From Desulfovibrio oxyclinae DSM 11498 (GTDB lineage: Bacteria; Desulfobacterota; Desulfovibrionia; Desulfovibrionales; Desulfovibrionaceae), in NCBI RefSeq assembly GCF_000375485.1, contig NZ_AQXE01000004.1, positions 104,125-157,527 on the forward strand: a stretch of DNA of 53,403 bases. Reading direction: 5' to 3'. Shown one piece after another: positions 1-53,403 of this stretch. The notes beneath the pieces were generated by a model, which searched no databases, was not told where the DNA came from, and was given only the letters and a program-made list of their open reading frames with translations. A program made the translations under genes and the position numbers. Each line of letters begins with the position of its first letter. Within the stretch, counting starts at the first letter, position 1.

Positions 1-203
1 AACTCAAGACCGGCTTCACCATCGGCTTTCTCATTTACATTCCGTTCCTGATTCTGGACATGGTGGTGGCGAGTGTGCTGCTTTCCATGGGCATGATGAT
101 GCTGCCGCCGGTCATGGTGTCCCTGCCGTTCAAAATCCTGCTGTTCATTCTGGTGGACGGCTGGAATCTCGTGGTGGGCTCGCTGGTCAACACCTTCCAG
201 TGA
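1..203 (+). CDS. fliP: Flagellar biosynthetic protein FliP (C-terminal end)
   Basis: The left edge of the window cuts this gene, so only its last 66 residues are present, reading from base 3 to the TGA at 201-203. The fragment has two hydrophobic segments and the conserved family stretch [16 protein letters not shown], followed by [14 protein letters not shown], both typical of the FliP C terminus. FliP is an inner-membrane part of the flagellar type III export gate, together with FliQ and FliR. fliQ follows 37 bases later, in the usual order. The family assignment is secure. Nothing can be said of the N terminus. Confidence 0.95.
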
Positions 204-240
204 CGCGCGGACAAAGGCAAACCGGGGGAGAGGTGCGTCC

Positions 241-510
241 ATGACACCGGAATTCGTCATCGGCTTTGCAAGAGAAGCCATCGAGCTGACCCTGACCATC
301 GCCCTGCCCATGCTCGGCGTGGGGATGGCCGTTGGCATCATCATCAGTATCTTTCAGGCCGCCACGCAGATTCAGGAGATGACCCTGACCATCGTGCCGA
401 AGATCATCGCCATCTTTTTGGTGTTGCTCATATCATTCCCATGGATCATGGACAGGATGGTGACCTACACCACCAACGTATTTCTCAATCTTCCCACGTA
501 TATCCGCTGA
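241..510 (+). CDS. fliQ: Flagellar biosynthetic protein FliQ
   Basis: A complete 89-residue protein, the normal length for FliQ. It has two long hydrophobic segments (about residues 17-40 and 52-75) and the family pattern FQAATQIQEMTL between them. FliQ surrounds the FliP-FliR core of the flagellar export gate in the inner membrane. A strong purine-rich ribosome site (GGGGGAGAGG at 224-233) precedes the ATG. It follows fliP directly. fliR does not follow: the next gene is on the other strand, so the flagellar operon ends here or is broken up in this lineage. Confidence 0.97.
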   Translation: MTPEFVIGFAREAIELTLTIALPMLGVGMAVGIIISIFQAATQIQEMTLTIVPKIIAIFLVLLISFPWIMDRMVTYTTNVFLNLPTYIR

Positions 511-652
511 CGTGGCCGTCGGCATCGTTTTTTCGGACCCGCGCCGAAAATGACGGGAGGTGACTGTTCCCTATCTATGGAGGTGAGGTTCGACTACACC
601 ATGCCTCTGAAAAGGGATGCAGTCCTTGATTCAGGTCAAGAAAGCCGAAAAA

Positions 653-1075
653 TCAGAGCACGAAATCCTTGAGCACGTGCCAGCCGGTGTAGAACTGGAA
701 CAGGGCGAGGCATATCAGGATGAGGTTGTTGAGGCCGTGCAGCAGCGGCAGGATCTTGCGGGGTTCCTTGAGGCGGTTCATGACTTCTCCGGTGGCGAAC
801 CCGAACAGGATCAGCGGCAGCATCCAGAAAGCCACCTGCCAGTGCAGCCCGGTGAGCAGGGTCGTGGACCAGTATATCCGGGCCATCATCAGCCCGCCCA
901 CCATGCCGAGCATCCACATGCCAAGCGCCAGACGGCCCACGAACACGTGGCGCTTCCAGTTGAAGGCGACGCGCTTTTTCAGATGGTTGAACTGGAACCT
1001 GCGAAAACCAAGCGTCAGCGCGTAAAGCGCCAGCAGGGTTGCCACGGCCTGAAAGACGGGGTGAAAATACAGCAT
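653..1075 (-). CDS. Four-helix membrane protein, DUF4079/cytochrome b561-like
   Basis: A 140-residue protein with four predicted membrane helices, at about residues 8-24, 46-66, 80-96 and 112-132. Histidines sit near the helix ends (H5, H43, H78, H113, H133), and the last helix reads LLHGLNNLILICLALFQFY. The overall look matches the small DUF4079-type proteins, which resemble cytochrome b561, so haem binding is possible but only inferred. It stands alone, with non-coding DNA on both sides (511-652 and 1076-1310), converging on fliQ. No partner reductase is nearby. Confidence 0.7.
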   Translation of the reverse strand: MLYFHPVFQAVATLLALYALTLGFRRFQFNHLKKRVAFNWKRHVFVGRLALGMWMLGMVGGLMMARIYWSTTLLTGLHWQVAFWMLPLILFGFATGEVMNRLKEPRKILPLLHGLNNLILICLALFQFYTGWHVLKDFVL

Positions 1076-1310
1076 GGTTCTGCTCCTGAACGAATTTTTC
1101 GCGGACTTTGGAACACCATAGCCGAATCCGCACGAGATTCAAGGGTGCTGGCGAAATGAGATGGGAAGAGCACGGATGCGGGATGCCATGAAAAGGAGAT
1201 TTGGCGCATCTTTTGCTTGATACTGGCGCGGATGTCATTTTTTCCGCGGCACGAGCCCGGACAATGGGGCGCGGCAGCTGAAGCCGTGTCCGAAACCTTC
1301 GGAAGATCAC
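1076..1310. other. Divergent intergenic region, no gene seen
   Basis: This 235-base stretch separates the minus-strand membrane protein from the plus-strand kinase-methyltransferase and should hold both promoters. I could not pick out convincing -35/-10 pairs or a clear hairpin in it. Confidence 0.4.
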
Positions 1311-2486
1311 ATGACGGAATATACCCACAGTCCCAAGATCATTTGCCTTACCGGCCCACGCGCCGCAGGGAAAACCACCGTTGCCAAGCAACTGGCGGAC
1401 GAGTTGGGATACCTTCACATCTGGCTGGACGGCATCAACGGGCAGGTCTGCGAGCAACTCGGCATCGAACTGGCGCAGGTGAATCTGCACACCGCCGAAA
1501 ACCAGAAGGCATACGCCGATATCTTCCGCGACATCCTCAAGGGCAACCGCTATCAGAACATCGTGTTTGAAGGCGAGCGCATCCGTTTTCCGTACATTCT
1601 GCACACGTTTTTGAACAACGCCATGAACTATTACGGGGAGTACGCCGTCATCAAGGGCTTCTCCCTGTCACCCGACCGCGAGACCCATTACAAGTACTAC
1701 AAGCTGCGCGAAATCCAGCGCATGAAAAAATACATCAAGGACAACGCGCATCGGTCCCCGGAAGAACGCAAGGGCGACAACCTCGCTCGCGAGTTCGACC
1801 TGAACACCATGCCCGATCCGGAAGGCTTCGAGGTGGTGGAGAGCCCGGAGGCCATCATGGAATGGGCCCGTGCCAATGCCGAAACGCACCATCCGTCGCT
1901 GCCACGCGAATACGCCGAGGTGATCAAGAAGGTGGCGGACTCCGAGACCTATACGCCGTTCTACCAGACCATCGAGGTGGACGGAAAACGCATCATCAGC
2001 GGCATGACCCGTTCGGACAGGTCATGGAAGAACGTGTCCATGCTCGGCGTGGATTTCTCCGGAAAGCGCGTGGTGGACCTCGGGTCCATGCACGGCTATT
2101 TTTCGTTCAAGGTCGAGGAATGCGGCGCGGCGGAAATCATCGGACTGGAGCTCAACCCCAGTTCCGTGAGCGTGGCAGAGTATCTCGCCGGTGTTCGCGA
2201 TTCCGTTGCGGAGTTTCGCATCTGCGATGTGAACAAGGATCCGCTGCCGGAGTGCGACATCATGATGGCCATGAACATGCTGCACTGGGTCAAGGATCTG
2301 GAAGGCTTCGTCACCGCCATGGGCGAGGTCTCGAAGGAGCTGGTCATGGAGATCGGGGAAACGCAGATCAAGCGCATCGTGAGCGTGCTCAAGCCGCTGG
2401 GCTTCTCCATGCGCAAGACAGTCAAATCCCACCGCCCGGACAAGTTCATAGGGCAGCGGTATCTCTTCCATTTCGTGAAAAAGTAG
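1311..2486 (+). CDS. P-loop kinase domain fused to SAM-dependent methyltransferase
   Basis: This 391-residue protein has two clear parts. Residues 1 to about 190 form a P-loop kinase-like domain with a Walker A motif GPRAAGKTT (15-23). The C-terminal part is a Rossmann methyltransferase with motif I VVDLGSMHGYFSF (254-266), an acidic residue at the end of strand 2 (E280 in GLELN) and a later MAMNMLHWV segment. Kinase plus methyltransferase in one chain would suit successive phosphorylation and methylation of a small molecule or sugar, but the substrate is unknown. It lies just upstream of the glycan genes and ends 30 bases from convergent nadE. The ribosome site before the ATG is weak. Confidence 0.75.
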   Translation: MTEYTHSPKIICLTGPRAAGKTTVAKQLADELGYLHIWLDGINGQVCEQLGIELAQVNLHTAENQKAYADIFRDILKGNRYQNIVFEGERIRFPYILHTFLNNAMNYYGEYAVIKGFSLSPDRETHYKYYKLREIQRMKKYIKDNAHRSPEERKGDNLAREFDLNTMPDPEGFEVVESPEAIMEWARANAETHHPSLPREYAEVIKKVADSETYTPFYQTIEVDGKRIISGMTRSDRSWKNVSMLGVDFSGKRVVDLGSMHGYFSFKVEECGAAEIIGLELNPSSVSVAEYLAGVRDSVAEFRICDVNKDPLPECDIMMAMNMLHWVKDLEGFVTAMGEVSKELVMEIGETQIKRIVSVLKPLGFSMRKTVKSHRPDKFIGQRYLFHFVKK

Positions 2487-2516
2487 CCCGGCCGGTCCGC
2501 AATGGACCGCAACCGA

Positions 2517-4175
2517 CTACAATGGTCTGCGGCAGGCCAGCGGCATGCGCCAGCCCGTGCCGAAGGAGCGCGGGGTGAGCTTGATGCCCGGCGCGGCCTG
2601 CCAGCGCTTGAACTCCGCGCCCGCCACCAGCCGCAGCACCTGCGCCACCGTTTCGGCGGCAAATCCGCGTTCCACGATCTCCGGTCCTGTGAGATGCTTC
2701 TCCACATGCAGTTCCAGAATGGCGTCCAGCACCTCGTAGGGCGGCAGGGAGTCCTCGTCCTTCTGGTCGGGGCGCAGCTCCGCGCTGGGCGGCTTGGAGA
2801 TGATCTCCTCCGGGATGGCGTCGCGCACGTTGCGGTTGTGCCAGCGACACAGGGCGAAGACGAGCGTCTTGTTCACGTCCGAGATGACGGCATAGCCGCC
2901 GGACATGTCGCCGTAGATGGTGCAGTAACCCACGGCCAGCTCGCTTTTGTTGCCGGTGGTCAGCAGCAGCGCTCCGTATTTGTTGGAGAGCGCCATGAGC
3001 AGGTTGCCCCGGATGCGGGACTGGATGTTCTCCTCGGTGGTATCCATGCCGTACCCCTTGAACGGCTCGGCAAGGGTCTTGGAGTACTCTTGCATTATGG
3101 GCTCGATGGGCAGCGTTAGCGTCTTGATGCCCAGCTTTTCCGCCAGGTTCATCGAGTCGTCGATGCTTCCCTTGCTGGAGTAAGGCGAGGGCATGAGCAC
3201 GCCCAACACGTTCTCCGCACCCAGAGCTTCCACGGCGATGGCCGCAGTGAGCGCGGAGTCGATACCGCCTGAGAGTCCCAGCAGTACCTTGGAAAAGCGG
3301 CTTTTCTGGACATAGTCGCGCGTGCCGAGCACGAGGCTGCGCCATGCTTCCGGTTCGGTATCGAAGCTGTCCTCGCTCACCGCGTCCTGACCGGGGGCGT
3401 CGATGTTCACCACGAAAACGCTCCGCTCGAAACCGGGGGCGCGGGCGCAAAGGGTCCCGTCGGCATCGAAGAGGCTGGAACGGCCGTCGAAAATGAGGTC
3501 GTCGTTGCCGCCAACCTGATTCGTATAGACCAGCGGCACGCCGAATTTCTTGGCCACGGCGCTCAGCATGCGCTCGCGAAGCCGCTGCTTTCTCAGGGAC
3601 AGGGGCGAAGCGGAGAGGTTCAGGATGCAGGATGGTTTGAGCGCGGCGGCTTCCTCCAGCGGGTCGCGGCGGTAGCTGCGGGTATCCCAGAAATCCTTGT
3701 CGTTCCATGCGTCCTCGCAAATGCTCACGGCAAAGGTCCTGCCCTGAAATTTGAGTATGGACGCTTCTGGGGTGAACTCGGGGTTCGGCTCGAAGTACCG
3801 CGCCTCGTCAAAGACGTCGTAGGTCGGCAGGAGCGTCTTGCGGAAGGTGCGTTCCACCTCGCCGTTCCGGCACCACTGGGCGCAGTTGAATACGGGCTTG
3901 CCTTCTCCCAGCGCGTTTTCACAGATGTTGCCGAGCAGCAGCGGCGGCGCGTCGGCCAGCTCTCTTGCCAGTGCCTCGGCGGCCTCGGCCGCCTGATTGA
4001 CGAAACCGCTGTACAGCAGCAGGTCGCGCGGGGGATAGCCCGTCAGGGCCAGCTCCGAGGTCATGCAGAAGTCCGCGCCCTGTTGCGCGGCCTCGCGCAC
4101 GGCTTGCGCGATCATGCGCGCGTTGCCTTCTAGGTCCCCCACCACCGGATTGAGTTGCAGCATGCCGATTTTCAT
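2517..4175 (-). CDS. nadE: Glutamine-dependent NAD+ synthetase
   Basis: A 552-residue bifunctional enzyme that makes NAD+ from deamido-NAD+, ATP and glutamine in the cytoplasm. The N-terminal nitrilase-type glutaminase domain carries the expected triad: E41 ([10 protein letters not shown]), K113 ([10 protein letters not shown]) and C153 (AVSICEDAW). The C-terminal synthetase domain has the PP-loop SGGIDS at 302-307, followed by the PSPYSSKGS and NKSELAVGY family segments. Length and domain order are normal. It is a monocistronic minus-strand gene between two plus-strand genes, with about 200 bases of non-coding DNA upstream. Confidence 0.97.
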
Positions 4176-4378
4176 GGGCCCTCAATACGCCAAAGCTGGG
4201 AAGCGGGCAATATCCGAAAGCGTGCGGACCAATTGCGAAAAGCCAAAGCATGGTCTATCAGGGGAACGTTGCGCCACATTCGGTAAGCCTTTTGCATTAC
4301 TGCTCCCATCGGCAGCGGCGACGGAATTATGACACGGCGGACCCGCCAAGGTCCGCGAGAGAAAGGCGGAAAAACGAC

Positions 4379-5965
4379 ATGGACATTTCGGTTGCGGTCA
4401 TCGGCGCCGGGCACTGGGGCAAGAACCTCGTACGCAATTTTCACTCCCTCGGCGCCCTCGACGTCATCTGCGATGCCAACGAGGAAGCCCTGAAGACCTT
4501 TGCCGAGCAGTATCCCGGCGTGGAGACCTCGGTGGCCCTGAGTCATGTGCTGCGAAGGCCTTCGGTGGATGCCGTGGTCATCGCCACCCCGGCGGAAACG
4601 CACGCATCCATAGCGCGCGAGGCGCTGCTTGCGGGCAAGCACGTGTTCGTGGAAAAGCCGCTGGCGCTCGACGTGGCCGAGGCCCGCGACCTGACCCGGC
4701 TGGCACGCGACAAGGGGCTCGTGCTCATGGTGGGGCACCTGCTGCAATATCATCCAGCCTTTCTCAAGACGCTTGCGATGGCCCGCTCAGGCGAGCTGGG
4801 GCGCATCGACTACGTCTACTCCAACCGTCTCAACCTCGGCATGATCCGGCGTCAGGAGAACAGCCTGTGGTCTTTTGCCCCGCACGACGTGTCCATGGTC
4901 CTCTCGCTCATGCAGGAGGAACCCGAGGAGGTGCTGTGCCAGGGCGGCTGCTATCTGCACAGCAAGATCGCCGATGTCACCGTCTCCATGCTGCGATTCC
5001 CGTCCGGGGCACAGGCGCATTTTTTCGTGTCGTGGCTGCATCCCTTCAAGGAGCAGAAGCTGGTCGTGGTGGGCGACCGCGGCATGTTGGTCTTCGACGA
5101 CGGTCAGCCGTGGGAGAGCAAGCTGGTGCTGTATCCCCACGCCATCCGTTGGGAGGGCGCGGTCCCGGTGCCGGACAAGGCCGAAGGGCAGAACATTGCC
5201 GTGGAGCCTGAGGAACCGCTCAGGCAGGAATGCCTGCATTTTCTGGAATGCATCCGTGACGGTGCGGTCCCAAGGACCGACGGTCACGAGGGCGTGCGCG
5301 TGCTGCGCGTGCTCAAGGCCAGTCAGCGGTCCATGGACACCCGTCAGCCGGTCTCGCTGGAGGTGTTTGACAGGTCCTGCGCGGATGACGACTGCTTCGT
5401 GCATCCTTCCGCCGTGGTGGATACGGGCGTTCAGGTGGGCAAGGGCTCCTCGATCTGGCACTTCTCGCACCTGCTGCCCGGCACTGAGCTGGGACGCAAC
5501 TGCAAGGTGGGCCAGAACGTGGTGATCGGGCCGGACGTGAGCATGGGCCACGGCTGCAAGATTCAGAACAATGTTTCCGTTTACAAGGGCGTGACGCTGG
5601 AGGACGACGTCTTCTGCGGTCCGTCCATGGTCTTTACCAACGTGCATAATCCCAGATCGCACACTCCGCGCATGGATCAGGTGCGCGAGACGCTGGTGCG
5701 GACCGGCGCGACGCTCGGTGCGAACTGCACCGTGGTCTGCGGCGTGACCATCGGCCGGAACGCCTTTGTTGGAGCGGGGGCCGTGGTAACCAGAAGCGTT
5801 CCCGACCACGCGTTGGTTCTCGGCAATCCGGCGCGGGTCTCCGGCTGGGTCTGCCGCTGCGCCGAACGGCTCGACGACGAGCTGTGCTGTCCGGTTTGCA
5901 GCATTCGGCACACTCGGGGCGAAAACGGGCTGGTGCCGCAGGAGGAAAGCAATATCAATGAGTGA
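4379..5965 (+). CDS. Gfo/Idh/MocA sugar dehydrogenase fused to hexapeptide-repeat N-acetyltransferase
   Basis: This 528-residue fusion starts at the ATG 8 bases after GAAAGGCGGA. Residues 1 to about 325 are a Gfo/Idh/MocA NAD(P) oxidoreductase with dinucleotide fold [10 protein letters not shown], then [11 protein letters not shown], which contains the family EKP motif. From about residue 340 there is a left-handed beta-helix acetyltransferase with repeats such as [24 protein letters not shown] and [14 protein letters not shown], ending in [11 protein letters not shown]. These are the two activities of WlbA and WlbB (WbpB and WbpD) in UDP-2,3-diacetamido-glucuronate synthesis, where an aminotransferase acts between them. 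A DegT aminotransferase gene lies at 26866-27969. The pathway is inferred; the domains are clear. It overlaps the next gene by 8 bases. Confidence 0.88.
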
Positions 5966-7769
5966 GAATCCGAGGCTGGCGGCCCTGACCGAACTCGGGG
6001 CCCTGTTCCGTGGCGGCAGGGTGGACGAGTGTGCCGCCGGGCCTGTTCATGATGATCCGCCGCGCCATGCGGTTTCGGGCCACACGCCGCTGTGGGCGTT
6101 CGAGCGTCCCCAGTACCAGCGCCCGTTCGCCGGTTCGCAGCAGGCGGTGTTTGATTTTCTGCCGGAGGGCTGCTCCTTGGAGCGCGCGCAGGCGTTTACG
6201 CGGTTGCACGTGGTTCTCGGCGCCGTGGAGAGCGAAACGTTCGACAGCCTCTGTGACGGCGGCCAGAACGTGGTTTTGGTCTTCGACCCGGATGAGGAGC
6301 GCATCGCGCGGCTTGCCGAAAGTCGTGGCGTGAAGGAACTGGTGGCCAAGGGGCTGATATTTTTCAGCGGCGATGTTTACGATTTTTCACCGCCGCTTCA
6401 GGAGTTGCTGCCGGAAAAGCTCTTCACCATGGGCTTTCCGGTCTTTCACGTATCCGAGTCCCTGGGTGAATCCTGCCCACAATGGGTACGCAGCGTGATC
6501 GAGTACGTGGAGATCCTCTTCTACCGTCACGTGATTTACAAGGTCTGCAACCAGCGGCTGCTCAAATCCGTGCCCATCCGCAACATCACGCGCGGCATGA
6601 TGTACGACCAGCAGCTGCACGCCTATGAAAACATTCCGGAATACCTGACGCGCCCGGGCATGGACGTCCTGCGAAACGCCTTCTCCGACGAGACCGCCAT
6701 ACTGGTGGCGGCCGGACCGGACCTTGGCGAGAAGATAGAATTCATCCGCGAAAACGCGGATCGCGCCGTGATCATCTGCGTGAACAACGCGGTGAAGCCG
6801 TTGCTGGAAGCAGACGTACGGCCGCACTTCGTGATCATCAACGACAACTCGCTGGCATCGGGCGAAGTCTTCCGCCGCATCCCCCAGTCTCCGGGAACCA
6901 TCCTCGTGGGCCACTGCCTCTCGGACCTCGGAGGCGACCGTTTCCGCCAGAAATATCTGTTCGGCTCCTTCATGCCGGAAGTCTTTCCCGAGCGCCCCAT
7001 GCTGCGGCTGCACGGCTCGGTGATTTCCACGGCCTTCTCGCTGGCGCGGCACATGGGCTGCGCTGGGACCGTGCTGGTGGGGGCGCGTCTGGGGTCCGAC
7101 AACCCGTGGAGCCTGAGCTACGCCAAGGGCACGGTCCATCACGATTCCCGCGATACTGCCGCGCGCGAACTCATCAACCGCCATCCCCAGCTTTGTCCGG
7201 TGGAACTGCCCGACGGAAGGACCGTCTATTCCACGCCGAACTTCCGCGACGCGGCCCTCTGGTTGTGCGAGGAAATCCGCACCTCGGGCATCGAGTGCGT
7301 GAATACGTCGGAGGGCAGCCTGCTCTTCGGCAAAGGCATCGCTTACGACCCGGCTCCGGTGCTGGAGCGCAGGAGCATCGGCTCGCGTTTCAGCAGGCTC
7401 TTCTCGGCCCCGGAGCCGAGAGTGAACCTGCGGGGCTGCACGGCGTTCATCGAGCGTGACCTGTCCCTGTGGAAGCAGATCGCGGATGCGTCCAAACAGC
7501 TGCGGCAGGCGGACGACGCCTCGCTGCTGGCCAAGGGTGCGGCGGTACTGGAGCAGATGGACGGCTCCAACATCAGCAACATGGTGGAACGTTTTGACGG
7601 GTTCGACTCACGCCATTTCCACGCGGAGGTTTTCGAGTCGGGCGATGCCGAGCGTCAGGCCGAGGGCCTGCGCTATTACTTCCGCCATGTGGAGCGCATG
7701 GCCAAGTCTTTCCTGATGGCGCTGGGCAAGGCGCGCCGCGCCTGCGATGCGGCCCGGGAGCGCGGCTAG
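5958..7769 (+). CDS. DUF115 / motility-associated factor (Maf)-type glycosyltransferase family protein
   Basis: A 603-residue protein with the DUF115 (MptE-like) core at about residues 220-430, seen in the stretches [16 protein letters not shown] and [19 protein letters not shown]. Maf proteins transfer nonulosonate or related sugars to flagellins in several bacteria, and DUF115 proteins often sit near flagellar or surface glycan genes, as here. The start ATG overlaps the end of the preceding sugar-modifying gene by 8 bases and is preceded by GGAGG, so the two are probably translated together. The stop overlaps the convergent radical SAM gene by 4 bases. The acceptor and sugar are not known from the sequence. 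Confidence 0.8.
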
Positions 7770-8836
7770 GACAGCCCCTTTTCGGCCATCAGCCGTTCGG
7801 CCAGTTCGCGGTCGCGGATGTGGAAGAACGGGTCGTTGATATTGCGGGATTTCACCCGGCAGGTCTGGCAGCTCTTGGGCTGCTTTTCGGTGTTCACCGT
7901 CTTGCGGAAGGGCCTGACCGTTTCTCCGAACCACATGTCGTCGAAATCCGTTTTCAGAATATTGCCAAGCGGCGGGGTACTGCCGCAGCAAAAGCGCACG
8001 TTGCCTTCCATGTCGATAAGGCAGTTCTTCCACGGGCTGTGGCAGGTGTGATCCACCTCGGCCTCGTTGAAGCTGGACGGAGGCGTGCCGAAGAAACCCG
8101 GAACGGTGACGTCCACGCCATGACGCTTTCCGGCATCCAGCGCGGCGGCCATGCATTCGTCGCTCAGGTTCTGGTGCAGGAAGAGCGATTCGCGGGCCAG
8201 TTCCTCGCGCTTCTGGGCGTTCATGAAAAGCACCAGCACGCGGTCAACGCCGTGGTCTGCGGCGAGTCGCACAAGGTCCGGCAGTTCGCGGATGTTGCGC
8301 TCCATGGCCACGAAATTGATCTGGAGCTGCGGCTTGTTCCGGCCCTTTCTGGAACGCTCGTCTGCCAGCGCTTTAAGGTTGCCCAGCGTGGCGAAAAGGT
8401 CGCCGCCGCGAATGGATTCGTATGTCTGCTGTGTGGCGGCCTCAAGGCTGACCTTGATCAGCGAGGTCTCGTTGTCCACGAACATGGACCGTCGCCGCTC
8501 GTCCAGCATGGAGCCGTTGGTGATCATCTCCAGCTCGCAGCGGTTTTCTCGCGAGAGCTCGCACAGCTCCTCAAGCCTGCCGTACAGCAGAGGCTCGCCG
8601 CCGAAGGCCTGCACCGTCTTGACGAAGGGCAGCACGTGCCGCAGCCGCTCCACGATGTTCCAGTCCATGTCACCTTTGAAGTGCTGTTGGTAGCACATCC
8701 AGCAGCGGTAGTTGCAGCGCATGGTGGTGGTCAGGGTGATCAGCTTGGGATACGTGACCACGTCCTCGTGGCGATTTTCTGCCACATAGCGGTCGTTGAG
8801 CTGGTCGTTGATTGCGGTGACTCTGGCGAGGTCCAT
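7766..8836 (-). CDS. Radical SAM protein with SPASM-type C-terminal cysteines
   Basis: A 356-residue protein. C41, C45 and C48 form the CX3CX2C motif (CNYRCWMC) that holds the SAM-binding iron-sulfur cluster, and FGGEPLL follows as the SAM-contacting GGE motif. A cysteine-rich C-terminal region (HTCHSPWKNC, RFCCGS, KSCQTC) fits a SPASM or twitch domain with auxiliary clusters. Such enzymes often modify peptides, but relatives also act in aminosugar and surface-glycan loci. It is the last gene of the long minus-strand run, 62 bases after the gene before it, with a good ribosome site (AAGGAGAT). Its substrate is unknown. Confidence 0.87.
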   Translation of the reverse strand: MDLARVTAINDQLNDRYVAENRHEDVVTYPKLITLTTTMRCNYRCWMCYQQHFKGDMDWNIVERLRHVLPFVKTVQAFGGEPLLYGRLEELCELSRENRCELEMITNGSMLDERRRSMFVDNETSLIKVSLEAATQQTYESIRGGDLFATLGNLKALADERSRKGRNKPQLQINFVAMERNIRELPDLVRLAADHGVDRVLVLFMNAQKREELARESLFLHQNLSDECMAAALDAGKRHGVDVTVPGFFGTPPSSFNEAEVDHTCHSPWKNCLIDMEGNVRFCCGSTPPLGNILKTDFDDMWFGETVRPFRKTVNTEKQPKSCQTCRVKSRNINDPFFHIRDRELAERLMAEKGLS

Positions 8837-8898
8837 GGCTGATCTCCTTGGCCTGAGACGTTTGCGACCCGATTTCCGGGCCGGGTTTGTGAAGCGGC

Positions 8899-10347
8899 CT
8901 ATCTGACGGCCTTGAGGACGGCCCTGTAGCAGTAGAGGTCCTCGTCGCGGTAATTCTTCCAGTGTTCATGCAGGCTGCGCGGCGGCACGGGCCGCACGTC
9001 CCGTTCGATGACGGACACGTCGAACCCTTCGGATGCGAACATCTCCGCGATGTCGTTTATCCGCCACAGGTTCGTGCCCCGTTTCATGGCCTGCCACTGG
9101 CGCGGCTCATGGCTGAGAAATTCAAAGTTGATGTGGGAGAGGTCGCCATGGTCCTGAAGACCGATCTCGTGGAGCATGACCCCGCCCGGGCGCATGGTGC
9201 GACGCAGGTAGGCCGCCAGTCCCGGCATGTCCATCACGTGCTCCAGCACCATTCTGGAATGGCAGAAATCGATGCTTTCCGGCGCCAGGGGCATTGCTTG
9301 CAGTTCTCCGTGAAAGAACCGGCTGCGCTTGTCCAGCGCGTCGGCTTCGTACCGGACAGCATCTCCTGACAGCGGAGCCATGCCGGATTCACCGAGCAGC
9401 CGAAGAAAGTCGAGGCTGTCCGCGTAGCCCTGTTCAGAGTGTTTGTATACGTCAGCGCCGTGCACCTCGTCGAAAACGTGTGCCAGCAGCAGCGAGGTGA
9501 GCGGGGTTTTGCCGTGGCCCACTTCAAGTGATGCGCCACGGTGCTCGGGCAGATGCGCGCAAAGACGTCTGGCCTGATTGATCTGCATGGCGGTGCGCAG
9601 GCTGGGGTCGTACGGACTCATCAGGCGCAGGGCCTCGTCCAGCAGCTCGGGGGAGTGCAGGCCGTATCGATGCTGAATGAATGTGTCGAAGGATTCGCGC
9701 GCAAGCCGGTCACTGCCGGTGAACGTGGACAGGAACACCTCGGCCACGCCCTGCGGCACGGCGTTTCGTTCGCCAGCGAACAGCAGCTCCCACAGGAAGC
9801 GCTCGCGCGGGCTCTCCATGTCCTGCTCGGTTTCTATCCTCAGTTCGGCGAACTGCCGCGCCTTTTGCGCAAACACGAACGGCGGCAGGGGGGTGCGATG
9901 GCTCTCGTGGAGCACCTCGGCCGTCCTGCGGTTCAGGACCGTGAAAAACTTGGGCGCGATGACGTCGCCGGGATGGTACAGGTCCGCGTGGTCGGCGCGC
10001 ACGGCCTCCTGTCCGCTGTGGATGGCGGCGGCGTCCATGAGAACGCTGTAGGAGGTCAGCACCGTGACGCTGGCCAGCTCGTGCCGCTCCATGTGCCTGA
10101 GAAGCCGTGTCTGCGGCGTGGCGTGGCGGCTGACCGCCGTCTTGGCGTGCTTCATCCCCGAAAGTGCCTCGCGAATCGCCTCAGGGGTTTCTTCGGGAAC
10201 GGAGATGACGACCTCGTCGAACACGCCGAGACGGAGCAGTTCGCCCAGCACGGTGTCAACGGCGTAGCCGTCTGCGGCGCGCGTCAGGAGCGGATCGCTT
10301 TGGTCCATGGGGCGGGCCAGCAATATTGCCGTGTTTGTGCGGTTCAT
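8899..10347 (-). CDS. Nucleotidyltransferase-like N-terminal region fused to SAM-dependent methyltransferase
   Basis: A 482-residue protein. The first 170 or so residues resemble a degraded sugar/CMP nucleotidyltransferase fold (AILLARPMDQS, then VDTVLGELLRLGVFDEVVIS), but the usual nucleotide-binding signature is not recognisable. The C-terminal half is a class I methyltransferase with motif I LEVGHGKTPLTS, CHSRMVLEHVMDMPGL as the post-motif helix and a MRPGGVML strand. It probably methylates a sugar intermediate or glycan of this locus. It begins 3 bases after the GT2 gene, in the same operon. The methyltransferase half is secure; the N-terminal assignment is a guess from pattern. Confidence 0.75.
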   Translation of the reverse strand: MNRTNTAILLARPMDQSDPLLTRAADGYAVDTVLGELLRLGVFDEVVISVPEETPEAIREALSGMKHAKTAVSRHATPQTRLLRHMERHELASVTVLTSYSVLMDAAAIHSGQEAVRADHADLYHPGDVIAPKFFTVLNRRTAEVLHESHRTPLPPFVFAQKARQFAELRIETEQDMESPRERFLWELLFAGERNAVPQGVAEVFLSTFTGSDRLARESFDTFIQHRYGLHSPELLDEALRLMSPYDPSLRTAMQINQARRLCAHLPEHRGASLEVGHGKTPLTSLLLAHVFDEVHGADVYKHSEQGYADSLDFLRLLGESGMAPLSGDAVRYEADALDKRSRFFHGELQAMPLAPESIDFCHSRMVLEHVMDMPGLAAYLRRTMRPGGVMLHEIGLQDHGDLSHINFEFLSHEPRQWQAMKRGTNLWRINDIAEMFASEGFDVSVIERDVRPVPPRSLHEHWKNYRDEDLYCYRAVLKAVR

Positions 10348-10350
10348 GGG

Positions 10351-11286
10351 CTACTCCTGTTTTCCGGAAAGAAATACCCCGTCCTCGATCCACAGGCCGT
10401 GATAGGGCCGCCACGCGTCCGCTTCCTCGCCGGGGATGATGTGGCGGATGTTCACGGTCAGGGGCCGGGGGTGTCGGTCGCGGGCCTCCGGGCCGATGAA
10501 CGGCAGGCGGCTTTTGTCCAGCCCGCGGATTTCCTCGGTCACGTCGAAATATTCAGTCTGCCGCTCAAGGGGCGGGCGGTTGCGGATGTCCCAGTTGTTG
10601 CGAAGCTGTTCGTCGCGCATGACCTTGAAATTGCACTGCTCATGCACGCGGTAGTGGTAAAGCTTTTCCGGGATGTAGCGGACCTTTTCCGGCCCGGCCA
10701 GTTCCGCCATGGGCAGGTACAGGGCCAGATCGCCCGCCGCCCGGAAGTAGTTTCCGTCGCGGTCGCGGAAGGTCTCGTCCGGGAGCTGCGAGAACAGGTA
10801 GCCCTTGAAGGTGCGCAGCTGGGAGAATCGCCACGACTGTTTGCGCACGGGGGCGGATGCGATGAGCGGCGCGGCGATGGAGTGCCCGCCGCCGTCGATC
10901 TCCTCGTCCGTGTATACGAGGTCGTACCCTTCCCGGTGTGCGCGCATGATCCTGTCGAGGCATTCTGGCAGCAGCCAGTCATCGCCGTCCAGAATGGCCA
11001 CGACGTCCGACGGGGCCGGATCGAGGGCGCGCAGGGCCGCCAGCGTGTTTCCCATGAGCCATTCGCGCTGCACGCCCTCCCGCAGGGATATTCTTGCATC
11101 CTTTTGCATGTAGGCTCGCACGGCGTCGGCGGTGCCGTCGTCGGAGGCGTCGTCGGCCACCAGCGCGGTCCAGTCGGCGAAGGTCTGCCGTTGCAGGGAA
11201 TCAAGGCAGTCGCCGATGTAGGCTTCACAGTTGCGGCAAGGGATGACCACATGCAGCCGGTTCGGATAAAGCGCACTCTCAGTCAT
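10351..11286 (-). CDS. Family 2 glycosyltransferase
   Basis: A 311-residue GT-A fold enzyme. It opens with the GT2 pattern VVIPCRNCEAYIGDCLDSLQ, followed by VADDASDDGT, and carries the metal/nucleotide-sugar motif DGDDW at 100-104. It should transfer a sugar from a nucleotide donor to a growing surface glycan at the cytoplasmic face of the membrane. There is no membrane segment. Its ATG overlaps the end of galE by 8 bases, and the methyltransferase fusion follows 3 bases after its stop, so it is firmly inside the operon. Confidence 0.9.
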   Translation of the reverse strand: MTESALYPNRLHVVIPCRNCEAYIGDCLDSLQRQTFADWTALVADDASDDGTADAVRAYMQKDARISLREGVQREWLMGNTLAALRALDPAPSDVVAILDGDDWLLPECLDRIMRAHREGYDLVYTDEEIDGGGHSIAAPLIASAPVRKQSWRFSQLRTFKGYLFSQLPDETFRDRDGNYFRAAGDLALYLPMAELAGPEKVRYIPEKLYHYRVHEQCNFKVMRDEQLRNNWDIRNRPPLERQTEYFDVTEEIRGLDKSRLPFIGPEARDRHPRPLTVNIRHIIPGEEADAWRPYHGLWIEDGVFLSGKQE

Positions 11287-12256
11287 GGTTTCGCATCCAG
11301 TCGCCAGCGTGGCGGATCATGAGTTCGAGGTTCTGATACCGGGGCTTCCAGCCGAGTCGCCGGGTCGCCAGCGCTGCGTCGGCCACCAGCTTGGAGGGGT
11401 CCCCTTCGCGCACCGGGCCCGCCTTCCATGCCACGGGCTTGCCCGCAACACGTCCGGCGGTTTCGATGACTTCCAGCACCGAGTAGCCGTTACCGCAGCC
11501 GAGGTTCAGGGAGTGATTGCCACCCTCCCGCCGCAGCAGGTCCAGCGCTAGCGCGTGCGCCTCGGCAAGATCGGTCACATGGACGTAGTCGCGCACACAG
11601 GTGCCGTCCGGGGTGTCGTGATTCGTGCCGAAAACCGTCAGTTCCCGGGCCGGATCCATGGCTGCCCCGAGAGCGAGGGGGATCAGGTGGGTCTCCGGAT
11701 CGTGCCGCTCGCCCAGTTCGCCGTCCGGGTCGGCCCCGGCGGCATTGAAATATCGCAAAGCCACGGATTCCAGCCCGTAGGCGGCGCCGAAGTCGCTCAT
11801 GATCCGTTCGATCATCAGCTTGCTCGCGCCGTAGGGGTTGATGGGCGCCACATAGTGGGTTTCATCCAGCGGCAGTCGGTTGGGCGATCCGTAAACCGAA
11901 CAGGTGCTAGAGAAGATGATCCGGCCGCAGTCATGCTCCCGCATGGCTTCCAGCAGATTCAGGGATCCGGTCACGTTGTTGCGGTAGTACTTGGCGGGTT
12001 CGCGGACCGATTCACCCACATAGGCGAAGGCGGCGAAATGCATGACCGCATCAGGTCGGTATTCGCGGAAGCACCGGTCCAGCGCGTCGCGGTCGAGGAT
12101 GTCGGCCTTGACCAGCGGTCCCCACTTGACGGCGTCCTCGTGACCGTGGATCAGGCTGTCGAGCGTAACGGGCTCATGCCCCTGCCGGGCCAGCGCCTTG
12201 CAGGCGTGGCTGCCGATGTATCCGGCTCCCCCGGTTACCAGTATGCGTTCACCCAT
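11279..12256 (-). CDS. galE: UDP-glucose 4-epimerase
   Basis: A 325-residue extended short-chain dehydrogenase that interconverts UDP-glucose and UDP-galactose (or the N-acetyl forms). The NAD-binding motif GGAGYIGS is at 9-16, and the catalytic YXXXK lies in NPYGASKLM. The family segments SSTCSVYG and RYFNAAGADPDGE are also present. I chose the start at MGERIL, which overlaps the preceding GT4 gene by 8 bases. A longer reading to 12373 would add a non-homologous leader inside that gene. Its place in the glycosyltransferase run suggests it supplies Gal or GalNAc for the glycan. Confidence 0.95.
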   Translation of the reverse strand: MGERILVTGGAGYIGSHACKALARQGHEPVTLDSLIHGHEDAVKWGPLVKADILDRDALDRCFREYRPDAVMHFAAFAYVGESVREPAKYYRNNVTGSLNLLEAMREHDCGRIIFSSTCSVYGSPNRLPLDETHYVAPINPYGASKLMIERIMSDFGAAYGLESVALRYFNAAGADPDGELGERHDPETHLIPLALGAAMDPARELTVFGTNHDTPDGTCVRDYVHVTDLAEAHALALDLLRREGGNHSLNLGCGNGYSVLEVIETAGRVAGKPVAWKAGPVREGDPSKLVADAALATRRLGWKPRYQNLELMIRHAGDWMRNHD

Positions 12257-13391
12257 GCGCGCCTCCGGAGCGGGTCGCCTCGGCCACAATGGCTTCAAGC
12301 CGGCCCAACTGTGTTGCAAAGTCGTAGTTGGTGCGAACGTGCTCGCGTCCGGCTTGGCCATAAAGGGCCGCAAGCTGGGGGTCGCGGGCCATGCGCAGCA
12401 TGTTCTCCGTCATGGCGTCCAGCTCGCCTTCTTCGCAGAGCAGCCCGGTGGTTTCGTGCACCACGGCCTCGCGAATGCCAGCGTGCCGGGTGCTGACCAC
12501 CGGAAGGCCCGAAGCCGAAGCTTCAAGAACCGAGTTGGGCGTGCCTTCCTTGTCGCCGGTTTCCGGCGTGACTGAGTGCTGCACGAAGCAGCGCGCCGCA
12601 CGCATGGCCTCCGCCACTTCTTCATGAGGCAGATTGCCGGGAAAGTCGATGCGGTCCGAAAGGCCGAGGTTGCGGGCCAGCCGCATGGCGCTCTCGCGCA
12701 GCACCCCGTCGCCGATCATGCGCAGGCTGGCCTCGGGAATCATCCTTGCCACTTCGGCAAAGGCGCAGACCACGGTCTCAGGGGCCTTCTTGTCCACGAA
12801 GCGGCCCACCGAGATGAAGCGCGGGGCAGCGTCGGCCGGGGTTGCGCTGTCGAACAGGGACGCGTCCACCCCGTAGGGATTGACGTGCAGCCGGTCTTCA
12901 GACGCACCCAGATGCAGCAGGTCGCGCCGCATTTCCAGCGAAACGGCCACAATGGCGGCGGCATTCCCGAAAAGTCTGGCGTAGCCCTCGCGGTATTTCG
13001 CAAGCACCGGCTTGAGCGAGGCGTCGAAGCCGTGAAAGTGTGTCACCAGCGGGACGTCGGCGCGCCTGCACGGCTCCAGCATGGCCACGCCGGTGGGACC
13101 GTATTCCGCAAGCACCGCGTCTATATGATTGTCGCGCAGAAAATCCGCCATGGTCTCGGTGGCCTGCTCGTGCATTTCGTTTTCCACGGCACCGGACGGG
13201 GAGAACAGCCGGGCGGCATCGGCGGGAAGGTCTGGATGCAGCGTGGAACCGTCCTTCCGGAAAAGCGGCATATGCCCGCCATACAGGACTTCCACCACCG
13301 ATTGCAGGCGCTCGGCGTGCGCCCTGATGAAGGTTTCGCACTCCGGGCCCGGGTTGGGGTGGATGATGCAGATTCGCTGCGGTGCGGTCAT
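12249..13391 (-). CDS. Family 4 glycosyltransferase
   Basis: A 380-residue GT-B enzyme. The C-terminal nucleotide-sugar binding half is typical of GT4: FISVGRFVDKKAPE, then EASASGLPVVSTRHAGIREA containing the conserved acidic residue of the EX7E region, and GLLCEEGELDAM. The N-terminal half carries VTHFHGFDA. It probably adds a hexose to the surface glycan. The start overlaps the stop of the upstream GT4-methyltransferase gene by 4 bases (ATGA type), and galE overlaps its end. Confidence 0.92.
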   Translation of the reverse strand: MTAPQRICIIHPNPGPECETFIRAHAERLQSVVEVLYGGHMPLFRKDGSTLHPDLPADAARLFSPSGAVENEMHEQATETMADFLRDNHIDAVLAEYGPTGVAMLEPCRRADVPLVTHFHGFDASLKPVLAKYREGYARLFGNAAAIVAVSLEMRRDLLHLGASEDRLHVNPYGVDASLFDSATPADAAPRFISVGRFVDKKAPETVVCAFAEVARMIPEASLRMIGDGVLRESAMRLARNLGLSDRIDFPGNLPHEEVAEAMRAARCFVQHSVTPETGDKEGTPNSVLEASASGLPVVSTRHAGIREAVVHETTGLLCEEGELDAMTENMLRMARDPQLAALYGQAGREHVRTNYDFATQLGRLEAIVAEATRSGGAHG

Positions 13392-15322
13392 CCGTTGTCT
13401 CCTTGTCTTAGCGCGGTGGCGTACAGGCCGGTGATCATGAGCCCTTCGCGGAAATCGTCTTTCGGTTTGTCCATGGCGTTCAGCGCCTTGACCGCCGGGG
13501 CGGCGAGCATCGAGAGCAGGGGCCGTGCGATGCGGGTGAAGATCGGGCCGCGCGACCTGCGTCGGATGTAGAGACCGAGCATCTGGGCCATGGCCGCGTC
13601 GAAGCCGCCCAGCGGACGGACACGCGCGTCCTTGAACCCTGCTTCAGCGAGCAGTTTTTCCAGTGTCCACGGCGTGTAGCGGCAGACGTCATGCGGCACG
13701 TCGTGCAGGGGCCACAGGAACGGCACGGTCAGGAAAAGCAGGCCGCCCGGCTTCAGAATGCGGCGCGCCTCGCGAAGCACGGCGGCCGCGTCCTCGCAGT
13801 GTTCCAGCACCTCGGTGAGCACCACGGTTCCGGCAGAGGCGTCATCAAGGGGCAGGCGGCAGCCGTCCCAGGCCATGTCCGGGGCGTCGTAGGGACCGCA
13901 GTCGAAATCCACCGCGAGGTAGCCTGAAACGTCCGGGGCGTCGAGAAAGAGATTGCGGTAAGGAGCGCTGCCTGCGCCGATGTCCACCACGCGGCCCTTG
14001 GCTGACGGTAGAATGTCCCGCACCGCGCCGAGGATGCGCTTTCGCACCGTATAGAGATCGACGAAGCGCGGCAGGCAGCGGGGATTCACGAATGGATGGT
14101 GCCCGCGCGCGCAGAGGCTTTCGAGAGTCGTGCGCACGGCCTGAAGCGGCGTGGCGCGGTCGTCTTCTCGCAGGCCGTTGTTGGCGGGCAGATCCAGCCA
14201 CAGGGGCATCCGCACGCGTTTGGGTGTGGCGGAACTGCCCACGTCGCGGATCAGCCCGGCCCAGTTGTCTGCGCATGACTCGGGCGAATAGCGCGAGCGG
14301 ACGAGTTCGGATGCGGCGGTGGAGATTTGTTCGAACGTTCCGGGCGTCCTCAGCGCGTCCACGGCTCGGTCGAGGTCCGCGTCGATGTCTCGGAGCAGGA
14401 AGCCGGTTCTGCCGTCCTTGACGAGTTCCGGGATGCCGCTTCGCGTGGGCGTCGCCAGCGGCACGAGCCCTGCGTCCATGGCCTCCAGCAGGCAAAGCGG
14501 CAACCCTTCGTATTCCGAGGTCAGAATTGCGGCATGATGTTCGCGGAGCACATCCTGAATGCAGGCGCTGTTCACAGGCGGATGCAGCGTCACCGAAGCG
14601 TCCGGGTGCCGGCGCAGCACGGCCTCCACACGCTCGCGGTCAGGGCCGTCACCCACGATGGTGGCCTGCACGTCGTTGCGCCGCTGCGTGAGTCGGCACA
14701 TGGCTTCGGTGAGCATGGAGATGCGTTTCTGGCGTTCCACCAGCCGTCCCGAATAGACGATGCTGAGCGGCTGGCCTTCCCGGAGTTCCGGACGTGCGGT
14801 GCGAGGAGCCGTGCCGCAGTCGTCATAGCTTGAGGGGATGGCCTCGGCCCGGCTGACATTTGGGCTGATGCGCTCGCGGAGGTATTCGGAAACGCAGACC
14901 CAGTGATCCACGCGGTCCCGGTCGCGACCTGTAATGAAAAGTTCTTCGAGCTGATGGTGGAAGTCGTCGTCCGAGCGCATGACGCCGATGGATGGGATGC
15001 CGTGTTTCTTCAGATGCGCCGCCGCGAAGTAGGCCGCGGGCATGAGGTTGGGCACGAACACGTCGGGCCTGCGCCGTGATGCGGCCTCCAGCAGCCAGCG
15101 CACCCGCTGCTGGGTGGTGGGGTGATACGGGGCGTGCTGGAACGGGATGTCGTTCTCCCTCAGGGCGCGCATGGCGGGGCACTGCCGCTCGTCCCCGAAA
15201 GTGAGCAGCAGGCACTCCGGTCGCAGGCCGCGCGCCTTGAGCGCAGGCAGCAGGCGCATCAGCCCCGCGTTGGGCCCGCCCACGTATCCGGGGCGGTCGT
15301 ATGCGCAGAAGGTGACGCGCAT
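13388..15322 (-). CDS. Family 4 glycosyltransferase fused to SAM-dependent methyltransferase
   Basis: A 644-residue fusion. Residues 1 to about 370 are a GT4 glycosyltransferase (LSIVYSGRLVERQKRISM, then EYEGLPLCLLEAMDAGLVPL). After a linker, residues from about 430 on are a class I methyltransferase with motif I VVDIGAGSAPYRNL, EVLEHCEDAAAVL and ILKPGGLLFLTVPF. A single chain that adds a sugar and methylates the product would suit chain-end capping of a polysaccharide, but that is inference. It overlaps its neighbours by 1 base upstream and 4 bases downstream. Confidence 0.88.
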   Translation of the reverse strand: MRVTFCAYDRPGYVGGPNAGLMRLLPALKARGLRPECLLLTFGDERQCPAMRALRENDIPFQHAPYHPTTQQRVRWLLEAASRRRPDVFVPNLMPAAYFAAAHLKKHGIPSIGVMRSDDDFHHQLEELFITGRDRDRVDHWVCVSEYLRERISPNVSRAEAIPSSYDDCGTAPRTARPELREGQPLSIVYSGRLVERQKRISMLTEAMCRLTQRRNDVQATIVGDGPDRERVEAVLRRHPDASVTLHPPVNSACIQDVLREHHAAILTSEYEGLPLCLLEAMDAGLVPLATPTRSGIPELVKDGRTGFLLRDIDADLDRAVDALRTPGTFEQISTAASELVRSRYSPESCADNWAGLIRDVGSSATPKRVRMPLWLDLPANNGLREDDRATPLQAVRTTLESLCARGHHPFVNPRCLPRFVDLYTVRKRILGAVRDILPSAKGRVVDIGAGSAPYRNLFLDAPDVSGYLAVDFDCGPYDAPDMAWDGCRLPLDDASAGTVVLTEVLEHCEDAAAVLREARRILKPGGLLFLTVPFLWPLHDVPHDVCRYTPWTLEKLLAEAGFKDARVRPLGGFDAAMAQMLGLYIRRRSRGPIFTRIARPLLSMLAAPAVKALNAMDKPKDDFREGLMITGLYATALRQGDNG

Positions 15323-16350
15323 CAGGATTCGTCCCCATCGGCCCAGTCGGGGATTGCCACCACGTCGAACACCGCGCCGATGGATTCGCGTGGGATGACG
15401 TACTCGTCGAGTTTGATGCGTTTTTTCAGATCATACGCGACCACTCTGGACGGCAATACCTGCTTATATTCCCCGGTCCTGGAATTGAGAAAATGCTCGA
15501 CATTGTCCTTCCATTTGGTGGTTCGCAGGGTCGTGAATCCGACATATGCCACGTCTCCGTCCACATGGAGCCCGCGACACCAGCCAAGGGGCAGTTCCGT
15601 GCCCTCCAGCGGCATGAGATCCACGACCTCGTCAATCGCCAGAGTGTGCGTGTTGAGGACGATGATCCTGCCATCCACGCTGGTGAAAAATGCATGATCC
15701 CCGACAACGTGCCCGTCATGAACGCGTTTGTCGGACAGGGAAACCGTTCGCCTGTCCGCCAGGCGCATGACGTCGCTCTGGTAGCCTCGCGTCACCCACG
15801 GTTCGCCGTTCATGGAAAGCAGATAGTTGGGGTGGGCGTCGTGGGGCTGGGTGCTGTGCACTTTGCGCCAGTCGTCCTCCGGGTCGTACTTGAACCACGG
15901 GTCGTCGGAGACGGTGTTGACGTAACGCTTGGGTGCGAGCGAGTCGTCGAGCTCGATCACCATGTCGAGGCCCGTAGAGGCCACGGTCACACCGCCGTTC
16001 ATCGGGGCAACGTGATGGATGTCGTGAAAATGTGGGTGCGTGGAATATTGCAACCGTTCAAGTTCCGGCCACGTGTAGACGAACACTTCAGTGCCGGTGC
16101 AGAGATAAAGGCGATCGCCCTGAAGCGTCATGGCGGTGAAACGGATGCCGGGTGTCTCGTCCGGGCGGGCGCCCTGCGGCGTTTCATAGTCCATGAGCAC
16201 GGTTTCCGACTTGTCGGTCCAGTTCAGTCTGGAGAGCCTTGCCCGGAAATAGTGGTTGCCGGACGTGGAGACCATGGCTTCGGCCTCGGGACGTTGCAGG
16301 CCACCGGTGATGAGCAGGGGGGAGAGTCTTGTGTGTGCTTTTGCTGTCAT
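15322..16350 (-). CDS. Protein of unknown function, beta-propeller-like
   Basis: A 342-residue soluble protein with no signal peptide. Its short, repeated beta-strand blocks resemble a propeller (for example GDRLYLCTGTEVFVYTW, NGGVTVASTGLDMVIEL, VVGDHAFFTSVDGRIIVL, VDGDVAYVGFT). The pattern recalls the DUF4915/TIGR03032-type proteins found near glycan or peptide-modification genes, but I am not sure of the family. The start ATG is preceded by TAAGGAG. It follows a 103-base gap and overlaps the GT4-methyltransferase by 1 base. No catalytic motif stands out, so a binding or scaffold role is possible. Confidence 0.6.
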   Translation of the reverse strand: MTAKAHTRLSPLLITGGLQRPEAEAMVSTSGNHYFRARLSRLNWTDKSETVLMDYETPQGARPDETPGIRFTAMTLQGDRLYLCTGTEVFVYTWPELERLQYSTHPHFHDIHHVAPMNGGVTVASTGLDMVIELDDSLAPKRYVNTVSDDPWFKYDPEDDWRKVHSTQPHDAHPNYLLSMNGEPWVTRGYQSDVMRLADRRTVSLSDKRVHDGHVVGDHAFFTSVDGRIIVLNTHTLAIDEVVDLMPLEGTELPLGWCRGLHVDGDVAYVGFTTLRTTKWKDNVEHFLNSRTGEYKQVLPSRVVAYDLKKRIKLDEYVIPRESIGAVFDVVAIPDWADGDES

Positions 16351-16453
16351 CGGGACTCCTTAGATGGTCGTCTCGCAAGAAAAGGGGCGAAAACTGAAAC
16401 AGGTGACCATGTCTTGTGCTACGGATCTGTCTTTGTGAGCTGTTTTTCTCATG

Positions 16454-17242
16454 CTAAACCGCCAGATTCCTCGAACAAAGCTCTTCCATATCAGCGCTTA
16501 AAGCCTGCCTCATCCTGTCGAGGAAGCCCGACTGCAGGTGAAGCGGTTGCCTGGGGCTGAAGTTGAAGAGGTTGAAACGGTAGAACATGTTTAGGGTCTG
16601 GTCGTCTTCGGTGTCGTGGTGCAGTTGTGTGTGTTGATGTGTCTGGCCGCGTTCAGGGACACCCTTGATGCCGATGACGGCATCGTCCTGCATATACAGC
16701 GTTGGCAAGTGTTGGCTGCCGGCAATGGTGCAGCTTCCGGTTGATGATTTGACGGATGCCGCCAACGATGAAGCTTGAAAATCCTTCCAGCCGAGAAATG
16801 CTTTCCCTGTCTGCTCTTTCGGAGCGGGCAGCGCCTTCAGCCAATATGGATTGATGTTGGCGGGCACTTTGCGCGCGCAGCGCGCCACACAGGGCGCTTC
16901 AAGTCTCGCGAAGCGACGGCTGAAAGATTCCAGACGGGAGCGCGAGAGCACTCCGTCGAACGGGCAAAGCACGATGACAGGCTGGTTTGCAGCGCCGAGT
17001 TCATCAGCAAGAGTGGTCCAGCCTGTGTCTGCCTTGATCGCCGCGTTTATGCGGCTGGCAAGTGCTCCTGTCTTTTCGGAAAGATCACGTTTTTCGCCTA
17101 CAAGGTTTGTAATGCTGCAAGGGCCCAAGTGTTTTTCAGCCAGAGCGGCAGTCCAGCGCACAAGAACAGTGGAAAAATCACGGGATTCGAGGAGAGAGGC
17201 TGTCCGCGGCGAATCGGTTTGCGCGTGGATGTATACATGCAT
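16454..17242 (-). CDS. Protein of unknown function, possibly a degenerate nucleotidyltransferase
   Basis: A 262-residue protein that begins at MHVYIHAQ, one base after the stop of the NeuA-like gene. An extension to 17314 would run into that gene and is unlikely. The stretches VIVLCPFDGVLSRSRLESFS and ARKVPANINPYWLKAL recall the substrate part of CMP-sugar synthetases (hydroxyl-binding loop, then a PYW segment). The usual N-terminal nucleotide-binding signature is absent, so it may be a pseudo-enzyme or a different family. Base composition is a little lower in G+C than the glycosyltransferases downstream. Confidence 0.5.
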   Translation of the reverse strand: MHVYIHAQTDSPRTASLLESRDFSTVLVRWTAALAEKHLGPCSITNLVGEKRDLSEKTGALASRINAAIKADTGWTTLADELGAANQPVIVLCPFDGVLSRSRLESFSRRFARLEAPCVARCARKVPANINPYWLKALPAPKEQTGKAFLGWKDFQASSLAASVKSSTGSCTIAGSQHLPTLYMQDDAVIGIKGVPERGQTHQHTQLHHDTEDDQTLNMFYRFNLFNFSPRQPLHLQSGFLDRMRQALSADMEELCSRNLAV

Positions 17243-17243
17243 T

Positions 17244-17996
17244 TTATAATCCGAAATCGTAAAGATCGTTTTCAAGGACATATTTCGCCATCTCGAAGTC
17301 CTGTTTGGTGTCAATGTCGATCAACTCCACCGGGTCATCGATGTACTGTATGCAGCACTTTTCAATGTTCTTCTTGATGAGGAGTTCACCGGAGAAATTG
17401 CCAAGGGTCTTGGCTGGGAGGCATCCGGTTCGGGGTGCACAGCCCTGAAGGACGGGATGCCCGTTTTCGTCGGCATAGGGCGAAAGCATGGCGTCGGCGC
17501 GGAGGGCGGTGTAGGCGGCTCCGTTTGCGAGGAGTTGGTCAACCAGGTGCTGAATGGCGTTCAGGTTGCGAAAGGGGGAGGTGGGCATGAGCGTGATGAT
17601 CGCCTTGAGCGGATAGTCCGCATCAACAAAGTGCCGCACCAGATAGTATGTTGCCCATGTTATGGAAGAGTGGTCCTTGGCGAGCTCCGCGGGACGCAGG
17701 AAAGGGGCATTCACGCCGTACTGTTCGGCGATGGAGGCATAGTGGGCGGAGTCGGTGTTTATGATGACCTGATCCACGCCGCGCAGTCGCTTGGCGATCT
17801 GGGCGGTATAAGCAAGAAGCGGCTTGCCGCACAGGTCCATGACGTTCTTGTTCTTTAGGCGCGACGAGTTCATTCGCGCCGGAATCTGAACGACGACCTT
17901 GGACAGCTCCAGCTCTTTTTGCTGAGCCCATTTCAGAAGCGAAAGCTCCTGATTATGGAAGTAGCGTGCTACAAAGTCTGCTTTTTGCTTGAGCAT
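17244..17996 (-). CDS. NeuA-like cytidylyltransferase (acylneuraminate family)
   Basis: A 250-residue protein with a 30-residue N-terminal extension before the nucleotide-binding signature VQIPARMNSSRLKNKN. It then has GKPLLAYTAQIAKR, VIINTDSAHYASIA and LMPTSPFRNLNAI. These are the family blocks of CMP-sialic acid, CMP-KDO and related synthetases. It should activate an acidic sugar with CTP. The last segment, VELIDIDTKQDFEMAKY, matches the family C terminus. The ATG at 17996 is chosen over an in-frame TTG at 18023 because AGGAAAA lies just before it. No NeuB-type nonulosonate synthase is visible here, so the sugar must come from elsewhere or be of another type. Confidence 0.85.
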   Translation of the reverse strand: MLKQKADFVARYFHNQELSLLKWAQQKELELSKVVVQIPARMNSSRLKNKNVMDLCGKPLLAYTAQIAKRLRGVDQVIINTDSAHYASIAEQYGVNAPFLRPAELAKDHSSITWATYYLVRHFVDADYPLKAIITLMPTSPFRNLNAIQHLVDQLLANGAAYTALRADAMLSPYADENGHPVLQGCAPRTGCLPAKTLGNFSGELLIKKNIEKCCIQYIDDPVELIDIDTKQDFEMAKYVLENDLYDFGL

Positions 17997-18113
17997 GGTT
18001 TTCCTGTTCGGATCGGTTCGCAAAGCATCTCGAAAAGAGTGTCGCCCATGGTTGTTTCAATGCGGTATGCAGCATCGGTCCTACAATGTGACCCGGTGAA
18101 TGACGCATCCATT

Positions 18114-19676
18114 TTACTGCAAGTCCTCTTTGGGTTTGCTGTAAATGGTGTAGCCGTTGGAATCAAAAACAGGCTCCCAGTCAGAAAAGTCGTATTCAAT
18201 TGCGTTTTCCGCGAGTGCTTTTTTCAAAAAAGCCTTGTCAACGATGATGGTGTCCACCCCGTAGCGTTCGGTGAACACTTCAAGATCCTGGCATGGGAGT
18301 TCAAGCCACGGCATCTCCGCGTCCCTGTGCTTCATGCCGTGTTTTTCATGCATTGTGAGCTTGAAATAGTAGGCGTGGTCCGCAGTGCTGGCATACGAGT
18401 AGTAGGTGGAAAGCTTCATGGGGATGGTGAGGATTCGCAGCCCCTCATGTTCATCCAGATACTTGACGATTTCATCGTCCGCTTCGGGAACCAGTGCCTT
18501 TTTGATCACCGCGAAGTTCGTGTAAGCGAGATTGCAAAGGGTGAATACGCCCTGAAGCAGGATCAGGAGCATGGCAGGGCCGAATTGAATCGAGCCTGAC
18601 GCGAACTGGCTTGCCAGCACCAAAGCGCCGAATGGGGTCGCGTATTCGAAATAGCGTTCCGCCTGACCAAGAAAGGAGAGCTTCTTGGTGGATGTCAGCA
18701 AAAACACGCAAGCCAACGAGAAGACCACGGCCAGAGAGAAATGCTCGAAAGAAGAGGCAGCTGTGGAGACTGGATGCATGAACGCATAAACGGCAACCCA
18801 GAAAAGCGGGAAGGAATACAAAGCGATCAGGTAGCTGTTGCGCCGGAAAAGAATGCCAAAGAAGATGTCCTTATTCTTTTTCCACCAACTGGGCAGCTCA
18901 AGCAGGTCGCGAAGACTGTTCCGGCCCATGGCCGTGGTCCCTTTCTGGGCGTTGCGGCAGTACCAGCGTTTGTGCTCCAGCATATGGCGGACATTGTCCT
19001 GAATGCCTTTGCATATCATCCAGTCACACCTGTACAGGGCAAGAAGGACAAGCAACGTGCATAACGCCACCCCGAGGGGCAGCATGGACAGGGTGAACAG
19101 GGACAGGAAGGGCGCTGAAAGCATCATGGCTTGTATGCCGAACTGCGAGGTCGTGAGGATGAGTATGGTCAGCACCACGGCAACGGGGCCGAAAACGAGG
19201 GGCTGCTGCATCCCCAGCCAGAGGGCGAGAAACAGGCCCATGAGGAGAATGTTGCCCAGCGAGCGCGCCCCGAGGGATTTGATGCGCGCGGTTATGGGCA
19301 GCAGACAGGGAGAGGTGGTCACCGCAAGCGCGGCCAGCGCAGCGGGAGAGACGGGAAGCTGCGACGTCTCCGGCAGCCACAGACGCGCCACGCCCCAAGT
19401 GGCGGCGATCAGCACAAGGTCGTAGGCAATGTTCAGAAGTTTGCCGACCGCCTTCCACTGGCGCTGCGGAAAGCGGCTGATGATCCAGTGAGCCAGCATG
19501 GGGTATCCGAAGTGGCCTTGCATGACGGAGTCCGGCGGGTCATTGTCGAAGAAGTTGTCCTTGCGGCTGCGCAGGCGGACGAATGCCAGATGCGTCATGT
19601 CGTCGGTGGTGTAGCCGCTCAGAAACACGAACCGCATCATGAAGGCGAGAAGCAGGATAGAGACGAGTTCCACCAT
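18114..19676 (-). CDS. Polytopic membrane protein, GT-C glycosyltransferase-like
   Basis: A 520-residue protein with about ten or more hydrophobic segments over residues 1-410 and a soluble C-terminal domain of about 110 residues. Right after the first membrane helix comes the acidic pair in GYTTDDMTHLAF, the position where GT-C enzymes (ArnT, PMT, oligosaccharyl transferases) keep catalytic Asp or Glu in the first periplasmic loop. This suggests a lipid-linked-donor glycosyltransferase acting outside the inner membrane. It starts 2 bases after the radical SAM gene. After its stop there is a 117-base gap, the largest in the operon. Confidence 0.65.
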   Translation of the reverse strand: MVELVSILLLAFMMRFVFLSGYTTDDMTHLAFVRLRSRKDNFFDNDPPDSVMQGHFGYPMLAHWIISRFPQRQWKAVGKLLNIAYDLVLIAATWGVARLWLPETSQLPVSPAALAALAVTTSPCLLPITARIKSLGARSLGNILLMGLFLALWLGMQQPLVFGPVAVVLTILILTTSQFGIQAMMLSAPFLSLFTLSMLPLGVALCTLLVLLALYRCDWMICKGIQDNVRHMLEHKRWYCRNAQKGTTAMGRNSLRDLLELPSWWKKNKDIFFGILFRRNSYLIALYSFPLFWVAVYAFMHPVSTAASSFEHFSLAVVFSLACVFLLTSTKKLSFLGQAERYFEYATPFGALVLASQFASGSIQFGPAMLLILLQGVFTLCNLAYTNFAVIKKALVPEADDEIVKYLDEHEGLRILTIPMKLSTYYSYASTADHAYYFKLTMHEKHGMKHRDAEMPWLELPCQDLEVFTERYGVDTIIVDKAFLKKALAENAIEYDFSDWEPVFDSNGYTIYSKPKEDLQ

Positions 19677-19678
19677 GA

Positions 19679-21154
19679 CTACTCGAATCCTCCCATGATT
19701 TTCTTGATTTCCAGGCTGATGCGCGTGAGGCTGCGCCGAGTCTCCACGATTTTCTCGGGTGTCAGGTACCTGTTGAGGGCATTGTCCTCGTTGCTGCGCA
19801 TGACATTGTCCTGAATCAGCGATCTGATAGGAGCGAAAAGCGGGTGAAGCGCTTCGGGGATGTGGTAATGCTCAAGCAGGCTGATGCTGTTGAGGGCAAG
19901 CGCGTGCGAGCGGAGTTTCTCGAAGTTCAGGTCATCGAAGGAAGGGCCGTAGAGCTTGTTCTGCAAGGCCGCGTTCATGCGGAAGTTATAGATATCGCTC
20001 AATTCTTCCAGAGTAATCGTGCTGGCGACATCGGGGAAGTACTGCTTCTGCAGCGCCGTTTCCATGAGCGGATGATAGTTGTTCAGGTTAATCCTGAGCA
20101 TCTTGAAACGGTCCATGTACCCGCATGCCTTGCGCACATCTTCCTGAATGCTGTCGCGGGTCTGCCATGGCAGCCCGAGCAGCAGGCATCCCGTCAGGGT
20201 GATCTCGTAGGTTTCACCAAGCTGGAAGAGGTATTCCAGTTTATCTACGGAGTACTTCTTGTTGAAACGCCGCAGGCTGTCTTCGTGAAAGCTTTCCAGA
20301 CCGAAGAAGAGGTTGCTGACCCCGGTCTCGACGCATTTCTTGAAGATCTCCTCGTCGGCATCGCGCACCGTGACGTCGAGGTTGCTGGCGAGACGAACGC
20401 CCATGGAGCGAAGCATGTCCATGATTGCAAAAGCGCGTTCCTTGTTGAAAAAGAAATTCCTGTCCTTCAGTTGCAGGGGGGTGTCCCCGTAGACTTCAAG
20501 AATATGCTCCACGTCCTGCCGAACCTTCTCCAGATCGCGTTCCGAATACCGCGCGCCCTGATCCTGCAGCATGTTGTTGTAGCAAAAGGAGCAGTTCATG
20601 GGGCAGCCGAAGGTTGTCCTGTAGCCAGAGACGTAACCATTTCCGATGTACTTTTCCGGGGTGCTGACCCGGGAGAGATCCAGAGGCCAGGCGTTCCAGT
20701 CGCAGATTCCGTTTGCGTCCCTTACCTCTTCAACTCCCTTGCCGGGTTTATCGGTGCAGAAGGCTTCGGCGGCCTTGCGAAGATCGGATCCTGAAACAAT
20801 GATGTCGAACGGCTGGAATCGTTCCGGATAATGGTCGACCAGTGTGGAAGCCCAGTAGCCGCCGCTTGCCAGTCGCACGTCGCTGCGGCGGCGAATTGCA
20901 TCCGCGAGCTGGAAGTATTCAAGAAGCGTCTGGCAGCTTTTGTAAGAGGCGCTCTCCCAAAGAATGACACATGTCTTGTCCGGAGCCATCCCGGCGATGT
21001 CCTCGGCGCAGGCCTCAAGCTCGTCGGGCAGCACGGAGCGGATTTCAATGTCCTTGGCGCCGTGCTCTGTCAGGGCTTCGGCAAGGAAGCATTCCTCGAT
21101 GGGGAGGAAACCGGGAACATCTTTGCGTACATTCAGAATGATAAATCGTTTCAT
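19679..21154 (-). CDS. Radical SAM protein with N-terminal cobalamin-binding-like domain
   Basis: A 491-residue protein laid out like the B12-dependent radical SAM (BchE/RumA-type) enzymes: an alpha/beta N-terminal domain (residues 1 to about 160), then the radical SAM core with C184, C188 and C191 (CPMNCSFC). The DXHXXG motif for base-off cobalamin is not seen, as in several members of this class. Core segments KDRNFFFNKERA, LASNLDVTVRD and GLESFHEDSLRRFNKK fit the TIM barrel. The start at MKRFIIL is chosen because AAGGAGT precedes it and it overlaps the small upstream gene as ATGA. Such enzymes methylate or rearrange unactivated carbons; the substrate is unknown. Confidence 0.85.
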   Translation of the reverse strand: MKRFIILNVRKDVPGFLPIEECFLAEALTEHGAKDIEIRSVLPDELEACAEDIAGMAPDKTCVILWESASYKSCQTLLEYFQLADAIRRRSDVRLASGGYWASTLVDHYPERFQPFDIIVSGSDLRKAAEAFCTDKPGKGVEEVRDANGICDWNAWPLDLSRVSTPEKYIGNGYVSGYRTTFGCPMNCSFCYNNMLQDQGARYSERDLEKVRQDVEHILEVYGDTPLQLKDRNFFFNKERAFAIMDMLRSMGVRLASNLDVTVRDADEEIFKKCVETGVSNLFFGLESFHEDSLRRFNKKYSVDKLEYLFQLGETYEITLTGCLLLGLPWQTRDSIQEDVRKACGYMDRFKMLRINLNNYHPLMETALQKQYFPDVASTITLEELSDIYNFRMNAALQNKLYGPSFDDLNFEKLRSHALALNSISLLEHYHIPEALHPLFAPIRSLIQDNVMRSNEDNALNRYLTPEKIVETRRSLTRISLEIKKIMGGFE

Positions 21155-21456
21155 GATGCGACTCCTTGGCAGTCCGCTCCACATGTGCTGTCTCTGGTTT
21201 CAAGCCGGTTGTTCCTGCGTGAACGATGCACCGGGCCGTAATTCAATTCAAAACGGGCCGTTATCGTCTCTTCCAAAACACTGCGCCGAATATCGGTGCC
21301 CGGCTCATGGCCTTCTCTGAGCGGGGTCAGGGAAAAGGTGCCGGAGGGGGTGCTGTCGAGAATCCTGCCGCCGGCCATCAGGGTGGACAGAATGGTGCCG
21401 GTGCCGTCGGCCTCGACTCTGGACGGGTCCGCTTTGCCGGTTCGGGAAAGGTTCAT
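21151..21456 (-). CDS. Small protein of unknown function, coupled to radical SAM gene
   Basis: A 101-residue protein that I do not recognise. It has a good ribosome site (GAGGT before the ATG), and its TGA overlaps the ATG of the radical SAM gene by 4 bases, which argues that it is really translated. It is polar, with no membrane segment. The middle reads MAGGRILDSTPSGTFSLT, and the C-terminal tail carries two cysteines (TCGADCQG). It could be a carrier or chaperone partner of the radical SAM enzyme, a substrate peptide, or an unrelated small protein. Only its position favours a link. Confidence 0.6.
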   Translation of the reverse strand: MNLSRTGKADPSRVEADGTGTILSTLMAGGRILDSTPSGTFSLTPLREGHEPGTDIRRSVLEETITARFELNYGPVHRSRRNNRLETRDSTCGADCQGVAS

Positions 21457-21508
21457 GACGACCTCGTTTGTTCAGCACTGTTGAAGGTTGAGAGCACAGG
21501 GCAAAGGG

Positions 21509-22564
21509 TCAGTCCGCGATCCAGTGTTCGACAAGAGACCGCAGGATAGTCCCTTCGCGATAGGAGAATCCGGGAGTGACCTCTTCGCCCAGCACCTCCC
21601 GCCGAATGAGAACTTCGGGTTCGTTGTAGCCCGCCATGGCACGCAGCGAAGTCGTCCCCGAAAACCGCGGGTTGATTTCAAAGACCTTCACCGCGCCGTC
21701 AACCACCCGGCACTGGACGTTGACCGGGGCTTCGGCGCCGAGAACGGACGCTATGGATTCGCACACCTGCGTGACTTCCGGCCACTTTCCCACCTCGCCC
21801 TGACTGATGCCGCTGGAGATGGTCAGCTGTGGGCCGAGGTCCGCTCTGCCGGTCCGGTTGGGAACCCTGAAGCGCGTGCTGATGGCGCCTTCAACCAGAC
21901 GCCGCACGCCGATGGAGTTGAGCAGTTCGCCGTCGCGGCCGAACAGCACCCCTACGGTATACTCTTCTTCGGCGGTTCCCATATACTCCTGCGCCAGCAC
22001 TTCCGGGCAGAAGCCGAGAAGGTACTCGGCCAGAAATTCCAGTTCGCGCTGGTCCTGCGCAATGTAGACATGTGCCGAACCGCCTCCCCCCGAGGAAGGC
22101 TTGAGCACGGCTGGGAGAAAATCAACCTGTTCCGTGTCATCTACCGAGGTAATGGATACGTAGCGGGGCGGTTCGAAACCCTTTTCCATAAGCAACGCGT
22201 TGGTGCGTGCCTTGTTTTGGCAGATGTCGAGGACCCGGGGCGGATTGACCGGAAAGAACACGCCGTTTTTTTCCAGCCGCTCCCGGTTCTGCGAAAAAAC
22301 CGTCATCTCCTGCTCGCATCCGTGGAAGACGGCCTGAATACCGTGTGCTTCAATGACGCGCTCAAGCGATTCAAGGTAGTCGGGAGCCCCGGCAGGCGGA
22401 AGCGTCACGAACTCATCCGAAATAGCTCTGCCCGAACTGCGGGAGGTCATGTCCGAGCCGACGATGTGATAGTCGAGCTCTCCATGCCTCAATGCCTTGA
22501 GGATCTGCTGGCCGTGGCTGGTTCCGCCGAGGGCCGTGACCAGAACGCGTATTTTTTCCGACAT
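21509..22564 (-). CDS. ATP-grasp ligase (carbamoyl-phosphate synthase large chain-like)
   Basis: A 351-residue protein. The N-terminal pre-ATP-grasp domain starts VLVTALGGTSHGQQIL. The ATP-grasp domain shows AVLKPSSGGGGSAHVYIA (phosphate loop), VLAQEYMGTAEEEYTVGVL and the metal-binding FEINPRFSGTTSLR. These enzymes join a carboxylate to an amine or thiol through an acyl phosphate. In surface-glycan loci they may attach amino acids or carbamoyl groups to sugars. The start has AGGGAG 5 bases upstream. It is 13 bases after the phosphoesterase gene and 52 bases before the small 101-residue gene. Confidence 0.88.
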   Translation of the reverse strand: MSEKIRVLVTALGGTSHGQQILKALRHGELDYHIVGSDMTSRSSGRAISDEFVTLPPAGAPDYLESLERVIEAHGIQAVFHGCEQEMTVFSQNRERLEKNGVFFPVNPPRVLDICQNKARTNALLMEKGFEPPRYVSITSVDDTEQVDFLPAVLKPSSGGGGSAHVYIAQDQRELEFLAEYLLGFCPEVLAQEYMGTAEEEYTVGVLFGRDGELLNSIGVRRLVEGAISTRFRVPNRTGRADLGPQLTISSGISQGEVGKWPEVTQVCESIASVLGAEAPVNVQCRVVDGAVKVFEINPRFSGTTSLRAMAGYNEPEVLIRREVLGEEVTPGFSYREGTILRSLVEHWIAD

Positions 22565-22577
22565 GGTAGCTCCCTGT

Positions 22578-23252
22578 TCAGGATTCGGGGTATTGGGCGA
22601 TACGGTTGATAATTTCTTCGTGAAGCGACAGCCGGGCGGCCGCTTTGCGCGTCTCGGTCCCTATGGGGAAACGAATCAGTTCGCCGTGTCCGGTGCCGGT
22701 ATCCAGCACTGCTGCGGAGCCGAGGCCACCGGGATGGCGGGGCAGGGCGCAGCTTCCCGTATTGATGAACGTTTTGCCCCCGACTTCGCGCAGGTCGGCC
22801 CGGTGGGTGTGGCCCATGACCACCACGTCCGCATCCACGTCGAAAAACGGTTCCAGCGAAGTGTCCGGGTAGATGTATTCCCGCAGCGGTTCTCTTGGTG
22901 ATCCGTGCACCATGAGAATCCTTACGTCGTCCTGTTCGATGCGAAGGCTCTGCGGAAGTTGCGACACCCACTCAAGCTGGACGGGCGAAGCCTGACGCGC
23001 GGTGGTTCCCAGCTGCGTCATGGGGTCTTTTGCTGGATCCTGTTCGTCCAGAAGCAGCATGGCTTCATGGTTGCCCTTCAGGCAGGGGATGCTTTCGCGA
23101 CGCAGCGCGTCCGCAGCGCTCCAACCGGGGAAATATCCGACGCTGTCTCCAAGGTGAAAAATCTGCTCGGCACCGTGTCGACGCAAAGCCTCAAGTCCTT
23201 TTTCCAACGCTTCGAAGCAGCCGTGCGAGTCCGAGAGGAAACCAAGGATCAT
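22578..23252 (-). CDS. Metallophosphoesterase (YfcE/calcineurin-like family)
   Basis: A 224-residue enzyme with the five expected metal-site motifs: D-X-H in FLSDSHGCF, GDSVGY, GNHEA, VHGSP and GHTH. The family hydrolyses phosphomonoesters or diesters with a two-metal centre. The start is the ATG overlapping the TGA of the asparagine synthase gene by 4 bases. A longer reading to 23279 is less likely. The substrate in this operon could be a sugar phosphate or nucleotide intermediate; nothing in the sequence decides. Confidence 0.9.
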   Translation of the reverse strand: MILGFLSDSHGCFEALEKGLEALRRHGAEQIFHLGDSVGYFPGWSAADALRRESIPCLKGNHEAMLLLDEQDPAKDPMTQLGTTARQASPVQLEWVSQLPQSLRIEQDDVRILMVHGSPREPLREYIYPDTSLEPFFDVDADVVVMGHTHRADLREVGGKTFINTGSCALPRHPGGLGSAAVLDTGTGHGELIRFPIGTETRKAAARLSLHEEIINRIAQYPES

Positions 23253-25135
23253 GCCGCCCCCTTGAACTGCCGCAGCCACTGCTCGACGTTGAGCAGGGAC
23301 CAGATGAGCAGGCGCCGGTTCTGTGTCCCTTCCAGATGCTCCATGACCAGCTTCCGCACGGCGTCGGGGTCGAGGAACTCATAAATGGCCGCATCGTTCT
23401 TGATAAGGGTTTCGGCCACGAAGCGGATGCTGTCGCCCTTGAACCATGACGCGTCGGGCGCGGAAAAGCCCTGCTTGATGTTCATGGTGATGTCCTCGGG
23501 CACGAAACGGGAGGCCAGACGTCGCAGCAGGCGCTTGCCGTCGTTGGTCTTCTGGAAATACCGCTTGAACTTGGGTCCGACCTCGTTCTCGTTCATGGAG
23601 ACGACATGGTGCAGGTTGTTGAGCTTCATGCTCACGGGCACCTTGGTGGCGAAGTCCACGAGGTCGTTGTCCAGAAACGGCACGCGGTTCTCCAGCCCGT
23701 GGGCCATGGAGAGCTTGTCTTCCACCACCAGCAGGCCGTGCAGGAAGGTCTTGGCTTCGAAATACAGGGAGTTGTTCACCGCCTGCTCCGGGGTGCAGGG
23801 CAGGGTCCGGCGCTGGCCGAACACGTCGCAGAAGATGTCCCGCGTCCAGACGTGTTTTACTTCGGACCAGACGGGCGCGAAGACCTGCTGGATGAGTCGG
23901 TTGGGAATCAGCCGCTGCCAGAAGACGTAATACTGATCCACATAGTGTTCGAAGTCGTCGCAGACCAGCGCCCTGTAATAGCGCCACGGATAGCCGCCGA
24001 ACAACTCGTCGCCGCCGGAACCGCTCAGGACCACCTTGACGAAGCGCGAGGCGAGCTTGGCCGCGTAGAAATTCGGGTAGCTCTGGCCCACGCGCGGCTC
24101 TTCCAGATGCCGGGTCAGATCCGGCAGGCAGCGTTCCATGTCGCCGGCCTTGAGCACCATCTCGTAATGCTCGGTCTTGAACATGTACGACATGCGCTCT
24201 GCCGTGGCCCGTTCGTCAAAGGTCAGCTCCAGCCCCGAGGCCGAACTCAGGTCGAAGCCGCAGGTGAAGCTCTTGATGTAGGACTGCTCACCGGCCGCCA
24301 CGGCGGAAATGGATCCGGAGTCGATGCCGCCGGAGAGGTAGGCGCCCAACTCCACGTCGCTGACCATCTGTCGCTTCACCGCATTGTTGAAGAGGTGGTC
24401 GAGCTCTTCGAGATATTCGTCCTCGGTCAGATGCGTGTCCGGCTCCGTGAAGTCGAAATCCCAGTAGCGACGAAGCGAAAGCTCGCCACCGACAGCGTCC
24501 GCGCCGAGGGTGGCGGTGCAGCCCGGGTGAAAGAGCCTGACGCCCTTGGACAGGGTCTTGTCCGTGAAGAAATTCTGGAAGGTGAAGTATTCGAGCAGCC
24601 CTTCGAAGTCGATCTCCCGTCGCGCCTCGGGGTGCGCGAGGATGGCCTTCTGCTCGGAGCCGAACAGAAAGGTGCGGCCGAAGAAGGCGTAGTAGAGCGG
24701 CTTGATGCCGTAGCGGTCCCGCGCCAGAAAAAGTTCGCGCCTGCGGTCGTCCCACACGGCAAAGGCGAACATGCCGTTGAAGCGCTCCACGCAGCGTGCG
24801 CCCCACTCGGCGTAGGCCTTGAGCACCACCTCGGTGTCGGATGTGGAGCGAAAGCTGTGGCCACGGTGTTCCAGATCCTGACGGAGTTCCCGGAAATTGT
24901 AGAGTTCGCCATTGTAGGAAATGGAGAACCGGCCGTCGCCGGTTCGCATAGGCTGCGCTCCGGTCGGGGAGAGGTCCAGAATGGCCAGCCGCCGGTGTCC
25001 GAGCCCGGCGGGGCCGCTGACGAAAACCCCTTCGCCGTCCGGGCCGCGATGGGCGATGGCGTCGGTCATGCCCTGCAACGCTTCATGCGACGGGTTCCTG
25101 CCCGAAAGATCGAGTATTCCGCAGATGCCGCACAT
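23249..25135 (-). CDS. asnB: Asparagine synthase (glutamine-hydrolysing) family amidotransferase
   Basis: A 628-residue protein with the class II glutaminase nucleophile C2 (MCGICGIL), the RGPDG loop, SYNGELYNF, and the synthetase PP-loop SGGIDS at 268-273. The length matches the longer AsnB subgroup found in capsule, O-antigen and natural-product clusters, where members form amides on sugar uronic acids rather than free asparagine. Its place between a formyltransferase and a phosphoesterase in a glycan operon makes such a role likely, but true asparagine synthesis cannot be excluded. It is 3 bases after the preceding gene and overlaps the next by 4. Confidence 0.92.
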   Translation of the reverse strand: MCGICGILDLSGRNPSHEALQGMTDAIAHRGPDGEGVFVSGPAGLGHRRLAILDLSPTGAQPMRTGDGRFSISYNGELYNFRELRQDLEHRGHSFRSTSDTEVVLKAYAEWGARCVERFNGMFAFAVWDDRRRELFLARDRYGIKPLYYAFFGRTFLFGSEQKAILAHPEARREIDFEGLLEYFTFQNFFTDKTLSKGVRLFHPGCTATLGADAVGGELSLRRYWDFDFTEPDTHLTEDEYLEELDHLFNNAVKRQMVSDVELGAYLSGGIDSGSISAVAAGEQSYIKSFTCGFDLSSASGLELTFDERATAERMSYMFKTEHYEMVLKAGDMERCLPDLTRHLEEPRVGQSYPNFYAAKLASRFVKVVLSGSGGDELFGGYPWRYYRALVCDDFEHYVDQYYVFWQRLIPNRLIQQVFAPVWSEVKHVWTRDIFCDVFGQRRTLPCTPEQAVNNSLYFEAKTFLHGLLVVEDKLSMAHGLENRVPFLDNDLVDFATKVPVSMKLNNLHHVVSMNENEVGPKFKRYFQKTNDGKRLLRRLASRFVPEDITMNIKQGFSAPDASWFKGDSIRFVAETLIKNDAAIYEFLDPDAVRKLVMEHLEGTQNRRLLIWSLLNVEQWLRQFKGAA

Positions 25136-25138
25136 GAT

Positions 25139-26866
25139 CTAACTCCGGGGCCCTTCGTGGAATTGTTGCCACAGGCTGTTGGACGAGCGCAGGTAGCTGT
25201 CCTGCTCTGCGCCTCGCTTTTTCAGAATCCGCGCGAGAATCTCCGTGGTCCTCACGGGCTCGTCCCACATCCACCACATGGGGTGCACGAGTATTTGCAG
25301 CCTGTCCCACTGGCCTGAGCGGATCATCTCACCGGGGTGCCCCTCGCGCCAGTGGGCGTTGCTCTCGCTGATGTACTTGGTCTCCGGCAGCATGAAGCGC
25401 GGATCGTAGCCGCTGACGTAGGCGTCCGTGCGGGGCGCGCGGTTGACCACCTCGGCAGGCGGGTTGTGGAAAGTGACCATGTTGCCGATCTCCACCGGGC
25501 ACGCCTTGCGGAAAAGCTCCAACTCGGCAGTCACCGCGGCGTCGATGTCGTCAGGGGCGTCCGGGATGCGGCTCGGATCGCAGTGCAGGCCGATGCGGTG
25601 CCCCAACTGCGCGATGGCCCTGATGGCGGCTGCGGTCTCCGGCTCCAGAATATTGTACAGTCCGCCCCGGAGCATGAAGAAATATGCTGCGCAAAAACCC
25701 TTTTCATGTTCCATGCGGGCCATCTCCAACGCCATGGCCGGGCTCTTGTCCACGTCGTGGCGCAGGAAAAGGGTGCGCCCGGCCGTCAACGGCTCATCAT
25801 AGAAGCCGCATTCGTAGCCGCCGTCCGAAAGGGCGTCCAGAAGCTGCGAGTACTGCCTGCGGGTGAAGCCGAACCCTTCGTGGTCTGTCTGGGCATACAT
25901 GGCTTCAAGCTTTTCCAGACTGCGGTTGTGCTCGCTGTGCAAAACGTTGTCCTCGGCGGGCGTCCAACCATCCGGGGAGTCCCAGTCGGACACAAAATAG
26001 CTCCCATCGCCCGCTTTGACCGCAAAAGTGCCGTCGTGGAACGCGCCCACCACGGTGCCGGGAGTTGCATCATCAAAGCGCAGGCTGGTGTCGAAGGGCG
26101 CGCCGCCCCAGACATTGATGCGGGTGCCGTCACAGGTGGTATACGCTCCGGGATACGGTCTTGATACGGCGCGCACGAGCCTGTCGATGCGTTCTACCGG
26201 TTCACGCCAGTCAATGACGCCGTCTTCGGGCGTGCGCTTGGGGTAGTAGGTGGGTGTCACGTCCTGCGGCTGCGGATGCGTTGGCGCGGTGCCGTCCAGC
26301 AGCGCGGGCAGGTGCTCCAAAAGCAGCCTGATCTGGCTCAGGGTGTTCTTGTGCCGCAGGCTCCGGATGGTGTCGCGCTCGGTGATGTCGAAACGCTGGG
26401 TGCCGACGATCTCGCCGGAATCCACGCCGGGGTCGTACTTGAAAAGGTTCGTGTAGAAGCGGTCCCTGCCTTCGATGATGGACCAGTTCATGGGGGAGCG
26501 GCCGCGGCCTCTCGGCAGCGGTTCCGCGCTGCCGTGCATTCCGAAGGCTCCGATGCTCAGGGTTTCGAGAAACCACTCGGGAAACAGCCGCTGCCACCCG
26601 GCGGAGATGAGCAGGTCGATGCCAATGTCCTCGAACTGGCGTCTGCTGGCGTCGTCCTTCATGGCGTAGGTGGCGGGGTGCACCACCGGGACCCCGAGGC
26701 TTTCGGCCAGCGGGCGCAAGTCCTGATAGTCGGCAATTCCGTCGCTGTGGGAAGCGTCCATGTGCAGCAGGCAGGCCACGTCGTATCCCGCTTGGCGCAC
26801 GGCGCGCAGGGTGTCTGCGCAGGTGGACTGGTTGCCCGCTATGGCGATGGTCTTGCCGCGGTTCAT
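25139..26866 (-). CDS. Formyltransferase domain fused to polysaccharide-deacetylase-like domain
   Basis: A 575-residue fusion starting at MNRGKTIAI, where the ATG overlaps the aminotransferase stop by 1 base. Residues 1 to about 330 form a formyl-THF-dependent transferase of the ArnA/Fmt type, with GMHGSAEPLPRGRGRSPMNW at 109-128 and the catalytic-type aspartate D149 in GVDSGEI. The Asn of the usual N-X-H is replaced by G109. From about residue 380 there is a NodB-like domain with LFLRHDVDKS and RIGLHCDPSR. Together these suggest N-formylation of an amino sugar, with deacetylation or a related hydrolysis by the second domain. The DegT aminotransferase before it would make the amine. Confidence 0.85.
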   Translation of the reverse strand: MNRGKTIAIAGNQSTCADTLRAVRQAGYDVACLLHMDASHSDGIADYQDLRPLAESLGVPVVHPATYAMKDDASRRQFEDIGIDLLISAGWQRLFPEWFLETLSIGAFGMHGSAEPLPRGRGRSPMNWSIIEGRDRFYTNLFKYDPGVDSGEIVGTQRFDITERDTIRSLRHKNTLSQIRLLLEHLPALLDGTAPTHPQPQDVTPTYYPKRTPEDGVIDWREPVERIDRLVRAVSRPYPGAYTTCDGTRINVWGGAPFDTSLRFDDATPGTVVGAFHDGTFAVKAGDGSYFVSDWDSPDGWTPAEDNVLHSEHNRSLEKLEAMYAQTDHEGFGFTRRQYSQLLDALSDGGYECGFYDEPLTAGRTLFLRHDVDKSPAMALEMARMEHEKGFCAAYFFMLRGGLYNILEPETAAAIRAIAQLGHRIGLHCDPSRIPDAPDDIDAAVTAELELFRKACPVEIGNMVTFHNPPAEVVNRAPRTDAYVSGYDPRFMLPETKYISESNAHWREGHPGEMIRSGQWDRLQILVHPMWWMWDEPVRTTEILARILKKRGAEQDSYLRSSNSLWQQFHEGPRS

Positions 26867-27969
26867 CACAGCACCTTCTTTAGTGTTTCGAGCACCTTGT
26901 CCTGCTCCGCCTCGGTCATGCCGTGATACAGGGGCAGGGCGAGAGCCTCGTTGTACGCCCGGATGCTGCCGCTCATGTCGCCTTCGATGCGGCAAAGGGG
27001 ATTGTCGGCAAAGGCTTCGTGCATATGCAGGGAGAAAGTGCCGATCTGCACCTCGATGCCCGCCGCGCGCATGTCCGCCATGACGCGGTCGCGCTCGGGG
27101 ACGAACACGCAGAAGGTCTGCCACGAGTGTTCGCCGTCCGGAGTGATGGCGGGCAGGGAGATTCCGTCCGCCCCGTCGAGCTTTTCCCGGTAGACGTCGG
27201 CCAGCCTGCGGCGTTCGGCGAGCAGGTCGTTGACCATGCCCATCTGCTCAAGGCCAACTGCCGCCAGCAGGTTGCTCATCTTGTAATTGGTGCCGATGCG
27301 GCTGAACTGCGATCCTGCCCTCGAAGTGGCCGCGCCCATGCCGAAATGCTTGTAGGAATGCATCCACTCGGCCCATTCGGTGTTGTTCGTGGTCACGGTG
27401 CCGCCTTCGCCCGTGGTGATGAACTTGCGCGGGTGGTGGCTGAAGACCGAGATGTCGGCCAATGCGCCGGTCATGATGCCGTCAAAGGATGAACCGAGGG
27501 CGCACGCGGCGTCCTCAACCATGTATAGTCCGTGCCGCTGCCTGATTTCGTTCAGCCGCTTCCAGTCCAGTGGGTTGCCGAACAGGGAGACCGGGATGAC
27601 GGCCCGCGTCCTTTCGGTGACGGCGGCTTCCAGCGCATCGCTGTCCATGAGCATGGTGTCGGGATCGACGTCCACGATGACGGCGGTGGCCCCAACGATG
27701 TTCACCACGGACGCGGTGGCCGGGTAGGTGTAGTCCGGCACGATAACCTCGTGACCCGGACCGATGCCCAGCGCGCGCAGGGCCAGCTCAAGGCCGGTGG
27801 TGCAGGAGGTTACCGCGAGGCAGCGCGCCGCGCCGCAGAATCCGGCGATGCGTTGCTCGAATTCGCGGGTCACGGGTCCTTCGGTGAGATAGCCGGAGTC
27901 GAGCACCTGCGTGACGCGCTCCTTGAGGGCGTCGGTGATCACCGGTTTGATGAGCGGAATCTCGTACAT
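26866..27969 (-). CDS. DegT/DnrJ/EryC1/StrS family sugar aminotransferase
   Basis: A 367-residue PLP enzyme. K182 in HHPRKFITTGEGG is the expected PLP-binding lysine, and VEDAACALGS holds the aspartate that contacts the pyridine nitrogen. The family aminates keto-sugars bound to UDP or dTDP. Gene order (epimerase/dehydratase, aminotransferase, formyltransferase) is the usual one for making N-formylated amino sugars. It could also act on the product of the Gfo/Idh dehydrogenase at 4379. A ribosome site AGGAAGG lies 10 bases upstream. The end overlaps the next gene by 1 base. Confidence 0.93.
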   Translation of the reverse strand: MYEIPLIKPVITDALKERVTQVLDSGYLTEGPVTREFEQRIAGFCGAARCLAVTSCTTGLELALRALGIGPGHEVIVPDYTYPATASVVNIVGATAVIVDVDPDTMLMDSDALEAAVTERTRAVIPVSLFGNPLDWKRLNEIRQRHGLYMVEDAACALGSSFDGIMTGALADISVFSHHPRKFITTGEGGTVTTNNTEWAEWMHSYKHFGMGAATSRAGSQFSRIGTNYKMSNLLAAVGLEQMGMVNDLLAERRRLADVYREKLDGADGISLPAITPDGEHSWQTFCVFVPERDRVMADMRAAGIEVQIGTFSLHMHEAFADNPLCRIEGDMSGSIRAYNEALALPLYHGMTEAEQDKVLETLKKVL

Positions 27970-27970
27970 G

Positions 27971-28975
27971 CTATCTGGCCTTCCTGCGCCTGCGGTCCAC
28001 TTCCTCGATGTGGTTCTTGCGCCACTCGATGAGCTCGGACAGCCCTTCGCGCAGCTGCTTCTCGGCCTTGAAGTCGATCTCCTGCTCGGCTTTTTCCGGG
28101 CAGCCCACGCGGTTTTTCACGAAGGTCAGCCCACCGGGCTTGTATTCGATTTCGAGATCGGAGCCGGTCAGCTCCAGGAGCAGTTCGGCCAGCTGCTTGA
28201 TGGAGGTCTTGATGCCGGTGCCGACGTTGTAGAAGCTGTCGGTGGCGTCGGATTTCATGGCGCAGATGTTGGCGCGGGCGCAGTCGCCCACGTACACGAA
28301 GTCGTAGGACTGGGAACCGTCGCCGTAGACCACCGGCGGAAGCCCCTGGTCCAGCCTGTCGAGAATCTTCATGATCACCGCAATGTAGGTGCCCTGATAG
28401 TCCTGACGCGGGCCGTACACGTTCATGTAGCGCAGCCCGTTGTAGTCGAAGGCCTGATCCGTATCCTTGTAGCGGTGGTGCAGGGAGCGGCACATGTGCT
28501 CGCCCGCGATCTTGGTGGCGCCGTAGAAATTGGTGTTGTTATAGGGGTGGTCTTCCTTCATGGGCTCGGAAACCGCGTCGCCGTAAACCGAGGCGGAAGA
28601 GGAGTAGACCAGCTTTTTGACGCCGTTGTTCAGCATGGCTTCGAGGACGTTGAAGGTGCCGCCTATGTTGACCTCGAAGGCGGAACGTGGAAAATCGTAG
28701 CAGTGCAGCAGCCACAGGGCGGCGAGGTGGAACACCCCGTCCACGTCCTTCATGGCGGCATCGAGAATGTCGCGGTGCAGCAGCTCCCCGCCGAGGTCGT
28801 AGATGTTTACACGCGGGTCTTTCAGGGCCGAGGCGAGGTTCTCCTCGCTGCCGCGCGTGAGGTTGTCGTAGACGCGGACTTCCCTGACGCCTTCGTCCAG
28901 AAGTTGATCCACGAGATGGGAGCCGATGAACCCGGCGCCCCCGATGACCAGCATTGTCTTGTCCTTGAGATCCAT
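27971..28975 (-). CDS. NAD-dependent nucleotide-sugar epimerase/dehydratase
   Basis: A 334-residue extended SDR enzyme with NAD-binding motif GGAGFIGS, YSSSASVYGDAV and catalytic YXXXK in NFYGATKIAGE. A further segment NVYGPRQDYQGTY is typical of the UDP-glucose epimerase/GDP-mannose dehydratase-like branch. The start at MDLKDKTM is chosen because the longer reading to 29104 adds an unrelated leader and runs into the control region. This is the first gene of the long minus-strand operon, so it probably supplies the keto-sugar or epimer used by the aminotransferase 1 base downstream. Confidence 0.9.
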   Translation of the reverse strand: MDLKDKTMLVIGGAGFIGSHLVDQLLDEGVREVRVYDNLTRGSEENLASALKDPRVNIYDLGGELLHRDILDAAMKDVDGVFHLAALWLLHCYDFPRSAFEVNIGGTFNVLEAMLNNGVKKLVYSSSASVYGDAVSEPMKEDHPYNNTNFYGATKIAGEHMCRSLHHRYKDTDQAFDYNGLRYMNVYGPRQDYQGTYIAVIMKILDRLDQGLPPVVYGDGSQSYDFVYVGDCARANICAMKSDATDSFYNVGTGIKTSIKQLAELLLELTGSDLEIEYKPGGLTFVKNRVGCPEKAEQEIDFKAEKQLREGLSELIEWRKNHIEEVDRRRRKAR

Positions 28976-29291
28976 GTTTGCGCTCGCTGTTTCGTTTGGT
29001 AGAGGTCGAAGATGTATAGCAAGGCTCATGCCACGGCGGGTGAGCCCGGGGGCCGCTTCAGGGTCAGTCTCGGCAACTGTATAGCCAACAAAACCGTTTA
29101 TCAACCTGTTGATCGATTCATCGACGGTTTCTTGCAGGGACTTTATGCCTCACGCCCGGATGGGAAAACCTTTCCATGTCCGTCAATATCCCGGCAGGCA
29201 ATGTTTGCCCGGTGTTTGTGGAGGGGCGCCTCATCTCATCGCGCCATGGCGCGGCAAGAAATAAAGGGAAGACCGATAAAGCGAACCAATC
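28976..29291. promoter_or_regulatory. Divergent control region of the glycan operon
   Basis: This 316-base non-coding stretch lies between the first gene of the minus-strand glycan operon and a plus-strand radical SAM gene. It must hold the operon's main promoter if the 21-kb run is one transcript. Its clearest structure is the nested inverted repeat at 29091-29130, listed separately. I see no confident sigma-70 or sigma-54 pair. Confidence 0.5.
29091..29130. repeat. Nested inverted repeats, possible operator
   Basis: An outer pair AAACCGT (29091-29097) and ACGGTTT (29124-29130) encloses a perfect palindrome ATCAAC-CT-GTTGAT (29100-29113) and a second small one TCGA-TTCA-TCGA. The site lies about 115 bases upstream of the glycan operon start, a fitting place for a dimeric regulator. 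The regulator is unknown. It could instead be an RNA hairpin. Confidence 0.45.
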
Positions 29292-30350
29292 ATGCACTTA
29301 ATGATTCCAGCCCCAAGGATGCAGAGGCGAAAGAATTCGCTTTTCCCGGTGTTTATCCCCTTCGCAGGGTGTCCGCACCGGTGCGTGTTCTGTTCGCAGA
29401 ACGCCCAGACAGGACAGAAGCCGCGACCGCTCTCCGAGGTGCTGCAACAACTGGACACCGACCTTGCCGAGGCCCGCAATGCCGGACGCGGCCCCTATGA
29501 ACTGGGATTCTTCGGCGGCACCTTCACCGCATTGCCGGAGCCGTGGCCCGAAAGGTTTCTCGCTGTCGCGGCACGTCATCGCGAGACAGGCACCGTTTCC
29601 GGCGTCCGCTGCTCCACTCGCCCGGACGCGACATCACCGGAAACGCTCGCCCGGCTCAGGAAGCTGGGACTCGATACGGTCGAACTCGGCATACAGAGCT
29701 TCGACGGCGACGCGCTTTGCAAATCCGGCAGAGGCTACGACGGCGAGACCGCGCGCAACGCCTGCGAGAACGTGCGTCGGTCCGGACTGAGGCTCGGCAT
29801 TCAGCTCATGCCCGGGTTGCCCGGCGATCGGCCCGGCGTGTTCCGAAATGACGTGGACCTCGCCCTACGGTTGGTCCCGGACTGCGTGCGGCTGTATCCC
29901 TGCGTGGTCATGGAAGGCACGCCGCTTGCCGATACATGGCGCAACGGCGAATATCATCCATGGCCCCTTGCCCGTGCAGTGGACGAACTGGCCGATGCCC
30001 TGAACCGATTTCGCGGAGCGAGCATTCCGGTCATCCGTATGGGACTGGCCCCGGAAACGGAAATGAACGCCTCGCTGCTGGATGGCCCATGGCATCCCGC
30101 CTTCGGCCAGTCAGTCAAGGCTCTCGCCCTGTATCGCCATCTCAAGCCGCATCTGGAAAATCTCACCGCCCCCATCACCCTCGCAGTGCCAAGGCGACTT
30201 CAAGGAGAATTGCTCGGTCACGCCAACGAACTGTTGCCAAAATATGAAGCCCTCGGCCTGCCGCGCCACGCCATACGCTTCGAGGAGCGCGACGACTTCC
30301 TGCTCGAAAACCTGCAAACGACTGTGGACCCCGAAGACAAAATCCGTTAG
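29292..30350 (+). CDS. Radical SAM protein (Elp3/YhcC-like)
   Basis: A 352-residue protein with the CX3CX2C cluster motif at C27, C31 and C34 (CPHRCVFC), then ELGFFGGTFTALP, containing the GGT that serves as the GGE position, and TVELGIQSFDGD, IQLMPGLPGD and RLYPCVVMEGTPL. These blocks match the Elp3/oxygen-independent coproporphyrinogen oxidase-like branch of radical SAM proteins without the acetyltransferase domain. The cellular role is not established. The start could also be the ATG at 29319 (MQRRKNS), just after AAGG. Codons are rich in C and A at third positions. Confidence 0.85.
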   Translation: MHLMIPAPRMQRRKNSLFPVFIPFAGCPHRCVFCSQNAQTGQKPRPLSEVLQQLDTDLAEARNAGRGPYELGFFGGTFTALPEPWPERFLAVAARHRETGTVSGVRCSTRPDATSPETLARLRKLGLDTVELGIQSFDGDALCKSGRGYDGETARNACENVRRSGLRLGIQLMPGLPGDRPGVFRNDVDLALRLVPDCVRLYPCVVMEGTPLADTWRNGEYHPWPLARAVDELADALNRFRGASIPVIRMGLAPETEMNASLLDGPWHPAFGQSVKALALYRHLKPHLENLTAPITLAVPRRLQGELLGHANELLPKYEALGLPRHAIRFEERDDFLLENLQTTVDPEDKIR

Positions 30351-30411
30351 TCACCATGCAGCCGCGCGCAGCGGAGGGTTCCGTTGCGCCAAAAAACCGA
30401 CGAATCGGAAC

Positions 30412-31539
30412 ATGACCGAACTGCACCGCGCTGCACGCGCACTGACGCTGGTCCCCGGACAGCCGCCCATCATTGATGCGGCAATTCTCGTCCGCAATGA
30501 GACCATCATAGAGGTCGGCACCTACGCCGACCTGTCCCGCACTTTTTCCGGCAGAACCGTCGATCACCATGACGCCACCCTCGTCCCCGCGCTGATCAAC
30601 GCACACTGCCATCTCGAACTCTCGCACCTCGAAGGACAGACCATAAACGGCACCGGCTTCGTCCCGTGGGTCGAACACCTGCTCTCGCTCCCCCTCATGG
30701 ACCCGGACCCGGAAACCGTCCGCGAAGCATGCCGAAAAATGAAACGATCCGGAACCGCGATGGTCGGGGACATCGCCACCCGTTTTCCAGAAACAATGGC
30801 CGGAATCCTTCAGGAAACCGGCCTTTTTTTCGTCTCCTTCGCCGAAGCCATAGGCGAACAGATCCCAGACTCCACCATCCCCGGCGGCCACTACGAACTC
30901 GGCAGACACTCAGCCGCAGGACACAGCCTCTACACCACCCACACCAAGCTCCTGCAAGCCGCCAAACAGGAAACCACAGCCCGCAACCTGCCGTTTTCCC
31001 TGCACCTGTCCGAACATGAAGACGAACTCAACATCATGCTCGGCAACCAAAGCGATTTTCTCGACATGCTCCAGTCCAGAGGAAGGCTCCTCGACTTTAA
31101 TCCACCCGGCAAACGCCCAGTACAACACGCAAACGATCTAGGCCTGCTTGACAAACAGACGCTTGCCATTCACTGCGTGCAACTCGACGAAGCCGATATC
31201 CAAATCCTCGCAAAGACCGGAGCCACCGTCTGCCTCTGCCCCCGCTCCAACAGATTCATAGGAGTCGGCCGCGCCCCATGGGAAAAACTGCATCAAGCCA
31301 ATATCCCACTCTGTCTCGGCACCGACTCCATTGCCTCGAACCACGATCTCAATCTCTGGAACGAAGCCCTGTATCTCAAGCAACACTGGCAAGGCAGACT
31401 GGAACTAGAAGATATTTTAAAGATGATGGCACCGAATCCCGCACGCATCCTCGGCGAGGATCGACTCGGAACCATCGAACCCGGCAAGGCCGCACGCTTC
31501 GCCAAAGTGCCGCAGGACGTGCTGGAAGCCTTCCGGTAA
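30412..31539 (+). CDS. Metal-dependent amidohydrolase, possibly aminodeoxyfutalosine deaminase
   Basis: A 375-residue amidohydrolase of the cytosine-deaminase/SsnA branch. H65 and H67 (NAHCHLELSHLEG) form the H-X-H metal site. Later come LHLSEHEDEL, the HCVQLDEADI histidine and the LGTDSIASNHDL aspartate. The NAHXHLELS form and the branch recall aminodeoxyfutalosine deaminase (MqnX) of the futalosine menaquinone pathway, used by many sulfate reducers, but no other mqn gene is in view. The ATG at 30412 is chosen because a longer reading would overlap the radical SAM gene by 270 bases. Its stop lies 5 bases before the first 345-bp repeat. Confidence 0.8.
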   Translation: MTELHRAARALTLVPGQPPIIDAAILVRNETIIEVGTYADLSRTFSGRTVDHHDATLVPALINAHCHLELSHLEGQTINGTGFVPWVEHLLSLPLMDPDPETVREACRKMKRSGTAMVGDIATRFPETMAGILQETGLFFVSFAEAIGEQIPDSTIPGGHYELGRHSAAGHSLYTTHTKLLQAAKQETTARNLPFSLHLSEHEDELNIMLGNQSDFLDMLQSRGRLLDFNPPGKRPVQHANDLGLLDKQTLAIHCVQLDEADIQILAKTGATVCLCPRSNRFIGVGRAPWEKLHQANIPLCLGTDSIASNHDLNLWNEALYLKQHWQGRLELEDILKMMAPNPARILGEDRLGTIEPGKAARFAKVPQDVLEAFR

Positions 31540-31544
31540 CGGTG

Positions 31545-31889
31545 CCTCCGGCGGGCGGGGCTCTGCCCCTGCACCCCGCCAAAGGGGCGGGCCCCCTTTG
31601 GAATCCCTGAGTTGTCAGCGGCGATGCTGCTGCCGGGGGTAGGGGGACGCCAGAGTCGCGTTTGCGCAGCCTCGCCGCTGACGGGGTGGGCAGGAAGATT
31701 TTGTGGTTTATTGAAGTAGGTGATGGCTGGGGCTGCGGAATGTTTACAATCGTGCGTCCGTCTTTAGCGTTCCGCCAAGCCGACTACGGATTCGGGCTTT
31801 CGGTGAGCCGAGGCCCGGCTTGGCAAGCCAAAAAGTTTTGGGAGATTCTTAAGAACCCTTTCCCAAAAGGGTTCTTAAGCCCCCGGAGG
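31545..31889. repeat. 345-bp MITE-like repeat, copy 1
   Basis: This is the first of two tandem copies lying 352 bases apart. It starts with CCTCCGGCGGG and ends with CCCCCGGAGG, which form imperfect terminal inverted repeats. Inside are an 11-bp inverted pair (GTCAGCGGCGA and TCGCCGCTGAC), a 9-bp pair (GCCAAGCCG and CGGCTTGGC) and a long hairpin near the right end. It has no open frame that looks like a protein. The middle, about 31695-31765, is the part that differs most from copy 2. Confidence 0.85.
31848..31879. terminator. 14-bp perfect hairpin inside repeat copy 1
   Basis: CTTAAGAACCCTTT and AAAGGGTTCTTAAG pair perfectly around a 4-base loop (CCCA). The hairpin is followed by CCCCCGG, not a T-run, so if it stops transcription it is not a classical intrinsic terminator. 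It may serve as an RNA 3' structure or simply be part of the element. Confidence 0.5.
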
Positions 31890-31896
31890 GAACATG

Positions 31897-32241
31897 CCTC
31901 CGGGGGGCGGGGCTCTGCCCCTGCACCCCGCCAAAGGGGCGGCCCCCCTTTTGAATCCCTGAGTTGTCAGCGGCGATGCTGCTGCCGGGGGTGGGGGGAC
32001 GCCAGAGTCGCGTTTGCGCAGCCTCGCCGCTGACGGGGTGGGCAGGAAGTTTTTTGTGGTTTGTTGGAGTCGGTGATGGTTTGAGCGGTTGGGGGATGAA
32101 GTAGCTCCACCGTCTTTAGCGTTCCGCCAAGCCGACTACGGATTCGGGCTTTCGGTGAGCCGAGGCCCGGCTTGGCAGGCCAAAAAGTTTTGGGAGATTC
32201 TTAAGAACCCTTTCTCAAAAGGGTTCTTAAGCCCCCGGAGG
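31897..32241. repeat. 345-bp MITE-like repeat, copy 2
   Basis: This second tandem copy is separated from copy 1 by GAACATG. Its ends, CCTCCGGGGG (31897-31906) and CCCCCGGAGG (32232-32241), are perfect 10-bp inverted repeats. It carries the same internal inverted pairs as copy 1, and its hairpin at 32200-32231 has an identical 14-bp stem with one changed loop base. It ends about 95 bases before pyrB. Confidence 0.85.
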
Positions 32242-32336
32242 GATCAGGTCGCCGTGGGCGACGAACCGTTCGGGTTGTGATAGTGTATTAAGGTAATAGA
32301 GAAGAGATATCGGCCTAGGCCGTCGGAGGCAGAGAC

Positions 32337-33269
32337 ATGCAGTGGTTGCACAAGGATTTGTTGGACGTTTCGCAGTTGTCGCGATCGGAGGTGATGTCGC
32401 TTTTCGAGACGGCGCGGCATTTTCAGGAGATCAACGAGCGTCCTGTGAAGAAGGTTCCGACGTTGCGGGGCCGCAGCGTGGTGTTGTTTTTTGCCGAGCC
32501 GAGCACTCGCACGAAGACGAGTTTCGATGTGGCGGGCAAGCGGTTGTCGGCGGACACGTTTTCGTTGGCCAAGAGTTCTTCTAGTCTGACGAAGGGCGAG
32601 ACGTTGAAGGACACGGCGTTGACGTTGCAGGCAATGGCTCCGGACGCCATTGTGATTCGTCACTGGTGTTCGGGTGCGGCCCGGTTCATGGCGGACCTGT
32701 TGGATTGCAGCATCATCAATGCCGGTGACGGGCGTCACGCGCATCCTACGCAGGCGTTGCTGGATGGTTTTACGTTGTATCAGGAGTGGGGCGATCTTTC
32801 CGGCAAGACGGTGTTGATTCTTGGTGACGTGACGCACTCGCGGGTGGCTCGTTCCAACGTGATTCTTTTGAACAAGATGGGTGCCCGGGTTCGGATATGT
32901 GCTCCGCGGACGCTTTTGCCTCGCACGGTGAAGTCTTGGCGGGCCGAGGTGTTCCATGATCTGGACGAGGCTGTTCGTGATGTGGATGCGGTGATGTGCC
33001 TGCGGTTGCAGTTGGAGCGGCAGAAGCAGGGGCTGTTGCCGGATCTGCGGGAGTATGCTTCGACGTACGGGCTTTCGGCGCGGCATCTGGAGAAGGCCTC
33101 GCGGGACGTGCGGGTGCTGCATCCGGGGCCGATGAACCGGGGTGTGGAGATCGCTTCCGACTTGGCGGACGCGGACTGCTCATTGGTGCTTGATCAGGTG
33201 GCCAACGGGGTGTCCATGCGTATGGCGCTGCTTTTCCAGTATATGACCCGCAAGGGCGGGGAAGAATAG
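32337..33269 (+). CDS. pyrB: Aspartate carbamoyltransferase catalytic subunit
   Basis: A 310-residue enzyme that condenses carbamoyl phosphate and aspartate, the first committed step of pyrimidine synthesis. The carbamoyl-phosphate loop reads STRTKTSF (56-63). [25 protein letters not shown] and [11 protein letters not shown] are further family motifs. No pyrI regulatory gene is present. Adjacency to pyrC suggests a PyrB-PyrC complex as in some other bacteria. A GGAGG site precedes the ATG. Third positions are unusually rich in G and T (leucine mostly TTG), unlike the amidohydrolase gene across the repeats. Confidence 0.97.
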
Positions 33270-33281
33270 GAGACCGGGGAT

Positions 33282-34568
33282 ATGTCCAGAATGGATTTGC
33301 TGGTTCGTCGGGCCATGTTCGAGGGCCGCGAGGTGGACGTGATCGTGAACGAGGGGCGCATCGTGGAGATTCGCGACTGCTCTGCCGAGATCGATCTTGA
33401 GGAATTCGAGCAGGTGGAGGATGCGTACGGGCTGCAGCTCATGGCGAGCATGACGGACGTGCATGTGCATCTTCGCGAGCCGGGTTTCGAGTACAAGGAG
33501 GACATTCGGTCCGGTCTCGGTGCTGCGGCGTGGGGCGGATTCGGCAACGTGCTTTGCATGGCGAACACCAGTCCGGTGAACGATTCGGCTTCGGTGACCG
33601 AGGCCATGCAGGAGAAGGCGAATATTTACTGGCCCGAGGGGCCGAGGCTCTTTCCCATCGGCGCGTTGACCAAGGGGCTGAAGGGCGATGAACTGGCACC
33701 TGTTGCAGAGCTTCGTGACGCGGGGTGTGTTGCGGTCTCCAACGACGGGGTGCCGGTGAAGAACACCGATCTTTTCCGCAAGGCCATGGATTACGCGGCC
33801 AACTTCGGCATGACGGTCATCGACCATTGCGAGGACCCGTATATGGCTGTGGGTGTCGGAGTGAACGAGGGCGAGGTGTCCGACCGCCTCGGTCTGGCGG
33901 GTCAGCCGGACGTTGCCGAGGCGCTTCAGGTCTCGCGTGATGTGCTGCTGGCCGAGTATCTCGACATCCCGATTCATCTGGCGCACGTCTCCTGCGAGAA
34001 GGCCGTTGAGATCATCCGACAGGCCAAGGCTCGCGGGGTGAAGGTCACTGCGGAGACGTGTCCGCATTACCTGCTGCTCACGGACGAGTGGCTGGCGGAG
34101 CCGGAGAACGAGTACAGCGCCATGGGCAAGGTCAATCCGCCGCTTCGCACGGAACGTGACCGGCAGGCCATGATCGCGGCGCTCAATGACGGCACCATCG
34201 ACTTTCTTGCCACCGACCATGCGCCGCATGGAATGCATGAGAAGGAAGTGGAGATGGATGTGGCGCCCTGCGGCATTTCCGGGCTGGACACGGCTCTGGC
34301 GGCCACGTGGGCGCTGGTGCAGGACGGCACGCTTTCCCGCGAGGCGTTCGACCGTGCGTGGGTGACCGGTCCGGCGCAGACGTTCGGCTTGCCCGTGAAC
34401 CGTTTCCAGCCGGGCGATACGGCGGACTTTTTCCTGTTTGATCCCGAAGAGGAGTGGGTGGTCGGCCCAGGCACCATGCATTCCAAGGGAAAGAACACGC
34501 CGCTGGCCGGGACCACCCTGAAAGGGCGGGTGAAAACTCATTTTCTTGCAGGGAAAAAAATAGTATAG
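33282..34568 (+). CDS. pyrC: Dihydroorotase (class I)
   Basis: A 428-residue amidohydrolase that closes carbamoyl aspartate to dihydroorotate. The metal motif is DVHVHLREPG (H61 and H63), followed by CMANTSPVNDS, IHLAHVSCEKAVE, AETCPHYLLLTDE and ATDHAPH. Length and motifs fit the class I enzymes that pair with PyrB. It begins 12 bases after pyrB stops, in the same operon, and shares its G/T-rich third positions. The usual PGFIDXHVH block reads MASMTDVHVH here, a mild change outside the active-site residues. Confidence 0.96.
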   Translation: MSRMDLLVRRAMFEGREVDVIVNEGRIVEIRDCSAEIDLEEFEQVEDAYGLQLMASMTDVHVHLREPGFEYKEDIRSGLGAAAWGGFGNVLCMANTSPVNDSASVTEAMQEKANIYWPEGPRLFPIGALTKGLKGDELAPVAELRDAGCVAVSNDGVPVKNTDLFRKAMDYAANFGMTVIDHCEDPYMAVGVGVNEGEVSDRLGLAGQPDVAEALQVSRDVLLAEYLDIPIHLAHVSCEKAVEIIRQAKARGVKVTAETCPHYLLLTDEWLAEPENEYSAMGKVNPPLRTERDRQAMIAALNDGTIDFLATDHAPHGMHEKEVEMDVAPCGISGLDTALAATWALVQDGTLSREAFDRAWVTGPAQTFGLPVNRFQPGDTADFFLFDPEEEWVVGPGTMHSKGKNTPLAGTTLKGRVKTHFLAGKKIV

Positions 34569-34632
34569 GGAACCCTGCGTCCGCCCGGACGACTCCCGCT
34601 AAGGATAAATTATTCCGCAAGGAAGGAGATAT

Positions 34633-35961
34633 ATGAGCCAGCCTTTCAAAGAAGCCGTGGGTTTTTGCAAAACCATCATGCGAAACGGCTTTGACGCCTA
34701 TGTCATCAATGCGCGCCTTCAGGAACTGACCCTCGCAGAGACCGGGGCCGAGCAGGAACTGGACATCTGCACCGAGGCCACCCTCGAAGAGCTGCAGCGG
34801 ATGTTCCCGAACATCCAGCCTTCGCAGGACAAGGGCATCGTGGGAACCTTCACCGAAGGCGGAGTGACCTACTATTTCTACCCGGCCGACGTGGAGTTGA
34901 GTTCCTATACGGAAGACACGGTCTCCAAGATGACCCCGCGTCTGCTCAAGCGTCTTGAAGCACGCGGCGACATTCCTCTGTCCTCGGTCTGCCCGTACAT
35001 CCCTAAGGCCAAGGATATGTATGCGGACTTCGCGGACCTGTCCTCCGGCGTCATCCGTTTCAAGGGGATCGCCGACGAGGCCCTGAAAAAGGATTATTCT
35101 CTGGCCTACCGCGCCTTGCGTTTTGCGGCCAACTACAATCTGGAGATCGAGCCCAACAGTTGGATCGCCATTGTGCGTAATTCCCGTCGCGTGCTCGACT
35201 ACGTACCCACACGCGAGTTCATCGACGAGTGGCGCAAGGTCGAGGCCGAGAGCATGTACAAGTTCCTTGAGCTGCTCTTCGAGTCCATGCTGCTGCACGG
35301 CCTCGTGCCGGAACTCGCGGCCCTGTCGCGCGTGAAGCAGATCAAGAATGCCGAGGAAGGCGAGGAATCGGTCCTGCAACATACCATCGACGTCATGAAG
35401 GCCTATCCCGAGGAGCTGCCTTACGACTGGTACGGCACCGTGGCCTGCATGTTCCACGACGTGGGCAAGCTCTATACTGCCGACTACTACGACGAAGAAT
35501 GGCACTTCCTCCAGCATCACCGCGTGGGAGCCAAGGTCACCCGCAAGATTCTCAAGCGTCTGAGCTTCATGCCCGAAGACATCGACCTGATCTGCGACCT
35601 CGTGCAGAACCACATGCGTCCGCATTTCATGCTCACCGACCGGGGCATCCGCCGCCTCAAGTCGCTGGACGAGTATCCCCGCGTCATGGAAATGGTCCGC
35701 GCCGACATCAAGGCCCGCGACGGCTCCTGGCGCGAGTTCAACCACAACCTCAAGATGGCCGAACGTGCGGACATCCCCGAGGACGAGATCGAACCGCTGC
35801 TTAACGGCAACCAGATCATGCAGGCCACCGGCCTCAAGCCCGGCCCGCAGGTTGGCGCCATCCGCGACGCGCTGCTCAAGGCGCAGATCGCCGACGACGT
35901 GCATACCGAGGAACAGGCAATCGCATTTGCCAAGGCCTACAAGGTCCGCCACGGCATGTAA
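34633..35961 (+). CDS. Degenerate CCA-adding-enzyme-like protein with HD domain
   Basis: A 442-residue protein whose layout follows bacterial class II tRNA nucleotidyltransferases/poly(A) polymerases: an N-terminal nucleotidyltransferase-like region, the ALRFAANYNLEIEPNSW helix block (161-177), then an HD domain with H250 and H275-D276 (CMFHDVGKLY). The catalytic GG and paired-aspartate signature is missing. Where a DXD is expected the sequence reads ELD (42-44), and the RRDFTINA block is replaced. The HD phosphohydrolase part looks intact. A very strong ribosome site (AAGGAAGGAGATAT) precedes the ATG. It is probably not a working CCA enzyme. It ends at a clear terminator. Confidence 0.75.
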   Translation: MSQPFKEAVGFCKTIMRNGFDAYVINARLQELTLAETGAEQELDICTEATLEELQRMFPNIQPSQDKGIVGTFTEGGVTYYFYPADVELSSYTEDTVSKMTPRLLKRLEARGDIPLSSVCPYIPKAKDMYADFADLSSGVIRFKGIADEALKKDYSLAYRALRFAANYNLEIEPNSWIAIVRNSRRVLDYVPTREFIDEWRKVEAESMYKFLELLFESMLLHGLVPELAALSRVKQIKNAEEGEESVLQHTIDVMKAYPEELPYDWYGTVACMFHDVGKLYTADYYDEEWHFLQHHRVGAKVTRKILKRLSFMPEDIDLICDLVQNHMRPHFMLTDRGIRRLKSLDEYPRVMEMVRADIKARDGSWREFNHNLKMAERADIPEDEIEPLLNGNQIMQATGLKPGPQVGAIRDALLKAQIADDVHTEEQAIAFAKAYKVRHGM

Positions 35962-35985
35962 GCAGCGTTTGCAAAAAAGATAAAA

Positions 35986-36018
35986 AAGGGCCTCGCGTCA
36001 TGCGAAGGCCCTTTTTTT
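35986..36018 (+). terminator. Intrinsic terminator after the HD-domain gene
   Basis: AAGGGCCTCGC pairs with GCGAAGGCCCTT with one bulged base around a 5-base loop and runs into seven T residues. It should end the pyrB-pyrC-HD transcript. Confidence 0.9.
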
Positions 36019-36291
36019 GTGGCGGATGGGACTGGAAGCATGGTTTGAAATGCGGATTGCGGGGCTATAAAGTATGAATTTCTGCCGTTTTCAACGAGGC
36101 AGAGTGAGAGCGCAGTGATGATTCGCTAAAAAGGACGCTCGGGAGACTCGACGGGTAAATGTTGCTCGATCGTTGCAGGCCGTACACCCGCAGCTGATAA
36201 TCAGCTATTGCGTAACTCGCCATGACTCGTTATGTAATCAGGCCCGACCCGCCGCCCGGGTCGCATAGTATACATTTACAAAGGTGTAAAA
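36019..36291 (+). other. Leader region of the hisI-hisG pair, no gene seen
   Basis: This 273-base non-coding stretch holds a small palindrome, AGCTGAT-A-ATCAGCT (36192-36206). No histidine-rich leader peptide or tRNA-like fold could be made out. The hisI promoter should be here. Confidence 0.4.
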
Positions 36292-36663
36292 ATGAGACCA
36301 GACTTCGAGAAGATGAACGGCTTGGTTCCCGCCATCGCACAGGACGCCGAAAGCGGCGAAGTCCTGATGATGGCTTACATGAACGAGGAATCGTGGGATA
36401 AGACGCTGGAGACGGGAGAGGTGCATTACTACTCTCGCTCGCGCAAGAAGCTTTGGCATAAGGGCGGCACTTCGGGACATGTACAGAAGCTTCATTCCAT
36501 CCGTCTGGATTGCGACGACGACACCATACTCTTGCTTATCGAACAGATCGGCGGTGCGGCCTGCCACAAGGGGTACCGCAGCTGTTTTTATCGTGAATTG
36601 AAGGACGGGGAAGTCACTGAGTGCTCCCCCGTGGTTTTTGATCCCAAGGAGGTCTACAAGTAA
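36292..36663 (+). CDS. hisI: Phosphoribosyl-AMP cyclohydrolase
   Basis: A 123-residue enzyme that opens the adenine ring of PR-AMP, step 3 of histidine synthesis. It carries [44 protein letters not shown] (zinc and magnesium aspartates) and [12 protein letters not shown] (zinc cysteine and histidine). It is the stand-alone form, without the HisE pyrophosphohydrolase. AAAGGTG precedes the ATG, and the stop overlaps the hisG start by 1 base, so the two are coupled. Confidence 0.96.
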
Positions 36664-37541
36664 TGTCCGGAAACAATCTTCGACTCGGTGTTCCCAAGGG
36701 TTCCCTTCAGGAAGCAACGACCAAACTGTTCGCCAAGGCCGGCTGGAACATCCGTCTGCACCACCGGAATTACTTCCCCGACATCGATGACCCCGAACTG
36801 ACCTGCTCCCTCGCTCGCGCGCAGGAGATGGGCATGTACGTGGAGCGCGGCACCTTCGACGTGGGACTGACCGGTAAGGACTGGGTCATGGAGAACAGCT
36901 CCGACGTGGTCGTCGTGGACGACCTCATGTACTCCAAGGTCTCCAATCGTCCGGCCCGCTGGGTGCTCTGCGTCAACGGCAGCTCCCCCTTCAAGCGCCC
37001 CGAGGACCTCGAAGGCTGCAAGATCGCCACCGAGCTCGTCGGTTTCACCAAAAGCTACTTCGAGTCCATCGGGGTGAACGTGGAAGTCATGTTTTCCTGG
37101 GGAACCACCGAAGCCAAGGTGGTGGAAGGCCTCTGCGACGCCATCGTGGAGATCACCGAGACCGGCACAACCATCAAGGCCAACGGCCTGCGCATCATCG
37201 CCGAACTGATGCAGACCAACACTCAGCTCATCGCCAACAAGGACGCCTGGAACGATCCGTGGAAGCGCAAGAAGATCGAAGAGATAAACATGCTGCTTCA
37301 GGGCGCCCTCAGGGCCGAGAAGATGGTCGGTCTCAAGATGAACCTGCCCAAGGACAAGATGGCCGACGCACAGGACCTGCTGCCCGCCGTCACCTCGCCC
37401 ACCGTGGCCGAACTCCAGGACGGCAGCTGGCTTTCGGTGGAAATCGTCATTGAAGAAGCCGTGGTGCGCGACATCATCCCCCAGCTCAAAGACCTCGGCG
37501 CGGAAGGCATCATCGAATATCCGCTCAACAAAGTCGTCTAA
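36663..37541 (+). CDS. hisG: ATP phosphoribosyltransferase, long form
   Basis: A 292-residue enzyme for the first step of histidine synthesis. The N-terminal [13 protein letters not shown] block, the GLTGKDWV segment and the PRPP loop [16 protein letters not shown] are present. The length includes the C-terminal ACT-like regulatory domain of the HisZ-independent form, so it can be feedback-inhibited by histidine. It starts on the last base of the hisI stop and ends 19 bases before a strong terminator. Other his genes are not in the window. Confidence 0.97.
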
Positions 37542-37560
37542 CAATACGCTCCACTATAGA

Positions 37561-37594
37561 AAAGGCCGCCCTCCATCTGGAGGGCGGCCTTTTT
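37561..37594 (+). terminator. Intrinsic terminator after hisG
   Basis: AAAGGCCGCCCTCC and GGAGGGCGGCCTTT pair perfectly over 14 bp around the loop ATCT and run into T residues. This is one of the strongest terminators in the window. Confidence 0.95.
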
Positions 37595-37629
37595 GTGTGA
37601 GTGTCATCTATGGCAGGGACGCACCTTTG

Positions 37630-37745
37630 CCTCCGGCGGGCCCTTCAGGCGGACCCTTTCAGGGGGACCAAAGGGGCGGGCCCCCTTTGAAATCCCTGGG
37701 TTGTCAGCAGGGTTGCAGCTGCCGGGGTCATGCGGCTCTGCCTGT
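37630..37745. repeat. Truncated third copy of the 345-bp repeat family
   Basis: It starts with the same terminal CCTCCGGCGGG as repeat copy 1 and shares AAAGGGGCGGGCCCCCTTT and TCCCTGGGTTGTCAGC with the left third of the full copies. Similarity fades after about 37745, where an A+T-richer stretch begins, so the copy is cut or has decayed there. Confidence 0.75.
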
Positions 37746-38155
37746 AACAAACTCAATTTTGGGGTGCTTGTGAAGAAGCTGATCCCTCAAGGCAACCATA
37801 CTTCTTCTCTATACTTAAAATCGTATGAGCCTTCAAACAGCCTTCTCCGTATAACAGTCTCGTTTCATGCCAATGATGTCTGGCTTCCTCCGAAGATGAC
37901 AGATAGGGGGCTGGAGTTAGAAACTTGGTAAATTCTTTTAGAAGGTAAAAAGACTAGGTTAAGAAAAGCTGTCAAAAAAGACCATAGATTTGTTCTGCAA
38001 AAGGATAGAGTGGGACAAAACCGAAAGGCTGGAAAAGAGGTTGCTTAGGTTTGTTGAGCCCGTGGCAGCTAAGAATGAATAGAAGGTGCCAAACAGGTTA
38101 TGTCTTCTTGCAGACCCTTTTCCTGATTCCATTGAAATACTGGTTGAATAGATGC
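37746..38155. other. A+T-richer stretch without an intact gene
   Basis: About 410 bases with visibly lower G+C than the surroundings. One plus-strand frame gives LPPKMTDRGLELETW, then a stop at 37929-37931, then about 38 more readable residues in the same frame to a stop at 38046-38048. This could be a decayed coding sequence of a foreign island, but I do not recognise the family. No promoter or RNA gene was picked out. Confidence 0.4.
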
Positions 38156-39184
38156 TTAAGCCTTTTGAAAAGAATCTTTTCCGGATGAGTTGTTCAAGTT
38201 CTGAAGCTTTTCGACTTCAAGGAAGAGTTGCGTAATCATGCAGATGGCAGTTTCGGGCTGCAGTCCAGGGTAAGGTTCCCAATGTGTATCAGGATTCGGA
38301 GGAGGTGCATAAAAGAGATTTCCATCCTCTCTGCCAAGAAACTCGCGAGCAACTTTTGCATTTGAATGAGCGTGTCTGGTAAATATTTCAAGCCGTGTAG
38401 GAGGAGGAAAGGTTGAATGATCTTGGAAGCTCTCTGTTCTGCTGCCAGTTTCCAAGGATGTACGAAAGAAATTGCCTGCCGCCAACTTTCTGGACCAAGG
38501 GATATCCATCCTTCCGATTTCCTGGAAGACAGCAAAGGTATCCGCCTTCAGTCGAGGATTGGGATTTCCGGATTTGAAAGCGAACTGTTCAGGATTGCTG
38601 ACGCCTAGCGCTGAAAGAAAATCGGTCCGGACATCCTTCCCAATAAGTTGTTCTTTTTCGAAAGGGCGAATAATCAGCTTTTCATTGCCGAAGCGTGCAG
38701 CGATTGAGGATACAAAGGCGTAGTAGTCACAAGGGAACTCTTGGTGAAAGCTTTCTATAAATTCAGGTATTGTCCCAGGGTTTTTGAATTTCTTCACCCG
38801 CTGGTTGTACATCGACTGAATGTGTGAATCCTGACGGCGAAGATAAATAACAAAATAAACATTCACTCCGAAAAGTGCCGTGGCGATGTCGTCGATGCTC
38901 TCCGGTTTATTGTGAAACGTTTTTGGAAACATTTCCGATGAGATAATGACATGGTTCTTGGAATTGTCGCAGTAGCGCTTCAAATAACGCCATTTTTCAA
39001 AAGTCGAATCCGCCGAATTCTCAAACCAGCTTCGGGCTAAGGGGTTGTGTGTATCTACCCCAAGCTCATTAGGATAGTATACGAAACCTTCGGAAAGTAA
39101 CGGCTCAGGGTTCTCGAAAAGAGTCTGCTGAATTGCCGTTGATCCTGTTTTGGGTATCCCGATGTGAATGTAAAGCGTGCTCAC
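38156..39184 (-). CDS. Sulfotransferase family protein
   Basis: A 342-residue protein starting at a GTG (GAGG site upstream). The 5'-phosphosulfate loop of PAPS-dependent sulfotransferases is plain: IHIGIPKTGSTAIQQ at 6-20. The second phosphate-binding segment is likely FVIYLRRQDSHIQSMYNQ. It should move sulfate from PAPS to a sugar or other hydroxyl. Base composition is lower in G+C than its neighbours, and it lies in an isolated A+T-rich patch beside a repeat copy, so acquisition by transfer is likely. A role on the surface glycan is possible but is only inferred. Confidence 0.85.
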   Translation of the reverse strand: MSTLYIHIGIPKTGSTAIQQTLFENPEPLLSEGFVYYPNELGVDTHNPLARSWFENSADSTFEKWRYLKRYCDNSKNHVIISSEMFPKTFHNKPESIDDIATALFGVNVYFVIYLRRQDSHIQSMYNQRVKKFKNPGTIPEFIESFHQEFPCDYYAFVSSIAARFGNEKLIIRPFEKEQLIGKDVRTDFLSALGVSNPEQFAFKSGNPNPRLKADTFAVFQEIGRMDIPWSRKLAAGNFFRTSLETGSRTESFQDHSTFPPPTRLEIFTRHAHSNAKVAREFLGREDGNLFYAPPPNPDTHWEPYPGLQPETAICMITQLFLEVEKLQNLNNSSGKDSFQKA

Positions 39185-39320
39185 TGTATAGTCCTCGCCT
39201 GAGTTGCAGAGGTTTTCTTGATGTTATAGCCAGATCAAAAAGTCAAGAACGCCTACATAATACGTGTAGCTGCCTATCTGTATAAACGATTGATTCTTCG
39301 ATCAAGGCAAAAACTCCCCC

Positions 39321-40931
39321 CTACACCTCACTCCAGCACCTATCGATATGCGACCGTTCGTAGGGGCTGCTGAATTTGCTGACTGTTATAGCGATGATTG
39401 CAGCTGCGGGCAGAGCCATGACGTTGGGGTCGATGAATTGAAGCATCCATGGGTAGGCGTTCGGTGTGGCGGTGGAGACGAGGGTGGGGTTTCCGGTGAG
39501 CGCTTCGCAGAGGCCGAGGCCGGAGGCGGATTTTCCGTGGATGAAGAGCATCCAGAACATGGAACAGCCGAAGCCGCCGAGCATGGAGGCGATGGCGCCG
39601 GCACGGGTCATGCCTTTCCAGAAGAGGCCGAGCAGATAGGCGGGCAGGAAGGTGGCGAGGCACAGGCCGAAGAAGAATGCGGTGGCGCGTGCGATGATGG
39701 AGCCGGGCAGCACCCAGGCCCAGACGAGGGTGATGAAGACGGTGGCGGTCACCGCGTACCGGGCCACTTTGACGGATGCGCTGGAGCTTGTTTCGGCATA
39801 CTGCTCGTAGACGTCCCGGCCAAGGGAGGTGCCGCCCACATGATATTGCGAGGCAAGCGTACTCATGGCGGCGGCAAGCATCGCGAGCAGGAAGAGTGTG
39901 GAGTACCAGTGCGGCATGATGGTCTCGATGAAGGTCGGGATGATCTTGTCGAGGTTGCCACCGGCCATCTGGATGCTTATCTTGCCGAATTGCTGATAGA
40001 ATATGGCGTTGGTAAACGCGCCGACGGAGTAGATGACTCCGGGAATCAGCAATATGAAGAGCGTTCCGTAGATGACGCCTTTTTCGAGTTCGCGATCGTT
40101 GGGCACGGTCATGAAGCGCACCACGAGCTGCGGCTGTGCGAGAACGCCGAGGCCGACGCCGTAGATAAGCGTGGTCCAGATGACCATCCACATGGGTGAG
40201 CCGGGTTCCGCGCCTTGCGTCCAGCCGTTCATGCCGAGCGCCTGAAGCTTTTCGGGCATGAGCGGCGCCATTTCGGAGAGCGTCTGGAAGCCTTCGGAGA
40301 AGCCGCCGAGCATGTTCCAGACCACATACAGGAGTACGAGCATCATGCCCACCATGATGCAGCCCTGAAACGCCTCGGTATACATGACGGCCTTCATGCC
40401 GCCCGAAATGACGTAGACGGCAAGCAGCAGCGTAAAGCCTACGAGCGCGAAGTGAAAATCCAGGCCCATGGAGACTTCGAGCATGCGGCAGATGCCGATG
40501 AGCACCGCGGCGGCGTAAAGCGGAATGAACGTGAAGATGGTTCCGCCCGCGAAGGCCTGAATGAAGCGCGATTTATAGCGTCTGCCCAGCAGTTCGGGGA
40601 AGGTTTCGGCGTTGAGGGCGAGCCCCATCCGACGGGTCCGCTTGCCGAAGATCAGCATGGCGATGACGATGCCGACCACGATGTTGAGCACCATCAGCCA
40701 GAGCAGGTCGAGGCCGAACATGGCAGACGCGCCGCCGAAGCCGATGATGGCGCTGGTGGAGATGAAGGTCGCGCCGTAGCTCATTGCCATGACGAAGGAT
40801 TTCATCTTTCTCCCGGCGAGCATATAGTCGTCGGAGCCGGTGGTTTCCTTCCAGCCACGGTAGCCGAGGTAGAAGACGACGGCGAAGTAGGCGAGGGCGG
40901 TGACGATCTTGACGGTAAGGGCGCTGGGCAT
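39321..40931 (-). CDS. Sodium:solute symporter (SSS family)
   Basis: A 536-residue membrane protein with about 13 hydrophobic segments, in the acetate/proline/pantothenate symporter family. YMLAGRKMKSFVMAMSYGAT and FISTSAIIGFGGASAMFGL are the family N-terminal blocks, and AAAMSTLASQYHVGGTSLGRD is the segment around helix 8 that helps form the sodium site. The start at MPSALTVK follows AGGAGAGG. An upstream in-frame start at 40985 is unlikely. The substrate cannot be told from the sequence. It is divergent from the HAD gene. Confidence 0.93.
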   Translation of the reverse strand: MPSALTVKIVTALAYFAVVFYLGYRGWKETTGSDDYMLAGRKMKSFVMAMSYGATFISTSAIIGFGGASAMFGLDLLWLMVLNIVVGIVIAMLIFGKRTRRMGLALNAETFPELLGRRYKSRFIQAFAGGTIFTFIPLYAAAVLIGICRMLEVSMGLDFHFALVGFTLLLAVYVISGGMKAVMYTEAFQGCIMVGMMLVLLYVVWNMLGGFSEGFQTLSEMAPLMPEKLQALGMNGWTQGAEPGSPMWMVIWTTLIYGVGLGVLAQPQLVVRFMTVPNDRELEKGVIYGTLFILLIPGVIYSVGAFTNAIFYQQFGKISIQMAGGNLDKIIPTFIETIMPHWYSTLFLLAMLAAAMSTLASQYHVGGTSLGRDVYEQYAETSSSASVKVARYAVTATVFITLVWAWVLPGSIIARATAFFFGLCLATFLPAYLLGLFWKGMTRAGAIASMLGGFGCSMFWMLFIHGKSASGLGLCEALTGNPTLVSTATPNAYPWMLQFIDPNVMALPAAAIIAITVSKFSSPYERSHIDRCWSEV

Positions 40932-41013
40932 GGCCTCTCCTGCAAAGTGATTTCGGAAAGGGATACTGGTAGTCGCCGCAACCATAACCTGTCAATCGGA
41001 CTGGAGGTAATTC

Positions 41014-41490
41014 ATGGAGATATTCATCCCCGGAATGGGCAACCTGAAGCCGGAGACGGTGGTGTTCGATTACAACGGGACCATCGCACAGGACGGAGAA
41101 CTGCTCCCCGGCGTGAGTGAGCGCATCGAACAGCTTGCAAAAGAGGCGCAGGTGGTGATTCTGACTGCGGATACGCACGGGGACTGCATCCGCAAAATGT
41201 CGGACCTGCCGGTTCTGGTGGAAGTGATTTCACCGGCCGAAGGAGTGGGCGAGGACGAAGCCAAGCTCGCCTATGTCGAATCCATTGGCGATTTTTCGTG
41301 CGTGGCCATCGGCAACGGCCGCAATGACGGTCCCATGCTCAAGGCGGCTGCCCTCGGCATTGCGGTAATCCAGCGCGAAGGGGCTTCGGTGCGCGCGCTC
41401 ATGTCTGCGGATGTGGTGGTAAACGATGTGCTCGACGCCTTCGACCTGCTGCTGCGGCCGGATCGTTTGCGTGCCACCATGCGGCGCTAG
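41014..41490 (+). CDS. HAD-superfamily protein, soluble P-type-ATPase-like
   Basis: A 158-residue protein. Motif I is FDYNGT (D19 to T23), with N in place of the usual second aspartate of HAD phosphatases. Motif II is LTADTHG (T51), motif III is within EDEAK, and motif IV is GNGRNDGPML. This set matches the small cytoplasmic 'soluble P-type ATPase' group, which looks like the phosphorylation domain of P-type ATPases without the membrane part. It may act as a phosphatase, but the substrate is unknown. CTGGAGG precedes the ATG. It stands alone, converging on the HD-GYP gene. Confidence 0.85.
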   Translation: MEIFIPGMGNLKPETVVFDYNGTIAQDGELLPGVSERIEQLAKEAQVVILTADTHGDCIRKMSDLPVLVEVISPAEGVGEDEAKLAYVESIGDFSCVAIGNGRNDGPMLKAAALGIAVIQREGASVRALMSADVVVNDVLDAFDLLLRPDRLRATMRR

Positions 41491-41508
41491 AAGCCGGGAT
41501 GGTGCGGC

Positions 41509-42285
41509 TCAGGATTCGAGCCCGTTCTCTTCGACCTCGGCAATGAAGGCTTCGACCACGTCGGCGTCCAGCGCGCCCCCGGAGTTCTCGCCGAGGATTC
41601 GGAAGGCGTCTTCCGGCGGACGGCCTCGCTGGTAGGGGCGGTCCGTCGTGATGGCGTCAAAGCAGTCGGCAACGGCAATGATGCGTGCCCCCAGCGGGAT
41701 TTCCTTTTCAGCAAGCCCGCGCGGGTAGCCCTGTCCGTCGAGCCGTTCGTGGTGGGCGTGGACGTATTCGAGCGCCGGTCCGAGGAATTCCAGCCCGGCG
41801 AGGATGTCGAATCCCCACTGCGGATGGCTGCGGATCTCCAGCATCATGGACTCGTCGGGACTCATGTCATCGTCACGGAACATGCGGTCGGAAAAGCCGA
41901 TCTTGCCGATGTCGTGCAATAGGCCGGCCACGCGAAGATTCTCGCATTCCCTGCGCGGCAGACCCATGCGACGGCCGGTGCGCATGGAGTAGGCGGCGAC
42001 GCGTTCGCCGTGGCCTTCCGTATATTGATCTCGTGCCCCAAGCGCCTGTGCGATGGAGGTCACGGTGCGCAGGGCGTTGTGCTTGATGGTCTCGTTAAGC
42101 TGCTGAAGATGCTGTTCTCTGGCCTCGATGCGGACCATCATGGTCGCCACTGCCTCGGCTATCTCCTGAATCTCCACAGGCTGTTCCGGACCGGTGAGGT
42201 CGAGAATCTCCTCGGAGTAGTTGCCCGCTGCAATGTCGCGGATGATTCGGATGAGCCGGGTTCTGGCTTCGCGAGGACCGGGCAT
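41509..42285 (-). CDS. HD-GYP domain protein (probable cyclic di-GMP phosphodiesterase)
   Basis: A 258-residue protein. Residues 10-68 look like a soluble HAMP-type linker plus coiled coil. The HD-GYP domain follows, with H124-D125 (GLLHDIGKIG) and the signature HHERLDGQGYPRG at 178-190. This form hydrolyses c-di-GMP in studied cases. There is no membrane segment or receiver domain. The start at MPGPREART lies 5 bases after the NmrA-like gene; the reading to 42432 would overlap that gene. A PilZ c-di-GMP receptor gene lies at the right end of the window. Confidence 0.88.
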   Translation of the reverse strand: MPGPREARTRLIRIIRDIAAGNYSEEILDLTGPEQPVEIQEIAEAVATMMVRIEAREQHLQQLNETIKHNALRTVTSIAQALGARDQYTEGHGERVAAYSMRTGRRMGLPRRECENLRVAGLLHDIGKIGFSDRMFRDDDMSPDESMMLEIRSHPQWGFDILAGLEFLGPALEYVHAHHERLDGQGYPRGLAEKEIPLGARIIAVADCFDAITTDRPYQRGRPPEDAFRILGENSGGALDADVVEAFIAEVEENGLES

Positions 42286-42290
42286 AGGCT

Positions 42291-43073
42291 CTACTCCGGT
42301 TCGAGGGATGCGAGATAATCGGCGTAGGAGTGAGGATCGCGGCCGGTGATGTGACGGACCGCACCGGTGACGTTTCCGGCCATGCCCCGCTTGGCGATGC
42401 GCGACAGGCTCAGGAGCATGTTGCGGGACCACTCGTCGAAACCCTGCTCGGAAAGAACGGCCAGATAATCATTTTCTTCGAGTGCTTCCGCGTTCGGTAG
42501 CTTGTCGGACACTTCACCCATCGTCTGCACGAGATCATCCATGGAAAGCCCCTGCGGTCCGGTGACGGCGTAGGTGCGGCCATTGTGAGCCTCTTTATCG
42601 GACAGGACCGCCTCAACGCACGCGGCAAGGTCGCGACCGTCAAGATAACTTACGGCCGCGTCACCGCTTGGAATGCGCAGAACGCCGTTCAGCTCGGCGG
42701 GAGTGGGCAGGGTCTGCATGAGCATGCTGGGCCGCAGGATGGTATACGGCAACCCGGATTCTTCCACGGCCAGATCCACGCGACCAAGCTCGCGCCCGAG
42801 CCGCCAGTGGGCGTCGTTGGCCGAGGCGTAAAGCGAAATCCGAACCACATGGCCGATTCCGGCTTCCTTGGCGGCGTTGACGAGGTCGAAGCCCTGCCTG
42901 ACGAGCGTTTCCTCCAGCGGGGAAACGAGCACGAGAACGTCAGCCTCGCGCATGGCCGCGACGGGGTCGGTGTCGGGCGAGTCAGTGGCGATGTCGAATC
43001 CGCTCCCGGCAAGCCCTTCTGATACGGCGCGTCCGGCAGGGGTGTCTGCTGCTGCGAGAAAGAGTCTGGTCAT
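42291..43073 (-). CDS. NmrA/SDR-like NAD(P)-binding protein
   Basis: A 260-residue atypical short-chain dehydrogenase. The N terminus MTRLFLAAADTPAGRAVSEG stands where a GXXGXXG is expected but keeps only part of it. ADVLVLVSPLEE, VVRISLYASANDAHWRLGRE, YTILRPSMLMQ and YLDGRDLAACVEAVL follow the NmrA/QOR2-type pattern. It may be a redox sensor or reductase. GGAGGG precedes the ATG. It forms a two-gene operon with the HD-GYP gene. Confidence 0.85.
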   Translation of the reverse strand: MTRLFLAAADTPAGRAVSEGLAGSGFDIATDSPDTDPVAAMREADVLVLVSPLEETLVRQGFDLVNAAKEAGIGHVVRISLYASANDAHWRLGRELGRVDLAVEESGLPYTILRPSMLMQTLPTPAELNGVLRIPSGDAAVSYLDGRDLAACVEAVLSDKEAHNGRTYAVTGPQGLSMDDLVQTMGEVSDKLPNAEALEENDYLAVLSEQGFDEWSRNMLLSLSRIAKRGMAGNVTGAVRHITGRDPHSYADYLASLEPE

Positions 43074-43153
43074 GGGGTCCCTCCGTCATGTTCTGGCCGA
43101 TTCTGATGGAGGGGGATGGTACGCGTTCACCCGGAAAAAGAAAAGGCGCAGGG

Positions 43154-43411
43154 CTAATGTGCCTCAGCGCCCTTGGGCATGGAGTCTTCCTGCTCGTCGT
43201 TCATTCGGACGATCTGGGTGCTGAAGGAAGTCTCGCCGGGCTTGCAGGACGGGCAACCGTCTGAAATGATGGCACAATGCTCATCCACTTCCTCGTCCGC
43301 GATTTCCGCGGCATCCAGAATCTTCTTGGTCTGTCCCGGCCCCCACAGGATGGGCTGGCCACATTTTCCGCATTCAACGTATATGAGATCGGGATCGTAT
43401 GTTTTTGTCAT
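43154..43411 (-). CDS. Small zinc-ribbon-like protein
   Basis: An 85-residue protein starting at MTKTYDPD. Two cysteine pairs, CGKC near residue 14 and CPSC near residue 53, could bind one zinc ion or iron-sulfur site, with a helical acidic middle (DAAEIADEEVDEHC). I do not recognise the family. Its coding region overlaps no other gene. It lies between the NmrA-like and asparaginase genes on the same strand. Confidence 0.6.
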   Translation of the reverse strand: MTKTYDPDLIYVECGKCGQPILWGPGQTKKILDAAEIADEEVDEHCAIISDGCPSCKPGETSFSTQIVRMNDEQEDSMPKGAEAH

Positions 43412-43454
43412 GCCGGGAATGTAAGCATCCTTGCCCCGGAATGCAAGGCGCGGC

Positions 43455-44456
43455 CTACTCCCATTCAACAAACAGGCGGCTGGCTTCGTCGGCGTTTTCG
43501 GCCATGGCCAGTGCCAGCATGAGACGGATGCGAGCCTTGGGGCCACCCATGCGCCGTGAAAGGATGACGCCTTTCGACTTGAGGTCCGCTCCGCCGCCGG
43601 GATAGCCGTAAATGGGCCAGACGCCGCCCTCGATGCAGCGCGTGGCCAGCACCACGGGCATTCCGGCGTCGAGGCAGCGCTGCACGCCGGGCACCGCTCC
43701 CGGGGGGATGTTGCCCGCCCCGAAGCCTTCCACCACCAGTCCGCGCGCGCCGTTTTTACGAGCCTGATCGAACGGCAGGGAGTCCATGCCGCTGTAACAG
43801 GTGATGAGGGGAACGCCCTTTTCCAGCCGTTGGGCGGGGAACTTGCGCCTCGGTTCGGCAGCCAGCGGACAGCCCGCGAGGATGACTTCCTCCCCGGCCA
43901 CGTAGCCGATGATACCGGCCTCCCGAGAGTCGAAGGCGTCCACGTTCAAGGAATTGATCTTGACCGCCTCGCGTGCGGGGAAGATACGGTCGGTCATAAG
44001 CAGGGCCGCCCCGGTGCCGGGGGGCAGCGGCAGGAGTACGGTTCTGACCGCGTTGAGCAGGTTGCGGATGCCGTCGTAGCCGGTTTCCGAATAATAACGC
44101 ATGCTTCCGGTGAGCACCACGGTCTTGCGAGTGTCCACCACCAGGTCGCACATGTAGGCGGTCTCGGCCAGCACGTCGGTGCCGTGCAGCACCACTGCGC
44201 CGAGGCAGTCGTCAGCGTCCACGGCCTGCTGCACGTCGCGTGCGAGCCGGAACATGTCCTCTGGCGTCATGTGCGGGCTTGGTTTGTCGGACCACAGTAC
44301 GGGTTCGAGGCTTACGCCGTCCGGAGGCGAGGCCAGTTCGTTGAGCAGCCGGGAAAAGTTGTTGCCGGGAGCAACGCCTTCATGCCCCTCGCCGGGGCTC
44401 ATGCCGATGGTTCCGCCTGTGAAGAATACCTTGATGACGCCGTGCCGCGTGCCCAT
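43455..44456 (-). CDS. L-asparaginase (cytoplasmic type)
   Basis: A 333-residue enzyme converting asparagine to aspartate and ammonia. The first catalytic threonine is in FFTGGTIGMS, the second triad in VVLHGTDVLAETAY, and LTGSMRYYSETGYDG follows. No signal peptide is present, so a cytoplasmic enzyme is likely. Its place beside glnD and the amtB-PII pair links it to nitrogen supply. The end falls inside the region upstream of the zinc-ribbon gene. Confidence 0.92.
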   Translation of the reverse strand: MGTRHGVIKVFFTGGTIGMSPGEGHEGVAPGNNFSRLLNELASPPDGVSLEPVLWSDKPSPHMTPEDMFRLARDVQQAVDADDCLGAVVLHGTDVLAETAYMCDLVVDTRKTVVLTGSMRYYSETGYDGIRNLLNAVRTVLLPLPPGTGAALLMTDRIFPAREAVKINSLNVDAFDSREAGIIGYVAGEEVILAGCPLAAEPRRKFPAQRLEKGVPLITCYSGMDSLPFDQARKNGARGLVVEGFGAGNIPPGAVPGVQRCLDAGMPVVLATRCIEGGVWPIYGYPGGGADLKSKGVILSRRMGGPKARIRLMLALAMAENADEASRLFVEWE

Positions 44457-44539
44457 GCCTGCCTCCGTGTTCGCTGGTTACGCGGATGCAATGGCAGAGA
44501 ACCGCGCCGCTGGCAAGTCCCCGGCATTGCAGGGCTGCC

Positions 44540-47125
44540 TCAATACAATTCCCCGACACGTGTCAGTGCGCGTCGCAGGTTCCGGATTCGCGAGCCGTCG
44601 CTGAGCTTGGAGCCGTCCGCTTCGCATACCCGGAACACGTCGAGCGCGCGGCCGGATATGGTCGAAACCCGGGCCGAACCGATGTCCAGCTCAAGGTCGG
44701 AGAGCACCCGGGCGAGATCATGCAGCAGCCCGATGCGGTCCGGGGCGGATATCTCCAGCAGGGTGAAGCCGGGGTCCGCCTCGTTGTCGATGCGCACGGA
44801 AAGCGGCAAATCGGGGCCGCGTCTCGGGGCCAGCAGGGAGCTTCGTTTTTCCGCAAGCCGTCCTGACACGTCGAGCTTGCCGGCCATGGCCCAGGTGATG
44901 TTGGAGGAAAGCCGTTTCAGCAGTCCTTCGTCCGGTGCGGAGCCGTTCTCCCTGCCGACGGTGAACACGTCCACGGCGGTCTCCCCTTCCCATGTAAAGA
45001 TGTCCGCCGACAGAATGGAAAGCCCGAGCAGGGCCATGCAGCCCGCAACGGTGGAAAAAAGGCCGGGCGAGTCGTGCGCCGCCACCGTCACTTCGCGCAC
45101 ATCCGGCACAGGACCGGTTGCGCTGCGGATGACGTTCACGCCGATGCCGCCCTTGCCGCCGGGCTTTCGTACCCTGTCTTGCGCCACGGCAGTGTCCAGT
45201 TCCGCCACCATATCGGCATGTTCCGCCAGTGTCTCCGGACTGAGTCTGCGGCGGGCCTGCTCCGGGATTCGCACCAGCATCTGCGCAGTCACGTCAGGAA
45301 CTGATTCGAAAGGAACGTCCGCATGCAAAACGGTATCCGGCGAACCATGCCCACCTTTTTCGAGTATGGCTCTCGCGCTGTGATAGAGCCGCTCCCGGAG
45401 CGACCTGTTCCAGCTGCCGGAAACCTTGGGTCCGGTCGCTTCAGCATCGGCAGCGGTCAGCAGATGCAACATGTCCAGCCGTCGCACGGTAACGCAGGTT
45501 TTCGCCACAGCCTCCGCTGCCGCCGGATCCTCCGGGTCGTGTCTGGCTGCGGTGGCCGGAAGCAGCAGATGATTGCGAACCAGAAACGCCACGTCTTCAA
45601 TGACATCCCTGCCGTATTCCAGTTGCAGGAGAGAATCGCGGGCGAGCATTTCCCCGGCCTGTTCGTGGTCCGGCTCTTCCTTGCCCAGATCGTGAAACAT
45701 GGCTGCCAGCAGCAGCGGTTCGGGGCGCTCGATGTGTTCGGAAAGCGCGCTTTCGGTGCCGCGTCGCCCGGCGATCATGTCACCGATGGCGGCGCAGGTG
45801 GCCAGCGTGTGCCTCCCCGCCGGGTGAACGTGGATGTCATCGAACTGCACGAAGTGCCTGACTCGCTCGAAGGGTGGCAGCACCGCGCCGAGCAGCCCCG
45901 TGCGTGACAGCGGCAGTACGGCGTTTCTGGCATGCGGCAATGTGAAAAGCTCCATAATGCGTCGGAACAGCTCGGGGTCATGGTCCAGAATCTCCGCCTG
46001 TCCGGCCACGCTGGCGGAAACGGCACGCCTTGCGCGCCACGAGAGCGGAATGCCCGTGCTCGCGGCGGCAGTAAAGATATCCAGCAGCCGCTCGGGCTCA
46101 GGCGAGCCTTGCGCAAAACGCAACCCTTCCGGTTCCGCCGCAATGCCCTGAGGCAGTCCCTGCGCCTCGTGATGCTGTCCGGCCACATGAAGCACGGCGG
46201 CCTCGCGCATGGCCGCCACATTGCCGAGGACACTGTGCAGACGGGTCAGGAAGAACTCCACGGCGCGCCCCGCCTTGTCGGCCTCGTCATCGGGTGCCAC
46301 ATAACCAAGCAGGGTGGCGACCTGTCGTTGCAGGTCGAAATGCAGACGGTCGAGCCCGCGTCCCGCCGCGTGATGCAGGGCCGTGCGTACCCGGAGCAGA
46401 AATTCCTCTTGTCGCCGGAGCCGGGTCATTTCCTCAGGCAGGAACGGATTGCGGTCCGGGGCTATGCGGACCAGCCAGTCCACGGTCTGTATGTCCCGTA
46501 GACCACCGATGCCGTTTTTCAGGTCCGGTTCGAGCAGGCTGGCCGAGTCCCCGAAAGTCTCCTCGCGGGAACGTGCCTCGGATGCCGCGGCTCGCGCAAT
46601 CTCTCGTTCGCGTCCCTTCACCGCCTTGCGATGCACGGTTCGCAACAGTTTGCTGAAGGTTTCCTCGTTGCCGCACAGGAACCGGGCGGTCAGCAGGGAG
46701 GTGAGCACCTGAAAATCCGAAGCCGCCAATGAAGCGCAATCCTTGACCGATCGCACTCCGTGGCCCACCTTGAGGCCCACGTCCCAGAGAGGGTGAAACA
46801 GTTCGCGTGCGAACGGCTCGGCATCGCCGGGAATGCGGCCGGGGTAGATCACGAGCACGTCAATGTCCGACCCGGGGCAGAGGGTGCGTCGTCCGTATCC
46901 GCCCACGGCCACCACGCAGAAAGGCTTTGCGCTGGCTGCCCCTGATTTCGTAAGCTCCCTGACGCGCTCTTCGAAGTACGTGTCGGCGGCATGCGCCAAA
47001 GCTTCGGGAAAACTGGGAGGCACACGCGCTTCCAGACGTTTCAAGAGTGTTTCGCGAGATTGTTTCAACGCCTGCGCGCTTGATGCTGGCGCCCCGCTCG
47101 GAGCTTGTGATACGCTGTTGCTCAT
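44540..47125 (-). CDS. glnD: Bifunctional PII uridylyltransferase / uridylyl-removing enzyme
   Basis: An 861-residue protein that adds UMP to PII proteins when glutamine is low and removes it when glutamine is high. The nucleotidyltransferase domain has VAVGGYGRRTLCPGSDIDVL with D87 and D89. The HD domain for UMP removal has AAMFHDLGKEEPDHE. Two ACT domains form the C terminus (starts near EVTVAAHDSPGLFSTVAGCM and near LLEISAPDRIGLLHDLARVL), where glutamine is sensed. Length and order are normal. Its likely target, the PII protein with Y51, is encoded at 48963-49301. Confidence 0.97.
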   Translation of the reverse strand: MSNSVSQAPSGAPASSAQALKQSRETLLKRLEARVPPSFPEALAHAADTYFEERVRELTKSGAASAKPFCVVAVGGYGRRTLCPGSDIDVLVIYPGRIPGDAEPFARELFHPLWDVGLKVGHGVRSVKDCASLAASDFQVLTSLLTARFLCGNEETFSKLLRTVHRKAVKGREREIARAAASEARSREETFGDSASLLEPDLKNGIGGLRDIQTVDWLVRIAPDRNPFLPEEMTRLRRQEEFLLRVRTALHHAAGRGLDRLHFDLQRQVATLLGYVAPDDEADKAGRAVEFFLTRLHSVLGNVAAMREAAVLHVAGQHHEAQGLPQGIAAEPEGLRFAQGSPEPERLLDIFTAAASTGIPLSWRARRAVSASVAGQAEILDHDPELFRRIMELFTLPHARNAVLPLSRTGLLGAVLPPFERVRHFVQFDDIHVHPAGRHTLATCAAIGDMIAGRRGTESALSEHIERPEPLLLAAMFHDLGKEEPDHEQAGEMLARDSLLQLEYGRDVIEDVAFLVRNHLLLPATAARHDPEDPAAAEAVAKTCVTVRRLDMLHLLTAADAEATGPKVSGSWNRSLRERLYHSARAILEKGGHGSPDTVLHADVPFESVPDVTAQMLVRIPEQARRRLSPETLAEHADMVAELDTAVAQDRVRKPGGKGGIGVNVIRSATGPVPDVREVTVAAHDSPGLFSTVAGCMALLGLSILSADIFTWEGETAVDVFTVGRENGSAPDEGLLKRLSSNITWAMAGKLDVSGRLAEKRSSLLAPRRGPDLPLSVRIDNEADPGFTLLEISAPDRIGLLHDLARVLSDLELDIGSARVSTISGRALDVFRVCEADGSKLSDGSRIRNLRRALTRVGELY

Positions 47126-47172
47126 TGCTTGAACCCCGGTGCCGAATGCACCACATACTTACGGAAAACGAT

Positions 47173-48156
47173 ATGATACTGCCACAGATTCAACATAAGA
47201 AAGACGGGTCCGAACGTCGCGTCGGACTGGAATTCGAGTTCGCGAAGCTCGGGCCGGAAGCCGCGGCCGAGGCTGTTCGCGAGGTTTTCGGCGGCGAGAT
47301 AAAGCGCAAGAACAGCTTCGTCTTCACCGTCGAGGAAACCGAAGTGGGCAAATTCACGGTGGAGATGGACGCCGCCATGCTCAAGGAAAAGCGGTACGAG
47401 GAATACCTGCAGTTCATAGGTATTGACGTTTCCGACGAGGCCCAGCGTCTGGAGCAGATGCTTCTTGGTCTGGCCTCCGATCTGGTGCCGTGCGAGGTGG
47501 TCACTCCGCCGCTGCCGTTTTCGGTGCTTACCGAAGCGGAAGCCCTTCGACGCAGACTGCATGAGTTGCACGCCCGCGGCACCCGCGCAAGCTTCACCTA
47601 CGCCTTCGGCCTGCACTTCAACGTGGAGCCGCCGGACACGTCCCTGAAGACGCTGCTGGCGTACCTGCGCTCCTTCCTGCTTCTGGAAGACTGGATACGC
47701 GAGCGCGGCGTGGACCTCACCCGCGTCATCTCCCCCTATATTGACAGGTTCCCGGCAAGTTATCTGAAATACGTACTTGATGAAAAATACTGGCCTTCCG
47801 ACGTACGAAGTTTTGCCGATGACTACATGAAATACAATCCCACACGCAACCGTGCGCTGGACATGCTGCCCATGTTCGCCGAGCTGGTCCCCGAAGAACT
47901 GGAGGAGCACCCGGTGGAGCACGATCTCATTCAGGGACGGCCGGCATTTCATTACCGTCTCCCGGATTGTCGTCTGGATGATTCCGGCTGGAGCGTGGAG
48001 TTCGAGTGGGAATCGTGGCTCGAAGTGGAGCGGGTGGCGAACGATCCGGAACTGCTTACGGCAATGACGCGGGACTGGTTTGAGTCCAGACGCATTTCGG
48101 AGCGCGTGCTCGGTGATTCATGGCCTGACAGGGTGGCAAAATGGCTCGACCGGTAA
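47173..48156 (+). CDS. Amidoligase family protein (glutamine-synthetase-like fold)
   Basis: A 327-residue protein starting at MILPQIQH after GGAAAA. The N-terminal block ERRVGLEFEFAKLGPEAAAE is the hallmark glutamate-rich metal/ATP strand of the Amidoligase_2 (COOH-NH2 ligase) family. Later ALHFNVEPPDTSL supplies the histidine-asparagine segment. The family is thought to form amide bonds on small molecules, peptides or cell-wall-like polymers, and is often paired with a glutamine amidotransferase gene, as here, with a 16-base overlap. The product is not known. An ATG at 47146 is an alternative start. Confidence 0.82.
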   Translation: MILPQIQHKKDGSERRVGLEFEFAKLGPEAAAEAVREVFGGEIKRKNSFVFTVEETEVGKFTVEMDAAMLKEKRYEEYLQFIGIDVSDEAQRLEQMLLGLASDLVPCEVVTPPLPFSVLTEAEALRRRLHELHARGTRASFTYAFGLHFNVEPPDTSLKTLLAYLRSFLLLEDWIRERGVDLTRVISPYIDRFPASYLKYVLDEKYWPSDVRSFADDYMKYNPTRNRALDMLPMFAELVPEELEEHPVEHDLIQGRPAFHYRLPDCRLDDSGWSVEFEWESWLEVERVANDPELLTAMTRDWFESRRISERVLGDSWPDRVAKWLDR

Positions 48157-48893
48157 TAGGGGTCTGCGGTCCTGACAAAGGGGGTGGCCCCGCCTGGTGG
48201 TTCACGGCGCTTGCGGTGTTTCGTGCAGGCGGTCGTCCCGTGCGCATCACTCCAAAGCGCCCGCGACAGATTCATGAACTCGACGGGCTGGTACTCGGCG
48301 GCGGCGCCGACGTCAGCCCGGAAACCTACGGTATGGAAGCCCTTGATCCCGGCCCCAAGGAGAAGCCCAAGCCCACCGATCTCGGGCTGGCCATTATTCT
48401 GCTTCTCTTGCGCTGGCTGTTCGGGCTGAAATTCGGCCCCAAGCGCGACCCTGCCCGCGACGATCTCGAACTGCATCTGCTGACCCGGGCCATGGACAAG
48501 AATATGCCCGTGCTGGGCATCTGCCGTGGCTGTCAGCTGATGAACGTGCATCTTGGCGGTTCGCTGCATCAGGACCTCCGGGATTTCTATGAGGAACATC
48601 CACAGATTCAATCCGTGCTGCCTCGCAAGCGCATCCTGCTTCAACCGCAGACGCGCCTTGCCGAGCTGCTGCGGGCAAGGACGGTTTTCGTCAATGCGCT
48701 GCATCGGCAGGCCGTGAACGACGTGGCTCCGGGGCTCGTAGTTGCGGCTCGGGAACTCAATCAGGTCATACAGGCCGTGGAGCATTCCGAAAACAGGTTC
48801 ATGCTGGGTGTGCAATGGCATCCGGAGTACATGCCGCAGTCAAAACGTCAGCAGGGATTGTTCCAAGCCCTGGTCAAAGCCGCCAGAGACTGA
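48141..48893 (+). CDS. Class I glutamine amidotransferase (peptidase C26/PuuD-like)
   Basis: A 250-residue protein with the nucleophile C128 in GICRGCQLMNV and the catalytic histidine and glutamate in GVQWHPEYM. These are the triad of gamma-glutamyl hydrolase-type class I amidotransferases. Residues 81-100 form a hydrophobic insertion (LGLAIILLLLRWLFGLKFGP) not usual in the family, which may anchor it to the membrane. It overlaps the amidoligase gene by 16 bases. The pair would hydrolyse or transfer gamma-glutamyl or amide groups on an unknown substrate. Confidence 0.87.
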   Translation: MARPVIGVCGPDKGGGPAWWFTALAVFRAGGRPVRITPKRPRQIHELDGLVLGGGADVSPETYGMEALDPGPKEKPKPTDLGLAIILLLLRWLFGLKFGPKRDPARDDLELHLLTRAMDKNMPVLGICRGCQLMNVHLGGSLHQDLRDFYEEHPQIQSVLPRKRILLQPQTRLAELLRARTVFVNALHRQAVNDVAPGLVVAARELNQVIQAVEHSENRFMLGVQWHPEYMPQSKRQQGLFQALVKAARD

Positions 48894-48904
48894 TTCCTTC
48901 CCGG

Positions 48905-48943
48905 TTTGGGCGGACCGCTGATGGGGGGTGCGGTCCGCCCAAA
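48905..48943. terminator. 14-bp hairpin between convergent genes
   Basis: TTTGGGCGGACCGC (48905-48918) pairs perfectly with GCGGTCCGCCCAAA (48930-48943). It lies between the stops of the plus-strand amidotransferase and the minus-strand PII gene, so it may serve both directions. There is no long T-run on either side, so the terminator call is tentative. Confidence 0.65.
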
Positions 48944-48962
48944 AGGGAGGTGTCCGGTTCGT

Positions 48963-49301
48963 CTAGATGGCCTCGTCGCCGGTTTCGGAGGTGCGGATCC
49001 GCACTGCCTCATCGACGGGGTAGACGAATATTTTCCCATCGCCGACGTGTCCGGTGAAGGCGGCGGCTCTTGCGGCCTCTACCACCTCGCGCACCTGCGC
49101 ATCGTCGATGATTATCTCGATCTTGATCTTGGGGACGAAATCCACCTGATACTCGGCCCCGCGATACACTTCCTTGTGACCGCCCTGTCTTCCAAAGCCC
49201 TTGACCTCGGTGACGGTCATGCCCTGAATGCCCAGATCGGTCAGGGCAACCTTGATGTCGTCCAGCTTGAACGTTCGCGTTATGATTTCCACTTTCTTCA
49301 T
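48963..49301 (-). CDS. glnK: Nitrogen regulatory PII protein
   Basis: A 112-residue PII signal protein. The T-loop region reads [18 protein letters not shown], with Y51 as the site uridylylated by GlnD (also Y46). The PROSITE-like C-terminal block [19 protein letters not shown] is present. PII senses 2-oxoglutarate and ATP/ADP and docks on AmtB to close the channel. It lies 14 bases downstream of amtB in the same operon, which is why GlnK is the likeliest name. The family is certain; the GlnB/GlnK distinction is by context. Confidence 0.95.
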
Positions 49302-49315
49302 GGCGATACTCCTGT

Positions 49316-50518
49316 CTAGATCTGATACCCGGTTTCGCTGTGCAGGGAAACATCAAGTCCGCGCACTTCGTCTTCTTCGCTCGCCCGAAGTCCCACGACC
49401 GCATCGACAACCTTAAAGATGATCAGGGTCATGATGAAGCAGAAGGCCCAGGTGGCCACGACGGAAACGAACTGTATCCAGAGCTGACCGGGGTTGCCGT
49501 AAAGCAGGCCCTTGGCGCCTTCGGTGGCGAAGATGCCCGTGGCGAGCGCGCCCCAGGTACCGCCGACGCCGTGGATGCCCACCACGTCCAGCGAATCGTC
49601 GTATCCGAACTTGTTCTTGAGCATGATGCCGCCGTAGCAGATCACGCCTGCGCCGAGGCCGATGAGGATGGCGTTCATGGGGTTCACGAAGCCTGCCGCC
49701 GGGGTGATGGCGACCAGTCCGGCGACCGCGCCGGAAGCCGCGCCCAGCGTGGTGGGCTTGCCTTCATGCATCCACTCCGCGGCAAGCCATGAGAGCAGCG
49801 CGGCGGCAGTGGCCATGTGTGTTGTCACAAATGCGTTTGCAGCATTGCCGTCCGCAGCAAGAGCGGACCCGGCGTTGAAGCCGAACCAGCCGAACCACAG
49901 GATACCCGCGCCGAGCACGGTCATGGGAAGGTTGTGAGGAATAAAGGCAGTTTTGCCGTATCCCTTGCGCTTGCCGAGCAGGACAGCACAGGCCAAAGCC
50001 GCTGCAGCGGAACTCATGTGCACCACGGCACCGCCGGCGAAGTCCAGCGCGCCCATTTCGCCCATCCAGCCGCCGCCCCACACCCAGTGGCACATGGGGG
50101 CGTACACCATCACGATCCACAGCGTGGAAAAGAGCAGGAATCCGGAAAATTTCATGCGTTCGGCAAACGCGCCAGAAATGAGCGCGGGCGTGATGACCGC
50201 AAACATGCACTGGAACGCCATGAAGGTCAGGTGCGGCAGGTTGTCCGCCGGTGAACCCTCCGTGGTCATCCCGACGCCGTTGAGGAAGGCGAAGTCGAAT
50301 CCGCCGATAAGGCCGCCGATGTCACTGCCAAAGGAAAGGGTGTAGCCGACCACCGCCCAGACGATGGACGCCAGCCCCAGGAGCACGAAACTGTGCATGA
50401 TGGTGGACAGGACGTTTTTGGACCTGACCAGCCCGCCATAGAAAAGTGCCAGACCCGGCGTCATGAACATGACCAGCGCCGAGCAGATGATGATAAAAGC
50501 ATTGTCCGTTGCGTTCAT
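49316..50518 (-). CDS. amtB: Ammonium transporter
   Basis: A 400-residue membrane protein with 11 or 12 hydrophobic segments, the normal Amt length. Family blocks include [38 protein letters not shown] (the first channel-lining histidine) and [19 protein letters not shown] (the second). It passes ammonium or ammonia into the cell under nitrogen limitation and is gated by the PII protein encoded directly after it. A GGAGG site precedes the ATG, and a sigma-54 promoter candidate lies just upstream. Confidence 0.97.
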
Positions 50519-50541
50519 TGTTTACCTCCGACATGAGGCTT

Positions 50542-50557
50542 TGCAAAACGCAGGCCA
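50542..50557 (-). promoter_or_regulatory. Sigma-54 promoter candidate for amtB-glnK
   Basis: Read on the minus strand, the site is TGGCCTGCGTTTTGCA. It matches the sigma-54 consensus TGGCAC-N5-TTGCA with a correct GG-to-GC spacing; only the CT after TGGC departs from AC. The start of transcription would fall about 13 bases before the ATG. Nitrogen-limited sigma-54 control fits amtB, but the short leader is a caution. No NtrC site was identified. Confidence 0.6.
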
Positions 50558-50653
50558 AATATTTACCCCTGAAAACAGTACACTTTTACATAATTGAGAG
50601 CTTGGCTCTGCCAAATTTGCAAACAGAAGTGTATTTGATTGCAAAATTGTAAT

Positions 50654-51490
50654 CTAGAGAAAGAGGAGGAGGCTGAGCGACATAACCGCCATCCCGGCGA
50701 CCACGCCGATGATCGACCAGTGATGTTCACCATATTCCTCGGCGGCCGGCAGAAGCTCGTCAAGGCTGATGTAAACCATGATGCCCGCCACGGAGGCGAA
50801 GAGAACGCCGAACAGTGTCGGCGTAAAAAAGGGCATGAGAAGCAGGTAACCGACGATAGCCCCGACAGGCTCCGAGACCCCGGACAGGAAGGAAAGTTTG
50901 AAGGCCTTGGCGCGGCTGCCGGTGGCAAAATAGATCGGCACTGACACGGCGATGCCTTCTGGTATGTTATGGATCGCGATGGCGACCGCGATGGCGACCC
51001 CGAGAGTCGGGTCCGTCAGCGCTGCGGTGAAGGTGGCAAGCCCTTCCGGAAAGTTGTGGATGGCGATGGCCAGAGCCGCGAAGATCCCGGTGCGATGCAG
51101 CTTGGCGAAGTCGTGCGACTCGTTTTTGGGCAGCGTCTCCATTCGCTGGTCCATTTCCTCAATGGAGTGGAGTTCGTGAGGGTTTTCATAGCCCGGCACA
51201 AGCTGGTCTATGAGAGCGATGAGCATGATGCCGGCAAAGAACGCGCCCACAGTAGCCCATGTCCCCGGCACCTCTCCCAAAGACATCATCAGAGATTCCT
51301 TTGCTTTGAAGAATATTTCAACAAACGAAACATAGAGCATCACCCCTGCGGAGAAGCCAAGTGCCAGCGACAGAAATCGCGTGTTGGTGGATCGGCAAAG
51401 AAAGGCTATTGCGCTTCCCACGCCAGTGGAAAGGCCGGCAAAAAGGGTCAGACCGAAAGCGAAATATACGGCGTTGGCGTCAAACTGCAT
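50654..51490 (-). CDS. ZIP-family metal transporter
   Basis: A 278-residue membrane protein with eight likely helices. The two metal-site helices are complete: [12 protein letters not shown] and [14 protein letters not shown]. An N-terminal block [18 protein letters not shown] also fits. It should import zinc or iron. The start at MQFDANAV follows a GGAG site. The cytoplasmic loop (about residues 100-130) carries few histidines. It diverges from a zinc-binding-protein gene, which suggests shared metal control. Confidence 0.9.
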
Positions 51491-51661
51491 GTCTGCTCCG
51501 AAAAGATGGATGGAAGAGAACAAAATGGAACGGAAAAGCCGCAGGGACAATAGCACGAAAAATCAATATTAAGCCAGCCATGCGATCCCTTCGAGTTGAC
51601 ATGCTCAAACTAATTGGGAGAATACTGGACTTCAATCCTGTAACCGCCTGCGGAGTTGCCA
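51491..51661. promoter_or_regulatory. Divergent spacer between ZIP transporter and ZnuA-like gene
   Basis: This 171-base A+T-richer spacer holds a -35-like TTGACA at 51596-51601 facing the znuA-like gene. The best -10 candidates near 51619-51625 are weak. A zinc or iron regulator site would be expected here. I did not find a clear palindrome. Confidence 0.4.
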
Positions 51662-52534
51662 ATGATGAAACGAATTCTTGCCACCCTGATAGCCCTTATC
51701 CTGTTGACCGGTACGGCACACGCGGCAACCAAAGTTGTCGTCAGCATTGTTCCGCAGCAATACTTCGTGGAACAAGTCGGTGGCGACCTCGTCGATGTCT
51801 CCGTGATGGTTCAACCCGGTGCGAGCCCCGCATCATACGAACCAAAACCGCGCCAGATGGCAGAACTTTCACGGGCGCAGCTCTACTTCTCCATAGGAGT
51901 CCCTTTCGAAAGAGCATGGCTGCAGCGAATGAAGTCAGCAAGCCCGCAATCGACTTTCATCGCAATGGATGCAGGCGTTGATAAACGACCAATGGCTCGA
52001 CATCATCACCATGAAGAAGTGCACGTTGAGAATGGAGAGCATCACGGAATCCCTGACCCGCACATCTGGACGGCCCCGCCGATAGTCAGGCAGATGGCAG
52101 CCTCAATTCTCAAAGGACTGATCGAAGCAGATCCTGAAAACGAAGCAGCCTACCGCAAGAATCATGGGTCTTTCGTACACAAAATAAATAAACTTGACGG
52201 CGACTTGCAGTCTCTCTTCGCCCAATCCAACCAAAAACGATTCATGGTCTATCACCCATCATGGGGCTACTTCGCCCAAACCTATGGCCTGACGCAGATT
52301 CCCATAGAATTGGAAGGCAAGGAACCCGGCCCAAAAGAACTTGGCGAACTTATTCAACACGCCAAAAAAGAGAACATTCGAGTGGTATTCGTCCAACCCC
52401 AGTTCTCGGACAGAAGCGCCGAACTCATCGCCAAGGCCATCCAAGGGCAAGTCATCAAGGCCGACCCGCTCGCCTATGACTGGGAACAGAATCTGCGAGA
52501 CGTTGCTCAAGCCTTTCAAAAAGCCCTCCGGTAG
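51662..52534 (+). CDS. ZnuA-like metal ABC-transporter substrate-binding protein
   Basis: A 290-residue periplasmic lipoprotein-like or soluble binding protein. The first 23 residues (MMKRILATLIALILLTGTAHA) are a signal peptide. The cluster A-1 pattern is clear in the SIVPQQYFVEQVGG strand, the helix YEPKPRQMAELSRAQLYF, a histidine-rich loop (HHHHEEVH) and PDPHIWTAPP. Zinc or manganese binding is the family role. No permease or ATPase gene (znuB, znuC) follows, so it is an orphan here and may serve a distant transporter. The ATG at 51662 follows GGAG. Confidence 0.88.
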   Translation: MMKRILATLIALILLTGTAHAATKVVVSIVPQQYFVEQVGGDLVDVSVMVQPGASPASYEPKPRQMAELSRAQLYFSIGVPFERAWLQRMKSASPQSTFIAMDAGVDKRPMARHHHHEEVHVENGEHHGIPDPHIWTAPPIVRQMAASILKGLIEADPENEAAYRKNHGSFVHKINKLDGDLQSLFAQSNQKRFMVYHPSWGYFAQTYGLTQIPIELEGKEPGPKELGELIQHAKKENIRVVFVQPQFSDRSAELIAKAIQGQVIKADPLAYDWEQNLRDVAQAFQKALR

Positions 52535-52545
52535 CAACGAGATGG

Positions 52546-52570
52546 TGCCGCCGGCGGCATCCCCCTTTTC
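52546..52570 (+). terminator. Weak hairpin after the ZnuA-like gene
   Basis: The palindrome TGCCGCCGGCGGCA (52546-52559) lies 12 bases after the ZnuA-like stop and is followed by CCCCCTTTTC. It has no real loop and a poor T-run, so it is only a possible terminator. Confidence 0.35.
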
Positions 52571-52624
52571 TGTGTTCAGCTTTCGAAAGATGCCTGTTTT
52601 TCATCCAAATAATGGATGAAACGT

Positions 52625-52651
52625 GAAAAACGGTATATGGTATGCCGACAC
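52625..52651 (+). promoter_or_regulatory. FliA (sigma-28) promoter candidate for cheD
   Basis: GAAA at 52625-52628 and GCCGACAC at 52644-52651 are 15 bases apart, as in the sigma-28 consensus TAAA-N15-GCCGATAA, with 9 of 12 bases matching. Transcription would start about 17 bases before the cheD ATG. FliA control of a chemotaxis gene in a flagellated organism is what would be expected. Confidence 0.5.
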
Positions 52652-52675
52652 GGAACTATCAGGGGTGCCCGGTTC

Positions 52676-53152
52676 ATGAGCCTGCTCGTCGTCAACATCT
52701 CGGACATGAAGATCTCCACGAATCCGGAAGACGTTATCGTCACCTATTCGCTTGGGTCGTGTCTCGGTGTTACCGCGTATGACCCCAAGAAGCGGATTGG
52801 CGGGCTGATTCATTGTTTGCTGGCTCGTGCGTCCACCTCCCCGAAGCGGGCGCAGCAGAATCCGTACATGTTCGTGAACACCGGAGTGGCGATGATGGTG
52901 CGCAAGCTGGCCATGAAGGGAGCGGACATCAAGCGGCTGGAGTTCAAGGCTGCGGGCGGGGCGAACATGCGCAACGAGGACACCTTTCTTACAGGACAGA
53001 AAAATTACGAGGCCCTTTTGCGACTCATGGAGCGCAACGAGATAAAGCTGAAGGCGTCGGATGTGGGTGGTTCCATCCCCCGCACGATTTTTCTGCATCT
53101 GGATACGGGGAAGGTCGTGATGAAATCGCTTGGGCGGATGAAGGAGCTTTAG
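52676..53152 (+). CDS. cheD: Chemoreceptor glutamine deamidase CheD
   Basis: A 158-residue enzyme that deamidates glutamines on chemoreceptors and partners with CheC. The catalytic cysteine and histidine are C29 (YSLGSCLGVTAYDP) and H46 (GGLIHCLLA), with the later AAGGANMRNED and SDVGGSIPRTIFLHLDTG blocks. The start at MSLLVVNIS follows AGGGG. A longer reading to 52616 adds a non-conserved leader containing the promoter candidate and is rejected. It is the first gene of a probable chemotaxis/motility unit with the PilZ gene. Confidence 0.94.
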   Translation: MSLLVVNISDMKISTNPEDVIVTYSLGSCLGVTAYDPKKRIGGLIHCLLARASTSPKRAQQNPYMFVNTGVAMMVRKLAMKGADIKRLEFKAAGGANMRNEDTFLTGQKNYEALLRLMERNEIKLKASDVGGSIPRTIFLHLDTGKVVMKSLGRMKEL

Positions 53153-53217
53153 GGCTTGCTCGGATAATAATGCGGGCGGGTCTTTTGCTACGGGAAAGGC
53201 TTTGCTAGGATGGATGC

Positions 53218-53403
53218 ATGATCAGAAGAATCGGCAGCTGGTTCAAGCGAAGGAGCGGCTCGGATAAACGCAACCGCAGCCGTGTGGACATCGGGTTTCC
53301 CGCCTTCATCGAGGTCGGGGATGTCATTACGCCCGTGACCACGGAGAATCTGAGCATGAACGGTGCGCTTTGCACCGGAGCCGATTCGTTTATTGAAGGC
53401 GAG
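53218..53403 (+). CDS. PilZ-domain protein (N-terminal part, cut by window end)
   Basis: The window ends after 62 residues. The arginine-rich start RRIGSWFKRRSGSDKRNRSR, followed by NLSMNGAL, gives the two parts of the PilZ c-di-GMP site, an R-rich N-terminal motif and (D/N)XSXXG. PilZ proteins bind cyclic di-GMP and alter motility or surface polymers. The gene lies 65 bases after cheD, and the HD-GYP enzyme at 41509-42285 is a possible partner in c-di-GMP turnover. The protein's end is not visible. Confidence 0.75.
   Translation, partial: MIRRIGSWFKRRSGSDKRNRSRVDIGFPAFIEVGDVITPVTTENLSMNGALCTGADSFIEGE

Follow-up and report, generated by a model that had tools for sequence, protein, structure and literature searches.

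In the window analysed here, a stretch of 53,403 nucleotides from Desulfovibrio oxyclinae DSM 11498, a run of minus-strand genes (28975-7766) has the appearance of a mosaic cassette that varies between species and occupies a conserved slot next to a Maf-like gene. We favour, with modest confidence, the reading that it is one form of a variable glycan cassette in a glycosylation slot and that its product, an oligosaccharide, is coupled to flagellin in the cytoplasm.

Gene content and layout of the run

The genes of the run and of its borders are listed below; ElpRS is a label coined in this analysis, and identities refer to relatives in compared loci (G numbers).

29292..30350, plus: ElpRS, radical SAM gene, right border of the slot (PF04055/PF16199)
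27971..28975, minus: SDR, NAD-dependent sugar epimerase/dehydratase (PF01370)
26866..27969, minus: DegT/DnrJ/EryC1 sugar aminotransferase (PF01041; 70-73% to G305, G314 and G006)
25139..26866, minus: FT-PDA, fusion of a formyltransferase-like half (FT, residues ~1-308) and a CE4/NodB-like half (PDA, ~326-575)
23249..25135, minus: AsnB-like glutamine amidotransferase (PF00733/PF13537; TIGR01536 above cut-off)
22578..23252, minus: YfcE-like metallophosphoesterase (PF12850; TIGR00040 above cut-off; beside ATP-grasp in G020)
21509..22564, minus: ATP-grasp protein, PRK12767 type (NF009402 above cut-off; 50% to G020)
21151..21456, minus: doubtful 101-aa ORF
19679..21154, minus: rSAM1, radical SAM protein of a rare family (PF04055)
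18114..19676, minus: multi-TM membrane protein without family, 8 hydrophobic segments (GT-C-like in the earlier note)
17244..17996, minus: CMPt, cytidylyltransferase of CMP-nonulosonate type (PF02348, partial match)
16454..17281, minus: U16, uncharacterised CMPt partner (similar proteins adjoin CMPt homologues: E 3e-8 in G002, E 7e-6 in G020)
15322..16350, minus: U15, uncharacterised protein (no family; no relative in compared loci)
13388..15322, minus: fusion of GT4 glycosyltransferase and methyltransferase (PF13692 and PF08241)
12249..13391, minus: GT4 glycosyltransferase (PF00534)
11279..12256, minus: GalE UDP-glucose 4-epimerase (TIGR01179, 419 bits, above cut-off)
10351..11286, minus: GT2 glycosyltransferase (PF00535; 64% to G308)
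8899..10347, minus: methyltransferase (PF13489 in the C-terminal half; N-terminal half without family)
7766..8836, minus: radical SAM/SPASM protein (PF04055 and PF13186; 62% to G308, where a GT2 gene also adjoins it)
5958..7769, plus: Maf-like protein, putative flagellin glycosyltransferase (PF01973, 83.5 bits; convergent with the run)
4250..5965, plus: GFOhex, fusion of Gfo/Idh/MocA dehydrogenase and hexapeptide acetyltransferase (PF01408 and PF00132)
2517..4175, minus: NadE, left border of the slot (PF02540)

The earlier note had described eighteen co-directional genes, and the ORF list and translations do place 18 ORFs on one strand, none of them with an internal stop. However, the supported number of real genes is 17, since the 101-aa ORF (21456-21151) is doubtful. 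Its codon score, from training on the other genes of the run with this ORF left out, is intermediate (0.076): 16 of the 17 other genes score 0.20-0.43, while values for the remaining frames of the stretch run from -0.17 to -0.41. Its second-position GC is 0.58, and neither a family match nor a relative in the compared loci was found. When it is removed, a 354-base gap separates the ATP-grasp gene from rSAM1. U16 scores 0.032, below even the 101-aa ORF; we regard it as probably a real gene, because its relatives adjoin CMPt homologues in two genomes. Some 17-18 genes pointing one way would be expected about once in 100,000 cases if strands were independent, which those of operon genes are not.

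At most junctions, neighbouring genes overlap by 1-8 bases or stand 1-13 bases apart. The larger gaps listed previously (117, 103, 62 and 52 bases) stand, the first of them if CMPt starts at 17996, whereas the 38-base overlap between CMPt and U16 had been overlooked. The run is bounded by plus-strand genes, with ElpRS on the right and, on the left, the Maf-like gene, whose 3' end overlaps the last gene by 4 bases, tail to tail. Minus-strand promoter-like matches upstream of the first gene (29104-29076) and inside the run (17275-17246), as well as terminator-like ones inside it (e.g. 21304-21285), occur at chance frequency. An Rfam scan at gathering threshold and a tRNA scan were both empty.

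This layout bears on the strongest alternative, namely that the run consists of two or three separately acquired and transcribed blocks, from SDR to ATP-grasp, from rSAM1 to U16 and from U15 to the SPASM gene. We take this to be a serious possibility, although we lean against it. GC content differs between the blocks (0.627 and 0.603 in the first, 0.553 in the second, 0.639 in the third), their modules recur apart in other genomes, a 354-base gap opens once the doubtful ORF is dropped, and a promoter-like match lies within the run (17275-17246). In contrast, a single strand throughout, junctions that mostly overlap or nearly do so, and promoter and terminator matches no more frequent than chance speak against it. 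Separate blocks would be compatible with either of the glycan readings weighed below.

A hypervariable slot beside the Maf-like gene

GFOhex and the Maf-like gene, which overlap by 8 bases and are convergent with the run, seem to belong to the cassette. The borders of the slot are stable: NadE is 67-72% identical beside Maf in 13 of the 15 fetched loci that have Maf, and relatives of Maf (cut-off E 1e-20) and ElpRS occur in 28 and 35, respectively, of 36 genus genomes. Both are present in 27 genomes, on the same contig in 23 and on different contigs in 4, and one genome has Maf without ElpRS. Measured between the best Maf and the best ElpRS match of each genome (n = 23), the interval is below 2 kb in 8 genomes and 5.9 kb in one; twelve intervals span 21-70 kb and two exceed 120 kb. 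This spread marks the run as one form taken by a hypervariable glycan slot.

The contents of the slot are exchanged in part. GFOhex is 58-62% identical in G305, G314, G006 and G308, and SDR reaches 87% to a gene in the sister slot G006 and 62% in the Raymondbacteria locus L064. G305 and G314 retain GFOhex (59-60%), DegT (70%) and AsnB (70%), and their relatives of the multi-TM protein (~29%) also precede a CMP-sugar synthetase. G305 carries WbuX/HisH/HisF2 acetamidino genes; this sister cassette thus keeps the core and has an acetamidino module, with no match to FT-PDA. NeuB relatives were found in 5 of 18 fetched sequences, within the slot in 4 and beside it in 1.

A large search for the rSAM1 family returned 9 proteins, our own included. 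Matches at E 1e-12 in 94 of 348 genomes of the order (own included; at most four candidates scored per genome) were rejected as orthologues, since the best other match has E 2e-23 and most span only the radical SAM core. The Maf-like protein matches the PseD model weakly (27.8 bits, cut-off 670) and PDB 5mu5 at E 6e-5. The genome holds a second PF01973 gene. This family takes its name from MptE.

The FT-PDA fusion

Of 49 genome loci drawn from many phyla, 44 contain FT and PDA as a pair, and the pair occurs in both bacteria and haloarchaea. These loci were seeded on the motifs GA[FY]GMHGS and P[KR]GRGRSPM, so that the Gly is partly selected there. PDA is absent from five, two of them short (L025, 5 kb; L027, 10 kb) and three not (L030, L031 and L068). 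Two FT relatives in the genus genome G009 (33-36%) lack both the motif and a PDA.

Sugar N-formyltransferases rely on an Asn-His-Asp catalytic triad. The FT half is predicted to adopt the formyltransferase fold, and in its alignment His and Asp are present in 20 of 20 sequences, as is a Gly at the Asn position. Among 120 proteins that were not chosen by motif (the best 120 of 696, own included), Gly takes this position in 119, the other one being unscored. With its triad incomplete, FT-PDA was rejected as an ordinary ArnA-type formyltransferase. The PDA half was folded alone, since the model of the whole fusion returned FT matches, and its predicted fold is that of NodB/CE4 proteins; by sequence, it matches no Pfam family and resembles solved CE4 members marginally (best E 0.011). 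CE4 deacetylases hold their metal by an Asp-His-His site. In PDA, the DxD motif and the first His occur in 21 of 21 sequences, and 3 of 21 have a His four residues further along; another residue could serve in place of this second His.

We tentatively propose FT-PDA as a candidate N-acyl-exchange enzyme, an assignment on the doubtful side of even, in which PDA would deacetylate an N-acetyl sugar and FT, without the catalytic Asn, would formylate the freed amine. If true, the pair would represent a widespread, undescribed route to N-formyl sugars, used here where the sister cassette has its acetamidino module. FT-PDA is a clear biochemical target, as a residue regarded as catalytic is missing from its FT half.

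Proposed pathway and possible export of the product

From these families we infer the following substrates, order of steps and target. GFOhex, DegT and SDR would produce a nucleotide sugar of the N-acylated diamino type, perhaps a uronic one, to which AsnB and the ATP-grasp protein may add amide or amino-acid groups, and FT-PDA might swap N-acetyl for N-formyl. CMPt, together with the lone NeuB of the genome, would provide an activated nonulosonate for the Maf-like enzyme to join to flagellin, while GT2, the GT4s and the methyltransferases could extend and cap the chain. The glycosylated flagellin would then leave via the flagellar export apparatus, making a sugar exporter unnecessary. In Aeromonas, Maf-dependent glycosylation takes place before export (PMC4065374).

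A flagellin island is suggested by the Maf-type gene (PF01973, 5958-7769), which is linked to the slot in the genus, by the NeuB relatives in or beside sister slots, by the scarcity of multi-TM ORFs in other long slots (see below) and by the presence of three flagellin-N (PF00669) matches in the genome. Against it, the Maf label is weak and PF01973 occurs a second time in the genome, the multi-TM protein of the run is unexplained, and nonulosonate synthesis genes and flagellin genes lie outside the island: CMPt is in the island, but the only NeuB found in the genome is an orphan on another contig, and all three flagellin-N matches are on other contigs. The PF02348 match of CMPt spans 121 of 217 profile positions, and its best solved relative is NeuA; the two PF02348 genes of the genome are CMPt and, by motif, one KdsB.

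Regarding export, the earlier note had seen a complete set for building, modifying and exporting an amino-sugar glycan. The families listed above bear out the amino-sugar glycan enzymes, and family profiles recognise no flippase, Wzx, Wzy, Wzm or ABC exporter in the run, in agreement with that note. For this reason, export was rejected as a demonstrated part of the cluster. Completeness is not supported either, since the probable core is complete only with GFOhex, a plus-strand gene beyond the end of the run, and no polyprenyl-phosphate sugar initiator family was recognised among the 18 genes. The multi-TM protein, U15 and U16 match no family, and the first of these may yet be a divergent polymerase.

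The other long slots, 11 in number, yielded 389 called ORFs (flanks and some spurious ORFs among them), of which only 5 have at least five hydrophobic segments; as controls, three transporters of the window scored 11, 8 and 6. Four of the five have no Pfam match, and two are the G305 and G314 relatives of our multi-TM protein. An ABC transporter of the ABC_membrane/ABC_tran type, absent from the window, lies in the sister slot G023, 1 of 18 fetched sequences. This finding led us to drop the statement that no sister slot has an exporter, and it leaves the flagellin-island reading not secure. A 651-aa protein of G308 was rejected as a second such transporter, as it has neither a Pfam match nor similarity to that of G023. 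Moreover, a Wzx-family gene and a Wzy_C gene lie ~5 kb apart on another contig of the genome, making an exporter in trans possible. On account of these genes and the G023 transporter, our confidence in the flagellin reading was lowered slightly.

The same observations speak for an LPS O-chain, a core extension or another surface glycan, with exporter and ligase elsewhere in the genome. The core is like that of O-antigen diamino-sugar pathways: the acetyltransferase half of GFOhex is nearest to 3mqg (201 bits), DegT is related to WbpE at 170 bits (other aminotransferases reach 233), and the predicted PDA fold is like that of WbmS. The run also contains a multi-TM protein without family, and FT-PDA pairs lie elsewhere within mixed glycan clusters. 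However, neither an initiating transferase nor an exporter was recognised in the run, Wzx and Wzy_C sit together like a separate cluster, and the slot is linked to Maf, and we consider a surface glycan unlikely. Less probable still is a product that decorates some other protein or a glycolipid, with the Maf-like gene as a bystander: flagellin genes are unlinked and no Maf match reaches E 1e-20 in 8 of the 36 genus genomes, but in 21 of the 27 genomes with both Maf and ElpRS the distance from Maf to this right border is at most 70 kb.

A slot with stable borders, interchangeable sugar-modifying modules and a near-empty state would make the effects of each module on the surface glycan testable across related species.

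Comparison with known systems

The earlier note did not recognise this order of functions as a described locus, and no match for the gene set turned up in the literature searched; papers matching the gene-set search do not mention a polysaccharide deacetylase. Searches on Bordetella wbm, Desulfovibrio flagellin glycans and galacturonamide/acetamidino yielded nothing or nearly nothing bearing on the cassette, and a search on the catalytic triad found no paper.

FT shares its fold, C-terminal domain and active-site His and Asp with ArnA-type N-formyltransferases, and differs in the Gly for Asn two residues before the His, in two extra residues after the HGS motif and in its PDA partner. PDA is like CE4/NodB deacetylases in predicted fold, DxD and first His, whereas most PDA sequences lack the second His.

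Bordetella wlb/wbm and Pseudomonas wbp are O-antigen diamino-uronate pathways. The cassette shares with them the sugar dehydrogenase, DegT aminotransferase and hexapeptide acetyltransferase families, and PDA resembles WbmS in its predicted CE4 fold, WbmS not being among the sequence matches of the PDA profile. Unlike these clusters, the cassette has no recognised polymerase or export genes, has in their place a gene for a CMP-sugar synthetase and one for a Maf-like protein, and fuses FT to PDA. The wlb/wbm and wbp gene names are those given in PMC3849452.

According to PMC7874193, the polar flagellin islands of Aeromonas are polymorphic, with Maf, several glycosyltransferases and sugar-modifying enzymes, and group III islands include Gfo/Idh/MocA, N-acetyltransferase and PLP-dependent transferase genes. 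These islands include pse genes and are for the most part located downstream of flagellin genes, a linkage that is usual, not universal. The main text makes no mention of formyltransferase, asparagine synthase or radical SAM genes, and in our genome NeuB and the flagellins are located elsewhere. What the two systems have in common is a polymorphic set that combines Maf, glycosyltransferases and sugar-modifying enzymes.

Results

The co-directional series of minus-strand genes that the earlier note had described at 28975-7766 is real. Two plus-strand genes lie beyond its last gene:

28975-7766, minus strand, the run, in order: SDR, DegT aminotransferase, FT-PDA (25139-26866, formyltransferase-like and CE4/NodB-like fusion), AsnB, metallophosphoesterase, ATP-grasp; doubtful 101-aa ORF, rSAM1 (19679-21154, radical SAM), family-less membrane protein, CMPt (cytidylyltransferase, CMP-nonulosonate type), U16 (16454-17281) and U15 (both uncharacterised); GT4-methyltransferase, GT4, GalE, GT2, methyltransferase, radical SAM/SPASM
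5958-7769, plus strand, Maf-like gene, tail to tail with the last run gene (4-base overlap)
4250-5965, plus strand, GFOhex (Gfo/Idh/MocA dehydrogenase and hexapeptide acetyltransferase fusion), overlapping the Maf start by 8 bases

Most neighbouring genes in the run either overlap by 1-8 bases or are separated by 1-13 bases; the exceptions are gaps of 117, 103, 62 and 52 bases and a 38-base overlap between CMPt and U16. GC content by block is 0.627, 0.603, 0.553 and 0.639, and the run seems to be assembled from modules in mosaic fashion. The 101-aa ORF is doubtful as a gene: its codon usage score (0.076) exceeds that of the other frames of the same stretch and falls below that of 16 of the 17 other run genes, and no relatives were found in the compared loci. 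U16 scores poorly (0.032) and has no known family; it nevertheless has relatives adjoining CMPt homologues, which encode CMP-sugar synthetases, in G002 and G020. The rSAM1 family is small, a word-limited search of a large protein set returning nine proteins at E 1e-3 or better, the window's protein among them; five reach at least 58% identity.

The putative Maf assignment is based on a PF01973 match (83.5 bits) together with weak matches to PseD (27.8 bits; cut-off 670) and to structure 5mu5, which we take to be a Maf. For the acetyltransferase half of GFOhex, the nearest solved structure is 3mqg (201 bits), by name a lipopolysaccharides biosynthesis acetyltransferase. The outer flanks are mostly housekeeping, with NadE, carbamoyltransferase, dihydroorotase and HisG families among them.

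The slot between Maf and ElpRS (right-flank radical SAM gene, 29292-30350, plus strand) varies across the genus. At E 1e-20, Maf was matched in 28 of 36 genomes and ElpRS in 35, and 23 of the 27 genomes having both carry them on one contig. These intervals span 0.2-1.9 kb (eight genomes), 5.9 kb (one), 21.5-69.6 kb (twelve, with 21.5 kb in the window) and more than 120 kb (two). The last are G001 and G015, where the genes share a contig yet lie 125 and 202 kb apart; the slot may have been split or moved. Among the 15 fetched loci that include Maf, 13 have NadE as its neighbour; in the window, GFOhex lies between them.

Gene content of the fetched long slots is partly common and partly different, as these identities to window proteins illustrate (a short G020 contig and a Desulfobacterales contig are listed with them):

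G305 and G314: GFOhex 59-60%, DegT 70%, AsnB 70%, membrane protein 29%, CMP-sugar synthetase 32-33%; no FT-PDA match at E 1e-10
G006: GFOhex 58%, SDR 87%, DegT 73%, AsnB 67%
G308: GFOhex 62%, SPASM 62%, GT2 64%
G020 (short contig, beside ElpRS): metallophosphoesterase 38%, ATP-grasp 50%, PDA 29%, FT 35%, DegT 51%, CMPt 37%, and U16
L021 (Desulfobacterales contig): DegT 69%, FT-PDA 69%, AsnB 71%, CMPt 43%, rSAM1 32%

In G305, the one of its pair that was scanned, AsnB is followed by WbuX, HisH and HisF2, an acetamidino module with all matches above cut-off. L021 also encodes a NodU-like protein (9336-11069; 105 bits, cut-off 1000), hinting at a carbamoylated sugar.

Discussion

A visible exporter is missing from most slots, not all, as judged from hydropathy counts and Pfam. 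Five of 389 called ORFs in the 11 other long slots have at least five hydrophobic segments, as does one in the run; three control transporters scored 11, 8 and 6. Two of the five are the G305 and G314 relatives of the run's membrane protein, and these, like one ORF each in G006 and G023, have no Pfam match. The fifth, also in G023, is an ABC transporter with fused ABC_membrane and ABC_tran domains (L130:13285-15240); of the 18 fetched sequences no other has one, and the window lacks it.

This scarcity fits cytoplasmic glycosylation of flagellin, which in Aeromonas comes before export (PMC4065374). Flagellin is our reading of the target, not surely the right one. Against it count flagellin genes unlinked to the run, a second PF01973 gene in the genome, the run's membrane protein, for which a wholly cytoplasmic route has no use, and, on another contig, a Wzx-family gene and a Wzy_C gene separated by about 5 kb (G000:C3:243029-249214). 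That pair is probably a separate surface-glycan cluster; it could, alternatively, export the cassette product in trans.

Five of the 18 fetched sequences carry NeuB relatives: G312, G308, G002 and G024 have theirs within the slot, whereas that of G009 lies next to it. The single NeuB of D. oxyclinae lies on another contig (G000:C7; L140:9258-10355), with a helix-turn-helix (winged-helix) gene and a gene for a CheW/response-regulator protein next to it. CMPt aside, the genome has one PF02348 gene, presumably KdsB by its motifs, next to a Kdo-transferase-like gene similarly named. This leaves CMPt as the probable partner for the orphan NeuB.

For a flagellin target, the most likely route, with every substrate inferred, would begin with GFOhex, DegT and SDR making a diamino sugar nucleotide. 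Amide groups would be added by AsnB and ATP-grasp, and FT-PDA would put formyl in place of acetyl. Maf would link to flagellin a sugar provided by CMPt and NeuB, and GT2 and GT4 enzymes would extend the chain. The presence of AsnB suggests that the sugar may be a uronic acid; elsewhere the genome encodes three candidate sugar-nucleotide 6-dehydrogenases, all strong matches to that family.

The open-licence literature searched yielded no match to this gene set. Polymorphic flagellin glycosylation islands are already known in Aeromonas (PMC7874193). The cassette is probably a variant of such islands, and FT-PDA is its more novel element.
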